From the NCBI GenBank assembly GCA_947034885.2, contig OX344755.2:4032501-4096500 (forward strand): a stretch of 64,000 nucleotides of DNA. The letters run 5' to 3'. The notes beneath the pieces are model-generated. The model was not told the origin of the DNA, searched no databases, and saw only the letters and a list, made by a program, of their open reading frames with translations. Position 1 is the first letter of the stretch; each line of letters starts with the position of its first letter. Positions 1 to 64,000 of this stretch are shown here, piece after piece. Made by a program: the position numbers and the translations under genes. The stretch is from Thuidium tamariscinum (taxonomy: Eukaryota > Streptophyta > Bryopsida > Hypnales > Thuidiaceae).

Positions 1-719
1 ATTTTACTTGTAACATAATTCCTGCATTTTATATATCCCACATGCTTTGTCTTGCCTCCTTCTATACCTTTAGTATAAAGGTCTTGTCATCTCATCCCTT
101 TTTATTCTCATACTAAGAGGCTTTTGAAGCCATATGGCACATGACCACATGTGTCAAATGTAATGTATGATGTATACAATATTTTATATGGCATATTATA
201 TATGGTATATTGGATGTAATGTATTATGTATGATATATGGTGTATTATGTATGATGTATGGCTTATTGTGTATGATATAGTACTGTAGAACTTTGAATGT
301 ATTCATATGTGACTATGAAATGATTTACTCCATCCTAACTTTTGAATGATTACATTATAACTTTAAAATGACTTATGCATGACTCTAATGTGGATGTTCA
401 CGTCAGTAGTGCTTTGATTGTATCACGACTACGAAATGACTACTTCATAGGCTGATGTGGACGTCCATGTTTGCAAAATTTTCTTAAAAAATGGGCAGCT
501 GCCCAAACTTTTCAAAAAATTTGTTTGTCCACCTCATTTGCCATGTAGACTTTGTCATCTATTTTCATCCAAGGCCAAAAATGGATGGTGATAATAGAAT
601 TGCAGTCATTCAAAGAATGACTTGTCCACTATGACTTCAGGGGCTCAAAGTCATTTTTCTGTCATTGTGATCCGAAATGACTATTTTGCAGTCATTTATA
701 CCCCCAATTTCTTGTAGTG
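1..719. mobile_element. Right end of a CACTA-like element, left end not seen
   Basis: The sequence ending at 719 finishes with TTTCTTGTAGTG, the reverse complement of a CACTACAAGAAA-type CACTA terminus. The preceding 250 bases carry the same AATGACT/AGTCATT words as the complete MITEs at 12101 and 17145. No matching CACTAC end is visible to the left, so the element is either truncated or begins outside the window. Positions 160-260 are simple ATGTATGATGTATGG-like repeats. No coding sequence is seen here. Confidence 0.5.
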
Positions 720-897
720 AAGATTGTCACCAAGCCTGCATGTCCACGCGCCCGTGTCTCAAGAAGAGGAGTCTTTGGAATGGGGTAGAGAGGAGTACAA
801 GCGGCTTGGTCATTCCTATCCAATCTCTTCAAAAATAAAGAGGGAAAATTGTACAAGATTTTGCTTGTGAACAAGAAAACAATTCATCGGGGTCACG
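720..897 (+). pseudogene. Decayed exon of an unidentified gene
   Basis: One frame reads through about 59 codons with a single internal TAG near 785-787. It includes a basic stretch and the run KEGKLYKILLVNKKTIHRG. The exon ends at a strong splice donor, CACG|GTAAGT, with GT at 898-899. It begins just right of the CACTA-like terminus, so its 5' part may have been lost or displaced. I do not recognise the family. The donor site and the amino-acid composition are the only support. Confidence 0.35.
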
Positions 898-990
898 GTA
901 AGTTTTGTAAAATCTTCTTTGTTAAAGTTTAGCTTGAATGAACGAGGTTACTTTATGAATTTGGGATTTCTAACTAATAGTCCTTACGCA

Positions 991-1117
991 CATTGGAGAC
1001 TTTCTTGCCCATAGCGGTACCTACGCTTACGAGGCATCTTGTATACCTTATATGGCTCGAGGCAAGGCTACTAGGCCACGCAATCATCATTATCACTACG
1101 TTGGTAAGTACCGATGT
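991..1117 (+). pseudogene. Probable downstream exon of the same decayed gene
   Basis: A second block with coding-like composition ends at a donor-like ACGTTG|GTAAGT near 1112-1117. Two frames are open. The more protein-like one contains GTYAYEASCIPYMARGKAT. Further coding-like blocks follow at 1190-1330 with stops (for example KHVCLGKGDCSKWIY). Between about 1354 and 1585 lies an imperfect tandem duplication sharing GGAGATCC and TTTGCCGTAATGTAGC. The gene is not identified and the exon limits are approximate. Confidence 0.25.
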
Positions 1118-1353
1118 TGACTATTCTATAATTCTTTTTACCAAATTCAACAATAAGGATAGGACATTGTTTTTTGATCAATCATGTTTATTGAAGCAAG
1201 AATGGACACACCGATATGCGTCTCGCATGGTGGCGCTGGGCCTGCCAACCATGATCGTGCCAGATGATTCTTGACAGCAAAAAGATAGCCGAAAACATGT
1301 TTGCCTTGGCAAGGGGGACTGCTCCAAGTGGATCTACTAAAATTGGCATCTTC

Positions 1354-1585
1354 TAGAGCTCCTCCCAAGAATGGTTCTATATGTTCTGGAGATCCCGTAG
1401 GAATTTTGTTCAGTAGAGTAGTTTATTCTTTGCCGTAATGTAGCGAGCTACTGACATCACCGTCTTCCGGAGCTACTCCCAAGGAACTATGTGGTGCTAT
1501 ATTCCGGAGATCCTGCAGGAATTTTTTGTCTCAGTCTACTATAGAACAGTTAAAGGTGAATTATTTGCCGTAATGTAGCTAGTAA
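1354..1585. repeat. Imperfect tandem duplication, about 100-115 bp units
   Basis: Two units, about 1354-1449 and 1469-1585, share GAGCTNCTCCCAAG, GGAGATCC, GCAGGAATTTT-like sequence and the 3' word TTTGCCGTAATGTAGC. The divergence shows an old duplication. It lies in the tail of the decayed gene remnant. Confidence 0.5.
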
Positions 1586-4387
1586 GTGGCTCAAGACAGT
1601 GCAATATGTGCATAGAGGGTTGCCGTCATGTTACTACCCAAGCATCCTCTGAGTCATGCAAAAAAAACGCAGGTTGCTCATGTTCATTTTTTGGCCTTTC
1701 AAGATTTATGAAAAATGTTTTTTATTTCCCTGTTCAGTTTCTGTTTGTTTTTATTTTAAGTGAATGTTTGCATTTCTGCATTTCTGGGAAGACCATGCCC
1801 GGAGCCAAGAGAAACATCGTACTCCGGCATAGATTCTTGTGCGAAAATTTCTGATTCTAAGTTTGCCCAATTTCTGATCCTAAGTAATGCAGCTCAGGGG
1901 TGGGGGGTATGCAATACAATCCTTATTAAACCACCTGCTGGGCTTGCAGTTGTGCCTGATAAGTGGTCGTGTCGCTGCATCCATCACAAATGGAGAGTGG
2001 CTGACATGGAAGACTAGTTGCACACTTTAGTAGTTCCAAGAAAGTTGATTCTATGTTTACCTTTTTAAGTTTGTAGAACAACAGGAAGAACATGGATTTG
2101 GGTTATTTGAAGAGCTTCACATTCTTGAATTTGCGCGGCTTACTGACATGATGTTTTGTCTTTAGGTACTTCAATAGTTTTAGGATTTCAGCACATTCCA
2201 GTACAATGCGAGTGGAAGATTCTGGATAGTGGATGGACAGATTTAGTGGCCTCAGGTTGGAGTAGTTTAATATTGGGATCGTTTTAGGGGAGTAGGATTT
2301 CGAACGTGGTTTGGGGTCTTCATCCGGTCCTTCGCTTCAAAAGTGGGCTAGTTCTTCGCTATTTTAGTGTTCAAGATATTTTGTGCAAGCGGTGTGCTAC
2401 TCTAGAATGGTAACTTGGTAAGGGACTTGTTTGAATATGAGATGCGTGTATTTATTGTGAGATTTTGAGTGGTTAACTCATTTTCTAGTGATGCAGATTT
2501 AGGGAGCATAAGAAGGAAATCGTAGTCTCACATGAAAGCCTAGACTTTTTGTGCAAGCGGGTTGTAGTAGTGTGAGAGAATTTATACTCTCGTCGATCAC
2601 CTATTTTTTCATGAGAGTCATGCATCAATACAAACCTCACCAATGCAATTGTTTCCATAATTAGACTCAAGATTAAACCTCATTCATGTGAATTCACGTG
2701 TAAATATATTCATGTTAAGTCCAATACAAGTGAATGTCTTTTTCCTTGAACTCTCTACTCTTATCTCTCTCCCCCCAAAGTGGTTGCCTCATTAGACGGT
2801 TAAGTTCAAATGTCCACCAAGTATCTTCTCTTCATTGATATCTATTGCAAGAGAGTAAGTTACTTTTTAGCTATATCATCTCCACCACTCTTCGACTTGA
2901 TTCACAAAATTTAATGAAATTCCAACTTCTCTAAAGAATAAACAATGCTATTAGGGGTTAACATTGACATATCTATACTATACCACTCACCTTTAATGGC
3001 TTCATAAGCTCAGTAATCATAAATAAAAATTTGTTGTACTACTTATTGAGTTGCCAAAGGTAACCATAATTTCAGTATTTATGAAAGATAATTTGTTCCT
3101 AATGAAAAAAAACTTGTTTGGAGTAGAAAGAAATTTTTTTCATAAAAAATATTATCCCTTTCATTTTACATTGTTGTTTATCCTTTATTTGCACTCATTG
3201 AGTTCAAATTCATTGTCAGTTTCTTATATTTTACATATTGAAATGCTTACATTATTTATTATATATACTTCTACCTCAAGTATTCTTTATAGAACTACAC
3301 GAACAATTAAAATAACAAAATTGGAGTAAAAAGAAGGTTTTAATATTCCCACTAACATTCATCACTCATCCAAATGCTATGTAATGGCACGTGGACGGTT
3401 ATTATGTTAACATGTTCAAAATCCTAGTTTGCCTCTACCACCATTGCATTTGCGTTTTGATGATAGTCCACGGTCATTGAAGAGGTTAATATTAGTTTTT
3501 TCCTATATTTTTATTAATAACCTTCGTAATCAAGTTATAAAGACTACATTGCAAATTTTGATAAAATGACCATATTTGTTGTGCCATTTACCAAAGTACA
3601 CGGTCTGAATTGAAATCTAACATCTAGGATAGGTTTAGATTTTCAAACATCTAAAATTTGTATAGATTCCAATATTGGAGACGTATTTAGATTTCAAACA
3701 GCGTAATTTGAAACATCTACAACACCAGTAAATTTCAAATATCTATGACGGGTTTCAATTTCGGACCTCACGGGTTGAATTGGTAAAACTACCAAATTAA
3801 TCGCATTTCATTGATTTAACAAAATTTGCCAATTAGCAATTTAACATTATCTCTTGTGAATACAAAAACCCTTCCAAACACACATACACATAGTAGAAGA
3901 AAAAACAAGGGACATTCATTAAAAGACCCCCTCCCCCTCTAAAGAACAAACAAAACCGTTGATTAAAAAAGGAAAGTACCCCCTCTTCTACCATCCATCT
4001 CCAAGGTGGTGCTTCATCTATACTGTTCATTTGAACTCCTGGATACAATACTGGTATGGTACATATTTTATATATGGTTATAGTATAAATATTGAATAGT
4101 GCAAATAGATACAAATATCGAAGGGGAGGGATGAGAGATAATCCCATATTGGTTGGCAAATTAATTGGTGTTGAAAACTATAAGTAGGGGGTGGGAGGGG
4201 AGGGATGGAAGATAATGAATTTTATTTAAATATTATTTAATTACAACCTAGGAGTGGTTGGAGGTAATTTTAAAATTAATAGTTTTTTTGGCACACTTTT
4301 CTATCATTCTTTTGGGAAGATCTATCCCTCACTATCCATTCAAAAGACAGCCCACTACCAATTTAAAAGACAACCAACTATCCATAA

Positions 4388-4390
<3 letters not shown>
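1586..4390. other. Unassigned AT-rich sequence
   Basis: No supported gene. Short ORFs at 1606-2017 have no recognisable motif. Positions 2030-2450 have mixed composition resembling an untranslated or intronic remnant. Positions 3600-3790 hold several degenerate copies of an ATTTCAAACATCTA-like word. Positions 3930-4215 resemble the repeat at 15290-15720: both have CCGTTGAT, a GGATACAATACT word, TCCCATATTG and a G-run. Confidence 0.4.

Positions 4391-4467
<77 letters not shown>
4391..4467. repeat. (AT)n microsatellite
   Basis: Uninterrupted AT dinucleotide run of about 76 bases. Any ORF crossing it is an artefact of the repeat. Confidence 0.97.
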
Positions 4468-4468
<1 letters not shown>

Positions 4469-5024
4469 AAACTAATGTTTGTTTTTGTGTACTTTAGAAT
4501 TAAATTTAAAAAAACGCATTAAAATTTTTCCATTTTAGAGTATTTTGAGAAACTATGTACATTTGAAATTTCTCCACAAAAATGATATTTTCTGAGTTTT
4601 AGCCCAACAAATGAAATGAAGGTCCTATATTCTAGTTCCTACTCCAATTGAAATTCTGTTGTAATTCATAATATTTCATATTTTACTGCAATTCAAACTT
4701 CCCGACCAATTACAATATCTATTGCATTCTTCTCATAGAAATATACAATCAATGAGTTTATTCCATGATTTTTTTACATCATAAAGTACACATACGATAA
4801 AAAGTAGATTGTCAAAGATTAATTTCTATGTTTTATTATGTTTTCTTCACTTCTGCTTTAAAATTTTTAGAGAAATCATTTTTCTTCAAAAATTTCATAA
4901 ATGTTTATGAAGTAGAGAGAATATGTAATTCCATGTCTGAAAAATAAATTTAAGAATATTCTTTCATATTTCATTCTAAATTGGACAAATTTTTTGTGAC
5001 AATCAAGCTAGCTTAGAAGCTGTG

Positions 5025-5300
5025 GTTTTAGGTCCATTTTTAATGGATTAATGTAGTATGCTCTAAAAGTGACCATTTAAGAGCTGATTGACCTTTAGTA
5101 GAAGCTAAACTCCTTGAATCAGTTTTGTAGTCAATTTTCATCGGAAGGAAAATGGAATCGGTATCTAATCCAAGTTATTCATCTTTTTTCGACCTTTGTA
5201 GAATTAGTTATGAATTTTTAAAGTTCAAAATGCAGTGGTCACTAAAAGCAACCACTTGTTGAAATTACACCACTAGTACATCTAAAACCAAAATGTACCC
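5025..5300 (+). repeat. Dispersed repeat family (AAGAGCTGATTG family), copy 1
   Basis: Contains ACCATTTAAGAGCTGATTG, then AAACTCCTTGAATC, TGGTCACTAAAAGCAACCAC and related words. The same order appears on the plus strand at about 15848-16075 and on the minus strand at about 22345-22575. No terminal repeats or target-site duplications could be set with confidence. Confidence 0.5.
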
Positions 5301-6704
5301 ATGTACTGCTATCACTTATAGAACAACATCTGCTTTTTGAGCACATACCTTCAAAAGTAGTAGAAGATATAGAAATTGTTGGTTTCATGTGGTCATAATA
5401 TCTTGATGCTACAAACTAGGATTTTCAATTTTTTTTTAACCAAATTGTGACATTCTAAAATACAAAATTAAAACTATTGCCAACTCCGATGGCAAGGATT
5501 GTACAATATGGTAGGAGGTTCAAAAAAACCCAGCCATTATGAATCGCTCCTAGAAAAGGGTAGAAAATGGTGGATGGCATGTTTAAAATGTATCCAGTTT
5601 TGGATTGTGGGCCCAATTTGAACAAAAGTGAGTCCTTCTAGCACCTTTGTGAGTTCACTGGAATTGCAATTTAGTTTCATTTTGTAAACAAGTTATGGTG
5701 ATAATTGAAAGACATTTGAGTTATTTGTAAAGTCCCCCCACTTCGGACATGACTTTTTTTGAAGTTGAGAAGGCAACTATAGTTGAAGCATCAAACTTTT
5801 TTGTAAGATACTTATGTCACATGACTTCAAAAGTGGGGACCAAACTTTTTTAAGCACAATTTTGATGGAAAAATAAGTTTCATACCCACTTTTATTTCAA
5901 CTTTTTTAACTCAACCGACTTTTTCACAAAACTCATGAGTTTAAATCCTAGTTTAGGGTACTTTACAAATAACTCAATTATAAAAAATAAATTTCTAACA
6001 CATGTTTTTTTAAATAGAAGCACATGTGTATCTTATGTTAGGAGTCCTTCTTTTCATGCCACATACATAGAGATCCATTATCGCTTGTGTGCCAAACTTT
6101 ACGAGTACTTCTAGAAAGTTTATTTGGCAATGCTTTCATGCATTCTACGATGTCCTTTGTCTCCTCATTGCCATTGGCATGCTCATTATAACTTCTACGG
6201 TCTATGAACAATAATAGGTAACTATTGTGTTTTTCCTTCAAAAATTTGTAATTAAAGTTTCCCGGCTCAAAAAATTCTCATGGAGGTTGCAAATGTTGCG
6301 TCATTGATTTGTCTTTGCATTTTAATTTCAAAAATATTCATCCAATGCCTTCATTTCTTCACAAAGGTCTTCTTCTTTTTACATGGTTGCTTTCTAGACC
6401 TCCTACCATAAGCAAGAAAAAAGGATAAAAAAATAAAAAAATGAGTGTCCACATAGCTCAAGTAAAATGTAATTGAAGAGGAACTCTCTTGTTCCTAAAA
6501 ATATGAAGAACAGTGTCTATTTGAGAGAATAAGGATAATTGTTTCAGCACACAATTTTCTATAATAGAACTCAAATGTATTGTCATATGTGTATGGCCCT
6601 ATTTGGCTACATTTTTATCAATACTTGTTGACTTCACAAGCGAAGGGTTTGTTAGTTACTTTGCTTATGTCATTTACTAATATTTTGACTAGGATATTCA
6701 GAGA
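5301..6704. other. AT-rich sequence without recognised genes
   Basis: The short minus-strand ORF at 6038-6241 has no recognisable motif. I see no RNA gene and no defined element. Confidence 0.35.
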
Positions 6705-7287
6705 CATTAGATGAAATCTAAGGGCATTACAGGGTCCCGGGGAGGACACTTCCTGTGTATTTGGGGGACCCATGTGCGGCGGTGGGGTATTTTTAGGGGG
6801 GCTATCAATTACTTGTAATCATTACTTGGCAACATTAAAAGAGCCCCTATTTTACCATAAAGCGGAAAAATCATCCATATTATCATCCCTATTTTATTTT
6901 TAAAACACTTTGCCTTTTTAATGTCCCCTATTTTATATATAAATTTCTTATAAATTTTACCCAAGATTATTTAAATGTACCCTATCTTTCGCCACATGTA
7001 GGTTATTAAAAAATGGGAAGTGTCTTCCTATAGAACAGGGTCGTTTTGGGTCTGTTCCCAAAACGGCTCCCAATGTCGCTGATCACTATCAGGTCGACTT
7101 TTATCAAATAAATAAATAAATTTGGGTTCTGAAATATGAAAATAAGTCAAAAAAAAAATTTGAAAAAAAAAAAATTTATTACGTGGTAGTGTCCCGACCA
7201 TGTAGGATTCGAGTTCACAGGGCAGAAACTGTGTTCCCGCAGTCCGAGAACCTGCAGTCTCCTAATGCCCTCAAATTTCATCTAATG
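6705..7287. mobile_element. Non-autonomous element with CATTAGATGAAAT termini
   Basis: The left end CATTAGATGAAATCTAAGGG and the right end, ending in CATCTAATG, form terminal inverted repeats of about 25 bases. The interior includes GGGTCTGTTCCCAAAACGGC, ACGTGGTAG and CTGCAGTCTCCTAATGCCC. A shorter copy at 14540-14817 carries the same blocks in reverse orientation. I see no coding capacity and no clear target-site duplication, so the superfamily is open. Confidence 0.65.
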
Positions 7288-9912
7288 ATAGTTTCGGATC
7301 CACCTACATATTTACACTTATTTTAATATTTTATGGGTTGAACAATATGGAAACTCTTACCTTTAGAACCTAGAAATTGCATTCTTCTGTATTTACTATT
7401 TTTTTCCTGAGATAACAAGGAACCACTACATGAACCCCTAAATGTCATGTGCTTGAACTCCTTGAATTTTGCTCTTAATTGAACAAAATGCCAACATTAT
7501 GAGAAGTTGTAATAATGTTTTTTATATTTTTTTCCTATGCAAATTAAAAGTGAAGATGTTATTAATTCCATTGGAAAAGAAAAGAGAGGAATATCACTAA
7601 TGGAGGAAAACATGATAATGTTGGACTACAATAGTGTAAAAGGTGTAAATGAAATGCAAAGTCTTCTAATACTCTTTTTGAAAGTCTATCATGAAATATA
7701 GTGACAGAGAGATAGTTACTCAAAGGCTAACATACATAACTCCAATCACTGCTAATATATGGCTTCTCGATATGTACTCTACATTTTTTGCAAATGGATT
7801 TTTCCTATGATGATGGGTTCAAAATCTACTGTAAGTCTAGTAGATCACTTTCAATAGTTCCCAACACTGTGTTAATTGTATAAAATATAGTGCAAAAGTT
7901 ACAACAATATCAATAAAATTTAAAGACACTTTTAATCAGCTCAAGCCATAAATTGTTTTAAATTAAATGTACTAGATCAGCATATGGTGGACTAAGTTTT
8001 GATTATGTGGTAATGTTTGCTATGAAACATAATTTCATCACCCATTACCCTTACATAACCCAATTGTATGACTTCTACTAATTAACCATCTTGATTGTTT
8101 TGTAGTAGTAGATTTTTTAAAGGTTATCATAGTAAATTTAATATTGAAGTGGCCTAAGGTCATTTTCTCTCAGAAATCAATTGTAATAACCATTTTCCCT
8201 AGTTTTGTCCACAAAAACATAATTAATTGTTTCAAAATATAAACAAAGGATTATATACTTTACTTGTTAAGATGTATGTACTAATTATTTTATGAAGTTT
8301 GAATATAGAACCTAGAAAAACTTAAGGTTAGAAGTTAGAAAATTCAGTTTAGGGAAACACTATCCTACAGTTTTAGTACACCTCAATTGTCTTATGTTGA
8401 ATATTATTGTCATCCGAAATTTAAATTTTCTTTAAAATGCATGAAATAATTGAGTTTGAAGTTTAGGACAATTTTTTTTAATTGATTGATTTTCATTCCT
8501 AAAAAATGATTCAATACAAATAGTATCTCTATTTTGAGAAAAAAAACAAATTGTTAATGACTCTATGATGGAAATCAATCATTGTAATCCCAACCCTGCC
8601 ATTCTCGTACATTAAAATTTTTACATTGTGAGCACATTTTCTCTTGAAACAATTGCAATTGAACCTCAATTCAATTTGTCAATACAACATTGAACAATGC
8701 ACGGGCATGCTTGTTTGATGGAGAACTCACATTGTACTAAGGCTGCCTTGAAAATGGGTATGAGGATGGGTTGAGTTTTTACTAAATTTGCCTTCAAAAA
8801 GGACTTCAATTTTGGCTACATTGTATTCACTAAATTGGTGACATGTGCATAGAATCCCTTAATACATTGAATCCCTTAATTTGGATTGGAGGGCTTAGTT
8901 TCAATAATGTGATGTAAGATTTTCTCAATACTCTATTACGCCAATGAATATTAAAAAGAAACATTTGAACATACATTCTCTTCTTTCATTCCATTCCCTT
9001 CTCTAAAACAACAACAAAAAGTTACTTGCAATATGTTTGTTCTTAATTGGTCTAGATATTCTTTTTACTTAAAACAATTTTTTTTCTTATAATAACTTTC
9101 TTGATACATTACTGGGAAATGTTGCTGATGAATTAATGCCATCATACATACATATATACTTATCAAGGCAAACAAATAATTGAATCACTCACCATCTAGT
9201 CCTGCAATGGACAAGGAATGAGCCTTTAGAACTATAATACACTATATACAATTTTGCAAAAGTAATGTGAAGTCTCTATCCTTTTCTCACTACTAAAATG
9301 TGGGAAGTTTGTGACCAAAAATATTTGACTTAAAGTGCCTAAGATGCAAAACTCCAATCCATATATGACTTCTCAAAATCCACTCTAAATTTTTTGTTCA
9401 TGAACCCCTAATGTATTTTTTTCTCTAACATTTATTGAATTGTAGGCTTTTCTGTAGATATTGTTTACTAAATAAAACCAAAATTTGCTATGGATACTCT
9501 TGCACAACATCAAGTCTGAAAACCCACCATCATCCATTTTTCATATTGGATTTTTGAAACTAAAAGTCGAATTCAAGAAGAGTTTTTCTGAAATTTAAAA
9601 ATCTAGATTGCAACTTTGTTTTTTTCCTATTAAACTGTGAAGTTTTAGAAACCACATATTTCAAAGTTTTTGGATTTGTAGGGGTTAAGCATTTCAATTG
9701 ATGGACTGAACATTTTTTAGAAAAAAAAAGTTATTTGAAGTTTTACTAAAAGCTATGAAAGAAGAAGATGTATTTGCTCTGTATAGTCATGAGAAACCGA
9801 ATTGTAGATATGGCTAAAAATGAAATAGCCTTTTTTTAAAGTGCCAACTAACATTTCTTTCAAACTACAATGGTAATGTGAAATAGGACTTCTATTACAA
9901 CTTCAATAATTA
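7288..9912. other. AT-rich sequence without recognised genes
   Basis: About 2.6 kb with no ORF of coding character and no clear repeat boundary. I see nothing I can support here. Confidence 0.35.
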
Positions 9913-10106
9913 CGTTCTTTGTCTTTGTCTACTGAGGATAAATAATGGTATTGTCGTATGAATTTTAATAATTTTCTTCTCTTTTCTTGTAGTCCCTTCA
10001 AATTTAAATCGTTCTTTGTCTTTGTCTACTGAGGATAAATAATGGTATTGTCGTATGAATTTTAATCATTTTCTTCTCTTCTCTTGTAGTCCCTTCAAAT
10101 TTAAAT
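9913..10106. repeat. 97-bp tandem duplication
   Basis: Units 9913-10009 and 10010-10106 each begin CGTTCTTTGTCTTTGTCTAC and end CCCTTCAAATTTAAAT. They differ at only a few bases, so the duplication is recent. Confidence 0.95.
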
Positions 10107-10858
10107 CATAACATTCATGGAATTGTGTAATCGGACAATACAAAACTTCAAATTTCTTGAAAACATGGATTCATATGAAAATGCAGTTCCTCTAGAACTT
10201 GTAAGTGATCATCATTGAAGAATTTCTTTAGGAACTAAGAAGAGGAATTGAAATCCAAACAAACAAAATTTACCATTCATGACAAAATTCAAATAAAAAG
10301 TCACCTCTATGAACACATGCATGCATCCAAATGGAATCACACATAGAAGTTGAAAAATGTCCCAAAACTTCATTTAACTGTACATTTTTACCTTATCATT
10401 TGTTTTCAACTTACTTAGTGCAGACACAAATACAATGGTATCTATAATTTTGCACAATCTGGTAGGAAAAATGTAACAAAATCCGTTCACCATTTCCTTT
10501 AATGATGTGTAGATGTTTTGCACAAAATTGGCAGAGTCTGGGTACTGATAAAACAAATTTCCATTTTTCAAAATAGATGGAAGTTAAAAAAAAATTACCA
10601 ATTGCTTCAGCGTCACCCAGGGACTGCTTGCCAGAGCCTAGACATTTGATTCTGTTTTCGCTTCTAGAAGCAACTTCTACTTTTCATTCGCCTGCACTCC
10701 CGCCAGTTCAGCTGAATAGGAACTAATCCAAAGAGCTTCCGTAGTCTTCAAGTATGCTACAAGCATCCGCTATTGTTCCGTATTCGAATCATAGTTTTCT
10801 ACACAACTGAACGCGGGTTTGCATCTTGTACCAATTTCCTCAGAAGAATCTCCTATTA
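10107..10858. other. Spacer downstream of the coiled-coil pseudogene
   Basis: AT-rich to about 10590, then more GC-rich to 10858. The second half may be 3' flanking or further decayed coding sequence of the minus-strand pseudogene. The minus-strand ORF at 10374-10571 has no motif I recognise. Confidence 0.3.
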
Positions 10859-13534
10859 TTACATTGTAAGTATCTTGTAAAAATTGCATCTAGCACATGA
10901 CCTCCAGCATACAAATTCTATGAGATGAATAGAATCCAATGGCATTGAAAATGACCATGTCAATGCTGAACCTAGCCCCCACTCTGTAATCAACAGTAAT
11001 ACCGTGTTCTTCACACTAGTAAGCCACGATTGCTGCAAAAATGCTTGCACAAAAACAAACAGGATTGTGGTGGTGTCGATGCTCTCTAGAAAATCGTAAG
11101 TAACTCTGTGTACAGAGTTTCGGTGTTTCAAAATTACCAGGAATGATTGGCCAGTTGTAAAACACAGAATCCAACTTCGCATCTGCAGCCCAAGAGTAAC
11201 GGCATGGACAAAGGCAGAATTTGGAATTCCTCCGAATAGAAAGGGGTGCAACCGCCGAGTGTCTGAACTTATTATTTTTCTCTGACACCGCCAATGATGT
11301 TATGGGACTTCTGTCGATGTGCGTGTGGTCCTTGCTAATCCATGCGATAGCCTCCCATGTCGAAAAGGGTTCCTTGCATCTTTCTGAAAAGAGGTTGGCC
11401 CACATGCCAAGATAGTAGTGCTCTAGGGCTTGCATGGAATTCGGAAATGGGAGCGTCCACGCAGTGAAATTGTTGAACGTCCCATATAAAGGCTCCACTA
11501 CCTCGTCTATTTGTAGTCTAGGTAAAGTAGTTTCCGCAATAATATTCACCTCCACGATCTTTGAGATAGAGGTGGCCGATGACTTCGCCTGAAGACGAGA
11601 TTGCACAGAACGATAAGCCTTTAAATAAACTGCCGAGTGAATGTCAATCTTATGACATCCAATGGTACGCACCTGACACTTTCTCAGGAGCTCATGCATC
11701 CACAACTCAAATTCAAATTCCTGTTGCAACTCCTTAAGGCTTTGCTACTAGTCAAGCAACGCACTGGAGGTTCTATCAATAGGGATGGCATCCCAAGTGG
11801 AGGAGTGTTTCTCTATGCCGCTCAAAAGCATTTGCCCTGCCACTTTCCTTCACTTGTTGGCCCAAAGTACAAAAACATTCCGTCAACTTGCAATTTGGGC
11901 TTCCAATTCTGCTTTAAATTTCATTATCCATGCCCTGTAATCGCCAATTGTGAAATATGCTGATGCTGGATTTTTGAGGACAACGTCAGTGCGTGCAAGC
12001 ACTTCTGCAAAAAGGTTCTCCTTACCAAACAAACAAGTGTTTTTCCACATGAATTGAAATTGTAGCTCACTTATAGAGTCCTTGAAGGACAACCCCATGT
12101 CACTACAAAAAAATGAGTGTCCACAATGACTGCAAGATGACTGCAAAATGACTACTATAGTCATTTTGCAATCATCTTGCAGTCATTGTGGACACTCATT
12201 TCTTTTGTAGTGTGTGCAAGAAAAAAAATTTGACGTTCAAACATATATGCATCCTCATCACTTCCTACAAGTGGCACTAATTCCAACAGGTCATTCAAAC
12301 TGTGGAAACTGAAGCTCTAGGGTAGTTCGGCGAGGAACCCAACTTTGCAAAAGGCGACGTTGTTAGCGAAAGGAGCAAGAACTTCGTTCTCCTCGGGGGC
12401 TCTCAAGAAAGAAAAATCTAAATAAAATTTCCTTAGAGGCACAAAATTAGCTTCCACAATCCGCTTCCACTGCTCTAAGCTTGCGAGTCGCATCACATCC
12501 AATGAAGATTTCTGATCCAACCTTATAAAATTGTCCTCATCCATGATCTCATGCTGCAAGTGAACACCCTTCCCTTTCAACTATTCAACTTCCGACTCAA
12601 CAGATATTGTGCACAGCTTTGCTTTCTCCTGTGCTTTCTCAAGCAAAGTGCGACAGGCGTCTAGGTCTTTTTGTTTCCACCCCAAAGATTTTTGTACTTC
12701 TTACAGCCTAGCGCTTTCTACTTCCAAATTTTCTCTCAACAAGTTCACAGTCAAATCCGCATTGGCAATGCGCTGTGATTGCTTCTCTACCTGGTTCCAG
12801 TAGTTCTCCAATTTTGTCTACAATTGTGCATTAGCGTTGGCTAAATATTGTAGTTCAGCTCTGTCCCTTTCATTTTCCCCTTCGCCCAATTAGCATTGGA
12901 ACTACTTCAGTACCAGTTGGGAAACAACTGGATCAACTGCGGACAATTTCGGAGATGACGAAGACTCAAGATTGGTTCTCACTGACGACTTTGGATCATG
13001 TTTATCCGGATCAGGTTTAGGCACAATCACCAATGAAGGTGGTAGAAAGGCTGGGGGATTGAATTCCTTAATCAATCTGCAGATGTATGATGCGCAGTGG
13101 AGGTTTTTCGGACTCAACTTAAAATCGACCACGCACTTTGAAATATTGCGCGCAAGAGGACGGGCCCAGTTAATCCTCAGCCTTTGACGGATTGCCACAA
13201 CTTCCCTAAAAGTTCCAATGTCAACAAAAGATGTAGAAGGCTGGACGTGTAGGTAAATCTGAAGAAGTTTCAACGACGGCCTCTACTGTGGATGTATGTC
13301 AGAAATTTGAATGAAATCACTGTTACATGTAGAAGGGTATTGCGAATTGATGAAGCACACGTCAACTGCGTAGGTTTTGTCAGACGTCACAGTTAACAAA
13401 ATTGCTCCACAATGGAGAACCTTCAAGATAGAGGCAATGCTCTCAACGTTATTGTTCATCCACTTTCCCCTACCCATACTCCTCCTCTCCGCTACATTGT
13501 AAGACCTAACAAATATGATAGTGCTAGCCTTCAT
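10859..13534 (-). pseudogene. Long intronless coiled-coil protein pseudogene, family unknown
   Basis: From an ATG at 13534 one reading frame runs down the minus strand to about 12240. After a one-base change in a T-run near 12223-12230 and a MITE insertion (12101-12212) it continues to about 11250. A last frameshift moves it to the frame ending at TAA 10859. It is broken by stops at 13283, 12902, 12818, 12581, 12317, 11748 and 11745 (TAG), 12890 and 12701 (TAA), and 11883 and 11850 (TGA). The intact protein would have been about 850 residues: an N-terminal globular part, a Pro/Ser-rich linker (with KPDPDKHDPKSS), a Glu/Gln/Leu-rich coiled coil (about 12880-12560), then mixed helical regions. 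Several stops fall where Gln would suit the coiled coil. The function is not recognised. Codon phase is kept across the stops, which is why I treat it as one gene. Confidence 0.7.
12101..12212. mobile_element. CACTA-type foldback MITE inserted in the pseudogene
   Basis: A 112-bp near-perfect inverted repeat beginning CACTACAAAAAAATGAGTG and ending TTTTGTAGTG. It is flanked by a 3-bp duplication, TGT (12098-12100 and 12213-12215), as expected of the CACTA superfamily. It has no coding capacity. It sits inside the coiled-coil pseudogene and puts extra sequence into that reading frame. Confidence 0.92.
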
Positions 13535-14539
13535 TCTTGCCTTGGATTTATAGTTTTTGGTCTATTTCTTGAGTGCTTCAGTATATACATATACATATAC
13601 ATATACAAGTTTTTTTATAGAAGTGAAATGGAATTCCATTGCAAAAGATCCTATTTATGGGAGTGACGTTTTACTTCATGCTACAGAATCTTATCTTCCA
13701 TTCATTTACCAGGGGAACTATGTTCCTTTTAACTCCTTTTTTTAACCCTTAAGCATGGGGCTGGTAAGCGTGGGAAAACGCGGGTAGTGAATAGTGACCA
13801 TGTCAGTTTTGACCACTAAAGAAGTCACTGTTGTCAATACGTGAATAGAAGTAAAGGAATCATGAAGTCGGGCAACCCGGATGTGGCTGAGACTACCAAT
13901 GGCGGCGCCACACATTTTGAAACTACCACCTCAGTGGCTACAGTGAAGGTCGCATCTCACACCCTTTATCTACGACGTTTTCTTAATATGTTCATAGAAT
14001 TATAAGCTTAATTGATTTCATTTCTTTAAAAATAAATAGAATTTTTACCAGCAACCATGTACACTCAGTTTCTAAACTCTAGTTTTTGAAATGTGTTCAT
14101 TGTTTTTCAGACATGCTTGTTAGATATGTGGAAGCTGAACATTTGCTAGCTATTTGATAGTTTTGGATGGGAAGCTCTCAATCTGCATTTGATCTCTAAA
14201 GTGTAATTTATTTTTCTGTAGTATTGTGTATTGATGAACACACATGAAGAGAGCGACAAACACATATAGGTAGCAAACTCTTTCACAAAAATTTAGGTTC
14301 AAAGTCTCGTTCACCTACACATATGATTTGAAGCAAAAATTTAGCCCAAGAAGCCATCTCTATGGCTCTACACTGTATATGCTTCACATGCATGCGTACA
14401 AAGTAACACCATGAATATAGTGCAATTAATGGAAAGGGAGGTATAAACGTTCAAGAAAAACCAAGTCGATGCACTCATTGAAGCATTTTGAACTTGCTTT
14501 GTTGTGGTCATGAGAACCCTTGCATTAGATTGTATTATA
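13535..14539. other. Upstream spacer of the coiled-coil pseudogene
   Basis: Contains a short (TATACA)n run at 13582-13606, which could be confused with a TATA element. It also has a moderately GC-rich stretch at 13750-13960. No further gene is recognised. A promoter for the minus-strand pseudogene would lie here, but I see no convincing site. Confidence 0.3.
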
Positions 14540-14817
14540 CATTAGATGAAATTTGAGGGCATTAGGAGACTGCAGGTTCCCAAACTATGGGAATGCAATT
14601 TCTGCCTTGAAAACTCGAATCCTACGTGGTCGCGATCCTACCACGTAATTAATTTTTTTTTTCAAATTTTTTTTGACTTATTTTCATATTTCAGGCCCCC
14701 CCAAAATTTATTTATTTATTTTTATTAAAGCCGGCCTGACAATGGCCAGCAGCATTGGGAGCCATTTCGGGAACAGACCCGAAATGGCCCTATAATGCCC
14801 TCAGATTTCTTCTAATG
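14540..14817. mobile_element. Second element with CATTAGATGAAAT termini
   Basis: About 278 bp bounded by CATTAGATGAAATTTGAGGG and the matching inverted end finishing TTCTAATG. Its inner blocks (GCATTAGGAGACTGCAGG, ACTCGAATCCTACGTGGT, GGGAACAGACCCGAAATGG) match the 6705-7287 copy in the opposite order and strand. This confirms a repeat family. It is non-coding. Confidence 0.65.
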
Positions 14818-15469
14818 GCCTTGCAAGGTTGTTGTAGACAATAGCAGCATGATGTCCTGTAGAAAAGAAAGTAGCCTACAATAGTGCAAGGGAGTATGAT
14901 ACTGTACTATAATCTGATCGACAAAACCTGTACAATTCCTTACCTCTTGCTACCTTGATGGAAATTATGAGAAGGGCAACATAAGATCTATCACCATTTG
15001 CGCGTATCTCCGTGGAATTTTCTATCAATGTAGGTTGCCTAAAATTACCAATAGAATCATCACCTCTATTTCTATGCTGAAATGATTGAGCGTGCCTTCA
15101 CAATCACATCTTCAAAAGAAATGGATGATAAATATCTCTTCTACATCCAGTAGATTGATTTTTCGTCATCCATCAGATGCAAGACATCCGTGGCGAGGTT
15201 TAGGGGTTAAGGATGATGAAACTATCCTCTCAAAAGATGGCACTCACCCTAGTTTGCATTTGCCCCCCCTCCCCTTCTCCAAAAATTTACAAACCGTTGA
15301 TATTTTAAAAAAAAAATGATGACCTTCAAAATCACCATTGATTTCTCAAAAAAATCACAATCCATTAATCTTGTGAGATTTAATCTCAACCGTCCAAATA
15401 TGGATACAAATACGGATATAGTACAAATTATGTATATAATACACATCCAAATATGGATACAATACTAAA
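14818..15469. other. Spacer and repeat-like sequence
   Basis: No gene recognised. From about 15140 it shares words with 3930-4215 (CCGTTGAT, GGATACAATACT, TCCCATATTG further on), suggesting a low-copy dispersed repeat of about 600 bp. Confidence 0.35.
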
Positions 15470-15617
15470 TACACAAATAATATTGAATACGTACACTAAA
15501 TATGTACACTGAATACATACATTGAATATGTATACTCAATATATATATTGAATACATACATTGAATATGTATACTCAATATATGTATTGAATATATATAT
15601 TGAATATGTATACGGGT
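15470..15617. repeat. TTGAATATGTATAC-like minisatellite
   Basis: About ten tandem, slightly variable units of 13-15 bases based on TTGAATAYRTAYA and its near-complement ACTCAATATATA. AT-rich and non-coding. Confidence 0.85.
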
Positions 15618-15847
15618 AAAATCCCATATTGATTGTCCATCCTATAACCTTTTGAAAATTATAAGAAGTGGGGGGGATGCAAATTTTATAATTTATAATT
15701 TATAATTTAAAAAAAAAATTAGTTTGTTAGGGAGGCGCTTGGGGGGGAATTAATAATTTAAAAAAATTTAATTTAAAATTCTTTTGGGTGGATAATGAAG
15801 CATGCCTCACTATTCTCCCAAAAGATGATGAAACAAATTTAGAGTAA

Positions 15848-16075
15848 TGTGGTTAGATCTTTGAATGACCATGTGAGAGCTGATTTTGTTATTCAACTCA
15901 ATAGAAGTGTTGCACCTAAACAATTTTCAATACATATCTATAAGATCTAAAACAACATTGACATCCAATCTAAGTTGTTTAAATATTTAGGACCTTCATT
16001 TAATTAGTATACAATTAGTGAAGTTGAAATGCAATGGTCACATAAATAATTATTCATTCATCAATCCCTAAAGGA
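15848..16075 (+). repeat. Dispersed repeat family (AAGAGCTGATTG family), copy 2
   Basis: Carries TGAGAGCTGATTTTG, CCAATCTAAGTTGTT and GAAGTTGAAATGCAATGGTC, in the same order as 5025-5300. It is immediately followed (about 16085-16260) by a second dispersed repeat containing ATAGCAATTTTTGGCAACTC, which recurs at about 61490-61650. Confidence 0.45.
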
Positions 16076-17144
16076 CCAAGGTGTGTTTGTGGCAACATAG
16101 CAATTTTTGGCAACTCATTACGAATGGAGTTTTTAATTTTTTTCTTTGGAATTTTCACACAATATGTGCCTAGGGAGTAGCTTTAAGGCCTAACAATTTT
16201 CATTACCTTTGACTGCATGATTGAAAAATTATTGCATGATATATAATATTCTTGATCTTTGGGTAGCCCGAGCAACTCAAAAAACTTCTTTGAAAATTCA
16301 AGAAGTTATGAGTGATTGAATTTAAGCATTTTGGAAGGGGGAGCAGTTATAGCTATGTTTTTTGCACCCTTTTTTGCTATTTTTTGACATTTTAAAGTCC
16401 TTTTGCAAATAGTGCAAAGCATTTGAATGAATTTTTTTTCCACAAATGTCTTTGTATGTTGATTTTGAAGCACTTTTAGTTTGACTTTTTTTCCATTTGA
16501 GTAGGTTTAGAAACCAAATTTCACCTCCAAATGTGCTCTTAGGAAAATTTCAGCATCTTTTTTCAATACTAAAACATTATGATTTTACAATTTATGCAAC
16601 CAAATGATTCCAAATTTGATCCACATCATCTACAACATGCACACTATAAGATTGTGTGAATGAAATTTTCATAGCTTAGTGGCATTTAGACTTATAAGCC
16701 TTGAAAAGCAAGGATGTTGTTAGACATGTTTGAACCTTTGGCAATGAAGGGTTAAACCTTCTGGTTTTCATTGGCCTTGTTTCTTGTAGATTTTCTGAGT
16801 TTCATTGTGCATGGCATGACAAATGAGGCATGCACGTAGGGGGAGGTAGCATCCTGAACCTCCAACTTCAACCCAAACGGTAAGCCACTCACCCCATGCC
16901 ACATGTCATGGTGGATGGCGGGTGGCGGGGTGGATTTTTGGCATGTGCATTGGCTGCATGCCTTCATGCGGTCAATGACGACTTTTTTGTGTGACTCTGC
17001 TTCATTGATTATGCTTTTCAACCAAAAAAATAGCTTCTCATGAAAAAGGGAAGAAGCAAAATAAGTCTACTTTAACCCTGGAAGGATGCTACAGACATTA
17101 AATGTTTGATGGATGAGAAAGAATTCTTGCATATAAGACAGAAG
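16076..17144. other. Spacer with a dispersed repeat at its left edge
   Basis: Positions 16085-16260 match about 61490-61650 (GGCAACTCAYTACRAATNNA, AATGTGCCTRRGGAGTAGC). The minus-strand ORF at 16752-17021 is 89 codons, moderately GC-rich, and has no recognised motif. No gene is called. Confidence 0.35.
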
Positions 17145-17267
17145 CATTATAGAAAAACAAGGGTATAAATGACTTGCCCACAATGACTATAGAAGTCATT
17201 TCTTGTCTGCAATGACTGTAAAACAATCATTTTGCAATCATTGTGGACACTTGTTTTTTGGTAGTGA
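17145..17267. mobile_element. Older CACTA-type MITE
   Basis: A 123-bp element with imperfect inverted termini CATTATAGAAAAACAAGGG and, from the other end, CACTACCAAAAAACAAGTG. It is flanked by the 3-bp duplication AAG (17142-17144 and 17268-17270). The inner AATGACT/AGTCATT words are shared with 12101-12212. The greater divergence of its arms indicates an older insertion. Confidence 0.8.
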
Positions 17268-17429
17268 AGTACAATTTTTCATCCTTGGAATTTTGTGCAA
17301 AAAGGGGAGATCATGAACAATAGTTCAATCTCCAATGAATACTTTTGAATTTTTTAAAGTAGATGATTTGCACAGTTTCAAAAAATATGATTTCCGGAGA
17401 GACCAACACATCCTTTAGAGGCTAATATT

Positions 17430-17975
17430 TACTCCGTATAATTTACCACCATCTTGAATTGTAGCTGTCTAATGAACAAAGAATGCTTTAATATATATAA
17501 TTTACCACCAACTTGAATTCTAGCTGTCCAATGAACAAAGAATGCTTTAGCCTGGCTCAAGACGTCCAAGCTCTGCGAGCTTTATCCTGACAAAGTAGAA
17601 GTTTTCCTCCATCGCTTCGATAACACCTGGCTGCAAACAGAATTCTTTGGGACCCGGAGTCATCTGGTGATAAACTGGAAGCTGAAGCGTCCTCAAGTTG
17701 GGCGGTTTCAGTAATCTGGGTTACTTGTTGGCTGCCCTCTGTGCTTGTTATGTTGGGGCTGTTTTTCGCCTCCTTTTAGTTGTCTGTAAATCTTTACAAT
17801 GTTGCCAGGGCTGTGCCTCTGGTTCGCTGTACTGTTTCCCTTGTTTGAATGGAAATTGTCCATGTGTTTCAAAAAAACAAAAAATGATCTATAATTTACC
17901 ACCAAAGAATGCTTTAATATGATCTATAATATACCACCAATTTGAATTCTAGTTGTCCACTGAACAAAGAATATT
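17430..17975 (+). pseudogene. Tandem repeats plus a possible terminal exon
   Basis: A 57-bp unit containing TTTACCACCAACTTGAATTC and AATGAACAAAGAATGCTTTA is tandem at about 17444-17548. Degenerate copies lie at 17885-17975. Between them, after an acceptor-like TTTAG near 17549, one frame runs about 50 codons to TAA at 17711. It includes KVEVFLHRFDNTWLQTEFF. It could be the last exon of a lost gene, with the GT-rich stretch to 17880 as its 3' region. The family is not recognised. Confidence 0.3.
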
Positions 17976-18465
17976 GCTTGTACAGACTTGCCCTCCTGCC
18001 GACAGTCAAACAAACCTCCGAGGGCACCGACTGCATTGGCAATTAAAGGACTTCCTGCAGGGCATGGACAAATCAGTAAGAAGGATCTGCTCAGAGCTTT
18101 CAGGAATTGAAGTGGGCTATTGTTGAGTGAGTACGTGAGTGACAGGGTTAACTTTGCAGAGCCAGATTTGAGTTGCGCGTAGATCGGCAGGTCAAGAGTA
18201 ACACCGTATCGCGGATCGGTGAGTTTGAAGGATAATAAGGAGGCGCACAAGTTTACAAGTTGCAATCAAAAGTTACAATCCTTAACTTCCATTGTTAACG
18301 TAGGATACATTGCCTGAAAGAAAGTTAGTCACAATCAATTTACAGGGCATTTGTCCAAATTTCCATACTAGATTTATCCTGTGCTACTAGTATTGTTTAA
18401 TTACTTACTTCCGATTGATCTTGTACTCGAAGCTCCTGCAGAAGTCGTACTGGCCAGGCCACCAT
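17975..18465 (-). pseudogene. Two-exon gene fragment, family unknown
   Basis: An ATG at 18465 opens a 19-codon exon ending at donor GAA|GTAAGT (exon 18409-18465). A 95-bp intron follows (18314-18408), ending TTTCTTTCAG. The second exon starts in the same phase at 18313 and stays open to about 17975, apart from one TGA at 18266-18268. The second exon contains SFKLTDPRYGVTLDLPIYAQ and a hydrophobic, Ser/Leu-rich region. The matching splice phase supports a real former gene. The 3' end is not visible, because repeat copies overlap it. Confidence 0.45.
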
Positions 18466-19802
18466 GTTCACAAGCTAGCAATTAATTCAAAGGGAAGGCA
18501 TCGTTTGTTAAGGTGAGAATTCGAAGCACCGTCTTTTCTAGAGTTTGGAGGATTTGGACTTTTGGAGGGTCTAGCAAAGCTGTTTGTTAATTAGGTACAT
18601 GGAACGTTTGAGAAGATTTTGGGTGCTTTAATGATGCTTTATCTTAGCAATGTTTTTCAGAAAAACATGGAAATCTAGGAACATATTTCAATTCTACAAA
18701 CGTTGCTGTAACTCACCAGGGGTGATTCAAATGAATTTGAGTAGGGTGAGTGAAATCTAGCTACTTAACGCTAGCTAGCCGCATCAAACTAAACTGCGCC
18801 TCAACACTCGGAGAAGGATGACGACTCATTGCAGCGACGCTCCCACGGTGACACTGTTCACTAATGTAAGTTTTTAGGCTTTGATCTCAAGCTTGAGAAC
18901 CTGCCAATTTTGAACTTAAGTCTACTTTGATGCAAATATATGTAAGTTTAACCATTTACAGATGAAGCAGCTCATACAGTATTGGAGCTCATGTTATTTT
19001 AAGGAGTTTTACAAAGTTGATATGGAGATTATAATTGGTTCAAAAAATTAATTTTTGAACAAACATCTACAAACTAAGTTCTTCACTCAATGTAATGATG
19101 TACGGATCTTTTGCATCTAGATTTTGCTTTCTACAAGACTACAACATGGTCAATCATAATGATTATTATACAATCATGAATGAGCCTCAAGTCTTTGTAT
19201 TTTAAGTGTTTAATTAAGCTTGAAGTCTACGGTGATTGTAAAAAACTCTTATATTATTTGTTGCATTTTTTTTACGTCTTCAACAAAGCTCTAACTTTTG
19301 AATTATAAACTCAATGCAAAAAACAAAAAAAGTTGTTTCCTGATATCTTAATTGCAATTGATACCCTTATAATTCAAAAAAATTTAAAATTCATTTCATT
19401 GATATTTAAAAGTCAATTTTGTTAATTTGTCACACATTCCAATTTAGGGGGTTTTAGTACTATTTTCAACCCCAAAAAATAAATTTTGAGGTGAAATTTT
19501 GATAAGATGGTTTCTTAATATATTCATAATTATTGACTAAAGGAATTTCAAAAAAAGTTAATTTTATATGGCATAGAAGTCCACAAAGAGAGCTTTTGTA
19601 CTACTTGCTTTTGCTTTTTGAAACTATGAAACATTATTTGGTGTTTTTTTTGTTCAAATCTCATCACCAAAAAGTACTCTAGAATGAACAATTTTTAGAT
19701 TTGCTTTAATTTCTTTTTAATTTCTTACAAATTAAAATGTCAAAGTTGTATTTTCTTCACTAGAATTTTGGACATAGAATTCTAATGAAGAAAATAGATA
19801 CT
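18466..19802. other. Spacer with one possible short first exon
   Basis: At 18818-18865 (plus) an ATG opens 16 codons ending at a perfect donor, AAT|GTAAGT. It could be a first exon of the membrane-protein pseudogene downstream, but no continuous gene model links them. Positions 19431-19830 form one arm of an imperfect inverted repeat whose partner is about 20510-20860 (shared: AATTTAGGGGGTTTTAGTAC and its complement; CATCACCAAAAAGTA). Confidence 0.3.
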
Positions 19803-20532
19803 TGGGTGGTTGCAAGAAACACTTACCGGTTTTGGCTCAAAATGGCTCAAAATCAATGAGTCCTGTGAGTCCTATGACCCTTTGAAACAAATTTTTTTTA
19901 AATTGAAAAAAATATGGATAATTTGAAGAGCAATGACAGTATTGTGTCTCTTGAAATTCAGACCTAAGAAAAAATTTCTCTAAATGTTATAGACAATGGA
20001 AAATACAATGAAAATAGTTCTTTTTTCACTAATTTGGTAAAAATAGTAAAAAAATTCAAAAAATGAAAATGAAAAAATCCGTTTTTTCTTCAAGTAAAGG
20101 TCTTTCTTTTCCAACAAATTTCATCTTTGGAAAAAATTAATTCTATTCTCTACACTTGCGCAAAGTCAACCACTTTGACGACATGTGGAGGTTGAACAAT
20201 ATAGTATTTTCAAAAAATATCTTTGTGGTCTTGTGTAACTTTAGGTGAGGTCCTTGCATTCCAATTTTCAGCTCAAAATTTTCATTTTTGGGTCAAAAAT
20301 AGGACTAAAACCCCCCAAAATGGCCAAGGTAGACAGCCAATCAAGGGCAGTTTAAAAATAGTAAACTAATTTTAAGAAAATTGAAAAAATTACACAACAT
20401 AAAAAACTTTTTTGTGCACCTTCATTCCAAATTTCAAGTTGATAGGGCAAACGATGCAAAAGTTATGAGCAAAAAACTACTTGTTGGAGGTCAAGGGGAC
20501 AAAAAATAGGACAAGTGTTTCTTGCAATCACC
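19803..20532. mobile_element. Element with GGGTGRTTGCAAGAAACACTT ends
   Basis: The left end TGGGTGGTTGCAAGAAACAC and the right end, reverse complement TGGGTGATTGCAAGAAACAC, form terminal repeats of about 22 bases around 730 bp of non-coding AT-rich sequence. Similar termini occur near 21030-21046 (minus) and 62108-62130 and 62752-62772 (plus), so this is a dispersed family. Its flanks carry the arms of the larger inverted repeat 19431-20860. No target-site duplication is clear. Confidence 0.5.
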
Positions 20533-21060
20533 CACTTCAATGTTTAAATTAATAAAAAATAGTATTTTTTTTAAATTATTATTTTTTCATTCTATAATAC
20601 TTTTTGGTGATGATATTTGAACAAAAAAAACCACCAATATAATATTTTTAATATGTTTCAAAAAGTAAATACGTAGTACTAAAGATCTCTTTGTGGACTT
20701 CTAAACTACATAAAATTAACTATTTTTAAAATTCCTTTGATCAATAGCTATAAGTGTATTAAGAATCCATCTTCTCCAAATTTCACCTCAAAATTAGTTT
20801 TGGGGGGTTCAAAATAGTACATAAACCCTTAAATTGGAATATATGACAAAACATTGGGGGCTGATTAAAAATAATAAAATATTTTTGAAAAATATTCAAA
20901 AAATAGAAAAGATATATAATAGTTATTAGTATGTTTCTATAAATTTTGATTCATTTAGAGCTAGAACACAAAAATCATAGCCAAAAAACTAGTCACCAAA
21001 AACATGTAAGTGAAAATAGTACAAGTGTTTCTTACATTCACCTTCCATATTCTAGGTGGT
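20533..21060. repeat. Dispersed repeat related to 62490-62780
   Basis: Contains AATTTCACCTCAAAATTAG, AAAATAGTACATAAACCC and AAAATAGTACAAGTGTTTC, in the same order as related words at about 62490-62780. It overlaps the right arm of the 19431-20860 inverted repeat. Confidence 0.45.
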
Positions 21061-21303
21061 TTAGTTTGGAGGGATATTTTGTTCAAATAATTTTTTTATT
21101 CATCCCAATTAATGTGTGAATCTATATTAAACAATCTTCCTTTATAGCCAAGATGATGAATTTAAGTAGATAATATTTTTGTATCAAGATGTTGGCCTAT
21201 GAAAAGTGTGCAAAATAAAAACATAGAATTTGGACATTAAATATCATTGTTGATACATTGTAGACATCAACACAATGGTGTAATGCTATACATGCTACCT
21301 TAG

Positions 21304-21381
21304 TTATTTCTCGATTTCGGAGGATTTTGTCTCAAAGTGCTCATCAACAAGGACTTCGAAGTCGTGAACACCTACAATCTA
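21304..21381 (+). pseudogene. Tentative upstream exon of the membrane-protein pseudogene
   Basis: Bounded by an AG at 21302-21303 and a strong donor at 21382 (A|GTAAGT). Two frames are open. The frame that includes SQSAHQQGLRSREHLQS leaves one base over, which matches the phase required by the exon at 22080. The alternative frame is also open, so this is only a candidate. Confidence 0.3.
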
Positions 21382-22079
21382 GTAAGTTTCTCTGTAAATC
21401 AATTAGTATACTAGACTGTGTACATTTTGCAATGGCAATTCTAATACCAAAACATTTTTTTATTGGGGTCATAGTTAGGAAAGAGCCTTTGTTGCATAGA
21501 GGTCCAAAACTAACCTCAACTCTACTCCTAATGCAAAATTTCATCAATTTTATACTAGCAAAAAAATCCTACTTGTACTCACAAGTAAGTACAAAATCAT
21601 CATTAATCAATAAATGTCACACCTAGATTCTTGTGTAAATGAAGACATGAATTTTGAAGATGTGCAAGGTTTGAACACTAGACCTTTGTGTGCATTTATG
21701 GTGCACCTATCACTAATGTTTAAGAAATTAAAAACTTATTTTCACATTGTCCAAATAAAGCTTTGCAAATTATGTTGGAATGCATAACATTCAGTAACAG
21801 CCTGTCACATTGCCTCCTAGTGGATGAAATGGTGTGGAATATTCCACACCATTCAGTAACTAAAGTTGCAAACTTCAAGACATGTCAGATGAAATTAGGT
21901 GATGGGGACTTCACAAAGAGAAAGGCAATCTTTCTATGGGCTACTGAATGTTATGTGCCTATTCATCTGTTAGGTTAACTAGGAAGAAACAATTATTTTC
22001 ATTTAAGAATAAATATATTTAGTTGCAATTTATTGTGATTAAAAGTAAGCATACCGGATGACCCTGATTCAATGTGCAG
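21382..22079. other. Presumed intron of the membrane-protein remnant
   Basis: No independent gene. ORFs at 21327-21626 and 21763-21978 are not supported beyond the donor at 21382 and the acceptor GTGCAG at 22074-22079. Confidence 0.3.
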
Positions 22080-23580
22080 AATTTCAGGAGCAAAATGAAC
22101 CTTGGAGTGAACTTGATGATACACTCAGTCAGGCTAGTCAAACTGAGGAAACAAATCAAGCAGCCACAGAAGCTCTTGATAGGGCATTGCAAGATACAAA
22201 TCCAGAGGTCCGTAGTTCTACAACTCATCTTTGGAGTTTGTGAATTCTAACTAAGGTAGGAGTCTCAAACTCCTACCGGGCAGAAAAAGCCAACATGACT
22301 CAGAAGTACATTTTGCTTTCTTCAATGTACCAACTCTGCACATTTAAGAGGTGGTCGCTTTTGATGACCACCAATGACCACTTTGTTTCAACTTCAAAAA
22401 AATTGTACTGAATTTCACAGAGCTCAAAAAAATATGGAACAACTTGAGCTAGACGCCGATTACGTTTTTCTTGCTATGAAAATCTACTAAAACTTGTTTC
22501 AAGGAGCTTAGTTTTCCAGAAAAAGGCAATCAGCTCTTAAATGGTCGCTTTACAAGCCTCCTACCTTTCACCATTCTCGGTTCAATTGTTGGGTAGTGTG
22601 TAGCCAAGGGAACATGGACAGAATGTACAGTTTTTGCTGTCCATTGAGCAGCACTCATCCCCATGGCAATTGTAAGTTGTGGAAATGCCATGTTGTGTAG
22701 TACTTCGTAGACCGTTGAATTGAATGAATTCCATACTCCTCGTGTGCAGATTGAGGTCCTGAAACTGATCCGCGATGATTTGGCGAAACAACTGGATACC
22801 TACGGCCTTGTTCTTGTGCTGTTGGCCGGCATCACTTTCGTTGCCATTTTGCAGCCGCCAGGTTCGTTTGACAACGGGAAGCTCCAAGAATCCCTCCTGG
22901 TTTCACTGTTTATGCTCCTGGCCACCTTATCCTTCCTAATTGCCTGCACCGGCTTAGGCACAGTCATGGTGGGTTGTGCTGTACTCTTCCGACCCTTTTT
23001 TCATACCAAGTTAGCCAAGTATACCGATGTGAGCAAATCCAAGCCTCGAATTCTGCCAGTGGAAACCACAGCAACTTCTGCAAGACCAGGTGTCAACAAA
23101 ACTGTTACGTCGCTTGGATGCTTTGCTCTTGGCCCGAACTCTGTTGGCATTGATGATATTGAAATGTTGGCCGAGCTCTGCATTGAAAATGTCTAGCGCA
23201 TACGGCGCATCAGGCTCTACTTGGGAGCGGCTTTGGCGCTGTGCATTGCTGCCTACATCTGCGGCGCACTTGCAGTGATGGTGACCAACGATCGACAAAG
23301 ATATCTGCTGGTTGGAGCCGTGGCTGTTGGTGGTGTCATCGTGTCATTTGAGGGGTGCATCAACTTATATGCTTTTTGGAGCCGTGGCTTGTGGTGGTGT
23401 CACACTTGTGTACGAGATATGCATCACCACACTGTCAGCATTGACCGATTACAGCAACCGACTGTCGCAGCGACTGAGGTTACACCAGCAATTGCTGAGG
23501 TTCACCAACAGATATGAGGAAGGCCATCCACACAGACACATCCAGAGACTGATTGAAACTGCATGCCAGACTCTTCCTTT
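22080..23580 (+). pseudogene. PGG-like multi-pass membrane protein, broken
   Basis: Exon 22080-22207 encodes an acidic, Gln/Glu-rich helix (contains DDTLSQASQTEETNQ) and ends at GAG|GTCCGT. The next exon starts at 22750 after GTGCAG in the matching phase. It encodes a helix, then a hydrophobic hairpin LVLLAGITFVAILQPPGSF followed by SLFMLLATLSFLIACTGLG. This order resembles the PGG membrane domain found in plant ankyrin-type proteins, but no ankyrin repeats are seen here. The frame is cut by TAG at 23194-23196. It reopens with two further hydrophobic segments, then shifts by one base at a 64-bp tandem duplication (GGAGCCGTGGCT at 23314 and 23378). A basic tail follows to about 23580. The family call is by pattern only. 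Confidence 0.55.
22257..22575 (-). repeat. Dispersed repeat copy 3, in the intron
   Basis: On the minus strand it contains CGACCATTTAAGAGCTGATTG, then AAGCTCCTTGAAAC, GTGGTCATTGGTGG and AAAGCGACCACCTC, matching 5025-5300 and 15848-16075. It fills most of the intron between the exons ending at 22207 and starting at 22750. Confidence 0.55.
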
Positions 23581-24581
23581 AACCCTTAAGCGTCTCAATC
23601 CTTTTTTTTATTTTTGCACATTTTTGGTTATAGCTTTGCACAGATATATCATTTACCAGAATTTAATGAATTTGGTCATTAAAGAAGGTTGTCCTTTCTA
23701 GATTCAAGTATTACATTTGATAAATGAGAAGTTAATTGGATGAAACCAGGCCTTGAAGCCGTCTGTTCATTGTTCAGAATATGGACATTGGCGTGCTTCA
23801 GGGTTAAATGCTTTTTGACTTCTTTAACAATCTCTCAGTCCCCCTTCCCTTGCCTTTGATCCTGAATTGCTAGGTGAAGGTGGAAGCACCCAAAACCATC
23901 AATATAAACATTTTAGCAGAGATGGAGACACATTTTCCTAAAAACAATATTTTTATGGTGCTAGCGAGTGAAAATCATGAATAATGGAAAAAAAATTGAT
24001 TTTTTGGATGTCATATGTAATTTCTATCATTTTTCAAAGTGTCAACTCCCTAAACCTGACTAAAACCGTTAGCTCCCTAAACCACTAAAGTACTAAATTG
24101 TCACATAGTTAAACACATAGGTGCACCCAAATCTGAAATTTGCAAAAATAGTAGTCAATGAATCAAAATTAAGTATGTTTCCTTCAAATGTATCAGCAAA
24201 GCAAAGTTAAACATTTGAAGGATACATTAACCAAAATCTAGGGACACAATTAGGTGAGTTTATGATATGAGAAAGGAAATAGGTGTGCTAATGGATGTTT
24301 CTACCTTAATAGGCAGACGCCACTTGATTTAGATGTATGGTTTGGATTTGCATGTTCTACATTATATATCTAGGTACTCTTGGATCTTATTGATGTTTCC
24401 AATAGTTAGAATACTTTGATAGAGTTCTCTAGCCACTTCATTATTCCATAACAACATTGATAAGTGATGTGAAACCATATTGAATCTTTTGTCAACATGA
24501 ATCTTCTGTTTGTTAATCTTGAAATGCCTATTTGCCTAAAACAATAATGGCTTTTGAATGTAAATCAATAAAGCTATGATC
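23581..24581. other. AT-rich spacer
   Basis: No gene or defined element seen. Confidence 0.35.
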
Positions 24582-24846
24582 AAAAATTTGAGGTTAGTAG
24601 AGGGCCCTTTTAGCTACAATGAAATGTGCAATTACAGGGAATTCAAAAAATAATTTCAAAAAAAATAATTTTTTTTTTTTTAAATTAATTTTTTTTTTTA
24701 ATAATATTTTTAAAATCCGGAACTTGACAAGGTACATGAGTTGACTACTCACCTTACAAATTCTCTAACTGCTTTTTGGACTGATTTCTCTTCTAATTGC
24801 ACATTTCATTGTAGTTGAAAGGGCCCTCTACTAGCCTCAAATTTTC
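24582..24846. mobile_element. MITE with about 50-bp terminal inverted repeats
   Basis: The left arm AAAATTTGAGGTTAGTAGAG, followed by GGCCCTTTTAGCTACAATG and AAATGTGCAATTA, is matched in reverse by TAATTGCACATTTCATTG, TAGTTGAAAGGGCCC and TCTACTAGCCTCAAATTTT at the right. The 170-bp interior is T/A-rich and non-coding. A target-site duplication could not be fixed, so the superfamily is open. Confidence 0.75.
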
Positions 24847-25141
24847 TCTCATGCAAGGCTTCATTCACCACGAGTTTTTGAACTTTTGCTTGTCATAAGG
24901 ACCTACAATGTAAAAGATATTGAATTTAAAAAAAAATTCTAGAGTTAAAAAATGATTTTCAATAATATTTTGGTTGTAGAAATGACACAAGGTATATTGG
25001 TCCATACCTTAAGTTAGGCTATTTGTTTTGTTTGTTATGGAGAGGTCTCCTAGATTGTACATCCTTGGTTATGTTTAATAGTACAATAAAAAAACACTTG
25101 ACAAGGGGCATGTGCATAGGCTATGTTTTGTAGCATTTTAC
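24847..25141. other. AT-rich spacer left of the giant element
   Basis: Host flank of the hAT element, with no feature recognised. Its last bases join the sequence after 59548 if the transposon is removed. Confidence 0.4.
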
Positions 25142-25149
25142 CTTACAAC
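25142..25149. repeat. Left target-site duplication of the outer hAT
   Basis: CTTACAAC directly precedes the terminal CATGG at 25150. It is repeated exactly at 59541-59548 after the terminal CCATG. Eight bases is the duplication length of hAT transposons. Confidence 0.93.
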
Positions 25150-25345
25150 CATGGTTATCATACCGGGCGGACGTCCGGTTCGCCCGTCCGTCCGTCCGGG
25201 ACGTCCGGTAGAGCTCTTGCCCATCCGGTAGAGTCAACACATAGTTGACTTTTTGATAATGGAAAAATAGGCCACGTGGCTGCCATGTGGATTCCAGAAC
25301 ATGTAGGGCGGGGACGCGATCGTCAGGGCGCAGACGGGATTTGGG
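25150..25345 (+). repeat. Left terminal region (type-1 end) of the outer hAT
   Basis: CATGGTTATCAT is followed by a run of CGGACGTCCGG, CGCCCGTCCGTC and CGGGACGTCCGG words. Next come GTCAACACATAGTTGACTTT and CACGTGGCTGCCATGTGGAT. Two GC motifs in the GGGCGGGGAC/CAGGGCGCAGAC orientation follow. The right end of the inner element (46230-46355, reverse strand) shows the same order, including GTCAACACATAGCTGACTTT. This end type is therefore shared between two elements. Confidence 0.85.
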
Positions 25346-25439
25346 ACCACCTTAAAATTAATTAATATGCTTCTACATATTTCCTTTTTATATTCCATAT
25401 TCCCACTTTCCTAGTCACTCCAACACTTTATATTTTTTT

Positions 25440-27420
25440 TAATGTTAGATCATATCACTCTAATTAGTCTAATACCCAAACCATTTTCATATCCAAATTA
25501 CTCCACCATTCCATTTTTTTTAGGTGTGAAATTACATCACTCTAATATCCAAACCATTTTCATATCCAAATCACTACACCATTTTATATTTTTAGGAGGT
25601 GTTAAATTACCTCACTATAACATCCAAACCATTTCCATATCCAAATCACTCCACCATTCCATATATTTTTTGGGTGTTAGATCATATCACTCTAACACCT
25701 AAGCCATTTCTATATTCCAAAGCACTCCACCATCCCTTATTTCTTTTAATGTTAGATCATATTACTCCTAAAATGAATTGGTACGCTTTTCAAAAGCTTG
25801 GGTCACTTTACCTCCCCTTTTGGACATTGACTTTTGAAGCACACTTCCATTCCAAGTCTCTGCGATTATTTTTATTGGCGGAATCATTCCCTTTCCTATT
25901 TCTTCGCATCATTACCAAAACTCTTCGATTTTAATTCAATGCCATTTGTCTAGTGTAGAATGATTTCTTTTCCCTATTTTATTTCATGTGATTACCAAAA
26001 TTGTTCCATTCCAACCAAAGGCCATTTATTTTTGGTTGATCATTAGCAAAACTCTTTCATCCCAACTCAATTCCATTTATTTTTTGTGGCATCCCAACTC
26101 TATCCCAACTCTATCCCAACTCAATGGTAATTTGTGTTGGTTGTTAGATGAAATCACTTTGACTCCTTATTTTTTGTGGACTTATCCCTCTTTCATTTTG
26201 TTTGCTTTTATCAACAACATTTTGTTAACATAAAGCTTAAACGGATTTTCAAAACCCAACAACATTTTATTTCCCTCCTTATTTTTGTTTATCATTCATA
26301 TCACTTTAACATCCAAACCATTCCAAGTTTTTTTTAATGTTAGATCACATCACTGTAGCACCCAAACCATTCCCATATCCCTAGTCACTTTTACCATTCC
26401 AAAATTTTTTAAAGTGTTAAATCATTTCACTCTAACACCCAAACAACTTTAATTTATTATTCCATCATTTCCTTCCAATTTCTTTTGCATCATAAGCAAA
26501 ACTCTCCCATCCCAAGTCAATGCCATTTGTTTTTTGTTAAATCATTCCCTTTTCTATTTTTCTCACCTCATTAATTAACAAAGCTTTTCTATTTTTTTCC
26601 TTGAATCCTAAAACTCTTTCATTCCAAATCATTGTCATTTTTTTGGATGAATCATTCCCTTTCCCTTTTTTTTTGGCTTCATTCCTAGAACTCTCCCATC
26701 TGAACTGAATGCCATTTCGTATTTGTTCCATCATTTCGTTTCCTATGTTTTTTATTAATTAGCGAAGCCCTTCTTATCCCAACTTCATGCCATTCTTTTT
26801 GGTTTAGCTCATTCTCTCTCTTATTTTTTTGGCTTCATTCCTAAAACTCTCCCATCCCAACTCATAGTTTTTCTTTTAGTTTTTCTTGAATAATTCCATC
26901 TTCGATTGTGTTTTGCTTCATTAATTAACAAGACTCTCCCATCCTAATTCAAAGCCATTTTTTTGTAATTCCATCATTCCCTTTCCTTTTGGGGGGCCTC
27001 CTTTCTAAAACCCTTCCATCCCAATTGAATCATTTTCTGTTCCATATTTTCTTTCCCTATTTTTTTGGCTTCATTCCTACAATTCTCCCATTCCAACTCA
27101 TAGTTCTTGTTCTCTTTTTTGTTGAATCATTCCTTTTTCTTTTTTGTTTATCGTCATTAATTAGCAGGACTACTTTATTCCAACTCATAGTTTCTCTTTA
27201 TTTGTTGAATCATTCCCTTCCCTATTTTATTTTTGTAATATTTCCTAAAGTTCTTCCATCCCAAGTCAAAGCCATTATTTTTTTGTTCCATCTTTCCTTT
27301 TCCTTTTTTTGTTTTCTCTTCATTCCTAAAATTCTTCCATTCTACTTCAATGTCATTCATTTTTTTGTTGGATCATTCATTTTCCCTTCTTTGGGGGGGC
27401 TTCATTAACTCCTAAAACAT
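25440..27420. repeat. Degenerate T-rich array, left arm
   Basis: Many diverged units of about 60-75 bases combine CATCCCAACTCAATGCCATT, TTTTTTGGTTGAATCATTCC, CTTTCCTATTTTTTTGGCTT and CATTAATTAGCAAAACTC words. At 25440-25740 a related unit has TTAGATCATATCACTCTAA and AACACCCAAACCATT. The complementary form, read as AAAGGGAATGATTCAAC and TTGGGATGGAAGAGTTTTGC words, fills 35760-37320 and part of 32470-32930. The two arrays thus flank the cargo genes in inverted orientation. Long ORFs here are composition artefacts. Confidence 0.7.
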
Positions 27421-27721
27421 AGGCATAGTGAAAAAAATTAAGTGTATGCATTTTTATACCAAACTATTGCATCCATAGTTTTCATTTATGTTTTATCATC
27501 AATTCATAGAAGTCATAAAAAATGCCATGAGGAAAGAACAATGAAATGGCATATTAATATATTTTGGGATTTTGAGTATGGTACACAATTACACATCCGA
27601 TTTAATATATATTCAAGGTGTTTGGCAATTGCCAAGTAGGTACATAGGCTCCTCTATGAGGATGATTTTCTTCTATGCCTGAAATATATGCTAAACTACA
27701 AAAAGTATTAAAAACAAAATA

Positions 27722-29301
27722 CTATGTACGATAACAACAATCCGGCATCATCCAACAGTGGGGGGCCTTCTTCAATTTGTCTAGAACATCTGGCACTGAT
27801 GCCCTTTCACGCACGTCTTCTTTTACGAGGCTTCCCAATTTGATCCTGAAATTCTGATACTGCTCTGGATTCTTCGTTGTGAAGTATTTAGGGTCCCACT
27901 CTTCATTCCAAATTGCAGAAGCTATCCATCCCATTGCATATGCATCTGCTGCCATAGAATACAAATGCGTTTTTTGCATGGCCTCAATGGAGTTTGATGA
28001 ACCCTGCTCTCTGTATACATAAAACAATTCTGGGGCCACAAACCTTCGCTTTTTTTTCTCCTTCGCAAGGATCTCCATATTGGGATAGCCATACCTTGAT
28101 GGCTCCTTCTCCACAACTCGGCTAGAAAGTCCCCAATCACATATCCCTATGTACACCCTATTTTGTTCCCAATTATCAAAATGGAGCAAAACATTGGATG
28201 GAGATATGTCGTTGTGCATGTACTGCGCATCATGGCATTTCCCTACAATGACAAGTAATGACAATGCCAATTTCACTCGATTTCTCCGATACGTTGCAAC
28301 CCATGAAAGTTCCTCTTTCGTCAGCCCCGTAGAAATTTCACTCTCAATCTCATCCACATCCAGTGCTTCGCTCACTTTCGCATTGCATTTGGACAAGAAA
28401 GAAATTAGAGATCCTCCATTCCACCATAGTGTGTAGCCTTCCATTGTTTTAGGATGGAGGTACGCAATTCGAATGATGCTAGGATGATTCACTGGACACC
28501 CTCCTGCCTCATTGATGATTGCTTGGCGTTTCTCCTTTTCATTCTTAGTCTTCAAGCTCTTCCCAGCAAAAAATATCCAACTAGAAATGCTCTCAAGTTT
28601 CGTAAAGATCACCTTCCTCACGATCCCATACGACCCAATCGCAATCTATTTCGGCATGGGGATGACTTTCACGGAACTTTCTAGCCACTTGAATGTTCCA
28701 CTCACGCAATGAGCCGTTATCGCTTCTTCAATTGTCACTTTCCATGGTGCTTGCTTTTTTTACGTGAAGAAGAATATCGTTGAACAAACATTTGAATCTC
28801 CTTCAATTTTGTAACCATCTCTCTGTCCTCCGTGTCCCAGTCGCTACCATCTTCTTTCTTACCCGTGTGGTAACACCAATTACACACTATATTGGTTGTC
28901 AAGGCGACCACTTGTTTATTCAGCCACTCTTGGTGCAACCAATAATCTGAGAAGTTGTTGAATTCTTTTGATTCTTCAAACTTTGACTCCAGCTCCCTTC
29001 GCAGGTCCCTCGTCAGTTTGTGGTATCCTTCTTCGTTGAGCGCCACATACTCCCTTATCAACATTTTTGTACTTCGACGAGTGTAGAACACCACAGCTAT
29101 TGCTCTCCCTTCGACTATGAATTCATGTCCAGGTATTTGGGGATTTTGTGCTTTCTTGCATTTTTTCTGGCCTGATGAGGAAGGATTTGATGAACCTGAG
29201 GCCATCAACGTGTTTGTAGATGGAATTACCATCTCACCGACATCATCCAAGTCTACAAACATAGGACGTTTGTCCACCGACCCACTCCCTTTACCTGCCA
29301 T
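27722..29301 (-). pseudogene. Protein-kinase-like cargo gene, frameshifted
   Basis: An ATG at 29301 opens about 185 codons with a Ser/Lys-rich N-terminus and a novel region ending in SSSRKK. A T-run of seven at 28755-28761 (A-run in the gene) lies at the point where the frame must shift by one base. The new frame continues through a TAG at 28646-28648 into a kinase fold: glycine loop IAIGSYGIVRKV, a possible ATP lysine in FFAGKSLK, catalytic loop MHNDISPSNVLL (Asp and Asn kept), CDWGLS in place of DFG, RFVAPEL, and ADAYAMGW. The total is about 525 residues with no introns seen. The key Asp residues are present, so the ancestor may have been active. The HND and DWG variants are unusual. It shares a divergent promoter with the RING gene. 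The N-terminal region is not recognised. Confidence 0.8.
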
Positions 29302-29876
29302 AATGGGAAAAAAAAGTTCCAATGGGCCTCCATATCAATCCCGAAGCAAGACAGTTTCAAAAAATTTCAAAAAAACCAGGTCACATATGCAGGCCAAGCC
29401 CAACACCCACCAAACTCACTCGCACAGGCCGTGGGAACGAACTAGCATGTGAGGCATAGGGCGCGGACTTGGCAAAGGAATGAGGGTGGGGACTCGCTTT
29501 ATATAGTCCCCCCGCGCACGTCCCCGCCCCGTCCCCATCGCGTTCCCGCCCCAACACGTGGAGTCCCCGCCTTGATTCCACGCGTCCCCGCCCTGACAAT
29601 GGCGTCCGCGCCCGACAGCGATGGAGTCCCCGCCCTAACCCTAAAACCGCGCGCCGATAGCGATGGTGTCCCCGCCCTAACATTGGCGTCCGCGCCCCGA
29701 CAGCGATGGAGTCCCCGCCCTGACGTCCCCGGCTACCCCTATATAAACCCGTCCCCGCCTCATTTGTCCCCGCCCTGCATACTCTCAGCCTTCCACCTCT
29801 TCATTGAGTTGGTTGTGAGCGTCATGCGGGGTCTTTTTGATTGCCACGTGGGAGGTTTTCACATTTTTCCGTGAAA
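29302..29876. promoter_or_regulatory. Divergent promoter between kinase-like and RING genes
   Basis: Two exact TATATAAA boxes point outward: minus strand at 29505-29498, 197 bases before the kinase ATG, and plus strand at 29740-29747, 130 bases before the RING-gene ATG. Between them lie about ten GC-rich units such as GAGTCCCCGCCCTGAC, GCGTCCGCGCCCGACAG and GGTGTCCCCGCCCTAAC. The same motif family adjoins the transposase TATA box and fills the element ends. Confidence 0.7.
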
Positions 29877-32111
29877 ATGGCTACACCGACAAGACCAAGG
29901 AAGGAGGAACGAGACAAGACCCGACTACGATCAGGAACCAAACATCCTAAGCGGTTGCATGTTTTACGTAACCCCGCAAAGCTTGCATTCAAAGGGTGGG
30001 AAGACGTGCCTGACCCATGGACTTACGAAGATTGTGTCAATTACATCGAATGGTGCCACATTGACAAGGCCTTCCCAGAAGAGCGACACAACTATCACCG
30101 ACGCTTCTACAAGGCAAATTTAAAACATTGCATTGATGAGGAGTTTACAAATCGATGCATTGAAGTGTACCAGGCGTTGTATGATGTCCCTAACGTCAAA
30201 CACAATGAAGTGCATCTCGTCATTGCACGAGGGGTCCATGCGGAGCTGAAGTTGAACAAGAGAGTGGACTGGTCAACTTTGAGGACAATGGGGAACAAAG
30301 TCAACATTCCTACCCCAGCAAATGGATTCATTCCAAGGGGGGTAAAAAGGTACCTGCAAGGTGGACTAGGTAAAACAACTACACAAGTTGAAGCACCACC
30401 ATTACATGACACTGAGGACTCTGCTACAGATAACGACTCTGATGGATCTCATGTACCACATGCACTCAGCTATAGAACAAAACTACGGCTTAAAAAGAGG
30501 AGGGCTGAGCGTGCACCTGAAGAGGGTGTACAAGAAAATGTTGTGGAGGGACAGGTGCCAGCTATTGACGAATCAACAATAGGAATTGTTGATGTTACAA
30601 CTGCTGCAGATTGAATTCAGAGTTTGAGGACTGAAGTGGAAGAAAGGAATGCGGATCTGCATTCTTTGTATGAAGATGTTAATAAATTGAGGGATGAAAT
30701 CCAAGACAAGAACAATATTATAAGTGAACAACAACGTGAGATGGAGGCGCTGCGGCAGGCTCTTCAAGCAGCTACATTGGCCAATGATGGTCAAGATCCA
30801 CGAGGGGGAGCGCAAGGGCCTCCAATCAATTCTGAAATTCCAGTGCAACATGTTGAAGTTGGTGCAACACAGGGTACTCAAGATGATGCACTGTCATTTG
30901 GAGAATTACCCACAAATGCAGGTCAAGCAATGCCAATTGACCAGAGCACCCAATTGACGGACGCGCTTGCAAACAATTTGATATTGAAAAAACAATTGGA
31001 AGCGTTGATGGAGCAATATTACCAATGGAAGATGGCATGCGTCTTTACTGTTGACAGGACTCGGCAAATGGTGTCAGAATTCCAAAAAATCGACAACCCT
31101 CGTGGATGATTATTTCAACATGGATGAAATGGTGACCAAAGACATTGGTGGTGGACCAACAATCATCGATTGGTCTAAACACCATTGGATTTCAAGAATG
31201 AAGTTGGCTCTTCCCTCGACCAGAACGGCAATCCACTATTATTGTGGCCAAATCCTTCAAGCTTCGTGTATGATGGTACTACGTGTCCCATTTGTCTAAA
31301 TCCATTTGGCCCTGAAGGTGGAATGCACCTAGGCACATGTGAACACTTGTACCATCCATTCTGTTTGATTAGCTTGATGGTTGTTCGTCGACGGTGTTCC
31401 TTGTGCAAGGCTCCTTTCCATGAGCGCTTGTATGATTTGTTTGGATTAGTTCCGTACATGCCACCACATTGGGAATATAATACTGAAAATGCCCCTGATC
31501 ATTCTCAGAAGTGGGGAACAGACTTGGTGTGGAGTTGGAAATTGAAGGTCCATTCGTTGGAGAAACAAAACCTTTCTGCCGAATGGGGTTGGGAAAAAGA
31601 TCCAGCTCAAATAGTGGAGGTGTGTCACCACTTGATTCCAATGAAGGACAAGTTTAGCCAAGGATGACGGAATTTCTTCTATCAGTGCTTCAATGGGCAT
31701 TGGGACGAGGTTGGGCAGAACTTTCAATTTGGACCTCATCCTAGACAGTGGTTGTGGAGTAGGGATGGAGTTTGTATTACTAACGACGATGGGATTCGTA
31801 TGGTAGACGACATTGACATGCCTGACCCTACTGAACTAGCACAACTAGAGGAGTCAGAGTGGCGAGAAACCTTTCGACATGAAGGGATGGATTTCTTGCT
31901 TGAACAGCATAGCCCTCGAACTCGCCAATGTCTTGAGAGCCTCAAACAATCACAAATCATGAGGGTTGTATTGGAGGAAGATGGACCAGCGCGGAGAACT
32001 CGATCCGCAGTTCGTAGACTTCGTTTAGGCTCGGACGAAGACCTTTCCATCATTGCAGGGACACATAACAACGAGGCTAGCCCAAGTGGCAGTACAATGG
32101 ACATAGACTAA
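29877..32111 (+). pseudogene. Coiled-coil / RING-H2 cargo gene, broken
   Basis: An ATG at 29877 (context GTGAAAATGGC) opens a frame that continues past TGA 30612-30614 and through a one-base shift in an A-run near 31083. After a second small shift near 31180 and TGA 31665-31667 it ends at TAA 32109. The product of about 740 residues has a basic start, a region with WTYEDCVNYIEWCHIDKAF, an acidic linker, and a coiled coil (about 30620-30770, EVEERNADLHSLYEDVNKL). A RING-H2 finger follows at about 31286-31430: CPIC, LGTCEHLYHPFC, CSLCKAPF, giving C-x2-C, C-x-H-x2-H-x2-C and C-x2-C. The C-terminal part of about 220 residues ends in an acidic and basic tail. A RING-H2 finger suggests a ubiquitin ligase role, which is inference. 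No introns are seen. It is divergent from the kinase-like gene. Confidence 0.78.
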
Positions 32112-32975
32112 GTGAAGTTTCTACTATGTAGCTAGTGAACTTATGTTTTCATAGAAGACTTAGGGTCCTAGCTTAATATAGGCTTATAGAATTTTGATCT
32201 CGGCAATAGATATTGTTCGCTATATTAGATATTGGCACATGCATTTTTAGATGGTATCATGGTCATGGTAACCTCGTCATATACTTTTCCAACTATGTAT
32301 TCCATGACGCTTATGAAATATATATTATTTAGCCCAAAATCACTTCGTTTATTTTTTGCACATACTCATTTGAAACAACATCATACATATACAAAAATTA
32401 TATCATGAAATGAAATGTCATTGAATTGGAGTATTATACTATAATTCATTTCCATTTTTCCATGAATGAATAAAATTAGGGAAGGACAACAAATGCCATT
32501 ATATTGGAAAAAAACTCATTTCTAATGTTGCTAATGATAGAAAACAAGTAAATGGCATTCACTTGAGATACCACCAAAAAATAGAGGGCATTCTGGTGAG
32601 ATGGAACAATTTTGCTAATCAAGTCCCAAAAAAATAGGGGGGAATGATATACAATAAATAAAGGGCATTGGGATGGCATGGGATAATGCTGCAAAATTAG
32701 CCAAAAACAATTAGGGAGGGAATGATATCCACAAAAAATGGCATTCAATTGGGACAAAATAATCTTCCAAATCAATAAAATAAAACTATAAAGGGTTTAG
32801 GAAATAAATCGTCTTTTGTTGGGATGGAACATTTGGCTAATGAATTTCGAAGAATTAGGAAGGTAATGATCAAAGAAAAATGAATGGCATTCGGTATTTC
32901 GGTTGGAAAAAAGTTAGGAAGACAAGAGTAATGCCATTTACTTCTTGTATAACTGTGAGTCGCTCAAATTTTTGA
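32112..32975. other. Gene-free spacer with start of A-rich array
   Basis: 3' flank of the RING gene. From about 32470 it contains AAATGGCATTCAATTGGGA and AGGGAATGATATCC words, the complement of the 25440-27420 units. Confidence 0.45.
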
Positions 32976-35480
32976 TTTTTTGCAAATTGCCTTGTGTAGT
33001 GAGAATAGAGGCAATTTGTTAGGTCAAGTTTACACTTAGAAGGAATTAGAGGCTAATTGTCATTCAGATTCTAAAGGACATAGTATTCAAAGATATGAAG
33101 CAAGGCAAATTGACTTGGCAGTTTTCCCATGAACGGTTGATCTCCAGCATAGTCATATACTTAGTCGAATTGCCATTTTCATTTGTACAGCACTCTTGAT
33201 TTTCATAGCTAGACTATTTGACGTATTCTATGTACCACTGAATTTCTTCAATTCAATAAAATATTTACTTGTCTAATCGTCTTGCTAGCTGAGTACCTGC
33301 GATGGGGCCAGCTTTTACGGCAAATTGACTGATTGAAAGTATTACTTGTGTTTTTGTGGGTCCAGGGATTGGACTTTGTCTTTGTGTGTGTGTGTTTATG
33401 AGTTAAGCAAATTTGACAAAGAGCAAATTGCCTCTGAACTCAGTTGAAGAAATTCTTTTAATTGTGACTTGATTCAGTGTTTGTATGAGAGTGTGGGAAA
33501 GAGTTAAGCAAATTTGACAAAGAGCAAATTGCCTCTGAACTCTACTTTAAATTGTTACTTGTGCCGGAAAGAGTTAAGCAAATTTGACAATGAGCAAATT
33601 GCCTCTGAACTCTACTTTAAAAACTTTACTTGTGTATTACTTAAGATTAGAATTTGAATAGAATTACTTTGGTATGTTTAGAACAATTTGCTGTGTATAT
33701 AATTGAAATGCTGTGTGACTGTGATGATGTGTGAAGTGCTAAAACAAATTGTCTTTTTGTGATCTGTCTATTTGCCTTAGTTGCATTCAGTTTTTAAGGC
33801 ATTGAAAATTATTAAAAAGCCATAATGCAACTAATTGTCATTGTGTCCTATATGTGAGCAATTTGCCATTGAACTGAACGAATTGCCTATGTGTTCAGTG
33901 CTAAATTGTTGAAAATTACTAAGAACATATGATACAGCTAATTGTCTTGGTATGGCATGTATGTAAAATCAGCCATGGAGCTTTAGCAAATTGACATGGC
34001 CATTGTTCATGTTAATGTATGCATGTGATGTGTAAGTCAAATCGTCTATGTGTGATGGAGAAGTGCAATCAGATTATTCCACCATACCTACAGTCGAATT
34101 GTCTTAAAGTTTAATTGCAAAATCAAATTGTCAGAATTAGTGAAAACTTGAGTGAGATTTTTCAGCAATTTGCCTGAGTGAATAAATATAAACAGCCAAT
34201 TGCCCAGCATGAGTTGGTGTCACTACTAGAAAAGTCACCCCGAATGAACTGAACTATGTTGATTAGGACATCTTGATTCGGACACTTTTAACACAATTGT
34301 GTTAAAAGTGTCCGAATCAAGATGTCCTAATCAACATAGTTCAGTTCATTCGGGGTGACTTTTCTAGTAGTGTGTGGTTGGTGAAAAAGATGTGGCGAAT
34401 TGCTTTGAAGTCAAATCGATGCAAAATTAAAGAAATGGAGAAATTTTGGCAAATTGCCAAAATACAAAGTGGAACTTGAAAAGATAAAACTAAAGCGACT
34501 TGGCCGAATTGCAAATTGACATCAAACATCAACCAGGGAGTTTTACCTAAATGATATTAAAAGTTTTATCTTATGTCTAATTGCATTTGTTATGATAACA
34601 AATTGTCATAAAATTAAAGATGAATAAATGAATAATTAAATCATAAATTGTGACAAATTGCTATTGTGCATTGAAATTTTATAATAAAACTACTTGTGAA
34701 ATTGTTGTGAGTTTTGATTATAGAAAAATTCTATAATTAAAATTTAATTTAATTGCATTGATAAATTGCATTATCATAATTGTGAAAAATGTCAAACTTA
34801 TAGAAAATACAATTTGATAAATATGAAGATGGAATTAAATTAGAGTCTAATTGCTGAAATTGATAAAACAAATTAAATTAATTCTCAAAAGGAATTAATT
34901 ACATAATAATTATTCAAAAGATTAAATTCTTGATACATCTAATTGAAGAGAAACCATGGTCTTAGGTCCATAGGAAGTTACTATGACAAATTGCCTTATG
35001 ACAAATTGCCTTGGTGTTGATGATGAAGAAAAATGACAAATGGCTTTGAAGTGTGATGGTGGAACAATATGACAAATTGCCTTGTGATTTAGAAAATCAC
35101 CCATAAATTATTTTAATTAATATATTGAGGAACAAATTGCCATTGATATTATAAATTGTTCTAAGATAAAATTAAACTAACCAATTGATTTGAACATGTG
35201 CAGTGGCATGGAAATGAAGCCAATTGCATATACACTCATGCCTTGCATTTAATTAGGGACAAATTGCCTTAGGACTGGGACTGGTTTGATACTCATCTAA
35301 ATTGTGATTAGGCTAGTTAAATAGTGACGGAAGACAAATTGCTTAGTAAAAGAATTTCATGGTAATTAAGGAATTGGCCGAAGAAGAATATTATATATAT
35401 ATTATATAACTTGTTGCAATGATTAAGTCGGATAGTGCATGCAGGTGACAAATTGCTACATACCCTTGACAATTTGCTAT
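32976..35480. repeat. Array of dispersed AAATTGCC motifs
   Basis: The short word CAAATTGCC, or close forms (CAATTTGCC, GAATTGCC, TAATTGTC), occurs many tens of times over 2.5 kb in both spacing and context variants. A longer unit, AGTTAAGCAAATTTGACAAA followed by GAGCAAATTGCCTCTGAACT, is repeated at about 33400, 33501 and 33571. There is no ORF. It resembles a diverged minisatellite field. Confidence 0.6.
34221..34372. mobile_element. CACTA-type MITE, perfect 152-bp palindrome
   Basis: Begins CACTACTAGAAAAGTCACCC and ends in the exact complement. The two 76-base halves match at every position I checked. It is flanked by the 3-bp duplication TGT (34218-34220 and 34373-34375). It lies inside the giant hAT, so it inserted after that element formed, and recently by its lack of arm divergence. 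Confidence 0.95.
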
Positions 35481-35759
35481 TCCCTTTTAGAATACTAGTC
35501 CAGGACTAGGACAGCACTCATGTGTCCATAGCATTATTAATGGACTGATCAACGAAATTATTTCCTGGGAATAAGAGTGAAACCCCAAATTGCCCATTCA
35601 AATGTCTTTGTATGTGGAAATTAGCAGTATATTTCAATCCATTCTGAATTACATGTGACTTTAGTCACAATACGTTAGACTATTTGACCATTCCTCTAGA
35701 TTTGAACCCCTATACTATAGTCCTGGGTTTTGTGAAATTAACCAAAATCTAGACTACAA

Positions 35760-37320
35760 TAACTTGAGATGGAACAATTATGCTAATTAAGCCAAAAAAA
35801 ATGAAAAAAAAATGAATCCAACAAAAGAAAAGTCGAAAAGGCATTGACTTGGAATGTAAGTGCTTTCAAAATAAATGCACCCAAAAGAGGGGTGGAGAGA
35901 CCCAAGCTTTCGTAAATTTTATTTGGGAATGATTCTAAACTTCACTTACAAGTTAAAGTGATTGACTATAATCCCAAACACTCATCCTTCAATTTGCTAT
36001 CACGTAATTGCCAGAACTACAATGGAAGTGTATTGTTACCCAAAGTACAAAAAAATGGGAAAAGTAAATAGGGATGATTCAGTTGGCATGGAAATAAGTA
36101 CATATTTAATAAAAAATGGTTACCAAATATAAAAAAATTTAGTGGCAAAAAAATCAAATTCATTGACTTGAAATTGATGAAGTAAAATGTCATTGAGTTG
36201 GAATAGGATTCAATCATAAAAACATGTACGGAATGAAATGAAAAGTCATTGAATTGGAGTGGGATTCATTTCCAGTCTATGAAAAAAATTAGGGAAGGAA
36301 AAAAGACGTCATTTAGTTGGAGTAAAAGTGCATTTTAGATGTTCTTAATAGAAGCAAACAAATGTGAAAGAGATATGAAACAAACATTGTGTTTGATTAC
36401 CTATTTTAATAAACGAGAAATGGAAAGCGAATGGAAAGACTTCCATTTTTTACCATAAAAAACATTTATTATTGAGTTGGTATGGAAGAGTTTTTCTAAT
36501 GAATAAAAAAAATAGGAAAGGGATTGACGGGAAAAAAAATGACAATTTGTTAAGACGGAAAAGATTTGGGTTTAGGATTAAAAAATAAGGAACGAGAATG
36601 AGGGCAAAAAGAAATTGGTATTGAGTTACATGGACAAGTTTTGCTAAACAATAAAGTAAAAACCATAATAAAAAATAGTAAAGGGGTTGGTTAGTTGGTG
36701 GTACAAAAAAAAAATCCCATTGACATTGGATGAAAGAGCTTTGCTAATCAATGAAGCCAAATACATTTAGGAAAGGCAATGGAATGATTCAACTAATAAA
36801 TATTGGTATTGCTAATTAGAATAAAAGAGTTCTAGAAATTAATGAAGACCAATAGAAATGAAAATTTGAAAAGGAAATGGTGACAAAAAAAGATAGAATG
36901 ATGCAACAAAAAAAGGATGGCATAGAGTTGGGGAATGAGAGCTTTGCTAATTAATAAGAAATAAATAGGAAAACGAATGACTTAAAAAAAAATTGGCATT
37001 CAATTTGAATGCAAGAGTTTTAGGAATGAAGTCCAAAAAAAAGGAGATAAAATGATTCAATAAAAAAGGAATGATGCCACAAAACAAGGAGGCTAAATAA
37101 TTCAACAAAAAAGGAATGACAATGACTTCGCATAAAAGAATTTTTGCATTGGAGGCAAAAAATATAAGAGTTTTGCTAATTAATGAAGCAAGAAAAATGG
37201 AAAAGGAACTGAATTAAGAAATAAAAAGATGGCATTGACTTCGGATAAGATAGTTTTGCTTTCGATGCATAAAAAATTGGAAAGGGGATGATGAGATGAA
37301 AAATTGAAGTGGCGTACGAG
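35760..37320. repeat. Degenerate A-rich array, right arm
   Basis: Units of about 60-75 bases combine TTGAGTTGGNATGGAAGAG, TTTTGCTAATNAATGAAGC, AAAAAATAGGAAAGGGAATG and ATTCAACAAAAAATGGCATT words. This is the reverse complement of the array at 25440-27420. Non-coding. Confidence 0.65.
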
Positions 37321-37549
37321 AGGTCTAGAATTTTTTGTTTAAATCTCTACTACTTCTTTCATTTTAAACAAATTAAGTTTTACCCTTGTATCTAGTACAC
37401 TACATTTCCTCTATATTCCCTAAATATTTCCTCAAAATATCCGGAACATTTGCTAAATAGAAGAATTTAGACTTCTTTTTTTAAATCTAAAATTCTTTTT
37501 AGTTCAAAGTACTAGTTTCTTTTTTGGGACACAAATAAGGTTCAAAGTA

Positions 37550-38160
37550 GTTCGGAGTGTTAGAAGACATAAGGAACGACATGTTCCACCACAACAAAGG
37601 GGACATGCTCTTCCACGAAGTTTCTTCCAAATCTTAGTCCATTGAGCTCTTTAATTTGGCATCTTGCTTTCATGGTCTTGTCGGAATGTAGAACAAGTTG
37701 TTCTTCCTAAAATTAAAGGTTCCCCCGCTCCAAGAAAAGGAAGGATTGAAGGATCTCATGCCCAAGCGCATTTCAAAGTCCTCCCTCCTGTGCTGTATGA
37801 CCATGTCCGTGCCCTGACGTCAAGTCCGCGCCCTGGAGTCCGCGCCTTGACATGAAGTCCGCGCCATATATTTGAATTGTCCGCCCTCAAGTCCGCGCCC
37901 TGCGTCCATGCCCTGACATAGCCAATGTCACGAAAACATTGGTGAGAGAAAGCTTTCTTGTCTCTCCATCACTATAAAGAATCTAAAAGAAGGCATGATT
38001 GAATTTAATGGTTCCTGGTTTCCATGAAAAGGAGGGACACAATCTTGCAAGAGCAATAAATAGGAGCAAGGAGGGATCCCATGCGGGAAGTCAACCTCAT
38101 TTGCAGTGCATGCACGTTTGCGCACCAAGAATGGTACGTGCTTGTGAGTGCTCCTAACTC
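37550..38160 (+). repeat. Duplicated GC-motif segment, copy A
   Basis: Positions 37550-37770 match about 52145-52360 (both contain TTGAGCTCTTTAA and TTGGCATCTTG-like sequence, then TAGAACAAG and ATGCCCAAG). Positions 37780-38135 match about 50035-50335 (GCATTTCAAAGTCCTCCCTC, AAGGCATGATTGAATTTAATG, GGAGCAAGGAGGGATCCCATG, GTGCATGCACGTT). About eight GTCCGCGCCCT motifs lie at 37803-37918. Confidence 0.75.
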
Positions 38161-38336
38161 CACCCTCGAGCTAAGAGTTTTTCACACGGGTCCTCTGTCT
38201 AATTGAGTTTTCTTTCTAATTGGGTGTTAAAAGAAAGCCTTCCAAGCAATGAACTCTTTTAGTCACGTCTTTTAAGTGTTTTTAATCTAATTTGTGGTTA
38301 TAATCTTATCTAATCTATTATAAAAGTCAACCAAGC

Positions 38337-38344
38337 AATCCTAC
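38337..38344. repeat. Left target-site duplication of the inner hAT
   Basis: AATCCTAC precedes the terminal CATGG at 38345 and is repeated exactly at 46356-46363. Confidence 0.93.
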
Positions 38345-38480
38345 CATGGTTGTCATAACGGGCGAGTTAGGGTCACCGGACGTCCCGGACGGACGGGCGA
38401 ACCGGACCGGACGAACCGGACCGGTTTATTTTCCAAAGTAGTGGAAATTTTTAGGGTTGACACGTCACCTCAGAACGCGA
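38345..38480 (+). repeat. Left terminal region (type-2 end) of the inner hAT
   Basis: After CATGGTTGTCATAACGGGCG come GAGTTAGGGTCACCGGACG, then CCAAAGTAGTGG and GGGTTGACACGTCA. The same order is found on the reverse strand at 59425-59540 at the right end of the outer element. Confidence 0.85.
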
Positions 38481-39110
38481 AATCTAGAGCGCGGACGCCT
38501 TTGTCAGGGCGCGGACGCGTACATGTAGGGCGCGGACTTCACCGTGACATTGTCAAGGCACGGACGCGTATAGGAAAGGCGTGGACTTCACCGTCAACGT
38601 CAGGGCGGGGACACAAAAAATGACAGGGCGCGGACGTCAACTTCTTTCTGCTTTTGCAATTGGAGTTTTGAGAATTTGGAGGCATGCAATATACCATTGG
38701 AAAGGTATTCAAAATACCTTTCCAATGGTATATTACACGCCTCTAAATTCTCAAAACTCCAATCGCAAATTGGAAAACAAATCTACTACCAAAATCCACT
38801 ATGCAGAGAGTCCATGAGCAGGCGCGGACGCAAGGCTGGGCCGGGACGTCAGAGCGGGGACGCAAAGACGGGCGCGGACGCTAAGGCGCAGACGTCAACT
38901 TTCTTCTGCTTTTGCGATTGGAGTTTTGGGAATCTGGGGGGGTGTAATATACCATTAGAAAGGTATTTTGAATACCTTTCCAATGGTATATTACGCGCCC
39001 CCAGATTCTCAAAACTCCAATCGCAAATTGAAAAACAAATTTGCTGCCAACATCCACAATGCAGTAAATCCGAGGCAGGGCTCGGACGCGAGGCAAGGCG
39101 AGACCACAAA
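38480..39110 (+). repeat. Inner-element GC motifs and two hairpins, left side
   Basis: About a dozen GTCAGGGCGCGGAC-like motifs surround two strong hairpins. Both are built from TTGCRATTGGAGTTTTGRGA, CAATATACCATTGGAAAGG and the palindromic centre GGTATTTTGAATACC. They are centred near 38710 and 38970. The same hairpins occur near 43112, 45804 and 46060. Confidence 0.8.
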
Positions 39111-40075
39111 CTGCGTGGGTGTTTTCAAATGGCCTTGGCCTTGGGATTCCTCTTCTTCACTAAACCCGCCCCCCCAAAAGGCCACATTAATTACTGGCAG
39201 CTCATTTGTGTACGGTTGACTAAATCTCCAAGTACATGGAGGTCAAATGGACACATTAAGAACTCTACCTACCAACTACAACTTGCACAAGGGTGGAGGC
39301 CTTTGAGAGCTAAGTGCATTTCTCTCTCTTGTGGCCTAACTCCTCAAATCTTCTTTCTCACAAGACCTTGGATTCTTCATTCTTGAATTGAATCTTTGGG
39401 AACTTGGAGGATAAAATAGTTCTTTTGTTTGTATTTGTTTTCCTCAATTTGATTCTTGAAGGCTTTGGATGGGGTTATTAGAGGGTGATGTAGCCCTTGC
39501 TATTTATTTACACCAAAGCTTGGATATGTAGGTTATTTTTTTACTTTTTCTTATAGTAGTTTTACTTAATTATTTATTGTGTAAATTCTAAAGAAGGGAT
39601 TTAGTGAAGGGCACGTCTTTTTCCATTGCTTTTTTAAGTAATTTGGATGAATGGTTTTTTTTCCCTTACCATTTCTTTATTTTACTTTAGAAAGTGTGAA
39701 GAATTAATTAATAATAGTGGAGGCCCTCATTCTTCATTTATTTTAGGGCGGTGTACAATTGAGTTCCCCTAGGGATTGTTCATTTAGTTATTGAATGCAT
39801 GAAGGAGGGATTTGGAAGAGAGGAGGAGGTGACTTTGTTGTATTTCTTAAAATCTTGAAGTAGAGTTTTTAGTTCTTGAGGAATTTTTTTTTTTTTTGGA
39901 TGAATGTCTTAAAAAATGATACAATGGGGACCAAGGGCACTCTCTCCCCATTTTTCTTTTCATGTAGCATTTATATTGTTGAAGGGAATTTAGAATTTAA
40001 TTTTTTAATGATTGAATGAAGGATTAATCACACAATTTTATTATCTCAATCCTTGAAGATCACAATGGATATAAT
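38620..40075 (+). repeat. Left arm of the inner element's long inverted repeat
   Basis: Matches about 44595-46150 in reverse with high identity, apart from changes in the GC-motif segments and poly-A/T runs. Shared blocks include AAATGGCCTTGGCCTTGGGA, AAGGCCACATTAATTACTGG and CACAAGACCTTGGATTCTTC. ORFs in it appear only because the repeat is present in three copies. Confidence 0.85.
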
Positions 40076-40079
40076 TGGT

Positions 40080-42970
40080 AGGGCCACTAGGGCGGGGGCC
40101 TTACGGCTAGAACAACAATGGAGTGGAACCTTGGTAGGCCTTTCAAATGGACTTGGGGTCATATGATTATTCTTCTCTCTAAAATTGAGGGATTACCTCA
40201 ATGTTGTCAACCCATTTTTGTACTACAAACTAAATCTACAAGTTCATGATGGTGAAATGGTCACATTAATTACTTCACCTACCTCAATTTGCAAAAGAGT
40301 TGAAGAATGAATGCATTCTTATTTTTGGGGGCCTACCTTTTTATGTCTTGTTTCTTCCCAAGCTCCTTGTCACTTCAATCTTCAACTAAACACCAAAAAT
40401 TTAAGAGAGACACTTTGAATAATAAAAAAAATTGTCTATTGGAAGTGGAGGTTACTTCTTACCTAGTTTGGTTCAAGCCATTGTTGGAATAGAAAAGAAG
40501 GAACAAAAAGATAGGCACTTGAATTATTTTATTTTATTTTTCTACAATAGAAGTCAAGGTTATTCCTACCCTAGTATAGTCTAAGATTTAATTGTAGGAA
40601 TAGAAAGAGGGAATTCAAGGAAAGCATTTGATTCATTGAATTTCTTTTCCTACAATATAAGTCAAGGTTATTTCTTGCCCAATATTGGATCATTAAATTG
40701 TAGGAATTCAAATGAAGGGAGGACTCTTGAAAAATTGATTATTTATTTATTTTAAAAATAAATAGAAATTTTATTTCCCTATTTAAATTTAGATCATTCA
40801 ATTTTCGGAATGAAAAGAAGGGGAATTCTTAAGTCTGATATTTTTTTTTTTCCACAATAGGAGTCAAGGTTATTTTCTTTTCTTGGTTTGGATCATTGAA
40901 TTGTGGAAATGGAAAAAAGGGGGAAACTTAAATCATTTAAAAAAAAATTTGTACAATATAAGTCAAAGTTTTTTTTGCCCAAACTTAGTTCAATAATTTA
41001 GTATGGGAAAAGAAAATATAGGAACAAGTGAGAAAAGTTTATATATTAACAAAAGCATTTTATATGTATTTTTTTAAGAGCTATTGGAAAGGTTTTTACC
41101 TTTTAAACATTTATCCTATCAATTGTTGAAAGAAAATAATAAGGCATTTAAGATTATAGGTTTTAGTGTTTTTTAAAGTTTGGGGTGTAGGAGTTAGAGT
41201 TTAACCTTTGAAAGAAACAATAAAGTATTTTAATGAATGAGTTATTTAGGTGCACAAGCGTGTGTGATTTCAAGCTAGGTGTGAATGTTATGGCATGGTT
41301 GTGAGGCCATACATTCTTTAACAAAGTCTTCCAACTTTAAATTGTACGGATGATAACACTACAATAGAGTAGAGACATTTGGATGTGGACATTTAGGCAT
41401 AAAGGTAGTAGTTGGGCTTGAAAAATAGTACATTGTCTTTGGAAGGTTGAACCCTAAATTCTACATCTTAGTCCCTAAAACCTAAGAGAACCTAAATTGT
41501 ATGATCCGAAGAAGTCTTCTTTTTTTGTTCCAACATTTAATAGAACAAATGATTGAGGAGTTGTAACCTTTTTAGATTCGTCCAAAAGAATATGAAAATG
41601 AAGTGCATATATAGTTATATATGAACATTACTCATTTATTTTCTTTTTCAATATTCCTACATTTAATTGCTTAGGCAAAAAATAACCTTTGTCTCTATTG
41701 GGAAAAAGAAATCATAATAAATCAAATACCTTTGTTGCTTTTGTATTTGTACAACTAAATGTTGATCCAAACTTAGGCAAAGAATATCCTTGGCTTCTAT
41801 CATAGATAAAAAAAATTAAATGATTCAAGTGCCTCCCTTTTAATCCTTTCTTTTCTATTGCAACAACTAAATGTTAAAACAAGCTTAGGAAAGAAATAGC
41901 CTTTCTCTCTATTAGGCGAATAGAAATATTTAACAAATCAAACCCCTCCTTTTTAATTCCATTTATGCTATTTTCACAATCAAATATTAAACCAAGATTA
42001 GGCTAAAAATAATCTCTCTTTATTAGAGAATTTTTTTCAATGATTCAAGTACCTCTTCTTCTTTTCAATTTCTACAATTCCACAATCCTAGCTTAGTCAA
42101 GATTCAAGAACTAACCTTTACTCCTATGGTGAAAAGAAGTGTAAAGGATTCAAGTGTCCCCCCTCTTTTTCCATTTTTACAATTAAATGATCCAAACTTG
42201 GGTAAGGAAACAACCTTGACTCTTATTTTAAATAAAATAAAATAAAATGATTTAAGAGTTCCCTTTCATTCCTATTCCTATAATAAAATGTTGAATCAAC
42301 CTCACACAAAACATAACATTGACTGGTATTTTAAAAGAGAAAAAAAATATTCAAGTGTTCTCCGTTCTTTTCCATTACCACAATTCAATGATCCAAGTTT
42401 GGGCAAGAAATAACCTTGACTTATATTGTAAGAAAAAATTCAATGAATCAAGTGCTTTTTTGGAATTCCCTCTTTCTATAATTCCCACAATTAAATGTTA
42501 GACCAAACTTAGGCAAAAAAAAACTTGATTCCTATTGTAGAAAAATAAAATAAAATAATTCAAGTGCCTCCCCTTTTGTTCCTTCTTTCCTATTCCAACA
42601 ATAACTTGAACCAAACTAAGCAAGAAATAACCTCAACCTCCAATGGACAAAATTTTTTATTATTCAAAGTGTCTCTTTAAAATTTTTGGTGTTTAATTGA
42701 AGGTTGAAGTGGCAAGGTGCCTTGAGAGGAAACAAGACATAGAAAGGTAGGCCTCCAAAAATAAGAATGCATTCCTTCTTCAACTCCTTTGCAAATTGGG
42801 GTACGTGAAGTATTTAATGTAGCCATTTGACCATCATGTACTTGTGGATTTGGTTCATAGTACAAAAATGAGTTGACAACATTCAAGTGATCCCTCAATT
42901 TTAGGGAGAAGAAGAATCCTATGGCCCTAAGATCATTTGAAAGGCCCGCCAAGGTTCCCTCTCCATTCTT
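40080..42970. repeat. Inner-element central palindromic region
   Basis: Positions 40090-40430 are matched in reverse by about 42670-42960 (GGTAGGCCT...AAATGGACTTGG against TCATTTGAAAGGCCCGCCAAGG; CTTCAACTAAACACCAAAAA against TTTTTGGTGTTTAATTGAAG). Positions 40490-41100 are matched loosely in reverse by 41690-42660 (CACTTGAATTATTTTATTTT; ATTCAAGTGCCTCC). No coding sequence. Confidence 0.65.
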
Positions 42971-42974
42971 GTCC

Positions 42975-44110
42975 AAGCTGTAATGTCCACACCGTAGCGT
43001 CCACGGCCTGTCGCGGACGTTGGGGCGCAGACGTCAACTTTCTTCTGCTTTTGCGATTGGAGTTTTGGGAATCTGGGGGGGGGGTGTAATATACCATTAG
43101 AAAGGTATTTTGAATACCTTTCCAATGGTATATTACGCGCCCCCAGATTCTCAAAACTCCAATCGCAAATTGAAAAACAAATCTGCTGCCAACATCCACA
43201 ATGCAGTAAATCCGAGGCAGGGCTCGGACGCGAGGCAGGGCGGGACCACAAACTGCGTGGGTGTTTTCAAATGGCCTTGGCCTTGGGATTCCTCTTCTTC
43301 ACTAAACCCGCCCCCCCAAAAGGCCACATTAATTACTGGCAGCTCATTTGTGCACGGTTGACTAAATCTCCAAGTACATGGAGGTCAAATGGACACATTA
43401 AGAACTCCACCTACCAACTACAACTTGCACAAGGGTGGAGGCCTTTGAGAGCTAAGTGCATTTCTCTCTCTTGTGGCCTAACTCCTCAAATCTTCTTTCT
43501 CACAAGACCTTGGATTCTTCATTCTTGAATTGAATCTTTGGGAACTTGGAGGATAAAATAGTTCTTTTGTTTGTATTTGTTTTCCTCAATTTGATTCTTG
43601 AAGGCTTTGGATGGGGTTATTAGAGGGTGATGTAGCCCTTGCTATTTATTTACACCAAAGCTTGGATATGTAGGTTATTTTTTTACTTTTTCTTATAGTA
43701 GTTTTACTTAATTATTTATTGTGTAAATTCTAAAGAAGGGATTTAGTGAAGGGCACGTCTTTTTCCATTGCTTTTTTTAAGTAATTTGGATGAATGGTTT
43801 TTTTTAAAGTGTCCCTTTAAAAGTTTTGGTATTGAGTTGAAAATTGAAGTGACAAGGTGCTTGGATAGAAACAAGACATAGAGAGGTAGGCCCCAAAATT
43901 AAGAATGCATGCCTTTTCCAATCCTTTTAAAGATTGAGGTAGGTGAATTATTTAATGTGGCCATTTCAGCATCATGGACTTCTAGATTTGGTCTCTAGTA
44001 CAAATATGACCTCACAACATGAAAGTAATTTCTTGATTTTAGGGAGAAGAAGAATCTCATTGCCCCAAGTCCATTGAAAAGGCTCGTGAAGGTTTCTTCT
44101 ATACTTTTAT
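42975..44110 (+). repeat. Internal direct copy of left-arm sequence
   Basis: Positions 42990-43800 repeat about 38870-39670 in the same orientation, including one hairpin and two GC motifs. Positions 43805-44110 repeat about 42665-42960. This insertion makes the two halves of the inner element unequal. Confidence 0.75.
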
Positions 44111-44594
44111 CCATTGGTGCTGAAGCTTATACCTAGCTTTGCTTGATTCAAGTTATTGTTGGAATAGGAAAGAAGGAACAAGACGAGAGGCACTTGAATT
44201 ATTTTATTGAACTAATTGAATTCATTTAAATTTTCTTTAAATGGAAAGAAAGATTATATGTTACCTAAGTTTGGTTCAACATCTAATTGTGAATATAAAA
44301 AGGATGGAACTAAAGTGGAGGCATTTTAATCATTTAAATTTATTTATTTGTATAATAGAAATCAATGTTATTTCATATTCCAGATAACTATACAATTAAT
44401 TGTGTCAATAGGATAAATGGAAAATATTAGTTTTACCTAATTTTTGTCTTTCTTATTGCAATTGTGAGAAAGCTTGTCTTTTATTCAAGCTAAATTCAAC
44501 TTTCAATAGAATTTTATTGAAAAGAAAGAATTGAAGTATTGAATTTAAGTTTAGAGTATCTAAGACTTTCCTTTGAAAATTTGGAAAAAAAATA

Positions 44595-46355
44595 ATATCC
44601 ACTATGACCTTCAAGAATTGAGATAATAAAATTGTGTGATTAATCCTTCATTCAATCATTAAAAAATTAAATTTTAAATTCCCTTCAACAATATAAATGC
44701 TACATAGAAAGAAAAATGGGGAGAGAGTGCCCTTGGTCCCCATTGTATCATTTTTTAAGACATTCATCCAAAAAAAAAAAAAAATTCCTCAAGAACTAAA
44801 AACTCTACTTCAAGATTTTAAGAAATACAACAAAGTCACCTCCTCCTCTCTTCCAAATCCCTCCTTCATGCATTCAATAACTAAATGAACAATCCCTAGG
44901 GGAACTCAATTGTACACCGCCCTAAAATAAATGAAGAACGAGGGCCTCCACTATTATTAATTAATTCTTCACACTTTCTAAAGTAAAATAAAGAAATGGT
45001 AAGGGAAAAAAAACCATTCATCCAAATTACTTAAAAAAAGCAATGGAAAAAGACGTGCCCTTCACTAAATCCCTTCTTTAGAATTTACACAATAAATAAT
45101 TAAGTAAAACTACTATAAGAAAAAGTAAAAAAATAACCTACATATCCAAGCTTTGGTGTAAATAAATAGCAAGGGCTACATCACCCTCTAATAACCCCAT
45201 CCAAAGCCTTCAAGAATCAAATTGAGGAAAACAAATACAAACAAAAGAACTATTTTATCCTCCAAGTTCCCAAAGATTCAATTCAAGAATGAAGAATCCA
45301 AGGTCTTGTGAGAAAGAAGATTTGAGGAGTTAGGCCACAAGAGAGAGAAATGCACTTAGCTCTCAAAGGCCTCCACCCTTGTGCAAGTTGTAGTTGGTAG
45401 GTGGAGTTCTTAATGTGTCCATTTGATCTCCATGTACTTGGAGATCTAGTCAACCGTGCACAAATGAGCTGCCAGTAATTAATGTGGCCTTTTGGGGGGG
45501 CGGGTTTAGTGAAGAAGAGGAATCCCAAGGCCAAGGCCATTTGAAAACATCCACGCAGTTTGTGGTCCCGCCCTACCTCGCGTCCGCGCCCTGACGTCCC
45601 CGCCCTGCCTCATGTCCGCGCCCTGCCTCGCGTCCGCGCCCTGCCTCGCGTCCGCGCCCTGCCTCGCGTCCGTGCCCTGCCTCGCGTCCGTGCCCTGCCT
45701 CGGATTTACTGCATTGTGGATGTTGGCAGCAAATTTGTTTTTCAATTTGCGATTGGAGTTTTGAGAATCTGGGGGCGCGTAATATACCATTGGAAAGGTA
45801 TTCAAAATACCTTTCTAATGGTATATTACACCCCCCCAGATTCCCAAAACTCCAATCGCAAAAGCAGAAGAAAGTTGACGTCTGCGCCTTAGCGTCCGCG
45901 CCCGTCTTTGCGTCCCCGCTCTGACGTCCCGACCCGGCCTTGCGTTCGCGCCTGCTCATGGACTCTCTGCATAGTGGATTTTGGTAGTAGATTTGTTTTC
46001 CAATTTGCGATTGGAGTTTTGAGAATTTAGAGGCGTGTAATATACCATTGGAAAGGTATTTTGAATACCTTTCCAATGGTATATTGCATGCCTCCAAATT
46101 CTCAAAACTCCAATTGCAAAAGCAGAAAGAAGTTGACGTCCGCGCCCTGTCATTTTTCACATCCCCGCCTTGTCTCGCGTCCCCGCCTTGTTGAGTTGCG
46201 TCCGCGCCCGTGGTCTCTAGGTGGCATGAACTTAAATCCACGTGGATTTTTTTTTACCTTTTAAAAAAGTCAGCTATGTGTTGACCACATCGGACAGGTG
46301 AGAGTTCTATCGGACGGACGGGCGAACCGGACGTTCGTCCACTATGATAACCATG
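44595..46355 (-). repeat. Right arm and type-1 end of the inner hAT
   Basis: Reverse copy of the left arm up to about 46150. At 45575-45705 it has a tandem run of seven or more GCGTCCGCGCCCTGCCTC-like units, where the left arm has only one. Hairpins are centred near 45804 and 46060. From about 46230 to 46355 it carries the type-1 terminus matching the outer element's left end. Confidence 0.85.
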
Positions 46356-46363
46356 AATCCTAC
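46356..46363. repeat. Right target-site duplication of the inner hAT
   Basis: AATCCTAC, identical to 38337-38344. Confidence 0.93.
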
Positions 46364-46472
46364 TCTACTCTATTCTATCAATTAATTTTGCCTAAATCTA
46401 ATTCCAAGCATTTGGTAAAAAGAAACTTAATAGTAAAACAATGAGAATGAAAATCAAATGTGAGCGATTTAC

Positions 46473-46608
46473 CTCTTCTGCGTAAATTTCCATGGTCCCG
46501 TCGTCAAACATCATCATGTGCAAATATTCTCCTACGACCTCGCCATCGAAATCATCCCGGCTCTCCATCTAATCCATAATAATTCTCACGTTGTTGGTCA
46601 ATTTTGTC
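46473..46608 (-). pseudogene. Possible captured exon inside the giant hAT
   Basis: On the minus strand an acceptor TTTTAAAACAG precedes a 136-bp block that ends at GAAGAG|GTAAAT. One frame encodes TKLTNNVRIIM, a TAG (46569-46571), then MESRDDFDGEVVGEYLHMMM and an acidic tail. The GC content and codon-like composition contrast with the AT-rich flanks. It may be an exon of a host gene carried in the element, or an internal exon of a lost element gene. The product is not recognised. Confidence 0.35.
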
Positions 46609-49600
46609 CTGTTTTAAAATAAATTAAAGGTTATGTAGCGTGAATTTAATTGCGTAATTCTTTTAATTCCTGCATCCTCGGTAATTAGGAAATACGGCAA
46701 TTAAATTAGTCTACCTAGTTGATAAGGTTCTAGTCTAAATCAACGGAAATCTAATGGTTCACTTATTTGTTGTTGTTAGTTTTATTTTAATTCTAAATTG
46801 ATATTATAAAATTCCAATGAATTCTATTTGAATTAAATTTGGATGGAAAATTCCCTTCAAATCTTTTCAAATCCAATTAATTTTTGAATTGATTTTAATT
46901 CTAAAGAAATTGGTTGTCAATTTGTTTGTTTCCCTTTTGGCTTATTAAAATATTTTAATCAAATCTATCATCAAATCTTTTAAAATCTAATTGATTTTAA
47001 ATTTGCGTTAGTTTGCAAAGAAATTAGTTGTCAATTTGTTCTTTTCCCTTTTGGCTTATTAGGCCTAATAAAACAAAACTAACAAAATCCAAACTTCCTA
47101 AGAATCTAATTAATGACTAACTACCAAAGAATGTAGAACATTCCCAAAGAACGAGAATATTAGTAATAGTGATATTCCGAAGGAAACTAGTTTTTTATTC
47201 CCAAGGGTCAACCATCAAGAATAAGAATCTATTTCTATAGTGTTATTCCCCAAAAAATCAATTGTTTATTCGTAATTGGCTTCACGTGTCGAATTCCATC
47301 ACCTTAATCATCCTAACCACTTCTCCTTCTCTCTCATTCTTGCTTAGTATGTTTTGCAAGTTTTTTGTGGAGAGAGGTGGCTATGGAGTTTAGAATGTGA
47401 AGAAGGTTATGAAATTTTTGTGACTTCCAAATGTTGGATTTTTGTTCAAAAAGCAAGGGTGTGGCGCCAACTGCCAACCATAAGTGTGAATTTATATCCA
47501 ACTTTTGAGAGTTCCAAACTTACTTGAGTCCCTGGACTGAACCCGACTCCCTTCCAGTGACCTGGACTCCCCTCCCAACGACCTGGACTCCCTTCCAGCG
47601 CCCGACTCCCTACCGGCCCGCCTCCGTTACCCGGCCGCCTGGGTGGCTGTCCGCCTGGGGGCGCTGGTCTGCCTTTGGGGTGGTCTGGTGTATTGGTCCG
47701 CCCTTTTTATGTTAAAATTTTGAATTTTGGGATTCTCCACTATGTGAAATTTTGGGAATCCTCTCCAATTTTAAAACTAATAATTTGGGTTTTTTACTTT
47801 GGAATGGTTTAATAATGGAACCCGAGAATTTTGGTTCTAATTAATTTCCTTCCAAGGGCTTACGTGGTTTTTAACAGTTGAGAGTGAAATTCTCCCAATG
47901 TTTCAGTAAGTGTTACGGGTGCAAAGCTCCGCCGTGTCTTGATAATTGTAGTATTTTGAGAGTTTTATTCACAAAAGGAGGTACACATGACAATGTTTAA
48001 ACCGGACTTTCACTTTAAACTCTTAAAATTTCCTAGTATTTTGGAATTTTGCAACGAAAGGAGGTACACATGACAGTGTTTAAACTGAACTTTGGCGCTC
48101 AATACTCAAAAATCAAAATCTCAGTGAACTAGTAGCAGAGAAAGTGTTGAGGCCTTGCCTCTGGAATGAAGTGACAAATAAATAAAAGTTGAAGGGGCCC
48201 TAAGCCTTCAAATTTGAAAAAAAACTAAACACAAACAAGACTTGGCCAAAATCTTGGTCCAAGTAGTGCCCCAACCGTGTCGGTGGCACAATAGCAGAAG
48301 AACAAAGTGTCGGTGCGAGAAATAAGGGTACTGGCAACCTCGAGGGGGGCCCTTATATACCCGTGGCCGGGCCCCTCTCGATAATTGCCGGTGAAAACAC
48401 TTTGTTACTTCTTATCCTAAACTACCCTAATGTAATTTCAAAATATTAGTTGTTTAATGGTGGAAATTTCTAAAAACATCCCCATTTGGCAAAAGAAATC
48501 TTGGCCAAATCAAATCCAAGATCTTAATCCAAAATATTTTGGAATTAACCCTAATTTACTTAGATATTTTGCAAATTAACCAAAAGTCATTTGGGAAATT
48601 GTCTTTCTTTAGCCCAAAGATGGATTTTTACGCAAGAAAGAGATCTTGACCAAATCCAATCTTTGATTTTCCAAGAGATATTTCCAAAATCACTTCTAAT
48701 TAACCGCAATTAACGATTAAAAAGTCAAACTAAGAGCTGACCCTCTCTATCTTTTAGGGAACAACTCGAAACGGAAAACCATCTGCGCCATTGTCTTCAG
48801 AAGACCCCAATTAGCCTATGGGACCCCTTGCCCCTTACTCCTAGGCCATTTGCATGCCCAAATTGGAATTACGGTAACTCCAATTAAAAGTCAAAAATCT
48901 AACTTTTAGGATTTGCGCATTTTGATGAATCTGTTAGGCCAGGGTTGTTAGGAATGTCCGTGAGAGTAAGGAATGACTCCTTATTTGCGACAATCGGACA
49001 TCATTCGCTCCTGATACGCCGGTCAACCCGCTGCCAACTTGTAACTTCTAGTGAAATTCGATGTCGATGCCGGTTTTGGTAGTTGGGAATGTCGGAATGT
49101 CTTCAAACTTGACCGAGCGCTTATTAAGCACACAAAAACCTATCCTAATTTTTAGTGAGATTTTACCGCATCATACGTAATTTCTATGATTTTACGAACA
49201 TTTCTATGTGCGGTTGACTTCCATCGAGTCAACGTGGAATTTCGGAAAAATCCGAAATAAATTGGGTAACATCTAGGGCACTCCTAGATTATTGGTGTAA
49301 GTCCCACGCCACCTTGCACCTTTCTAATTTTAGTAATTTGGAATTACTTTGCCCAATTGGACAATTTAATTCCCAATGCCTGGGAATCTTGGACAATTGT
49401 TTGATTCTTGTTCGCTCCTAGCATGCTCCTACCCTTGGAACACCTTTCTGTAGTCTTCAATCTCCAATCCTCCATCTTTTATCTCGTGAAGTTCGAATTC
49501 TCCAAATCCATTGTAGTGGTTTTACCTTTAAATCCAATTTGTTTCAAAATTGAACTTAAGCCCTGGTAACTCTCCCACGCTCGTAGTAGACTCTTCTAGC

Positions 49601-49910
49601 TTAGTCAGTATGTCATGTGCATCCTCAAAAGGTTGACTTTGCACAGAGACTTACTAGGACTGACTAACTCTCGATTCCTATTTCTCTCGGAATTACTAAA
49701 TCTTTACATAAACTTGCTTTGGAGACTTAGAATGATTCGAATTTCTAGGATTAGGAATTTTCCACCTTCTAAGTTGGTTTTCCACCATTTTGGCATAGAC
49801 TGACACCAAAACTCCCTCAACACTCTTTTTATGTCTTTTTCTTGAATATTTTGACTAATTTTCGCTATTTAATCGCGAAAAATGGACCCAGAGTCCTGAG
49901 TGCCATCTCG
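46609..49910. other. Gene-poor interior of the outer hAT
   Basis: AT-rich to 47350. Positions 47520-47720 hold a GC-rich run with three CCTGGACTCCC units that produces a Pro/Trp-rich ORF I do not believe. Positions 47970-48100 contain a tandem repeat of AAAGGAGGTACACATGACA, about 84 bases apart. Near 48330-48400 there is a small GC-rich stretch with a short self-complementary part (GAGGGGGGCCC/GGGCCCCTC). Positions 48750-49450 are mixed in composition with no clear ORF. Confidence 0.35.
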
Positions 49911-50500
49911 AGGGCTCACAGTGCCCTGGAGTCCGCGCCCTGAAGTCCGCGCCCTCACCTGATGTCCACGCCCTGAGTAGCGCCAACGTAGTGAAGTTCA
50001 AGCTTCCAACTCCTTCGCTGCCCTGGTTCTCATGCCCAATCGCATTTCAAAGTCCTCCCTCTTGTGCTGTATGCCCTGGCGTCCGCGCCCTCACTTCAAG
50101 TCCGCGCCCTGACACAGCCAATGTAACGAAAACATTGGTGAGAGAAAGCTTTCTTGTCTCTCCATCACCACAAGCAATCTAAAGGAAGGCATGACTGAAT
50201 TTAATGGTTCCCGGTTTTCATGAAAAGGAGGGACACCATCTTCCAAGAGCAATAAATAGGAGCAAGGAGGGATCCCATGCGGGAGGTCAACCTCCTTTTC
50301 AGTGCATGCACGTTCGCGCACCAAGAATGGTCCGCACCCTGGAGTCTGCGCCTTGTGCAAGACTCCACGCCCTGCGCTGGAGTCCGCGCCTTGTGCTGGA
50401 GTCCCCGCCTTGAAGTCCGCGCCCTCACCTGACGTCCCCGCCCTGAGTAGCGCCAACGTAGTGAAGTTCAAGCGTCCAACTCCTTGGCTTCTTGGGTTCA
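49911..50500 (+). repeat. Duplicated GC-motif segment, copy B
   Basis: Contains about fourteen GTCCGCGCCCT-type motifs. Positions 49920-50015 are repeated at about 50390-50490 (TAGCGCCAACGTAGTGAAGT, TCAAGCNTCCAACTCCTT). Positions 50035-50335 match 37780-38135. The ORFs on both strands arise from the GC motif. Confidence 0.75.
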
Positions 50501-50515
50501 AAGGTTTTAGGAGTG

Positions 50516-50552
50516 TAGGGTTTAGGGTTTGGAGTATTAGGGTTTAGGGTTT
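50516..50552. repeat. Short TTTAGGG-like telomeric repeat
   Basis: About four TTTAGGG or near units (TAGGGTTTAGGGTTTGG and TTAGGGTTTAGGGTTTGAG). This is the plant telomere unit, here interstitial and too short to be a telomere. Confidence 0.6.
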
Positions 50553-52150
50553 GAGTTTGGATTGTTTGACTTTCTTTCAGATGGTTTTAGGGTTGAATTA
50601 AAAAACAAATCGATGTACTCTAAACCTTCGGAAAAGAACCTATGTCATGCATCTGAAAAATATATCTTGTAAGTTCATGTAAAAAAAATTTTGTTGTAGC
50701 AATTATTTCTAATTGTGGATTCCATTCACAACCTTTCTACTTCAATTTAAGTTGTACGTTTTATTAAGGAAGAATCCATTGTAACAAGTATTTATAAAAA
50801 TGGATCCTTTCACATTAAGAACAAAATATAACTTGTAATTTTTCATTTCCCCACAAAAATCCTTGTAGTTATTATGCAGAAAAAAGAATCCTTGCTTATG
50901 AATAATGGATTTGAAGAAATGAAACTCATTTGTTCATTTAAAAAATTCATTCTATCAATTATTCAAGAAAGTGAATCTTTTCATGTGAATCCAAAATAAT
51001 GTAAAGTTCTCATTCAAAAGAATGATCTCTTGTACCTTTTATTTAGAAATGACTACCTTCTACGTGAATCTAAGAAACAAAACTTGGAAGTTTAAAAAAA
51101 ATTATTTGTAACAAGCATCCACAAAAACAATTCCCTTCACGTGAATCCAAAAGAATGGAAGATCTAAGTTCTCGTTCAAAAAGAATCCCTTGTAGTTAGA
51201 ATGGTCAAAAATGCATCCCTTTATAAGAATAGTTAATTCAAGAATATGATACTCATACCTTAGGCTACACAAATTATTTGTAACAAGCATCCACAAAAAC
51301 AATTCCCTTCACGTGAATCCAAAAGAATGGAAGATCTAAGTTCTCGTTCAAAAAGAATCACTTGTAGTTAGAATGGTAAAAAATGAATCCCTTCCATGTG
51401 ATTGAAATAAAACAAAATAGTATTCATTTAATGCAATGGTTTGCCACTCGTTTTAAAAACAAAAAACAAAAAACAAACAAAGCAATAGTAATTCATTAAA
51501 AAAAATCCCTTGTACGAAATATAAACCAAAAATGAATTTGTTTACGTAAATCCAAAAGAATGTAAGATTTAGTAAATCGTAAACCAGAATTGATCCCCTA
51601 TAGCAATTGTTTAAAGAATTGAATGTGGTGAACATCAGTCTACAAGAATTGAATAACTTTCATTTCATAAATAATCCCTTTCAGCCAAACAATAATACTT
51701 TAAACATTCAACCAAATTGAGCATAATTTATGAAACGTAGCCTTTACGCAAACAAAGAATTTGCTTGAGGAATGTTGAAAATGAATAACAAAATATTTTG
51801 AGTTGTTTGTTTTCATTAGTACATATATTTTCCTTCAAAGTTGTTCTCAAGTGATACACAAAGTAAACAATGACATCTTCCAAATCAAATAAGGGGACAT
51901 GGTCTTCCAAGAAGTTTCTTTGCAATCTTTTTTTGTTGATCTCTTAATTTTGGCATCTCCTTTTTTTAAAAGAAAACAACATGAAAAAACCATTGCATTT
52001 ATTAAACAACAAGGCCAAAGGTTTTGTATGAATGATATGGTTTAAGTATGTCCTTTACATTTATTAAGTATTTCCTAAACATTCCTAAATCAAAGAATTT
52101 GTGTTTTTTTTTGGGAAATAAAATATTTCTTGCTTCAAAGTGGTAAAATG
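50553..52150. other. AT-rich interior with a 172-bp-spaced duplication
   Basis: No gene. Positions 51101-51217 and 51273-51391 are near-identical (ATTATTTGTAACAAGCATCC, TTCCCTTCACGTGAATCC, GGAAGATCTAAGTTCTCG). Looser copies of GTGAATCCAAAAGAATG occur through 50940-51560. Confidence 0.55.
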
Positions 52151-53037
52151 GTTAGGAGAACTAAGGAATGACATCTTGCAACACAAGAAACGGGACATGC
52201 ACTTCCATAAATACCTTCCAAATCTTAGGCCGTTGAGCTCTTTAAGGTGGCATCTTGTTGTCATGGTCTTCTCTGAATTTAGAACAAGCTGTAATTGGGT
52301 ACATTAATGGTTCTCCCGCTTCAACAAAAGGTGAATTCAAAGATCTCATGCCCAAGTGCACTGCAAATAGTGTTGGACGAAGACGTCCGCGCCCTGGCGT
52401 CCCCGCCCTGATGTCGCATCCGCGCCTTCATCTCAGTCCCCGCCTACAAGTCCGCGCCCTGACATGAAGTCCGCACCCTCCAGTCCTTCATTGTGAAGTT
52501 CCTCAGCCTTTGGCAATTGCCAAACCATGCGACCGCCTCCTGCATCCGCGCCCTATCCCCCCATTCAACACAAGCATTAATGGAACAAAGCGGTCGTGTC
52601 TTTCGAGACATATGAGGAATGTAAAAGAAGGTCGTCGCTGCAATTAATGGTTCATGAAAAGAAGGGATACCATCTTCTAAGAGCGGAAAAGAGGAAAAAA
52701 GTGGGATACCATGTTCAAGAAAATGAAGAAGGCCATGCGCTTCAACCACTTCTTGGCTCTGGTACACTCTGTGGAGTCCGTGCCTTGACTTCCCGTCCCC
52801 GCCCTCAAGTCCACGCCCTGTCTTCCCGTCCCTGCCCAGACCGCTAGGGATTCAGGTGTGCATTTTGAACGTTGTCAAAGTTCACCGCCCTCAAGTCCGC
52901 GCCTTGACTTCCCGTCCCCGCCCTCAAGTCCGCGCCCTGACGGCAGGGATTCAGGTGTGCATAGACTTTAGGACTGAAGACGTCCGCGCCCTGTTGACAA
53001 GGACAACGATGAAGTCCGCGCCCCTACCTTCCCCAAG
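52150..53037 (+). promoter_or_regulatory. GC-motif-rich upstream region of the transposase gene
   Basis: Positions 52145-52360 duplicate 37550-37770. From 52384 to 53025 there are about twenty motifs such as GTCCGCGCCCTGAC, GTCCCCGCCCTCAAG and GTCCGCGCCTTGACTTCCC, some in a tandem unit repeated at about 52790-52850 and 52885-52940. The TATA box follows immediately. This is the same arrangement as in the divergent promoter at 29302-29876, so common control of the three genes is likely. Confidence 0.6.
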
Positions 53038-53045
53038 TATATAAA
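53038..53045 (+). promoter_or_regulatory. TATA box of the transposase gene
   Basis: TATATAAA, preceded by CCTTCCCCAAG and followed by GAAAATCC. It lies 254 bases upstream of the ATG at 53299. The same 8-mer forms both boxes of the divergent cargo promoter. Confidence 0.6.
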
Positions 53046-53298
53046 GAAAATCCTGAACCCTACATTCCCTACATTTGTCACCTTGGCCTCTATCTCTTGG
53101 ACTTCAATTCATTTTGAGCTCCTTGTGAGTCTACTTGGGTGGCAGATTGCCCTAGTTTGCTGCTGAGGTGATGTCAAAATCAGTTCAAGTAGTGGATTAG
53201 CGCTAACTGATGTTACTGATACTTTGTCCGTTAGATCTTCTATCTTCTTAAATTTAGCACAAAGAAGGGGAAGGCATTTCAAATTATCTGTGAATACA

Positions 53299-56200
53299 AT
53301 GGCAAGTCAGAGGAAGCAGACCAAGGAATGGGAACCGTGGCTGAACTTCACGGAGAATGGGACTAAAGTGACTTGTGTTTTCTATATTGGGACCTTCAGT
53401 TACAAACGTGAGCGTGCTTTTGCACATTTCGGATATGGCTCGAAATCGGAGAGGTCAATTTGTCGAAGTATGCCTTGTGAAGTGCGACATAGGTTTGCCA
53501 ATTGTACAGGTTTTGTCCCACTACGAATGGATGCCGGGAATATGTGTGAAGGAGAACCAATTCCAAGTGGGCCGACTAGAGCAACTCCGCTTGCAAGTTC
53601 AAGCGAAGCCACTGAAAATGAGGTGACGGGTGGGGTCACTGGTGGGAGAGCGGAAGAACGGGCAAACGTTTCTGAAGGAAATGAAATTCTACAAACGTCC
53701 AATAGTCTTGCAGGATCAAATTCTACGAGATCGGGATCATTACGTCAGCAACGCATGGCGGACGCATTCAACATTGCAAAGAGGAAGGAGTTGGATGAGA
53801 AGTGGGCAAGTTTTTTCTATGAAGCAAATGTGCCATTTAATGTGGCAAGGCATCCAGCCTTCATTGAAGCTGTGAGGGCAACCTCAGTGGCGAGGTTTGA
53901 ATATAGTCCACCTTCTTACCATCAGTTCAGGACTAATTTAATTGAACCGAGGAGGTTGCAAATCGAGAAGAAGATTGAAGAGAAGGTTGGTTTTGCTGTC
54001 AAGCACTACGGGGTGACGATATGCACCGATGGTTGGGATGATGTCAATCGGAGGCCCCTCATGAATGTGATGATGTCATACCCCGCAGGTGATGTATTTT
54101 TGGGGTCAATTGACACTACCTCACAAAAGAAAACCATGCACTACATAGCAGACCAAATGAAAGTTTACATTGAGAAGGTGAATTCCAAATATGTGACACA
54201 AGTTTGCACAGATAATGCAGCAAACATGCTTGGGGCATTGAGAGACATTACTCTAACCTATCCGCACATTTTTGCGCAAGGCTGCATGGCACATGCATTG
54301 GATTTGATGTTGGAAGATTGGGCCAAGATCCAGGAATTTTCCGATTTAATTGACAGGGCAAAAAGATTGTGCCAATACATTCGAAACCATCATGCGACCA
54401 TGTCGGGTTTTCGTTAGTTGAGTCCAAACCTACAACTCGTAGTGCCTAGCGAAACTTGCTTTGCTTGTAATTTCCTCATGTTACAGCGACTGGTGAAACT
54501 CAGAGGAGTCTTGGAGTGGTTGAATAACCACCCCCGTGTTATAAATTACTATGATACCCTACGAAACGAACAGAATGGACCACAGGCAGCTACCGCTTCA
54601 CGTAATGTCAGAAGAACCATTGAAGATGTGGCCTTTTGGCAACGATGTGTGAATTACGTGTACATGACTGAAGACGTATTGAAGGCTTTGCGTGTGTTTG
54701 ATGGACGAGAACCAGCCATGGGTCGGGCGTGGCTCGTGATGCACAACTTGCGAGGACACGTGTATTCTTTGAGAGAACCACCTTTTAGCTTACAAGATGA
54801 CATAGCAGTCACTTTGGAGAGATCTTTCAATGAAAGATGGGACATGGTTTTTGAAGATATCCACTACGTCGCAGCCCTTTTGAATCCATACCTCTTGGAT
54901 AACGTGGCGCTCAGGGTAGACGAAACTGCGCTACGTGCATTGTACAGAGTCATCCACAAAATGGCAGATGTAGTGGGTGTCACTTTTGATGATGTGTTGG
55001 CGGAATTAACTGAATTTGAGGAGGGTAGTGGACCGTACAGTGCAGCTGAGACACCCAACATCCGTGTGACACAAATGCTTCCCCACCAATGGTGGCATAG
55101 GGTTGGAGATCGGGCTCTTTCAAAAATTGCTGTGCGTATTCTATCCCTCACGTGTTCGGCCAGCTCTTGTGAAAGGAATTGGAGTATGTATTCCTTTGTT
55201 CACAATAAGGTCCGAAATCGATTAGCCCCCGCGAAGGCAGAGTCATTGGTATATATTTATACCAATAGCCGTGTACTTCAGGAAAGACCAGGAGCCGATC
55301 CAGTTCGTTGGTATGATGCAAATATGTACTCGGAGGATTCCGATCCAGATGCCCTTGGTCCGATCCCTTTGAATGAACGCAATCGGGAATTTGACGCAAT
55401 GCAAGCAGAGGAAGAAGAAGAGGTTGGTGTGGAAGCCAATGAAGCACCTCAAGAGTATCCAGTGAACCCAGATCTTTGGAGGCGAGGTGCTGATCACCTC
55501 GAGGAAGCGAGAAACTACTATGGAGATGCTGACGATGGAGAGGAAGAACCCGTTGGTGGTCGTTGGGGTCCTTGGGTACCCAATCCTCGTCGCAGTCCTT
55601 CACCTCCTCTTCCTCAAAATGAAGGGGTCGCAAAAGTCCAAGCTTTGTCATCTTCTTCAGAGGCCGCCAATCCAAATGACGATAACGTAGATGATGGTAT
55701 CTCCCATAACAACAACGACGATGATGACGACCTCCCTCCAGGAAATGGCGGCGGAAATGGAAATGGAAGCGGTAATGGAAGTGGCGGTGAAAATGAAAAT
55801 GGCGGCGGAAATGGAAATGGTGGTGGAAATGGAATTGGTGGCGGAAACATGGGGAGGACTGCAAATCCAAATTGTGGAGGATCTTCTCACAATCAAGATG
55901 GCAATACAGGGCCTACAAGAATGGGGGCATCAGTTCATAGCAATAGAGTTGTCGAATGACACCATGACAGAAACGTTAGAAATGCAAGAATGGCACGCCC
56001 TATTGCAAGGAATCAATCGGCAAGTAATGTGAGAAGGCGTTTTGATCCAGAGCATGTAGACTACAATGATGTTTTTGCATTTATTGACGCACCAGAAGAC
56101 CTTGCCCGTGAACCCACTCCAGTTGTGAGCCATCCAGTTGGTTTTGACCGAACTACCCAAGCGCCACATTCCCTAGACCCATCTTCACCAGCAACTTCCA

Positions 56201-56904
56201 ATGCCATCCAAAGACCTTTTGAAGAAGGGTTAGGCTCTATGAGAAATGTTGATATGACTCCTCAAAACATTTCTCGTGGTACTGTTGGTGGTAGACCACC
56301 TACGGCACCTCGGCCCTCCATTCATCATGAAGTGGGTCAATATCAACAAGGTCGTGGAAGGATGGGAGGCCGTAGAAGGACGGGAGGTTGTGGAAGGACT
56401 GGAGGCCGAGGAGGGATTGGAGGCCGTGGAGGAACAGAAGGTCCACATATTAGAGAAGCATCATCGTCAAGGCCTACTCATCGTCCACTCCTTGGAATAG
56501 GGGCAAGAGACTCAAATAGGGTGGTAGAACCGTTCTTGAATACATACGTACCAAGACATAGTAGGTCAACCCCGGCATTTGTTGTTCCTCGAGTTTCAAG
56601 TGGGCCCACTATAAATTCTGATGCAGAAGACCCCAACGCACTGCGACATAAGAGGTTCAAGCGCAAACGTAGTCAAGGTCAAACTATTGTAGAGCTTCGA
56701 AATGAAAACTCAGAGATTGAAGGAAATTGGACCATAGATAGTGGTGAAGCAGAAGATGAATATGACAGCAACGAAGATGCCAATGACGAGGATGATCCAA
56801 ACTGCGATGAGGCCCTATAGGATGATGATGTTGTTGTTCGAGATGCTAATGTAGTGGATCCAAGTGCCCAAGAAGTTCGTAGGTCGAGTCGTTTCAATAA
56901 CTGA
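53299..56904 (+). pseudogene. hAT transposase (DUF659 type) with long C-terminal tail
   Basis: One frame runs from ATG 53299 to TGA 56902 (1,201 codons), broken only by TAG 54415 (codon 373), TGA 55957 (codon 887) and TAG 56818 (codon 1174). Codons 8-65 resemble a BED zinc finger, but the usual second Cys is absent (VTCVFYIGTFSYK). DUF659 covers about 220-340, with CTDGWDD (242) and CTDNAAN (303) supplying the acidic residues expected of the hAT catalytic core, then QGCMAHALDLMLEDW. The hAT dimerisation region is at about 605-657 (SASSCERNWSMYSFVHNKVR). The tail after about 690 is acidic and proline-rich, then Asn/Gly-rich (about 790-850), then Arg/Gly-rich (about 1014-1050), ending acidic and basic. 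Most hAT transposases end soon after the dimerisation region, so this tail is exceptional. It acts in the nucleus on the element ends. Confidence 0.9.
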
Positions 56905-57288
56905 GTTGCACCAATGGTAGATCTCGTGTCTTTAAGAGTTGAAGAGAATTGTAGCAATTAAAAGAAAGATGGATGAGAAGCCAAAGGAATGTCTTAGATA
57001 ACCGATGAGAAAGTGGGCATATTTTGGAAGTATAGATTCATTGTATTGTTATTGTACTTTGCAATGCATGAATTTTATAAATACTTTTGGTTATCATAAA
57101 GATTGAAGCATACTAATATGTCTATAATGTTTTTGTATTTGACATTTTGACGTGCATGTTGGAAACATTGGTGAGTGCAATCATGTAATATATTTTGTAG
57201 GCTAATTCTATTTAATATGAGAGGCACTTTGACTTCAATGATGAATTGGGTTTGATAGTTGAATTTAATTTCAAGGTCTGTGATGTGG
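56905..57288. other. 3' flank of the transposase gene
   Basis: AT-rich and probably the 3' untranslated region and terminator zone. No unambiguous polyadenylation signal is assigned. Confidence 0.4.
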
Positions 57289-58728
57289 CTATTTTATTTT
57301 GTACAATGGGGTACCAATAAAAAAAAGTCTTTTTTGAATTCGCAATGAGAAATTTTTTGGTATGGCCAACTTTGAAAGCCTCCCGAGAGCTCAAAAAGTA
57401 GTATTTAACCACGAAATTTTTACCACAGCATAACCTTGAATTTAATTATATGTATGACAAATTTCAAGGCCAAAAGATTTAGGGAAGAAAATTTATTCAA
57501 AATCTACCAAGATGGGTAGTAGTGAGAAACATTTCACTACTTTCAACTTTGACACCTTCCTAAGGAGTAAGGATTGAGTCTTGGTTCTTTTGCCGTGAAA
57601 TTTTTGTCATAGAATAATCTCTATGTTCTTAATATGTATAAAAAATTTCAAGGTAAAAAAAGTTTTGGTGAAGAAGATATTTGAAATCTCTCAACAGGTG
57701 TAGTTCTCTGAAACTTTTGAGAATGACCAATTTTGACACCCTACCAAGGGCTAAAAAATTGGTTTCTTACCATGAATTTTTTTTGGTGAAGTCATCTCTA
57801 TATTCATAATATATGCTACAAGTTTCAAGTTAAAATGAATTACCAAAAAAAAGATATACAAAATCTGACAAGATGTGTGGTTATGAGAAATATTTTACTA
57901 TTGCCAACTTTGACACCCTCCCAAGGGCTGAAAATTTGTCTATTTAACATGGAATTATTTGAATAAAATCAACTTTATGTTGATGTTTCAAATTTCAAGT
58001 TCAAAACACATACCCCAAAAAAGATATTCAAAATCTGTCAACATGTGTAGTTGTGAGGTTGAGTTTCTACATTCGTGACAAACTTGGCTCCACAAAATAA
58101 TACTATACTAAGGACTCAAGAACTTAATCTCATAACCACACATGTTGTGAGATTTTGTATATCTTTTTTTTGGTAATTCATTTTAACTTGAAATTTGTAG
58201 CATATATTATGAACATAGAGATAAATGCAGCCAAAAAGAATTCATGGTAAGAAACCAATTTTTTAGCCCTTGGTAGGGTGTCAAAATTGGTAATTCTTAA
58301 AAGTTTCAGAGAACTACACCTGTTGAGAGATTTCAAATATCTTCTTCACCAAAACTTTTTTTACCTTGAAATTTTTTATACATATTAAGAACATAGAGAT
58401 TATTCCATGACAAAAATTTCACAGCAAAAGAACCAAGACTCAATCCTTACTCTTTAGGAAGGTGTCAAAGTTGAAAGTAGTGAAATGTTTCTCACCACTA
58501 CCCATCTTGATAGATTTTGAATAACTTTTCTTTCCTGAATCTTTTGGCCTTGAAATTTGTCATACATATAATTAACTTCAAGGTTATGCTGTGGTAAAAA
58601 TTTCGTGGTTAAATACTACTTTTTGAGCTCTCGGGAGGCTTTCAAAGTTGGCCATACCAAAAAAATTCTCACTGCGAATTCGAAAAAGACTTTTTTTAAT
58701 TGGTACCCCATTGTACAAAATAAAATAA
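57289..58728. repeat. Large inverted repeat 3' of the transposase
   Basis: The arm at 57289-57887 is matched in reverse by 58129-58728, about 600 bp each, around a 241-bp spacer. Matching blocks include TTTTGTACAATGGGGTACCA, GGCCAACTTTGAAAGCCTCC, GGAGTAAGGATTGAGTCTTG-like and ACACCCTACCAAGGGCTAAA. The arms also contain internal repeats of a TTGACACCCTNCCAAGGGCT unit every 150-190 bases. It is non-coding. A transcript crossing it would fold into a long hairpin. Confidence 0.88.
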
Positions 58729-59067
58729 CCAATTGAAAATTTTGCATGCTAAGCCCCATTACTACTTTTACTTTCCAAGGTAATTTCAAATAATTTAGAT
58801 TGATTTTTCTATTTGTACTCATTTATATTCATTTTTTGCATCAAAAATTATAACAATTAGAAAATTGGTACAAAACAAATTGTAATTTCTCATGGTGATA
58901 TAGAATTAAGAGTTTGAATTAGAATAAATTTCAGATTGTTGTTTGAACACTACCCGTACTCAAAAGGCTAAAATTAGTTCACATAAGAAGTTTGACCACT
59001 TCACAATTGACAAAGTCCTTAAGGGGTTACAGACCTTCTATCCTATAGAACCCATAACTCACTACCC
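58729..59067. other. Spacer inside the right end
   Basis: AT-rich and non-coding; nothing recognised. Confidence 0.4.
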
Positions 59068-59410
59068 ATCCGCGCCCTGACCCTTATGTTGAGGTCCGCG
59101 CCCTAACACTGACGGTGAAGTCCGCGCCCTACCTATACACGTCCGCGCCCTGACGTACACGCTGAAGTCCGCGCCCTACTTGTTCGAGTCCGCGCCCTGA
59201 CGCTAACGATGAAGTCCGCGCCCTACCTGTACGCATCCGCGCCCTGACGCACACGCTGAGGTCTGCGCCCTACTTGTTCGAGTCCGCGCCCTGACGCTGA
59301 CGGTGAAGTCCGCGCCCTACCTGTACGCGTCCGCGCCTTGACGGTGACACGATGAAGTCCGCGCCCTACCTGTACGAGTCTGCGCCCTGACGGAGACGTC
59401 CGCGCCCTGG
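59068..59410 (+). repeat. Right subterminal array of 15 GC motifs
   Basis: Fifteen copies of RTCCGCGCCCT are spaced about 23-24 bases apart. Two versions alternate: one continuing GACG (CCCTGACG) and one preceded by TGAAG and continuing ACC/ACTT (CCCTACCTGTACG). The higher-order unit is therefore about 47-54 bases. Three copies show C-to-T changes (TCTGCGCCC, CGCCTTGAC). All are in one orientation, opposite to the motifs at the left ends. Confidence 0.92.
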
Positions 59411-59540
59411 ATCTCGCTTTCTAAGTTGACGTGTCAACCCAAAAAAATCCCACTACTTTGAAAAATGGAGCCGTCCAGTCCGTCCGGACCATCCGTCCGG
59501 GACGTCCGGTGACCCTAACTCGTCCGTTATGACAACCATG
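59411..59540 (-). repeat. Right terminal region (type-2 end) of the outer hAT
   Basis: On the reverse strand: CATGGTTGTCATAACGGACG, AGTTAGGGTCACCGGACG, TCCCGGACGG, then CAAAGTAGTGGGATTTTT and GGGTTGACACGTCAAC. It matches the left end of the nested element (38345-38480). Confidence 0.88.
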
Positions 59541-59548
59541 CTTACAAC
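59541..59548. repeat. Right target-site duplication of the outer hAT
   Basis: CTTACAAC, identical to 25142-25149. Confidence 0.93.
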
Positions 59549-61440
59549 AAAAAAGACATTGAATTTCAAATTTTTTATGAATTCAAATTTTTTTAAATTA
59601 CTTCTTTTATTCCATTTGGTTGTGGCAATGGCACAAGGCACACTAGTACATATGAAAACAAACATTTAACTTCTTGATTGACTTTCTTCCCTAGTAGAGA
59701 ATATTTTTATTATGAAATTATTAAAAGGAAACTTAGGAGCACAAATTGTCTCTATAAAAACACATGATCATTGTGAAAATCGCACTTTTGGTACTACGTG
59801 AATCATGTGCTAAAAAAATCCCAAGAGCACTCACTAAAGGTTAAACTATTGTGCAAGATCTAACCCTCTCACACAAAATTTCAATAATGAACATCTACAC
59901 TTCTAACATACAAGGTCTAACATAGAAGGATGCTTCGTCATCCATCATTGCAACAACACTTCACCGTTAAACCACAAGAGACAGCTTTGCACTCCAATGT
60001 AATAACTTAATCCTGCATGGACTATGATTCATGACAAAATTGATTGTTGATCATTCTAATTTCACTGAATTCATATGATATAGAACCACATTGGACTCTG
60101 TTTATTGGCTATGTCTCCTGGAGATTGAAGGCAAATAGAACTGGGGATTAAGTTAAGTGATTTATAAAAAGATTCAGCAGAGCCACTTTTACATTTGGTC
60201 ACCCATGAAAGTGCAATCAGTAGAGGCACAAATTTAGCTTTAAGTTTCAGAGAATATAACTTAGTAGAGACAGAGTTGGTCTTCATGGACTTGCTTATTT
60301 TCTTCTTTCACGTGGATGTGAAAAGATTGCACTTGGAAATCAGACAGAGCTGAGTCTTTTGGTACAAACATTGAAGCTTTCATGGAAATTACTAAAAAAA
60401 TTACTAGATCATCAGCTGAGCTAACAGAGAACCAACAGTTAATAATTCTTTACAGAAGCCAACTTATAGCATTGCACTTCTCACACAACAGCACAAGGAT
60501 ATGAAAACAACTCCATCATGATTTGTAGCAGCTCTCACAATATGAGATTGGAGTCCCACATAAGTAGCATGAAGCTGGATGATACAAACTAAAAAACACA
60601 AACTTGTGCAAATATAACTGGTTTTCTAGCAGCCTAACACAAGCAGACATTGATCTCAGGTATCTAAACTAGCCTGCTTCCAGTCATGTTCTCGTAATTG
60701 AATGGAACTTATCTTCTTAGTATTTCCATCCTCAAAGATCAAATCAACAACCTCAACTGGAACCCACAAAACAAGAGTTCATGGCTGCTTATTATGTGCT
60801 CCAATCCATATCTTGAAATAAAGAAGCACAGTAAGAAATTTGAAGAAATACTCCAATTCCAGTGTTGCTTGATCACAGAAGAGCACTGGCTCATTTTTTA
60901 AGTAAAGGCCTAATGAAACATCCTCCTATGCAGCTTTAGCTTTTGTCAATGCAAAGACTTTTCCCTTGGGTCCAAAGTCAACAAACAAGTACGGAAGAGA
61001 AGTCATACAATTTTGATTTTAGAACATTCCTTCTCATTCTAGACCCTATGCTTTAGGTCCCTTGGATATTCCAGAGGGCTCCAATTTTAGCACCTAAGGC
61101 TGTGACATAAAAAAGCCTGGATGCAGCTTGGTTGTGCCTCGCCACTTTGCCAGGAACAAAGGAATTGAGCTCCTGGGTGCGTTTTGAATTACCCCCAAGT
61201 CATCAATAGCACATTATCTTAGATTGGAGTCACAAACAAATGTATTGAACAAATTTGACCAGAATCTATCTGGCATTAAGAACAATAACCAGGTGATCTA
61301 CAACAACAGCTTCCAAGGAGAGGAAAGTGCATCACCAAAAAAATCACTTAACTTGCCTCAAAAATTCCGCCTGTCAATCATTTTGGCATATGCCATGAAT
61401 CCTATTCAATAGCAATCATATTGCGAGAAAAAAAGTGATA
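59549..61440. other. Right host flank with a weak possible exon
   Basis: Positions 59549-60060 are AT-rich spacer. From 60060 to 61420 the composition is more balanced. On the minus strand about 60785-60670, one frame reads VPVEVVDLIFEDGNTKKISS, IQLREHDWKQASLDT and a stop, which looks like a terminal exon. A CAG acceptor-like site lies near 60785. No gene model can be built around it, and the family is not recognised. Confidence 0.3.
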
Positions 61441-62790
61441 TCCGTGCTACACAATTTAACCCTTACATGCAACAAACTATATATTTTTTGCAACATAGTG
61501 ATTTTAGGCAACTCACTACAAATCAATGGGGTTTTTATTTTTTACTTTTTAAAAATTCACATAGAATGTGCCTGAGGAGTAGCCTTAAAGCCAAACAATT
61601 TTTATAACTTTTGACTACATAGTTAAAAAGTTATTGTGTGATATGAGATTTTCATTGTTCAGTGAGCAAAATTCTACAACTTAGAAAACTTCTTTTTAAA
61701 TCACTTTTCCAAATAATGAAAAATTCAAAATTGGTTCTCTAGACTTATATACTTGTCAGAAGCTTTGAATTGTTCCATTTTGATTAATGAGATGAAAGTT
61801 ATGAAGGATTTTAATTTAGAAGTAGATATAGTTTTCAAAGATTATTAAAAAAATATTGATTTTATAAAAAAAATTAGTAGAAATAGTAGTTTTGAGTGGT
61901 TTTTGACCCCAAAAAATGGCCTTTCAAATTTAGGGTTTGAAAGAGTGCTATTGGCTCTTAGATTATTTCTTGAATAACTACTACAACTTTCTCCAATTTA
62001 TAGTCATTATTTGATTAACCAATATGAGACAATTATATCTTGTAAAATCTTCAAAAAAATTAAATTAAGAAAATTAATTAGAAAGAATGTAAGATTTACA
62101 TATGTATTTGCAATATGGGTGATTGCACAAAACACCTATTAGTTTAGTTTAGTTTTAATTGTACTCATGCCTTTTTTTTCTATAATACTTTCAAATTAGA
62201 ATTTTTTATTTTATTTTTATAATTATGAAAAATGTAAACACTTATAAGATGAAGAAAACATTCAAAGAAAAATCATAGGAAAAATATCATAGTACAAGAT
62301 CTAGAAAAGTGCCAAATTTCAAGAAAATAGATATTTTGATGACTTAATTAATAAAAATAGCAAAAAATTTTTAAATTAAAAAATAATTCATTTGCAAGAA
62401 CTTTATGGAGATGGTCATCTACCAAAAAAAATTATTTTTAGAAATATTTTGAACAATAGCTAAAAGTATACTATAAGATCATTTTTTCTAAATTTCATTT
62501 CCAAATTCATTTCTTTGGGTATTGTATTTTGTTCAAAATCCCCCAAAATTAGCATGTGTGACATATAATTAGAGTCTATTTTTGGATAGTAATACTTTTT
62601 TTTTAATTCCAAAAAATTATTCAAGGTGTGTAATTATCACAAATACCTTTTCTTATAAATTTCAAGTCATTTGAAGCCAAAATGAAAAAGTTATGACTAA
62701 AAGACTAATTAGCTAGAAAAGTGTGACAGAAAATAGTACAAGGAATAACCCTAGGGTGATTGCAAGAAACACCAGTTCTATTTTTTATAA
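61441..62790. repeat. Composite of dispersed AT-rich repeats
   Basis: Positions 61490-61650 match 16085-16260. Positions 62490-62780 match 20800-21050 (CCCCCAAAATTAG-like block, AAAATAGTACAAG). The terminus GGGTGATTGCAAGAAACAC at 62754 matches the ends of the element at 19803-20532. No coding sequence. Confidence 0.45.
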
Positions 62791-64000
62791 CAATTAGAGT
62801 AACATTGTTCTTTTCTACTATAACTTTTAAATTTAAAAATCTAAGAATATGAAATAATTAGTGGACCTCTCTAACTTGATGGTTTTCAAAGCCGTTATTG
62901 TCTAAAAATTCAAAAAAAATCATTTTATATTAAATTTTTTTTTGTTAATTTGTCACAAAATGAGTTTTAGGGTTTTTACTACATTAGGAGTCCCCAAATT
63001 TAATGATTTAAAGTTGAAATTATCATGGTGCATTTGTATAGTAGGAAAGTATATTCCTTCTAAAAAAATCTTTAAATATATTATTTTATGTCTTCCACAT
63101 GCATGCAAACAACATTGCTATCGCACACAATTTTTGAACATTGATAATGGTGCTAAGACTAATTTTTTGGCAAAATCTCATCACCATCAACTCTTTCCAA
63201 ATGGAAAATTTTTAGATTTAAAAATAAAAATGTAAATATGCATATTTTCATGATACTTTGCACTTTTCTAATTCTCCTCTTTAGAGAATTTTCCTAAGCT
63301 TTTCTTTCATGGGGGATACCTTCTTCTTTAAAGTGTATACATTAAACATATTTTTCATGTTTTTAATAAAATAATTCTAATTAAATAGTACTCCCCCCCT
63401 CCAAAAAAAAACTATCCAATTCAAAAACGCTATAGAAAATGGATGATGTTTCTTATAATGATCCCCATCTATATATTGAATCAAATATACATAGAAGATT
63501 CTATAAAAGAGTCCCATATTCCATACTCAAGCTAGCTATGAATTCTAATTCCATATGACAAAGATTTGGGAGATGTGCTTATTGTGAGCATATGATCAAG
63601 TGGCACATTTAGGCTTAAGGTACCTGAAACTCTAAAAGTACTAATTGATCGTATGCTCACAATAAGAATAAGCAAATAGATCTCCTAAATCAATTTATAC
63701 CTATTTCTAAAAAGACAATTTATCCCCCTAAAAAAATTTGATCCAAAAAATTATTGATCCTTCATAACTTTGCATTCAAGTTCGAAACTTACAATGTAGT
63801 CTTTGATGCACTATCATTTATCAAATGAAAAATTATAAAATTTCAATATTCTGATAATAGAAATGTTAACCATAGAAAAAGTGGTGAGTTTAGATGTGCA
63901 TGCCTTGACTTAAAACATGTGGTCAAGTACAAAATTCTACACTTCCATAATGTCTGTACATGAATAAATAATGCAGATTTTCTTATGTGACTTTGTTTTA
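62791..64000. other. AT-rich sequence to the window end
   Basis: Positions 62935-62975 share GTTAATTTGTCACA and GTTTTAGGGTTTTTAC with 19420-19455, so the same repeat family continues. Positions 63560-63680 contain a loose inverted repeat (TTATTGTGAGCATATGATCA against TGATCGTATGCTCACAATAA). No gene recognised. Confidence 0.35.

Follow-up and report, generated by a model that had tools for sequence, protein, structure and literature searches.

Giant hAT transposons of Thuidium tamariscinum with kinase and RING-H2 genes alongside the transposase

Transposons of the hAT superfamily are generally regarded as small, a few kilobases in length and with a single gene, and the locus described here raises the question of whether a giant member of this superfamily can own further genes. 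The window, i.e., the whole stretch of 64,000 nucleotides analyzed (Thuidium tamariscinum, contig OX344755.2), had been proposed in a first-pass annotation to hold a bounded hAT unit of about 26 kb once a nested copy is discounted, in which three long genes, for a transposase, a kinase-like protein and a RING-H2 protein, lie together, the latter two as cargo travelling with the family. The unit and the nested copy were confirmed, the former by its exact ends, exact 8-bp duplication and hAT transposase domains, the latter by an exact duplication of its own.

25150-59540, plus strand: complete element of hAT type, subfamily A (34391 bp with the nested insert)
25142-25149, unstranded: left target-site duplication CTTACAAC, identical to 59541-59548
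59541-59548, unstranded: right target-site duplication CTTACAAC, exact
25150-25210, plus strand: left terminal inverted repeat region CATGGTTATCATACC... (end pattern with 128 genome matches, control 0)
59470-59540, minus strand: right terminal inverted repeat region CATGGTTGTCATAACGG... (end pattern with 145 genome matches, control 0)
38345-46355, minus strand: nested non-autonomous element with ends of the same kind and its own exact duplication AATCCTAC (end comparison)
32960-35758, unstranded: 2.8 kb without counterpart in the A sister copy (sister comparison)
46364-49930, unstranded: further sequence without counterpart in the A sister copy, about 3.8 kb including 38142-38344 (sister comparison)
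53299-56904, plus strand: hAT transposase gene with DUF659, hAT dimerization domain and a long low-complexity C-terminal tail, interrupted here (Pfam)
57286-58731, unstranded: long inverted repeat with arms of about 600 bp, downstream of the transposase (sequence comparison)
29877 to about 32111, plus strand: RING gene with basic N-terminal domain, coiled-coil-like part, RING-H2 and C-terminal domain, interrupted here (ORF reading and Pfam)
31281-31409, plus strand: RING-H2 domain (PF13639, 8.5e-6, and alignment)
27722-29334, minus strand: kinase gene made up of ORFs 28735-29334 and 27722-28645; interrupted here (PF00069, 1.8e-10)

Without the nested copy and its duplication the window element measures 26,372 bp, in agreement with the first estimate, which nevertheless does not hold for the family: elements of subfamily A are about 17-21 kb long (17.0-21.2 kb in 14 of 26 gene-bearing end pairs), those of subfamilies B and C 29-37 kb. 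A sister copy of subfamily A, 19.3 kb long and flanked by its own duplication GTCTACTA, has the layout of the window element without the nested copy, and no clear terminal repeats were found at the extra stretches 32960-35758 and 38142-38344/46364-49930, the first of which includes a perfect 152-bp palindrome (34221-34372). Duplications of 8 bp flanked all four elements read (the window element, an A copy on C2, a B copy on C3 and a C copy on C2) as well as the nested copy, and short terminal inverted repeats of hAT type were present at the window, A, B and C ends. In the window copy each of the three genes carries interruptions; open frames for them exist in other copies. The window element is a decayed, inflated member of subfamily A.

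The identities first assigned to the proteins were upheld, and all three long genes are present, but none is intact in the window, and the bounds of the kinase and RING genes were corrected. The window transposase matched PF04937 (4.6e-34) and PF05699 (8.8e-9), with open frames of up to 1278 aa elsewhere; no Pfam match to a BED zinc finger was obtained in the window ORFs, while a C-x2-C...H...C-like stretch was noticed by eye in the sister copy. The upstream ORF 28735-29334 belongs to the kinase gene, as it forms part of a single 537-aa frame in another copy (a further copy reaches 564 aa), and the kinase has an N-terminal part of its own. PF00069 was above cut-off for the kinases of A, B and C, and the catalytic motifs AGK, HND, DWG/DFG and APE are preserved; PDB searches returned weak kinase matches only, among them VRK kinases for the window copy (E 0.001). 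For the RING protein, which has a conserved basic N-terminal block and an open frame of 773 aa in A sister copies, Pfam scores fell short of the cut-off in all three subfamilies (26.4 bits vs. 27.3 in the window), and the PDB search gave one match, RING finger protein 24 (9.4e-6). The C3H2C3 zinc ligands are nonetheless present in B, C and the window copy according to the alignment and the window ORF, while in the aligned A sister a Y replaces the first H, with loss of one zinc ligand.

The genome searched comprises 363 Mb, and the counts of pairs and neighbors given here rest on the matches listed. Subfamily A transposases occur in at least 45 copies. Among the matches listed, transposase, RING and kinase genes were found together in 25 of 26 gene-bearing A end pairs, with open frames in some copies, and the remaining pair held RING and kinase; none of the three was listed in the 43 other A end pairs. 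The B copy read is 29.4 kb long (order RING> <KIN TNP>, perfect 8-bp duplication GTTCCGGG) and the C copy read 36.8 kb (order RING> KIN> TNP>, perfect 8-bp duplication GTAATGAA); in both, the RING and kinase frames are open, and stop-free accessory-gene frames of 529-557 and 829-854 aa occur in many copies. The B and C transposases, assigned to hAT by protein similarity only, are about 40% identical to that of A. That the two genes travel with the family, as first supposed, was thus borne out by the A pairs and by B and C.

Neighborhoods pointed in the same direction. Among the matches listed, 36 of the 45 A transposases and 43 of the 64 of B/C type had both a RING and a kinase gene within 60 kb (one or the other missing for 9 and 21, respectively), and 97 of 109 transposases had a same-strand upstream RING gene within 60 kb, compared with a mean of 1.3 and a maximum of 8 under random placement. 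Likewise among the matches listed, a kinase was found within 20 kb of 39/48 A and 59/102 B/C RING genes, a RING gene within 20 kb of 42/52 A and 59/77 B/C kinases, and one or two genes were absent from 10 of 27 gene-bearing B/C pairs; since the counts cover only the matches listed, partnerless transposases, RING genes and kinases speak neither for nor against the association. Insertion sites were also recognizable. Excision of one clean C insertion together with one duplication restores a single 624-aa open frame across the junction, whose left-flank part matches CACTA tnp2 (2.2e-58), the right-flank piece searched alone giving no match; A element flanks, when joined, align over the junction to window positions 20596-21043 at 72%. 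These elements very probably constitute a giant, multi-gene, autonomous-type hAT clade of at least three subfamilies, which regularly combine the transposase with element-owned kinase and RING-H2 genes of presumed trans-acting role.

Between B and C, the RING and kinase genes are under strong constraint (dN/dS 0.216 and 0.139, respectively), and therefore seem to belong to the conserved make-up of a three-gene hAT and not to be carried by accident. The word cargo turned out to be the wrong one, because diverged subfamilies share one gene set, whose two accessory genes are under purifying selection between B and C. Divergence is also concordant: the two accessory genes are 71 and 72% identical between B and C and 41 and 35% between A and B, where the transposase stands at about 40%. 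RING and transposase distances correlate across 21 A elements (r 0.82, 0 of 2000 permutations), i.e., the two genes are co-inherited within A. Omega within A was 0.95 at single and 0.64 at shared sites for RING (p 0.052 for shared vs. single), and 0.84 and 0.99, respectively, for the transposase. A copies thus evolve near-neutrally, with weak purifying selection, and it is the B-C comparison alone that reveals selection on RING and kinase.

Selection between subfamilies is in itself silent on the level at which it acts, and the kinase and RING genes could benefit the host as true cargo, selected through it and not through transposition. We consider this unlikely: Starship cargo is variable, while all three subfamilies here carry one and the same gene pair, and the many copies in one genome, often decaying, together with this constancy fit element-level selection. 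Still less probable is the capture of host kinase and RING genes by an ancestral element to which they are of no use. Copies do decay after insertion, and plant DNA transposons capture gene fragments, as described for Pack-MULEs (PMC6431247), but a dN/dS of 0.14-0.22 between B and C, the retention of the same two genes in three gene orders and the stop-free frames of many copies disfavor a functionless passenger pair. It is very improbable that at least two unrelated nested transposons only seemingly bring the genes into one unit; besides its nested element, the window copy does hold two more extra stretches, yet the sister copy with its own duplication shares the layout, sizes are uniform, 12 of the 16 gene-bearing B pairs measuring 29.3-29.6 kb and 6 of the 11 C pairs 36.6-37.0 kb, the 13-base end pattern recurs inside the window element only at the two nested ends and in one match with 2 mismatches (57086), and the pairing of ends in all three subfamilies disfavors it as well. 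Equally improbable is descent from a DNA virus with later gain of a hAT transposase, since, although large DNA viruses carry kinase and RING genes and the window kinase weakly resembles VRK kinases, IMG/VR held no close relatives of transposase, kinase or RING (short-peptide seeds), and capsid, polymerase and packaging domains were absent from the ten window ORFs scanned.

Subfamily A has a further trait, a CpG-rich 12-bp motif, GTCCSCGCCYTG, arrayed at its element ends and in its gene promoters.

25304-25335, minus strand: left subterminal motif, two copies of GTCCSCGCCYTG (motif scan)
29457-29777, unstranded: array of 9 copies in the divergent kinase/RING promoter (motif scan; same place in the sister copy)
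37805-37902, plus strand: array of 4 copies (motif scan)
49931-50445, plus strand: array of 11 copies (motif scan)
52385-52993, plus strand: array of 10 copies in the transposase promoter (motif scan; also in the sister copy)
59068-59409, plus strand: right subterminal array of 14 copies (motif scan)

In the window, 69 matches fell in the outer and nested elements and none in the 29.6 kb outside; the A sister copy has 53, every one non-coding. Exact copies numbered 1530 genome-wide vs. 5 for the control, and of 100 motif matches listed, 98 had one of the listed A ends no more than 15 kb away. Comparison of two A copies gave no clear sign of CpG protection, the arrays differing by 4.9-8.7% and the other parts by 2.6-4.8%. 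Arrays of this kind resemble those targeted by an anti-silencing system known from plants.

The transposase would cut and paste the unit by way of its ends and subterminal arrays, while the kinase and the RING protein, which is probably an E3 ubiquitin ligase, would work in trans, with host proteins or the transposase as substrates, and would most likely relieve the silencing of the CpG-rich arrays or license transcription and transposition from them. We infer that the pair may regulate transposition or oppose host silencing; the regular presence of two conserved accessory genes suggests an element equipped to influence its host cell. Whether this is an undescribed giant plant hAT clade with a three-gene core, whose kinase and RING system manipulates host silencing or cell state through fast-evolving CpG-rich arrays doubling as ends and promoters, seems to us evenly balanced. 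A clade of 17-37 kb hATs in which two enzymes of regulatory type are constrained would demonstrate that accessory gene sets can arise in cut-and-paste transposons which yet stay numerous in a small plant genome. The elements would make it possible to test directly how a transposon might influence ubiquitin and phosphorylation pathways of its host, besides providing a second, independent candidate, next to VANDALs, for anti-silencing based on motif arrays.

A search of the literature at title and abstract level, with preprints outside its range and few subscription papers, found no prior description of such an element. With hAT elements of the DUF659 type it shares 8-bp duplications, short CA(G/T)GG... 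terminal repeats, both domains and subterminal arrays, and differs from them by its size (17-37 kb) and two further conserved genes. VANDALs encode a Mutator-type transposase, whereas a hAT transposase and 8-bp duplications, not a Mutator transposase and 9-bp duplications, were found here. The Arabidopsis VANDAL system (VANA/VANB/VANC) is likewise multi-gene, with tandem arrays of short motifs that are non-coding, enriched in the own family and family-specific (PMC5735166); family-specific arrays in non-coding element DNA were indeed found here, and the accessory proteins are unrelated. ToxhAT, a 14-kb fungal hAT carrying ToxA in three fungal species, is comparable as a large hAT moving a non-transposase gene, but is reported to carry one effector (PMC12506042), while here a kinase and RING pair is common to diverged subfamilies of one plant genome. 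DNA transposons bearing TET/JBP genes also have accessory enzymes, a kinase among them, but those genes move between transposon lineages and the pair here diverges in step with its transposase; hAT7 elements differ in making 7-bp duplications. Giant size and extra genes are likewise found in Starships and in further giant transposons of eukaryotes (PMC6431247; PMC12289983), but Starships have a transposase of a different type, and the ten window ORFs scanned held neither a match to the DUF3435 tyrosine recombinase captain nor Maverick/Polinton protein-primed polymerase, integrase or capsid genes.

A subfamily D was also noted, with a transposase 45% identical to that of A and at least 86 copies scored. 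No kinase was found near it among the matches listed, where two of the three D-type RING matches follow a same-strand D transposase at a distance of 11-15 kb downstream.

The giant hAT of the window (subfamily A) belongs to a bounded unit of three genes, present many times in the host genome (G000; 363 Mb, 19 contigs) and with its accessory genes under constraint, a structural reading in which we place high confidence. The host genome contains a gene for a radial-spoke protein, which among land plants is consistent with flagellate sperm and, taken with the genome size, points to a bryophyte, probably a moss. Protein kinase, RING and two hAT transposase domains were matched in the window element by Pfam, and stops or frame changes break all three of its genes. 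The same genes occur in different orders (KIN, kinase; TNP, transposase) in A (<KIN RING> TNP>) and in the sister subfamilies B (RING> <KIN TNP>) and C (RING> KIN> TNP>). For the B and C copies, the parts read were the ends and the RING and kinase genes.

Elements of the window and of contigs C2 and C3 of the host genome
Window 25150-59540: A element flanked by an exact 8-bp duplication, CTTACAAC, with terminal repeats of the CATGG type
Window 38345-46355, in opposite orientation to the outer element: nested element, similar in its ends and with a duplication of its own, AATCCTAC
C2 36232243-36251543 (loci L069-L071): A sister copy, 19,301 bp, duplication GTCTACTA
C2 123396-160149: C copy, 36,754 bp, duplication GTAATGAA
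C3 42520779-42550206: B copy, 29,428 bp, duplication GTTCCGGG

Searching the genome with the N-terminal half of the transposase (best 110 of 630 candidates scored) returned 46 rows at 86-100% identity, which, including the window's own and with two rows being halves of one, represent at least 45 A copies, and at least 64 further rows at 39-42% identity to the A query. The RING search (best 150 of 734 candidates scored) gave 48 matches at 63% identity or more and 102 lower, and the kinase search (best 129 of 616) 52 A-type and 77 other matches. The left- and right-end patterns of A, with up to three mismatches, were found at 128 and 145 places, against none for either reversed control, and the first 100 matches listed of each formed 69 pairs. 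Among the matches listed, 26 pairs enclose A genes and 25 of these hold transposase, RING and kinase together, in agreement with the first-pass annotation, which had taken the kinase-like and RING-H2 genes as cargo and had proposed co-occurrence of all three genes between matching termini as a test; the remaining pair (contig C5, 713308), with RING and kinase alone, also encloses a hAT dimerisation-domain match. Gene-bearing pairs span 17.0-55.0 kb, nested inserts presumably explaining the large ones, and 14 of the 26 measure 17.0-21.2 kb among the matches listed; the size of subfamily A is therefore not the approximately 26 kb that the same annotation had given with the nested copy excluded, and the sister copy has 19,301 bp. 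This sister copy is about 92-95% identical to the window across long stretches and 85% identical at the left end; compared with it, the window copy has extra DNA beyond the nested element. The other 43 pairs enclose no gene matches among those listed; they fall into discrete size classes of about 3.9, 7 and 10 kb, larger than usual MITEs, a few being of intermediate size or reaching up to 13 kb; two measure about 0.3 kb, and one of 63 kb is probably a chance pairing.

Gene spacing was also analyzed among the matches listed. Of the 45 A transposases, 40 have an A RING on their own strand no more than 60 kb upstream (31 of the 40 at 7.2-9.4 kb), and 57 of the 64 non-A transposases likewise have a RING upstream; overall this makes 97 of 109, where random placement gave 1.3 on average and 8 at most. 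Both accessory genes lie within 60 kb of the transposase in 36/45 A and 43/64 other cases; within 20 kb, a RING has a kinase in 39/48 A and 59/102 B/C cases, and a kinase has a RING in 42/52 and 59/77, respectively, where a partner missing among the matches listed is no proof of absence because only the best candidates were listed.

Between B and C, identity is 70.9% for RING (dN/dS 0.216, dS 0.88, 820 codons) and 72.2% for the kinase (dN/dS 0.139, dS 1.25, 526 codons), an estimate that covers these two genes; in comparisons of A with B or C synonymous sites were saturated. The kinase motif residues AGK, HND, DWG/DFG and APE are retained in A, B and C. The RING-H2 ligands are retained except for one H to Y change in the A sister copy aligned, and the N-terminal block of the RING protein, basic and strongly conserved, had no Pfam match. 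Copies of the C RING gene number 41, with identities of 91-100%, and 12 are free of stops, which suggests that C moved recently. Within A (30 sequences per gene) evolution is nearly neutral, as expected for copies in decay after insertion. RING and transposase distances are correlated across 21 A elements (r 0.82, and 0.91 with per-copy mean divergence removed; 0/2000 permutations in both cases), and the two genes were therefore inherited together.

The end patterns of B/C gave 299 and 409 matches in the genome (control 0), and the 100 listed of each formed 50 pairs. Among the matches listed, 27 rows bear genes (one element is entered twice, its left end being doubled), of which 17 contain the full set of three and 10 one or two genes; 12 of 16 B rows measure 29.3-29.6 kb and 6 of 11 C rows 36.6-37.0 kb. 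The 23 pairs with none of the genes are also larger than usual MITEs (21 at 6.6-12.3 kb, the other two at 31.7 and 45.5 kb, among the matches listed). When the C element and one duplication are excised in silico, the flanks join in one open frame of 624 aa that spans the junction; its left-flank part corresponds to tnp2 of CACTA elements (2.2e-58); no match was found for the right-flank piece alone. The joined A flanks match window 20596-21043 at 72% across the junction. A further transposase, of subfamily D, is 45% identical to that of A and has at least 86 copies at 96% identity or more, many as 1061-aa frames. At C4:5799076-5812236 and C4:21619268-21636048 (two of the three D-type RING matches) a RING lies 11-15 kb downstream of it on the same strand, which may be a fourth gene order.

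Accessory enzymes are known from other DNA transposons, among them fungal TET/JBP-bearing elements, including hAT7, and IS3EU, which carries an alpha-kinase (PMC12730594). The word hAT is absent from the main text of a giant-transposon review (PMC6431247), and no description of a hAT bearing kinase and RING was found in the titles and abstract openings of the literature searched. The hAT transposase would move the unit by cut-and-paste; RING would be an E3 ligase and the kinase would be active, and both would work in trans, either regulating transposition or counteracting silencing. An anti-silencing role of the accessory genes is a tentative proposal, somewhat short of probable.

Allowing one mismatch, the motif GTCCSCGCCYTG has 69 matches within the outer element and the nested one; the 29.6 kb of the window outside them contains none. 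The A sister copy has 53, none inside the three genes: they occupy the two ends, the kinase/RING and transposase promoters, and a stretch at 9.2-10.1 kb. Across the genome, the exact 12-mer GTCCGCGCCCTG was counted 1,530 times vs. 5 for its reversed control; of 100 places listed, all on contig C1, 98 lie within 15 kb of listed A ends (1.6 for random positions) and none within listed gene stretches. The arrays of the B and C copies, placed before RING at the left end and again at the right end, are built from another CpG-rich unit, GGCGACCGCG. Between the two A copies compared the arrays are more divergent than other parts. The VANDAL anti-silencing protein VANC is described as binding short, family-specific motifs in non-coding tandem arrays (PMC5735166). 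The arrays here resemble those of VANDAL elements in lying outside genes and differing between families. The end arrays may equally be transposase binding sites or anti-silencing targets.

Other repeats were observed in A. Degenerate repeats of about 75 bp (window 25409-27391 and 32573-37119) flank the kinase/RING pair in inverted orientation, each set downstream of its gene and with strong strand composition skew, and a 152-bp perfect palindrome (34221-34372) lies within a stretch missing from the sister copy. Both A copies read have an inverted repeat with arms of about 600 bp 3' of the transposase (window 57286-58731; C2 ~36249166-36250612), with predicted folds of -985 and -1014 kcal/mol and 90% pairing, a possible source of double-stranded RNA that might act for the element or against it. 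Next to the B copy (C3:42550524-42550882, locus L077) lies a hAT-like miniature element of 359 bp, with duplication GTTGAGTA.
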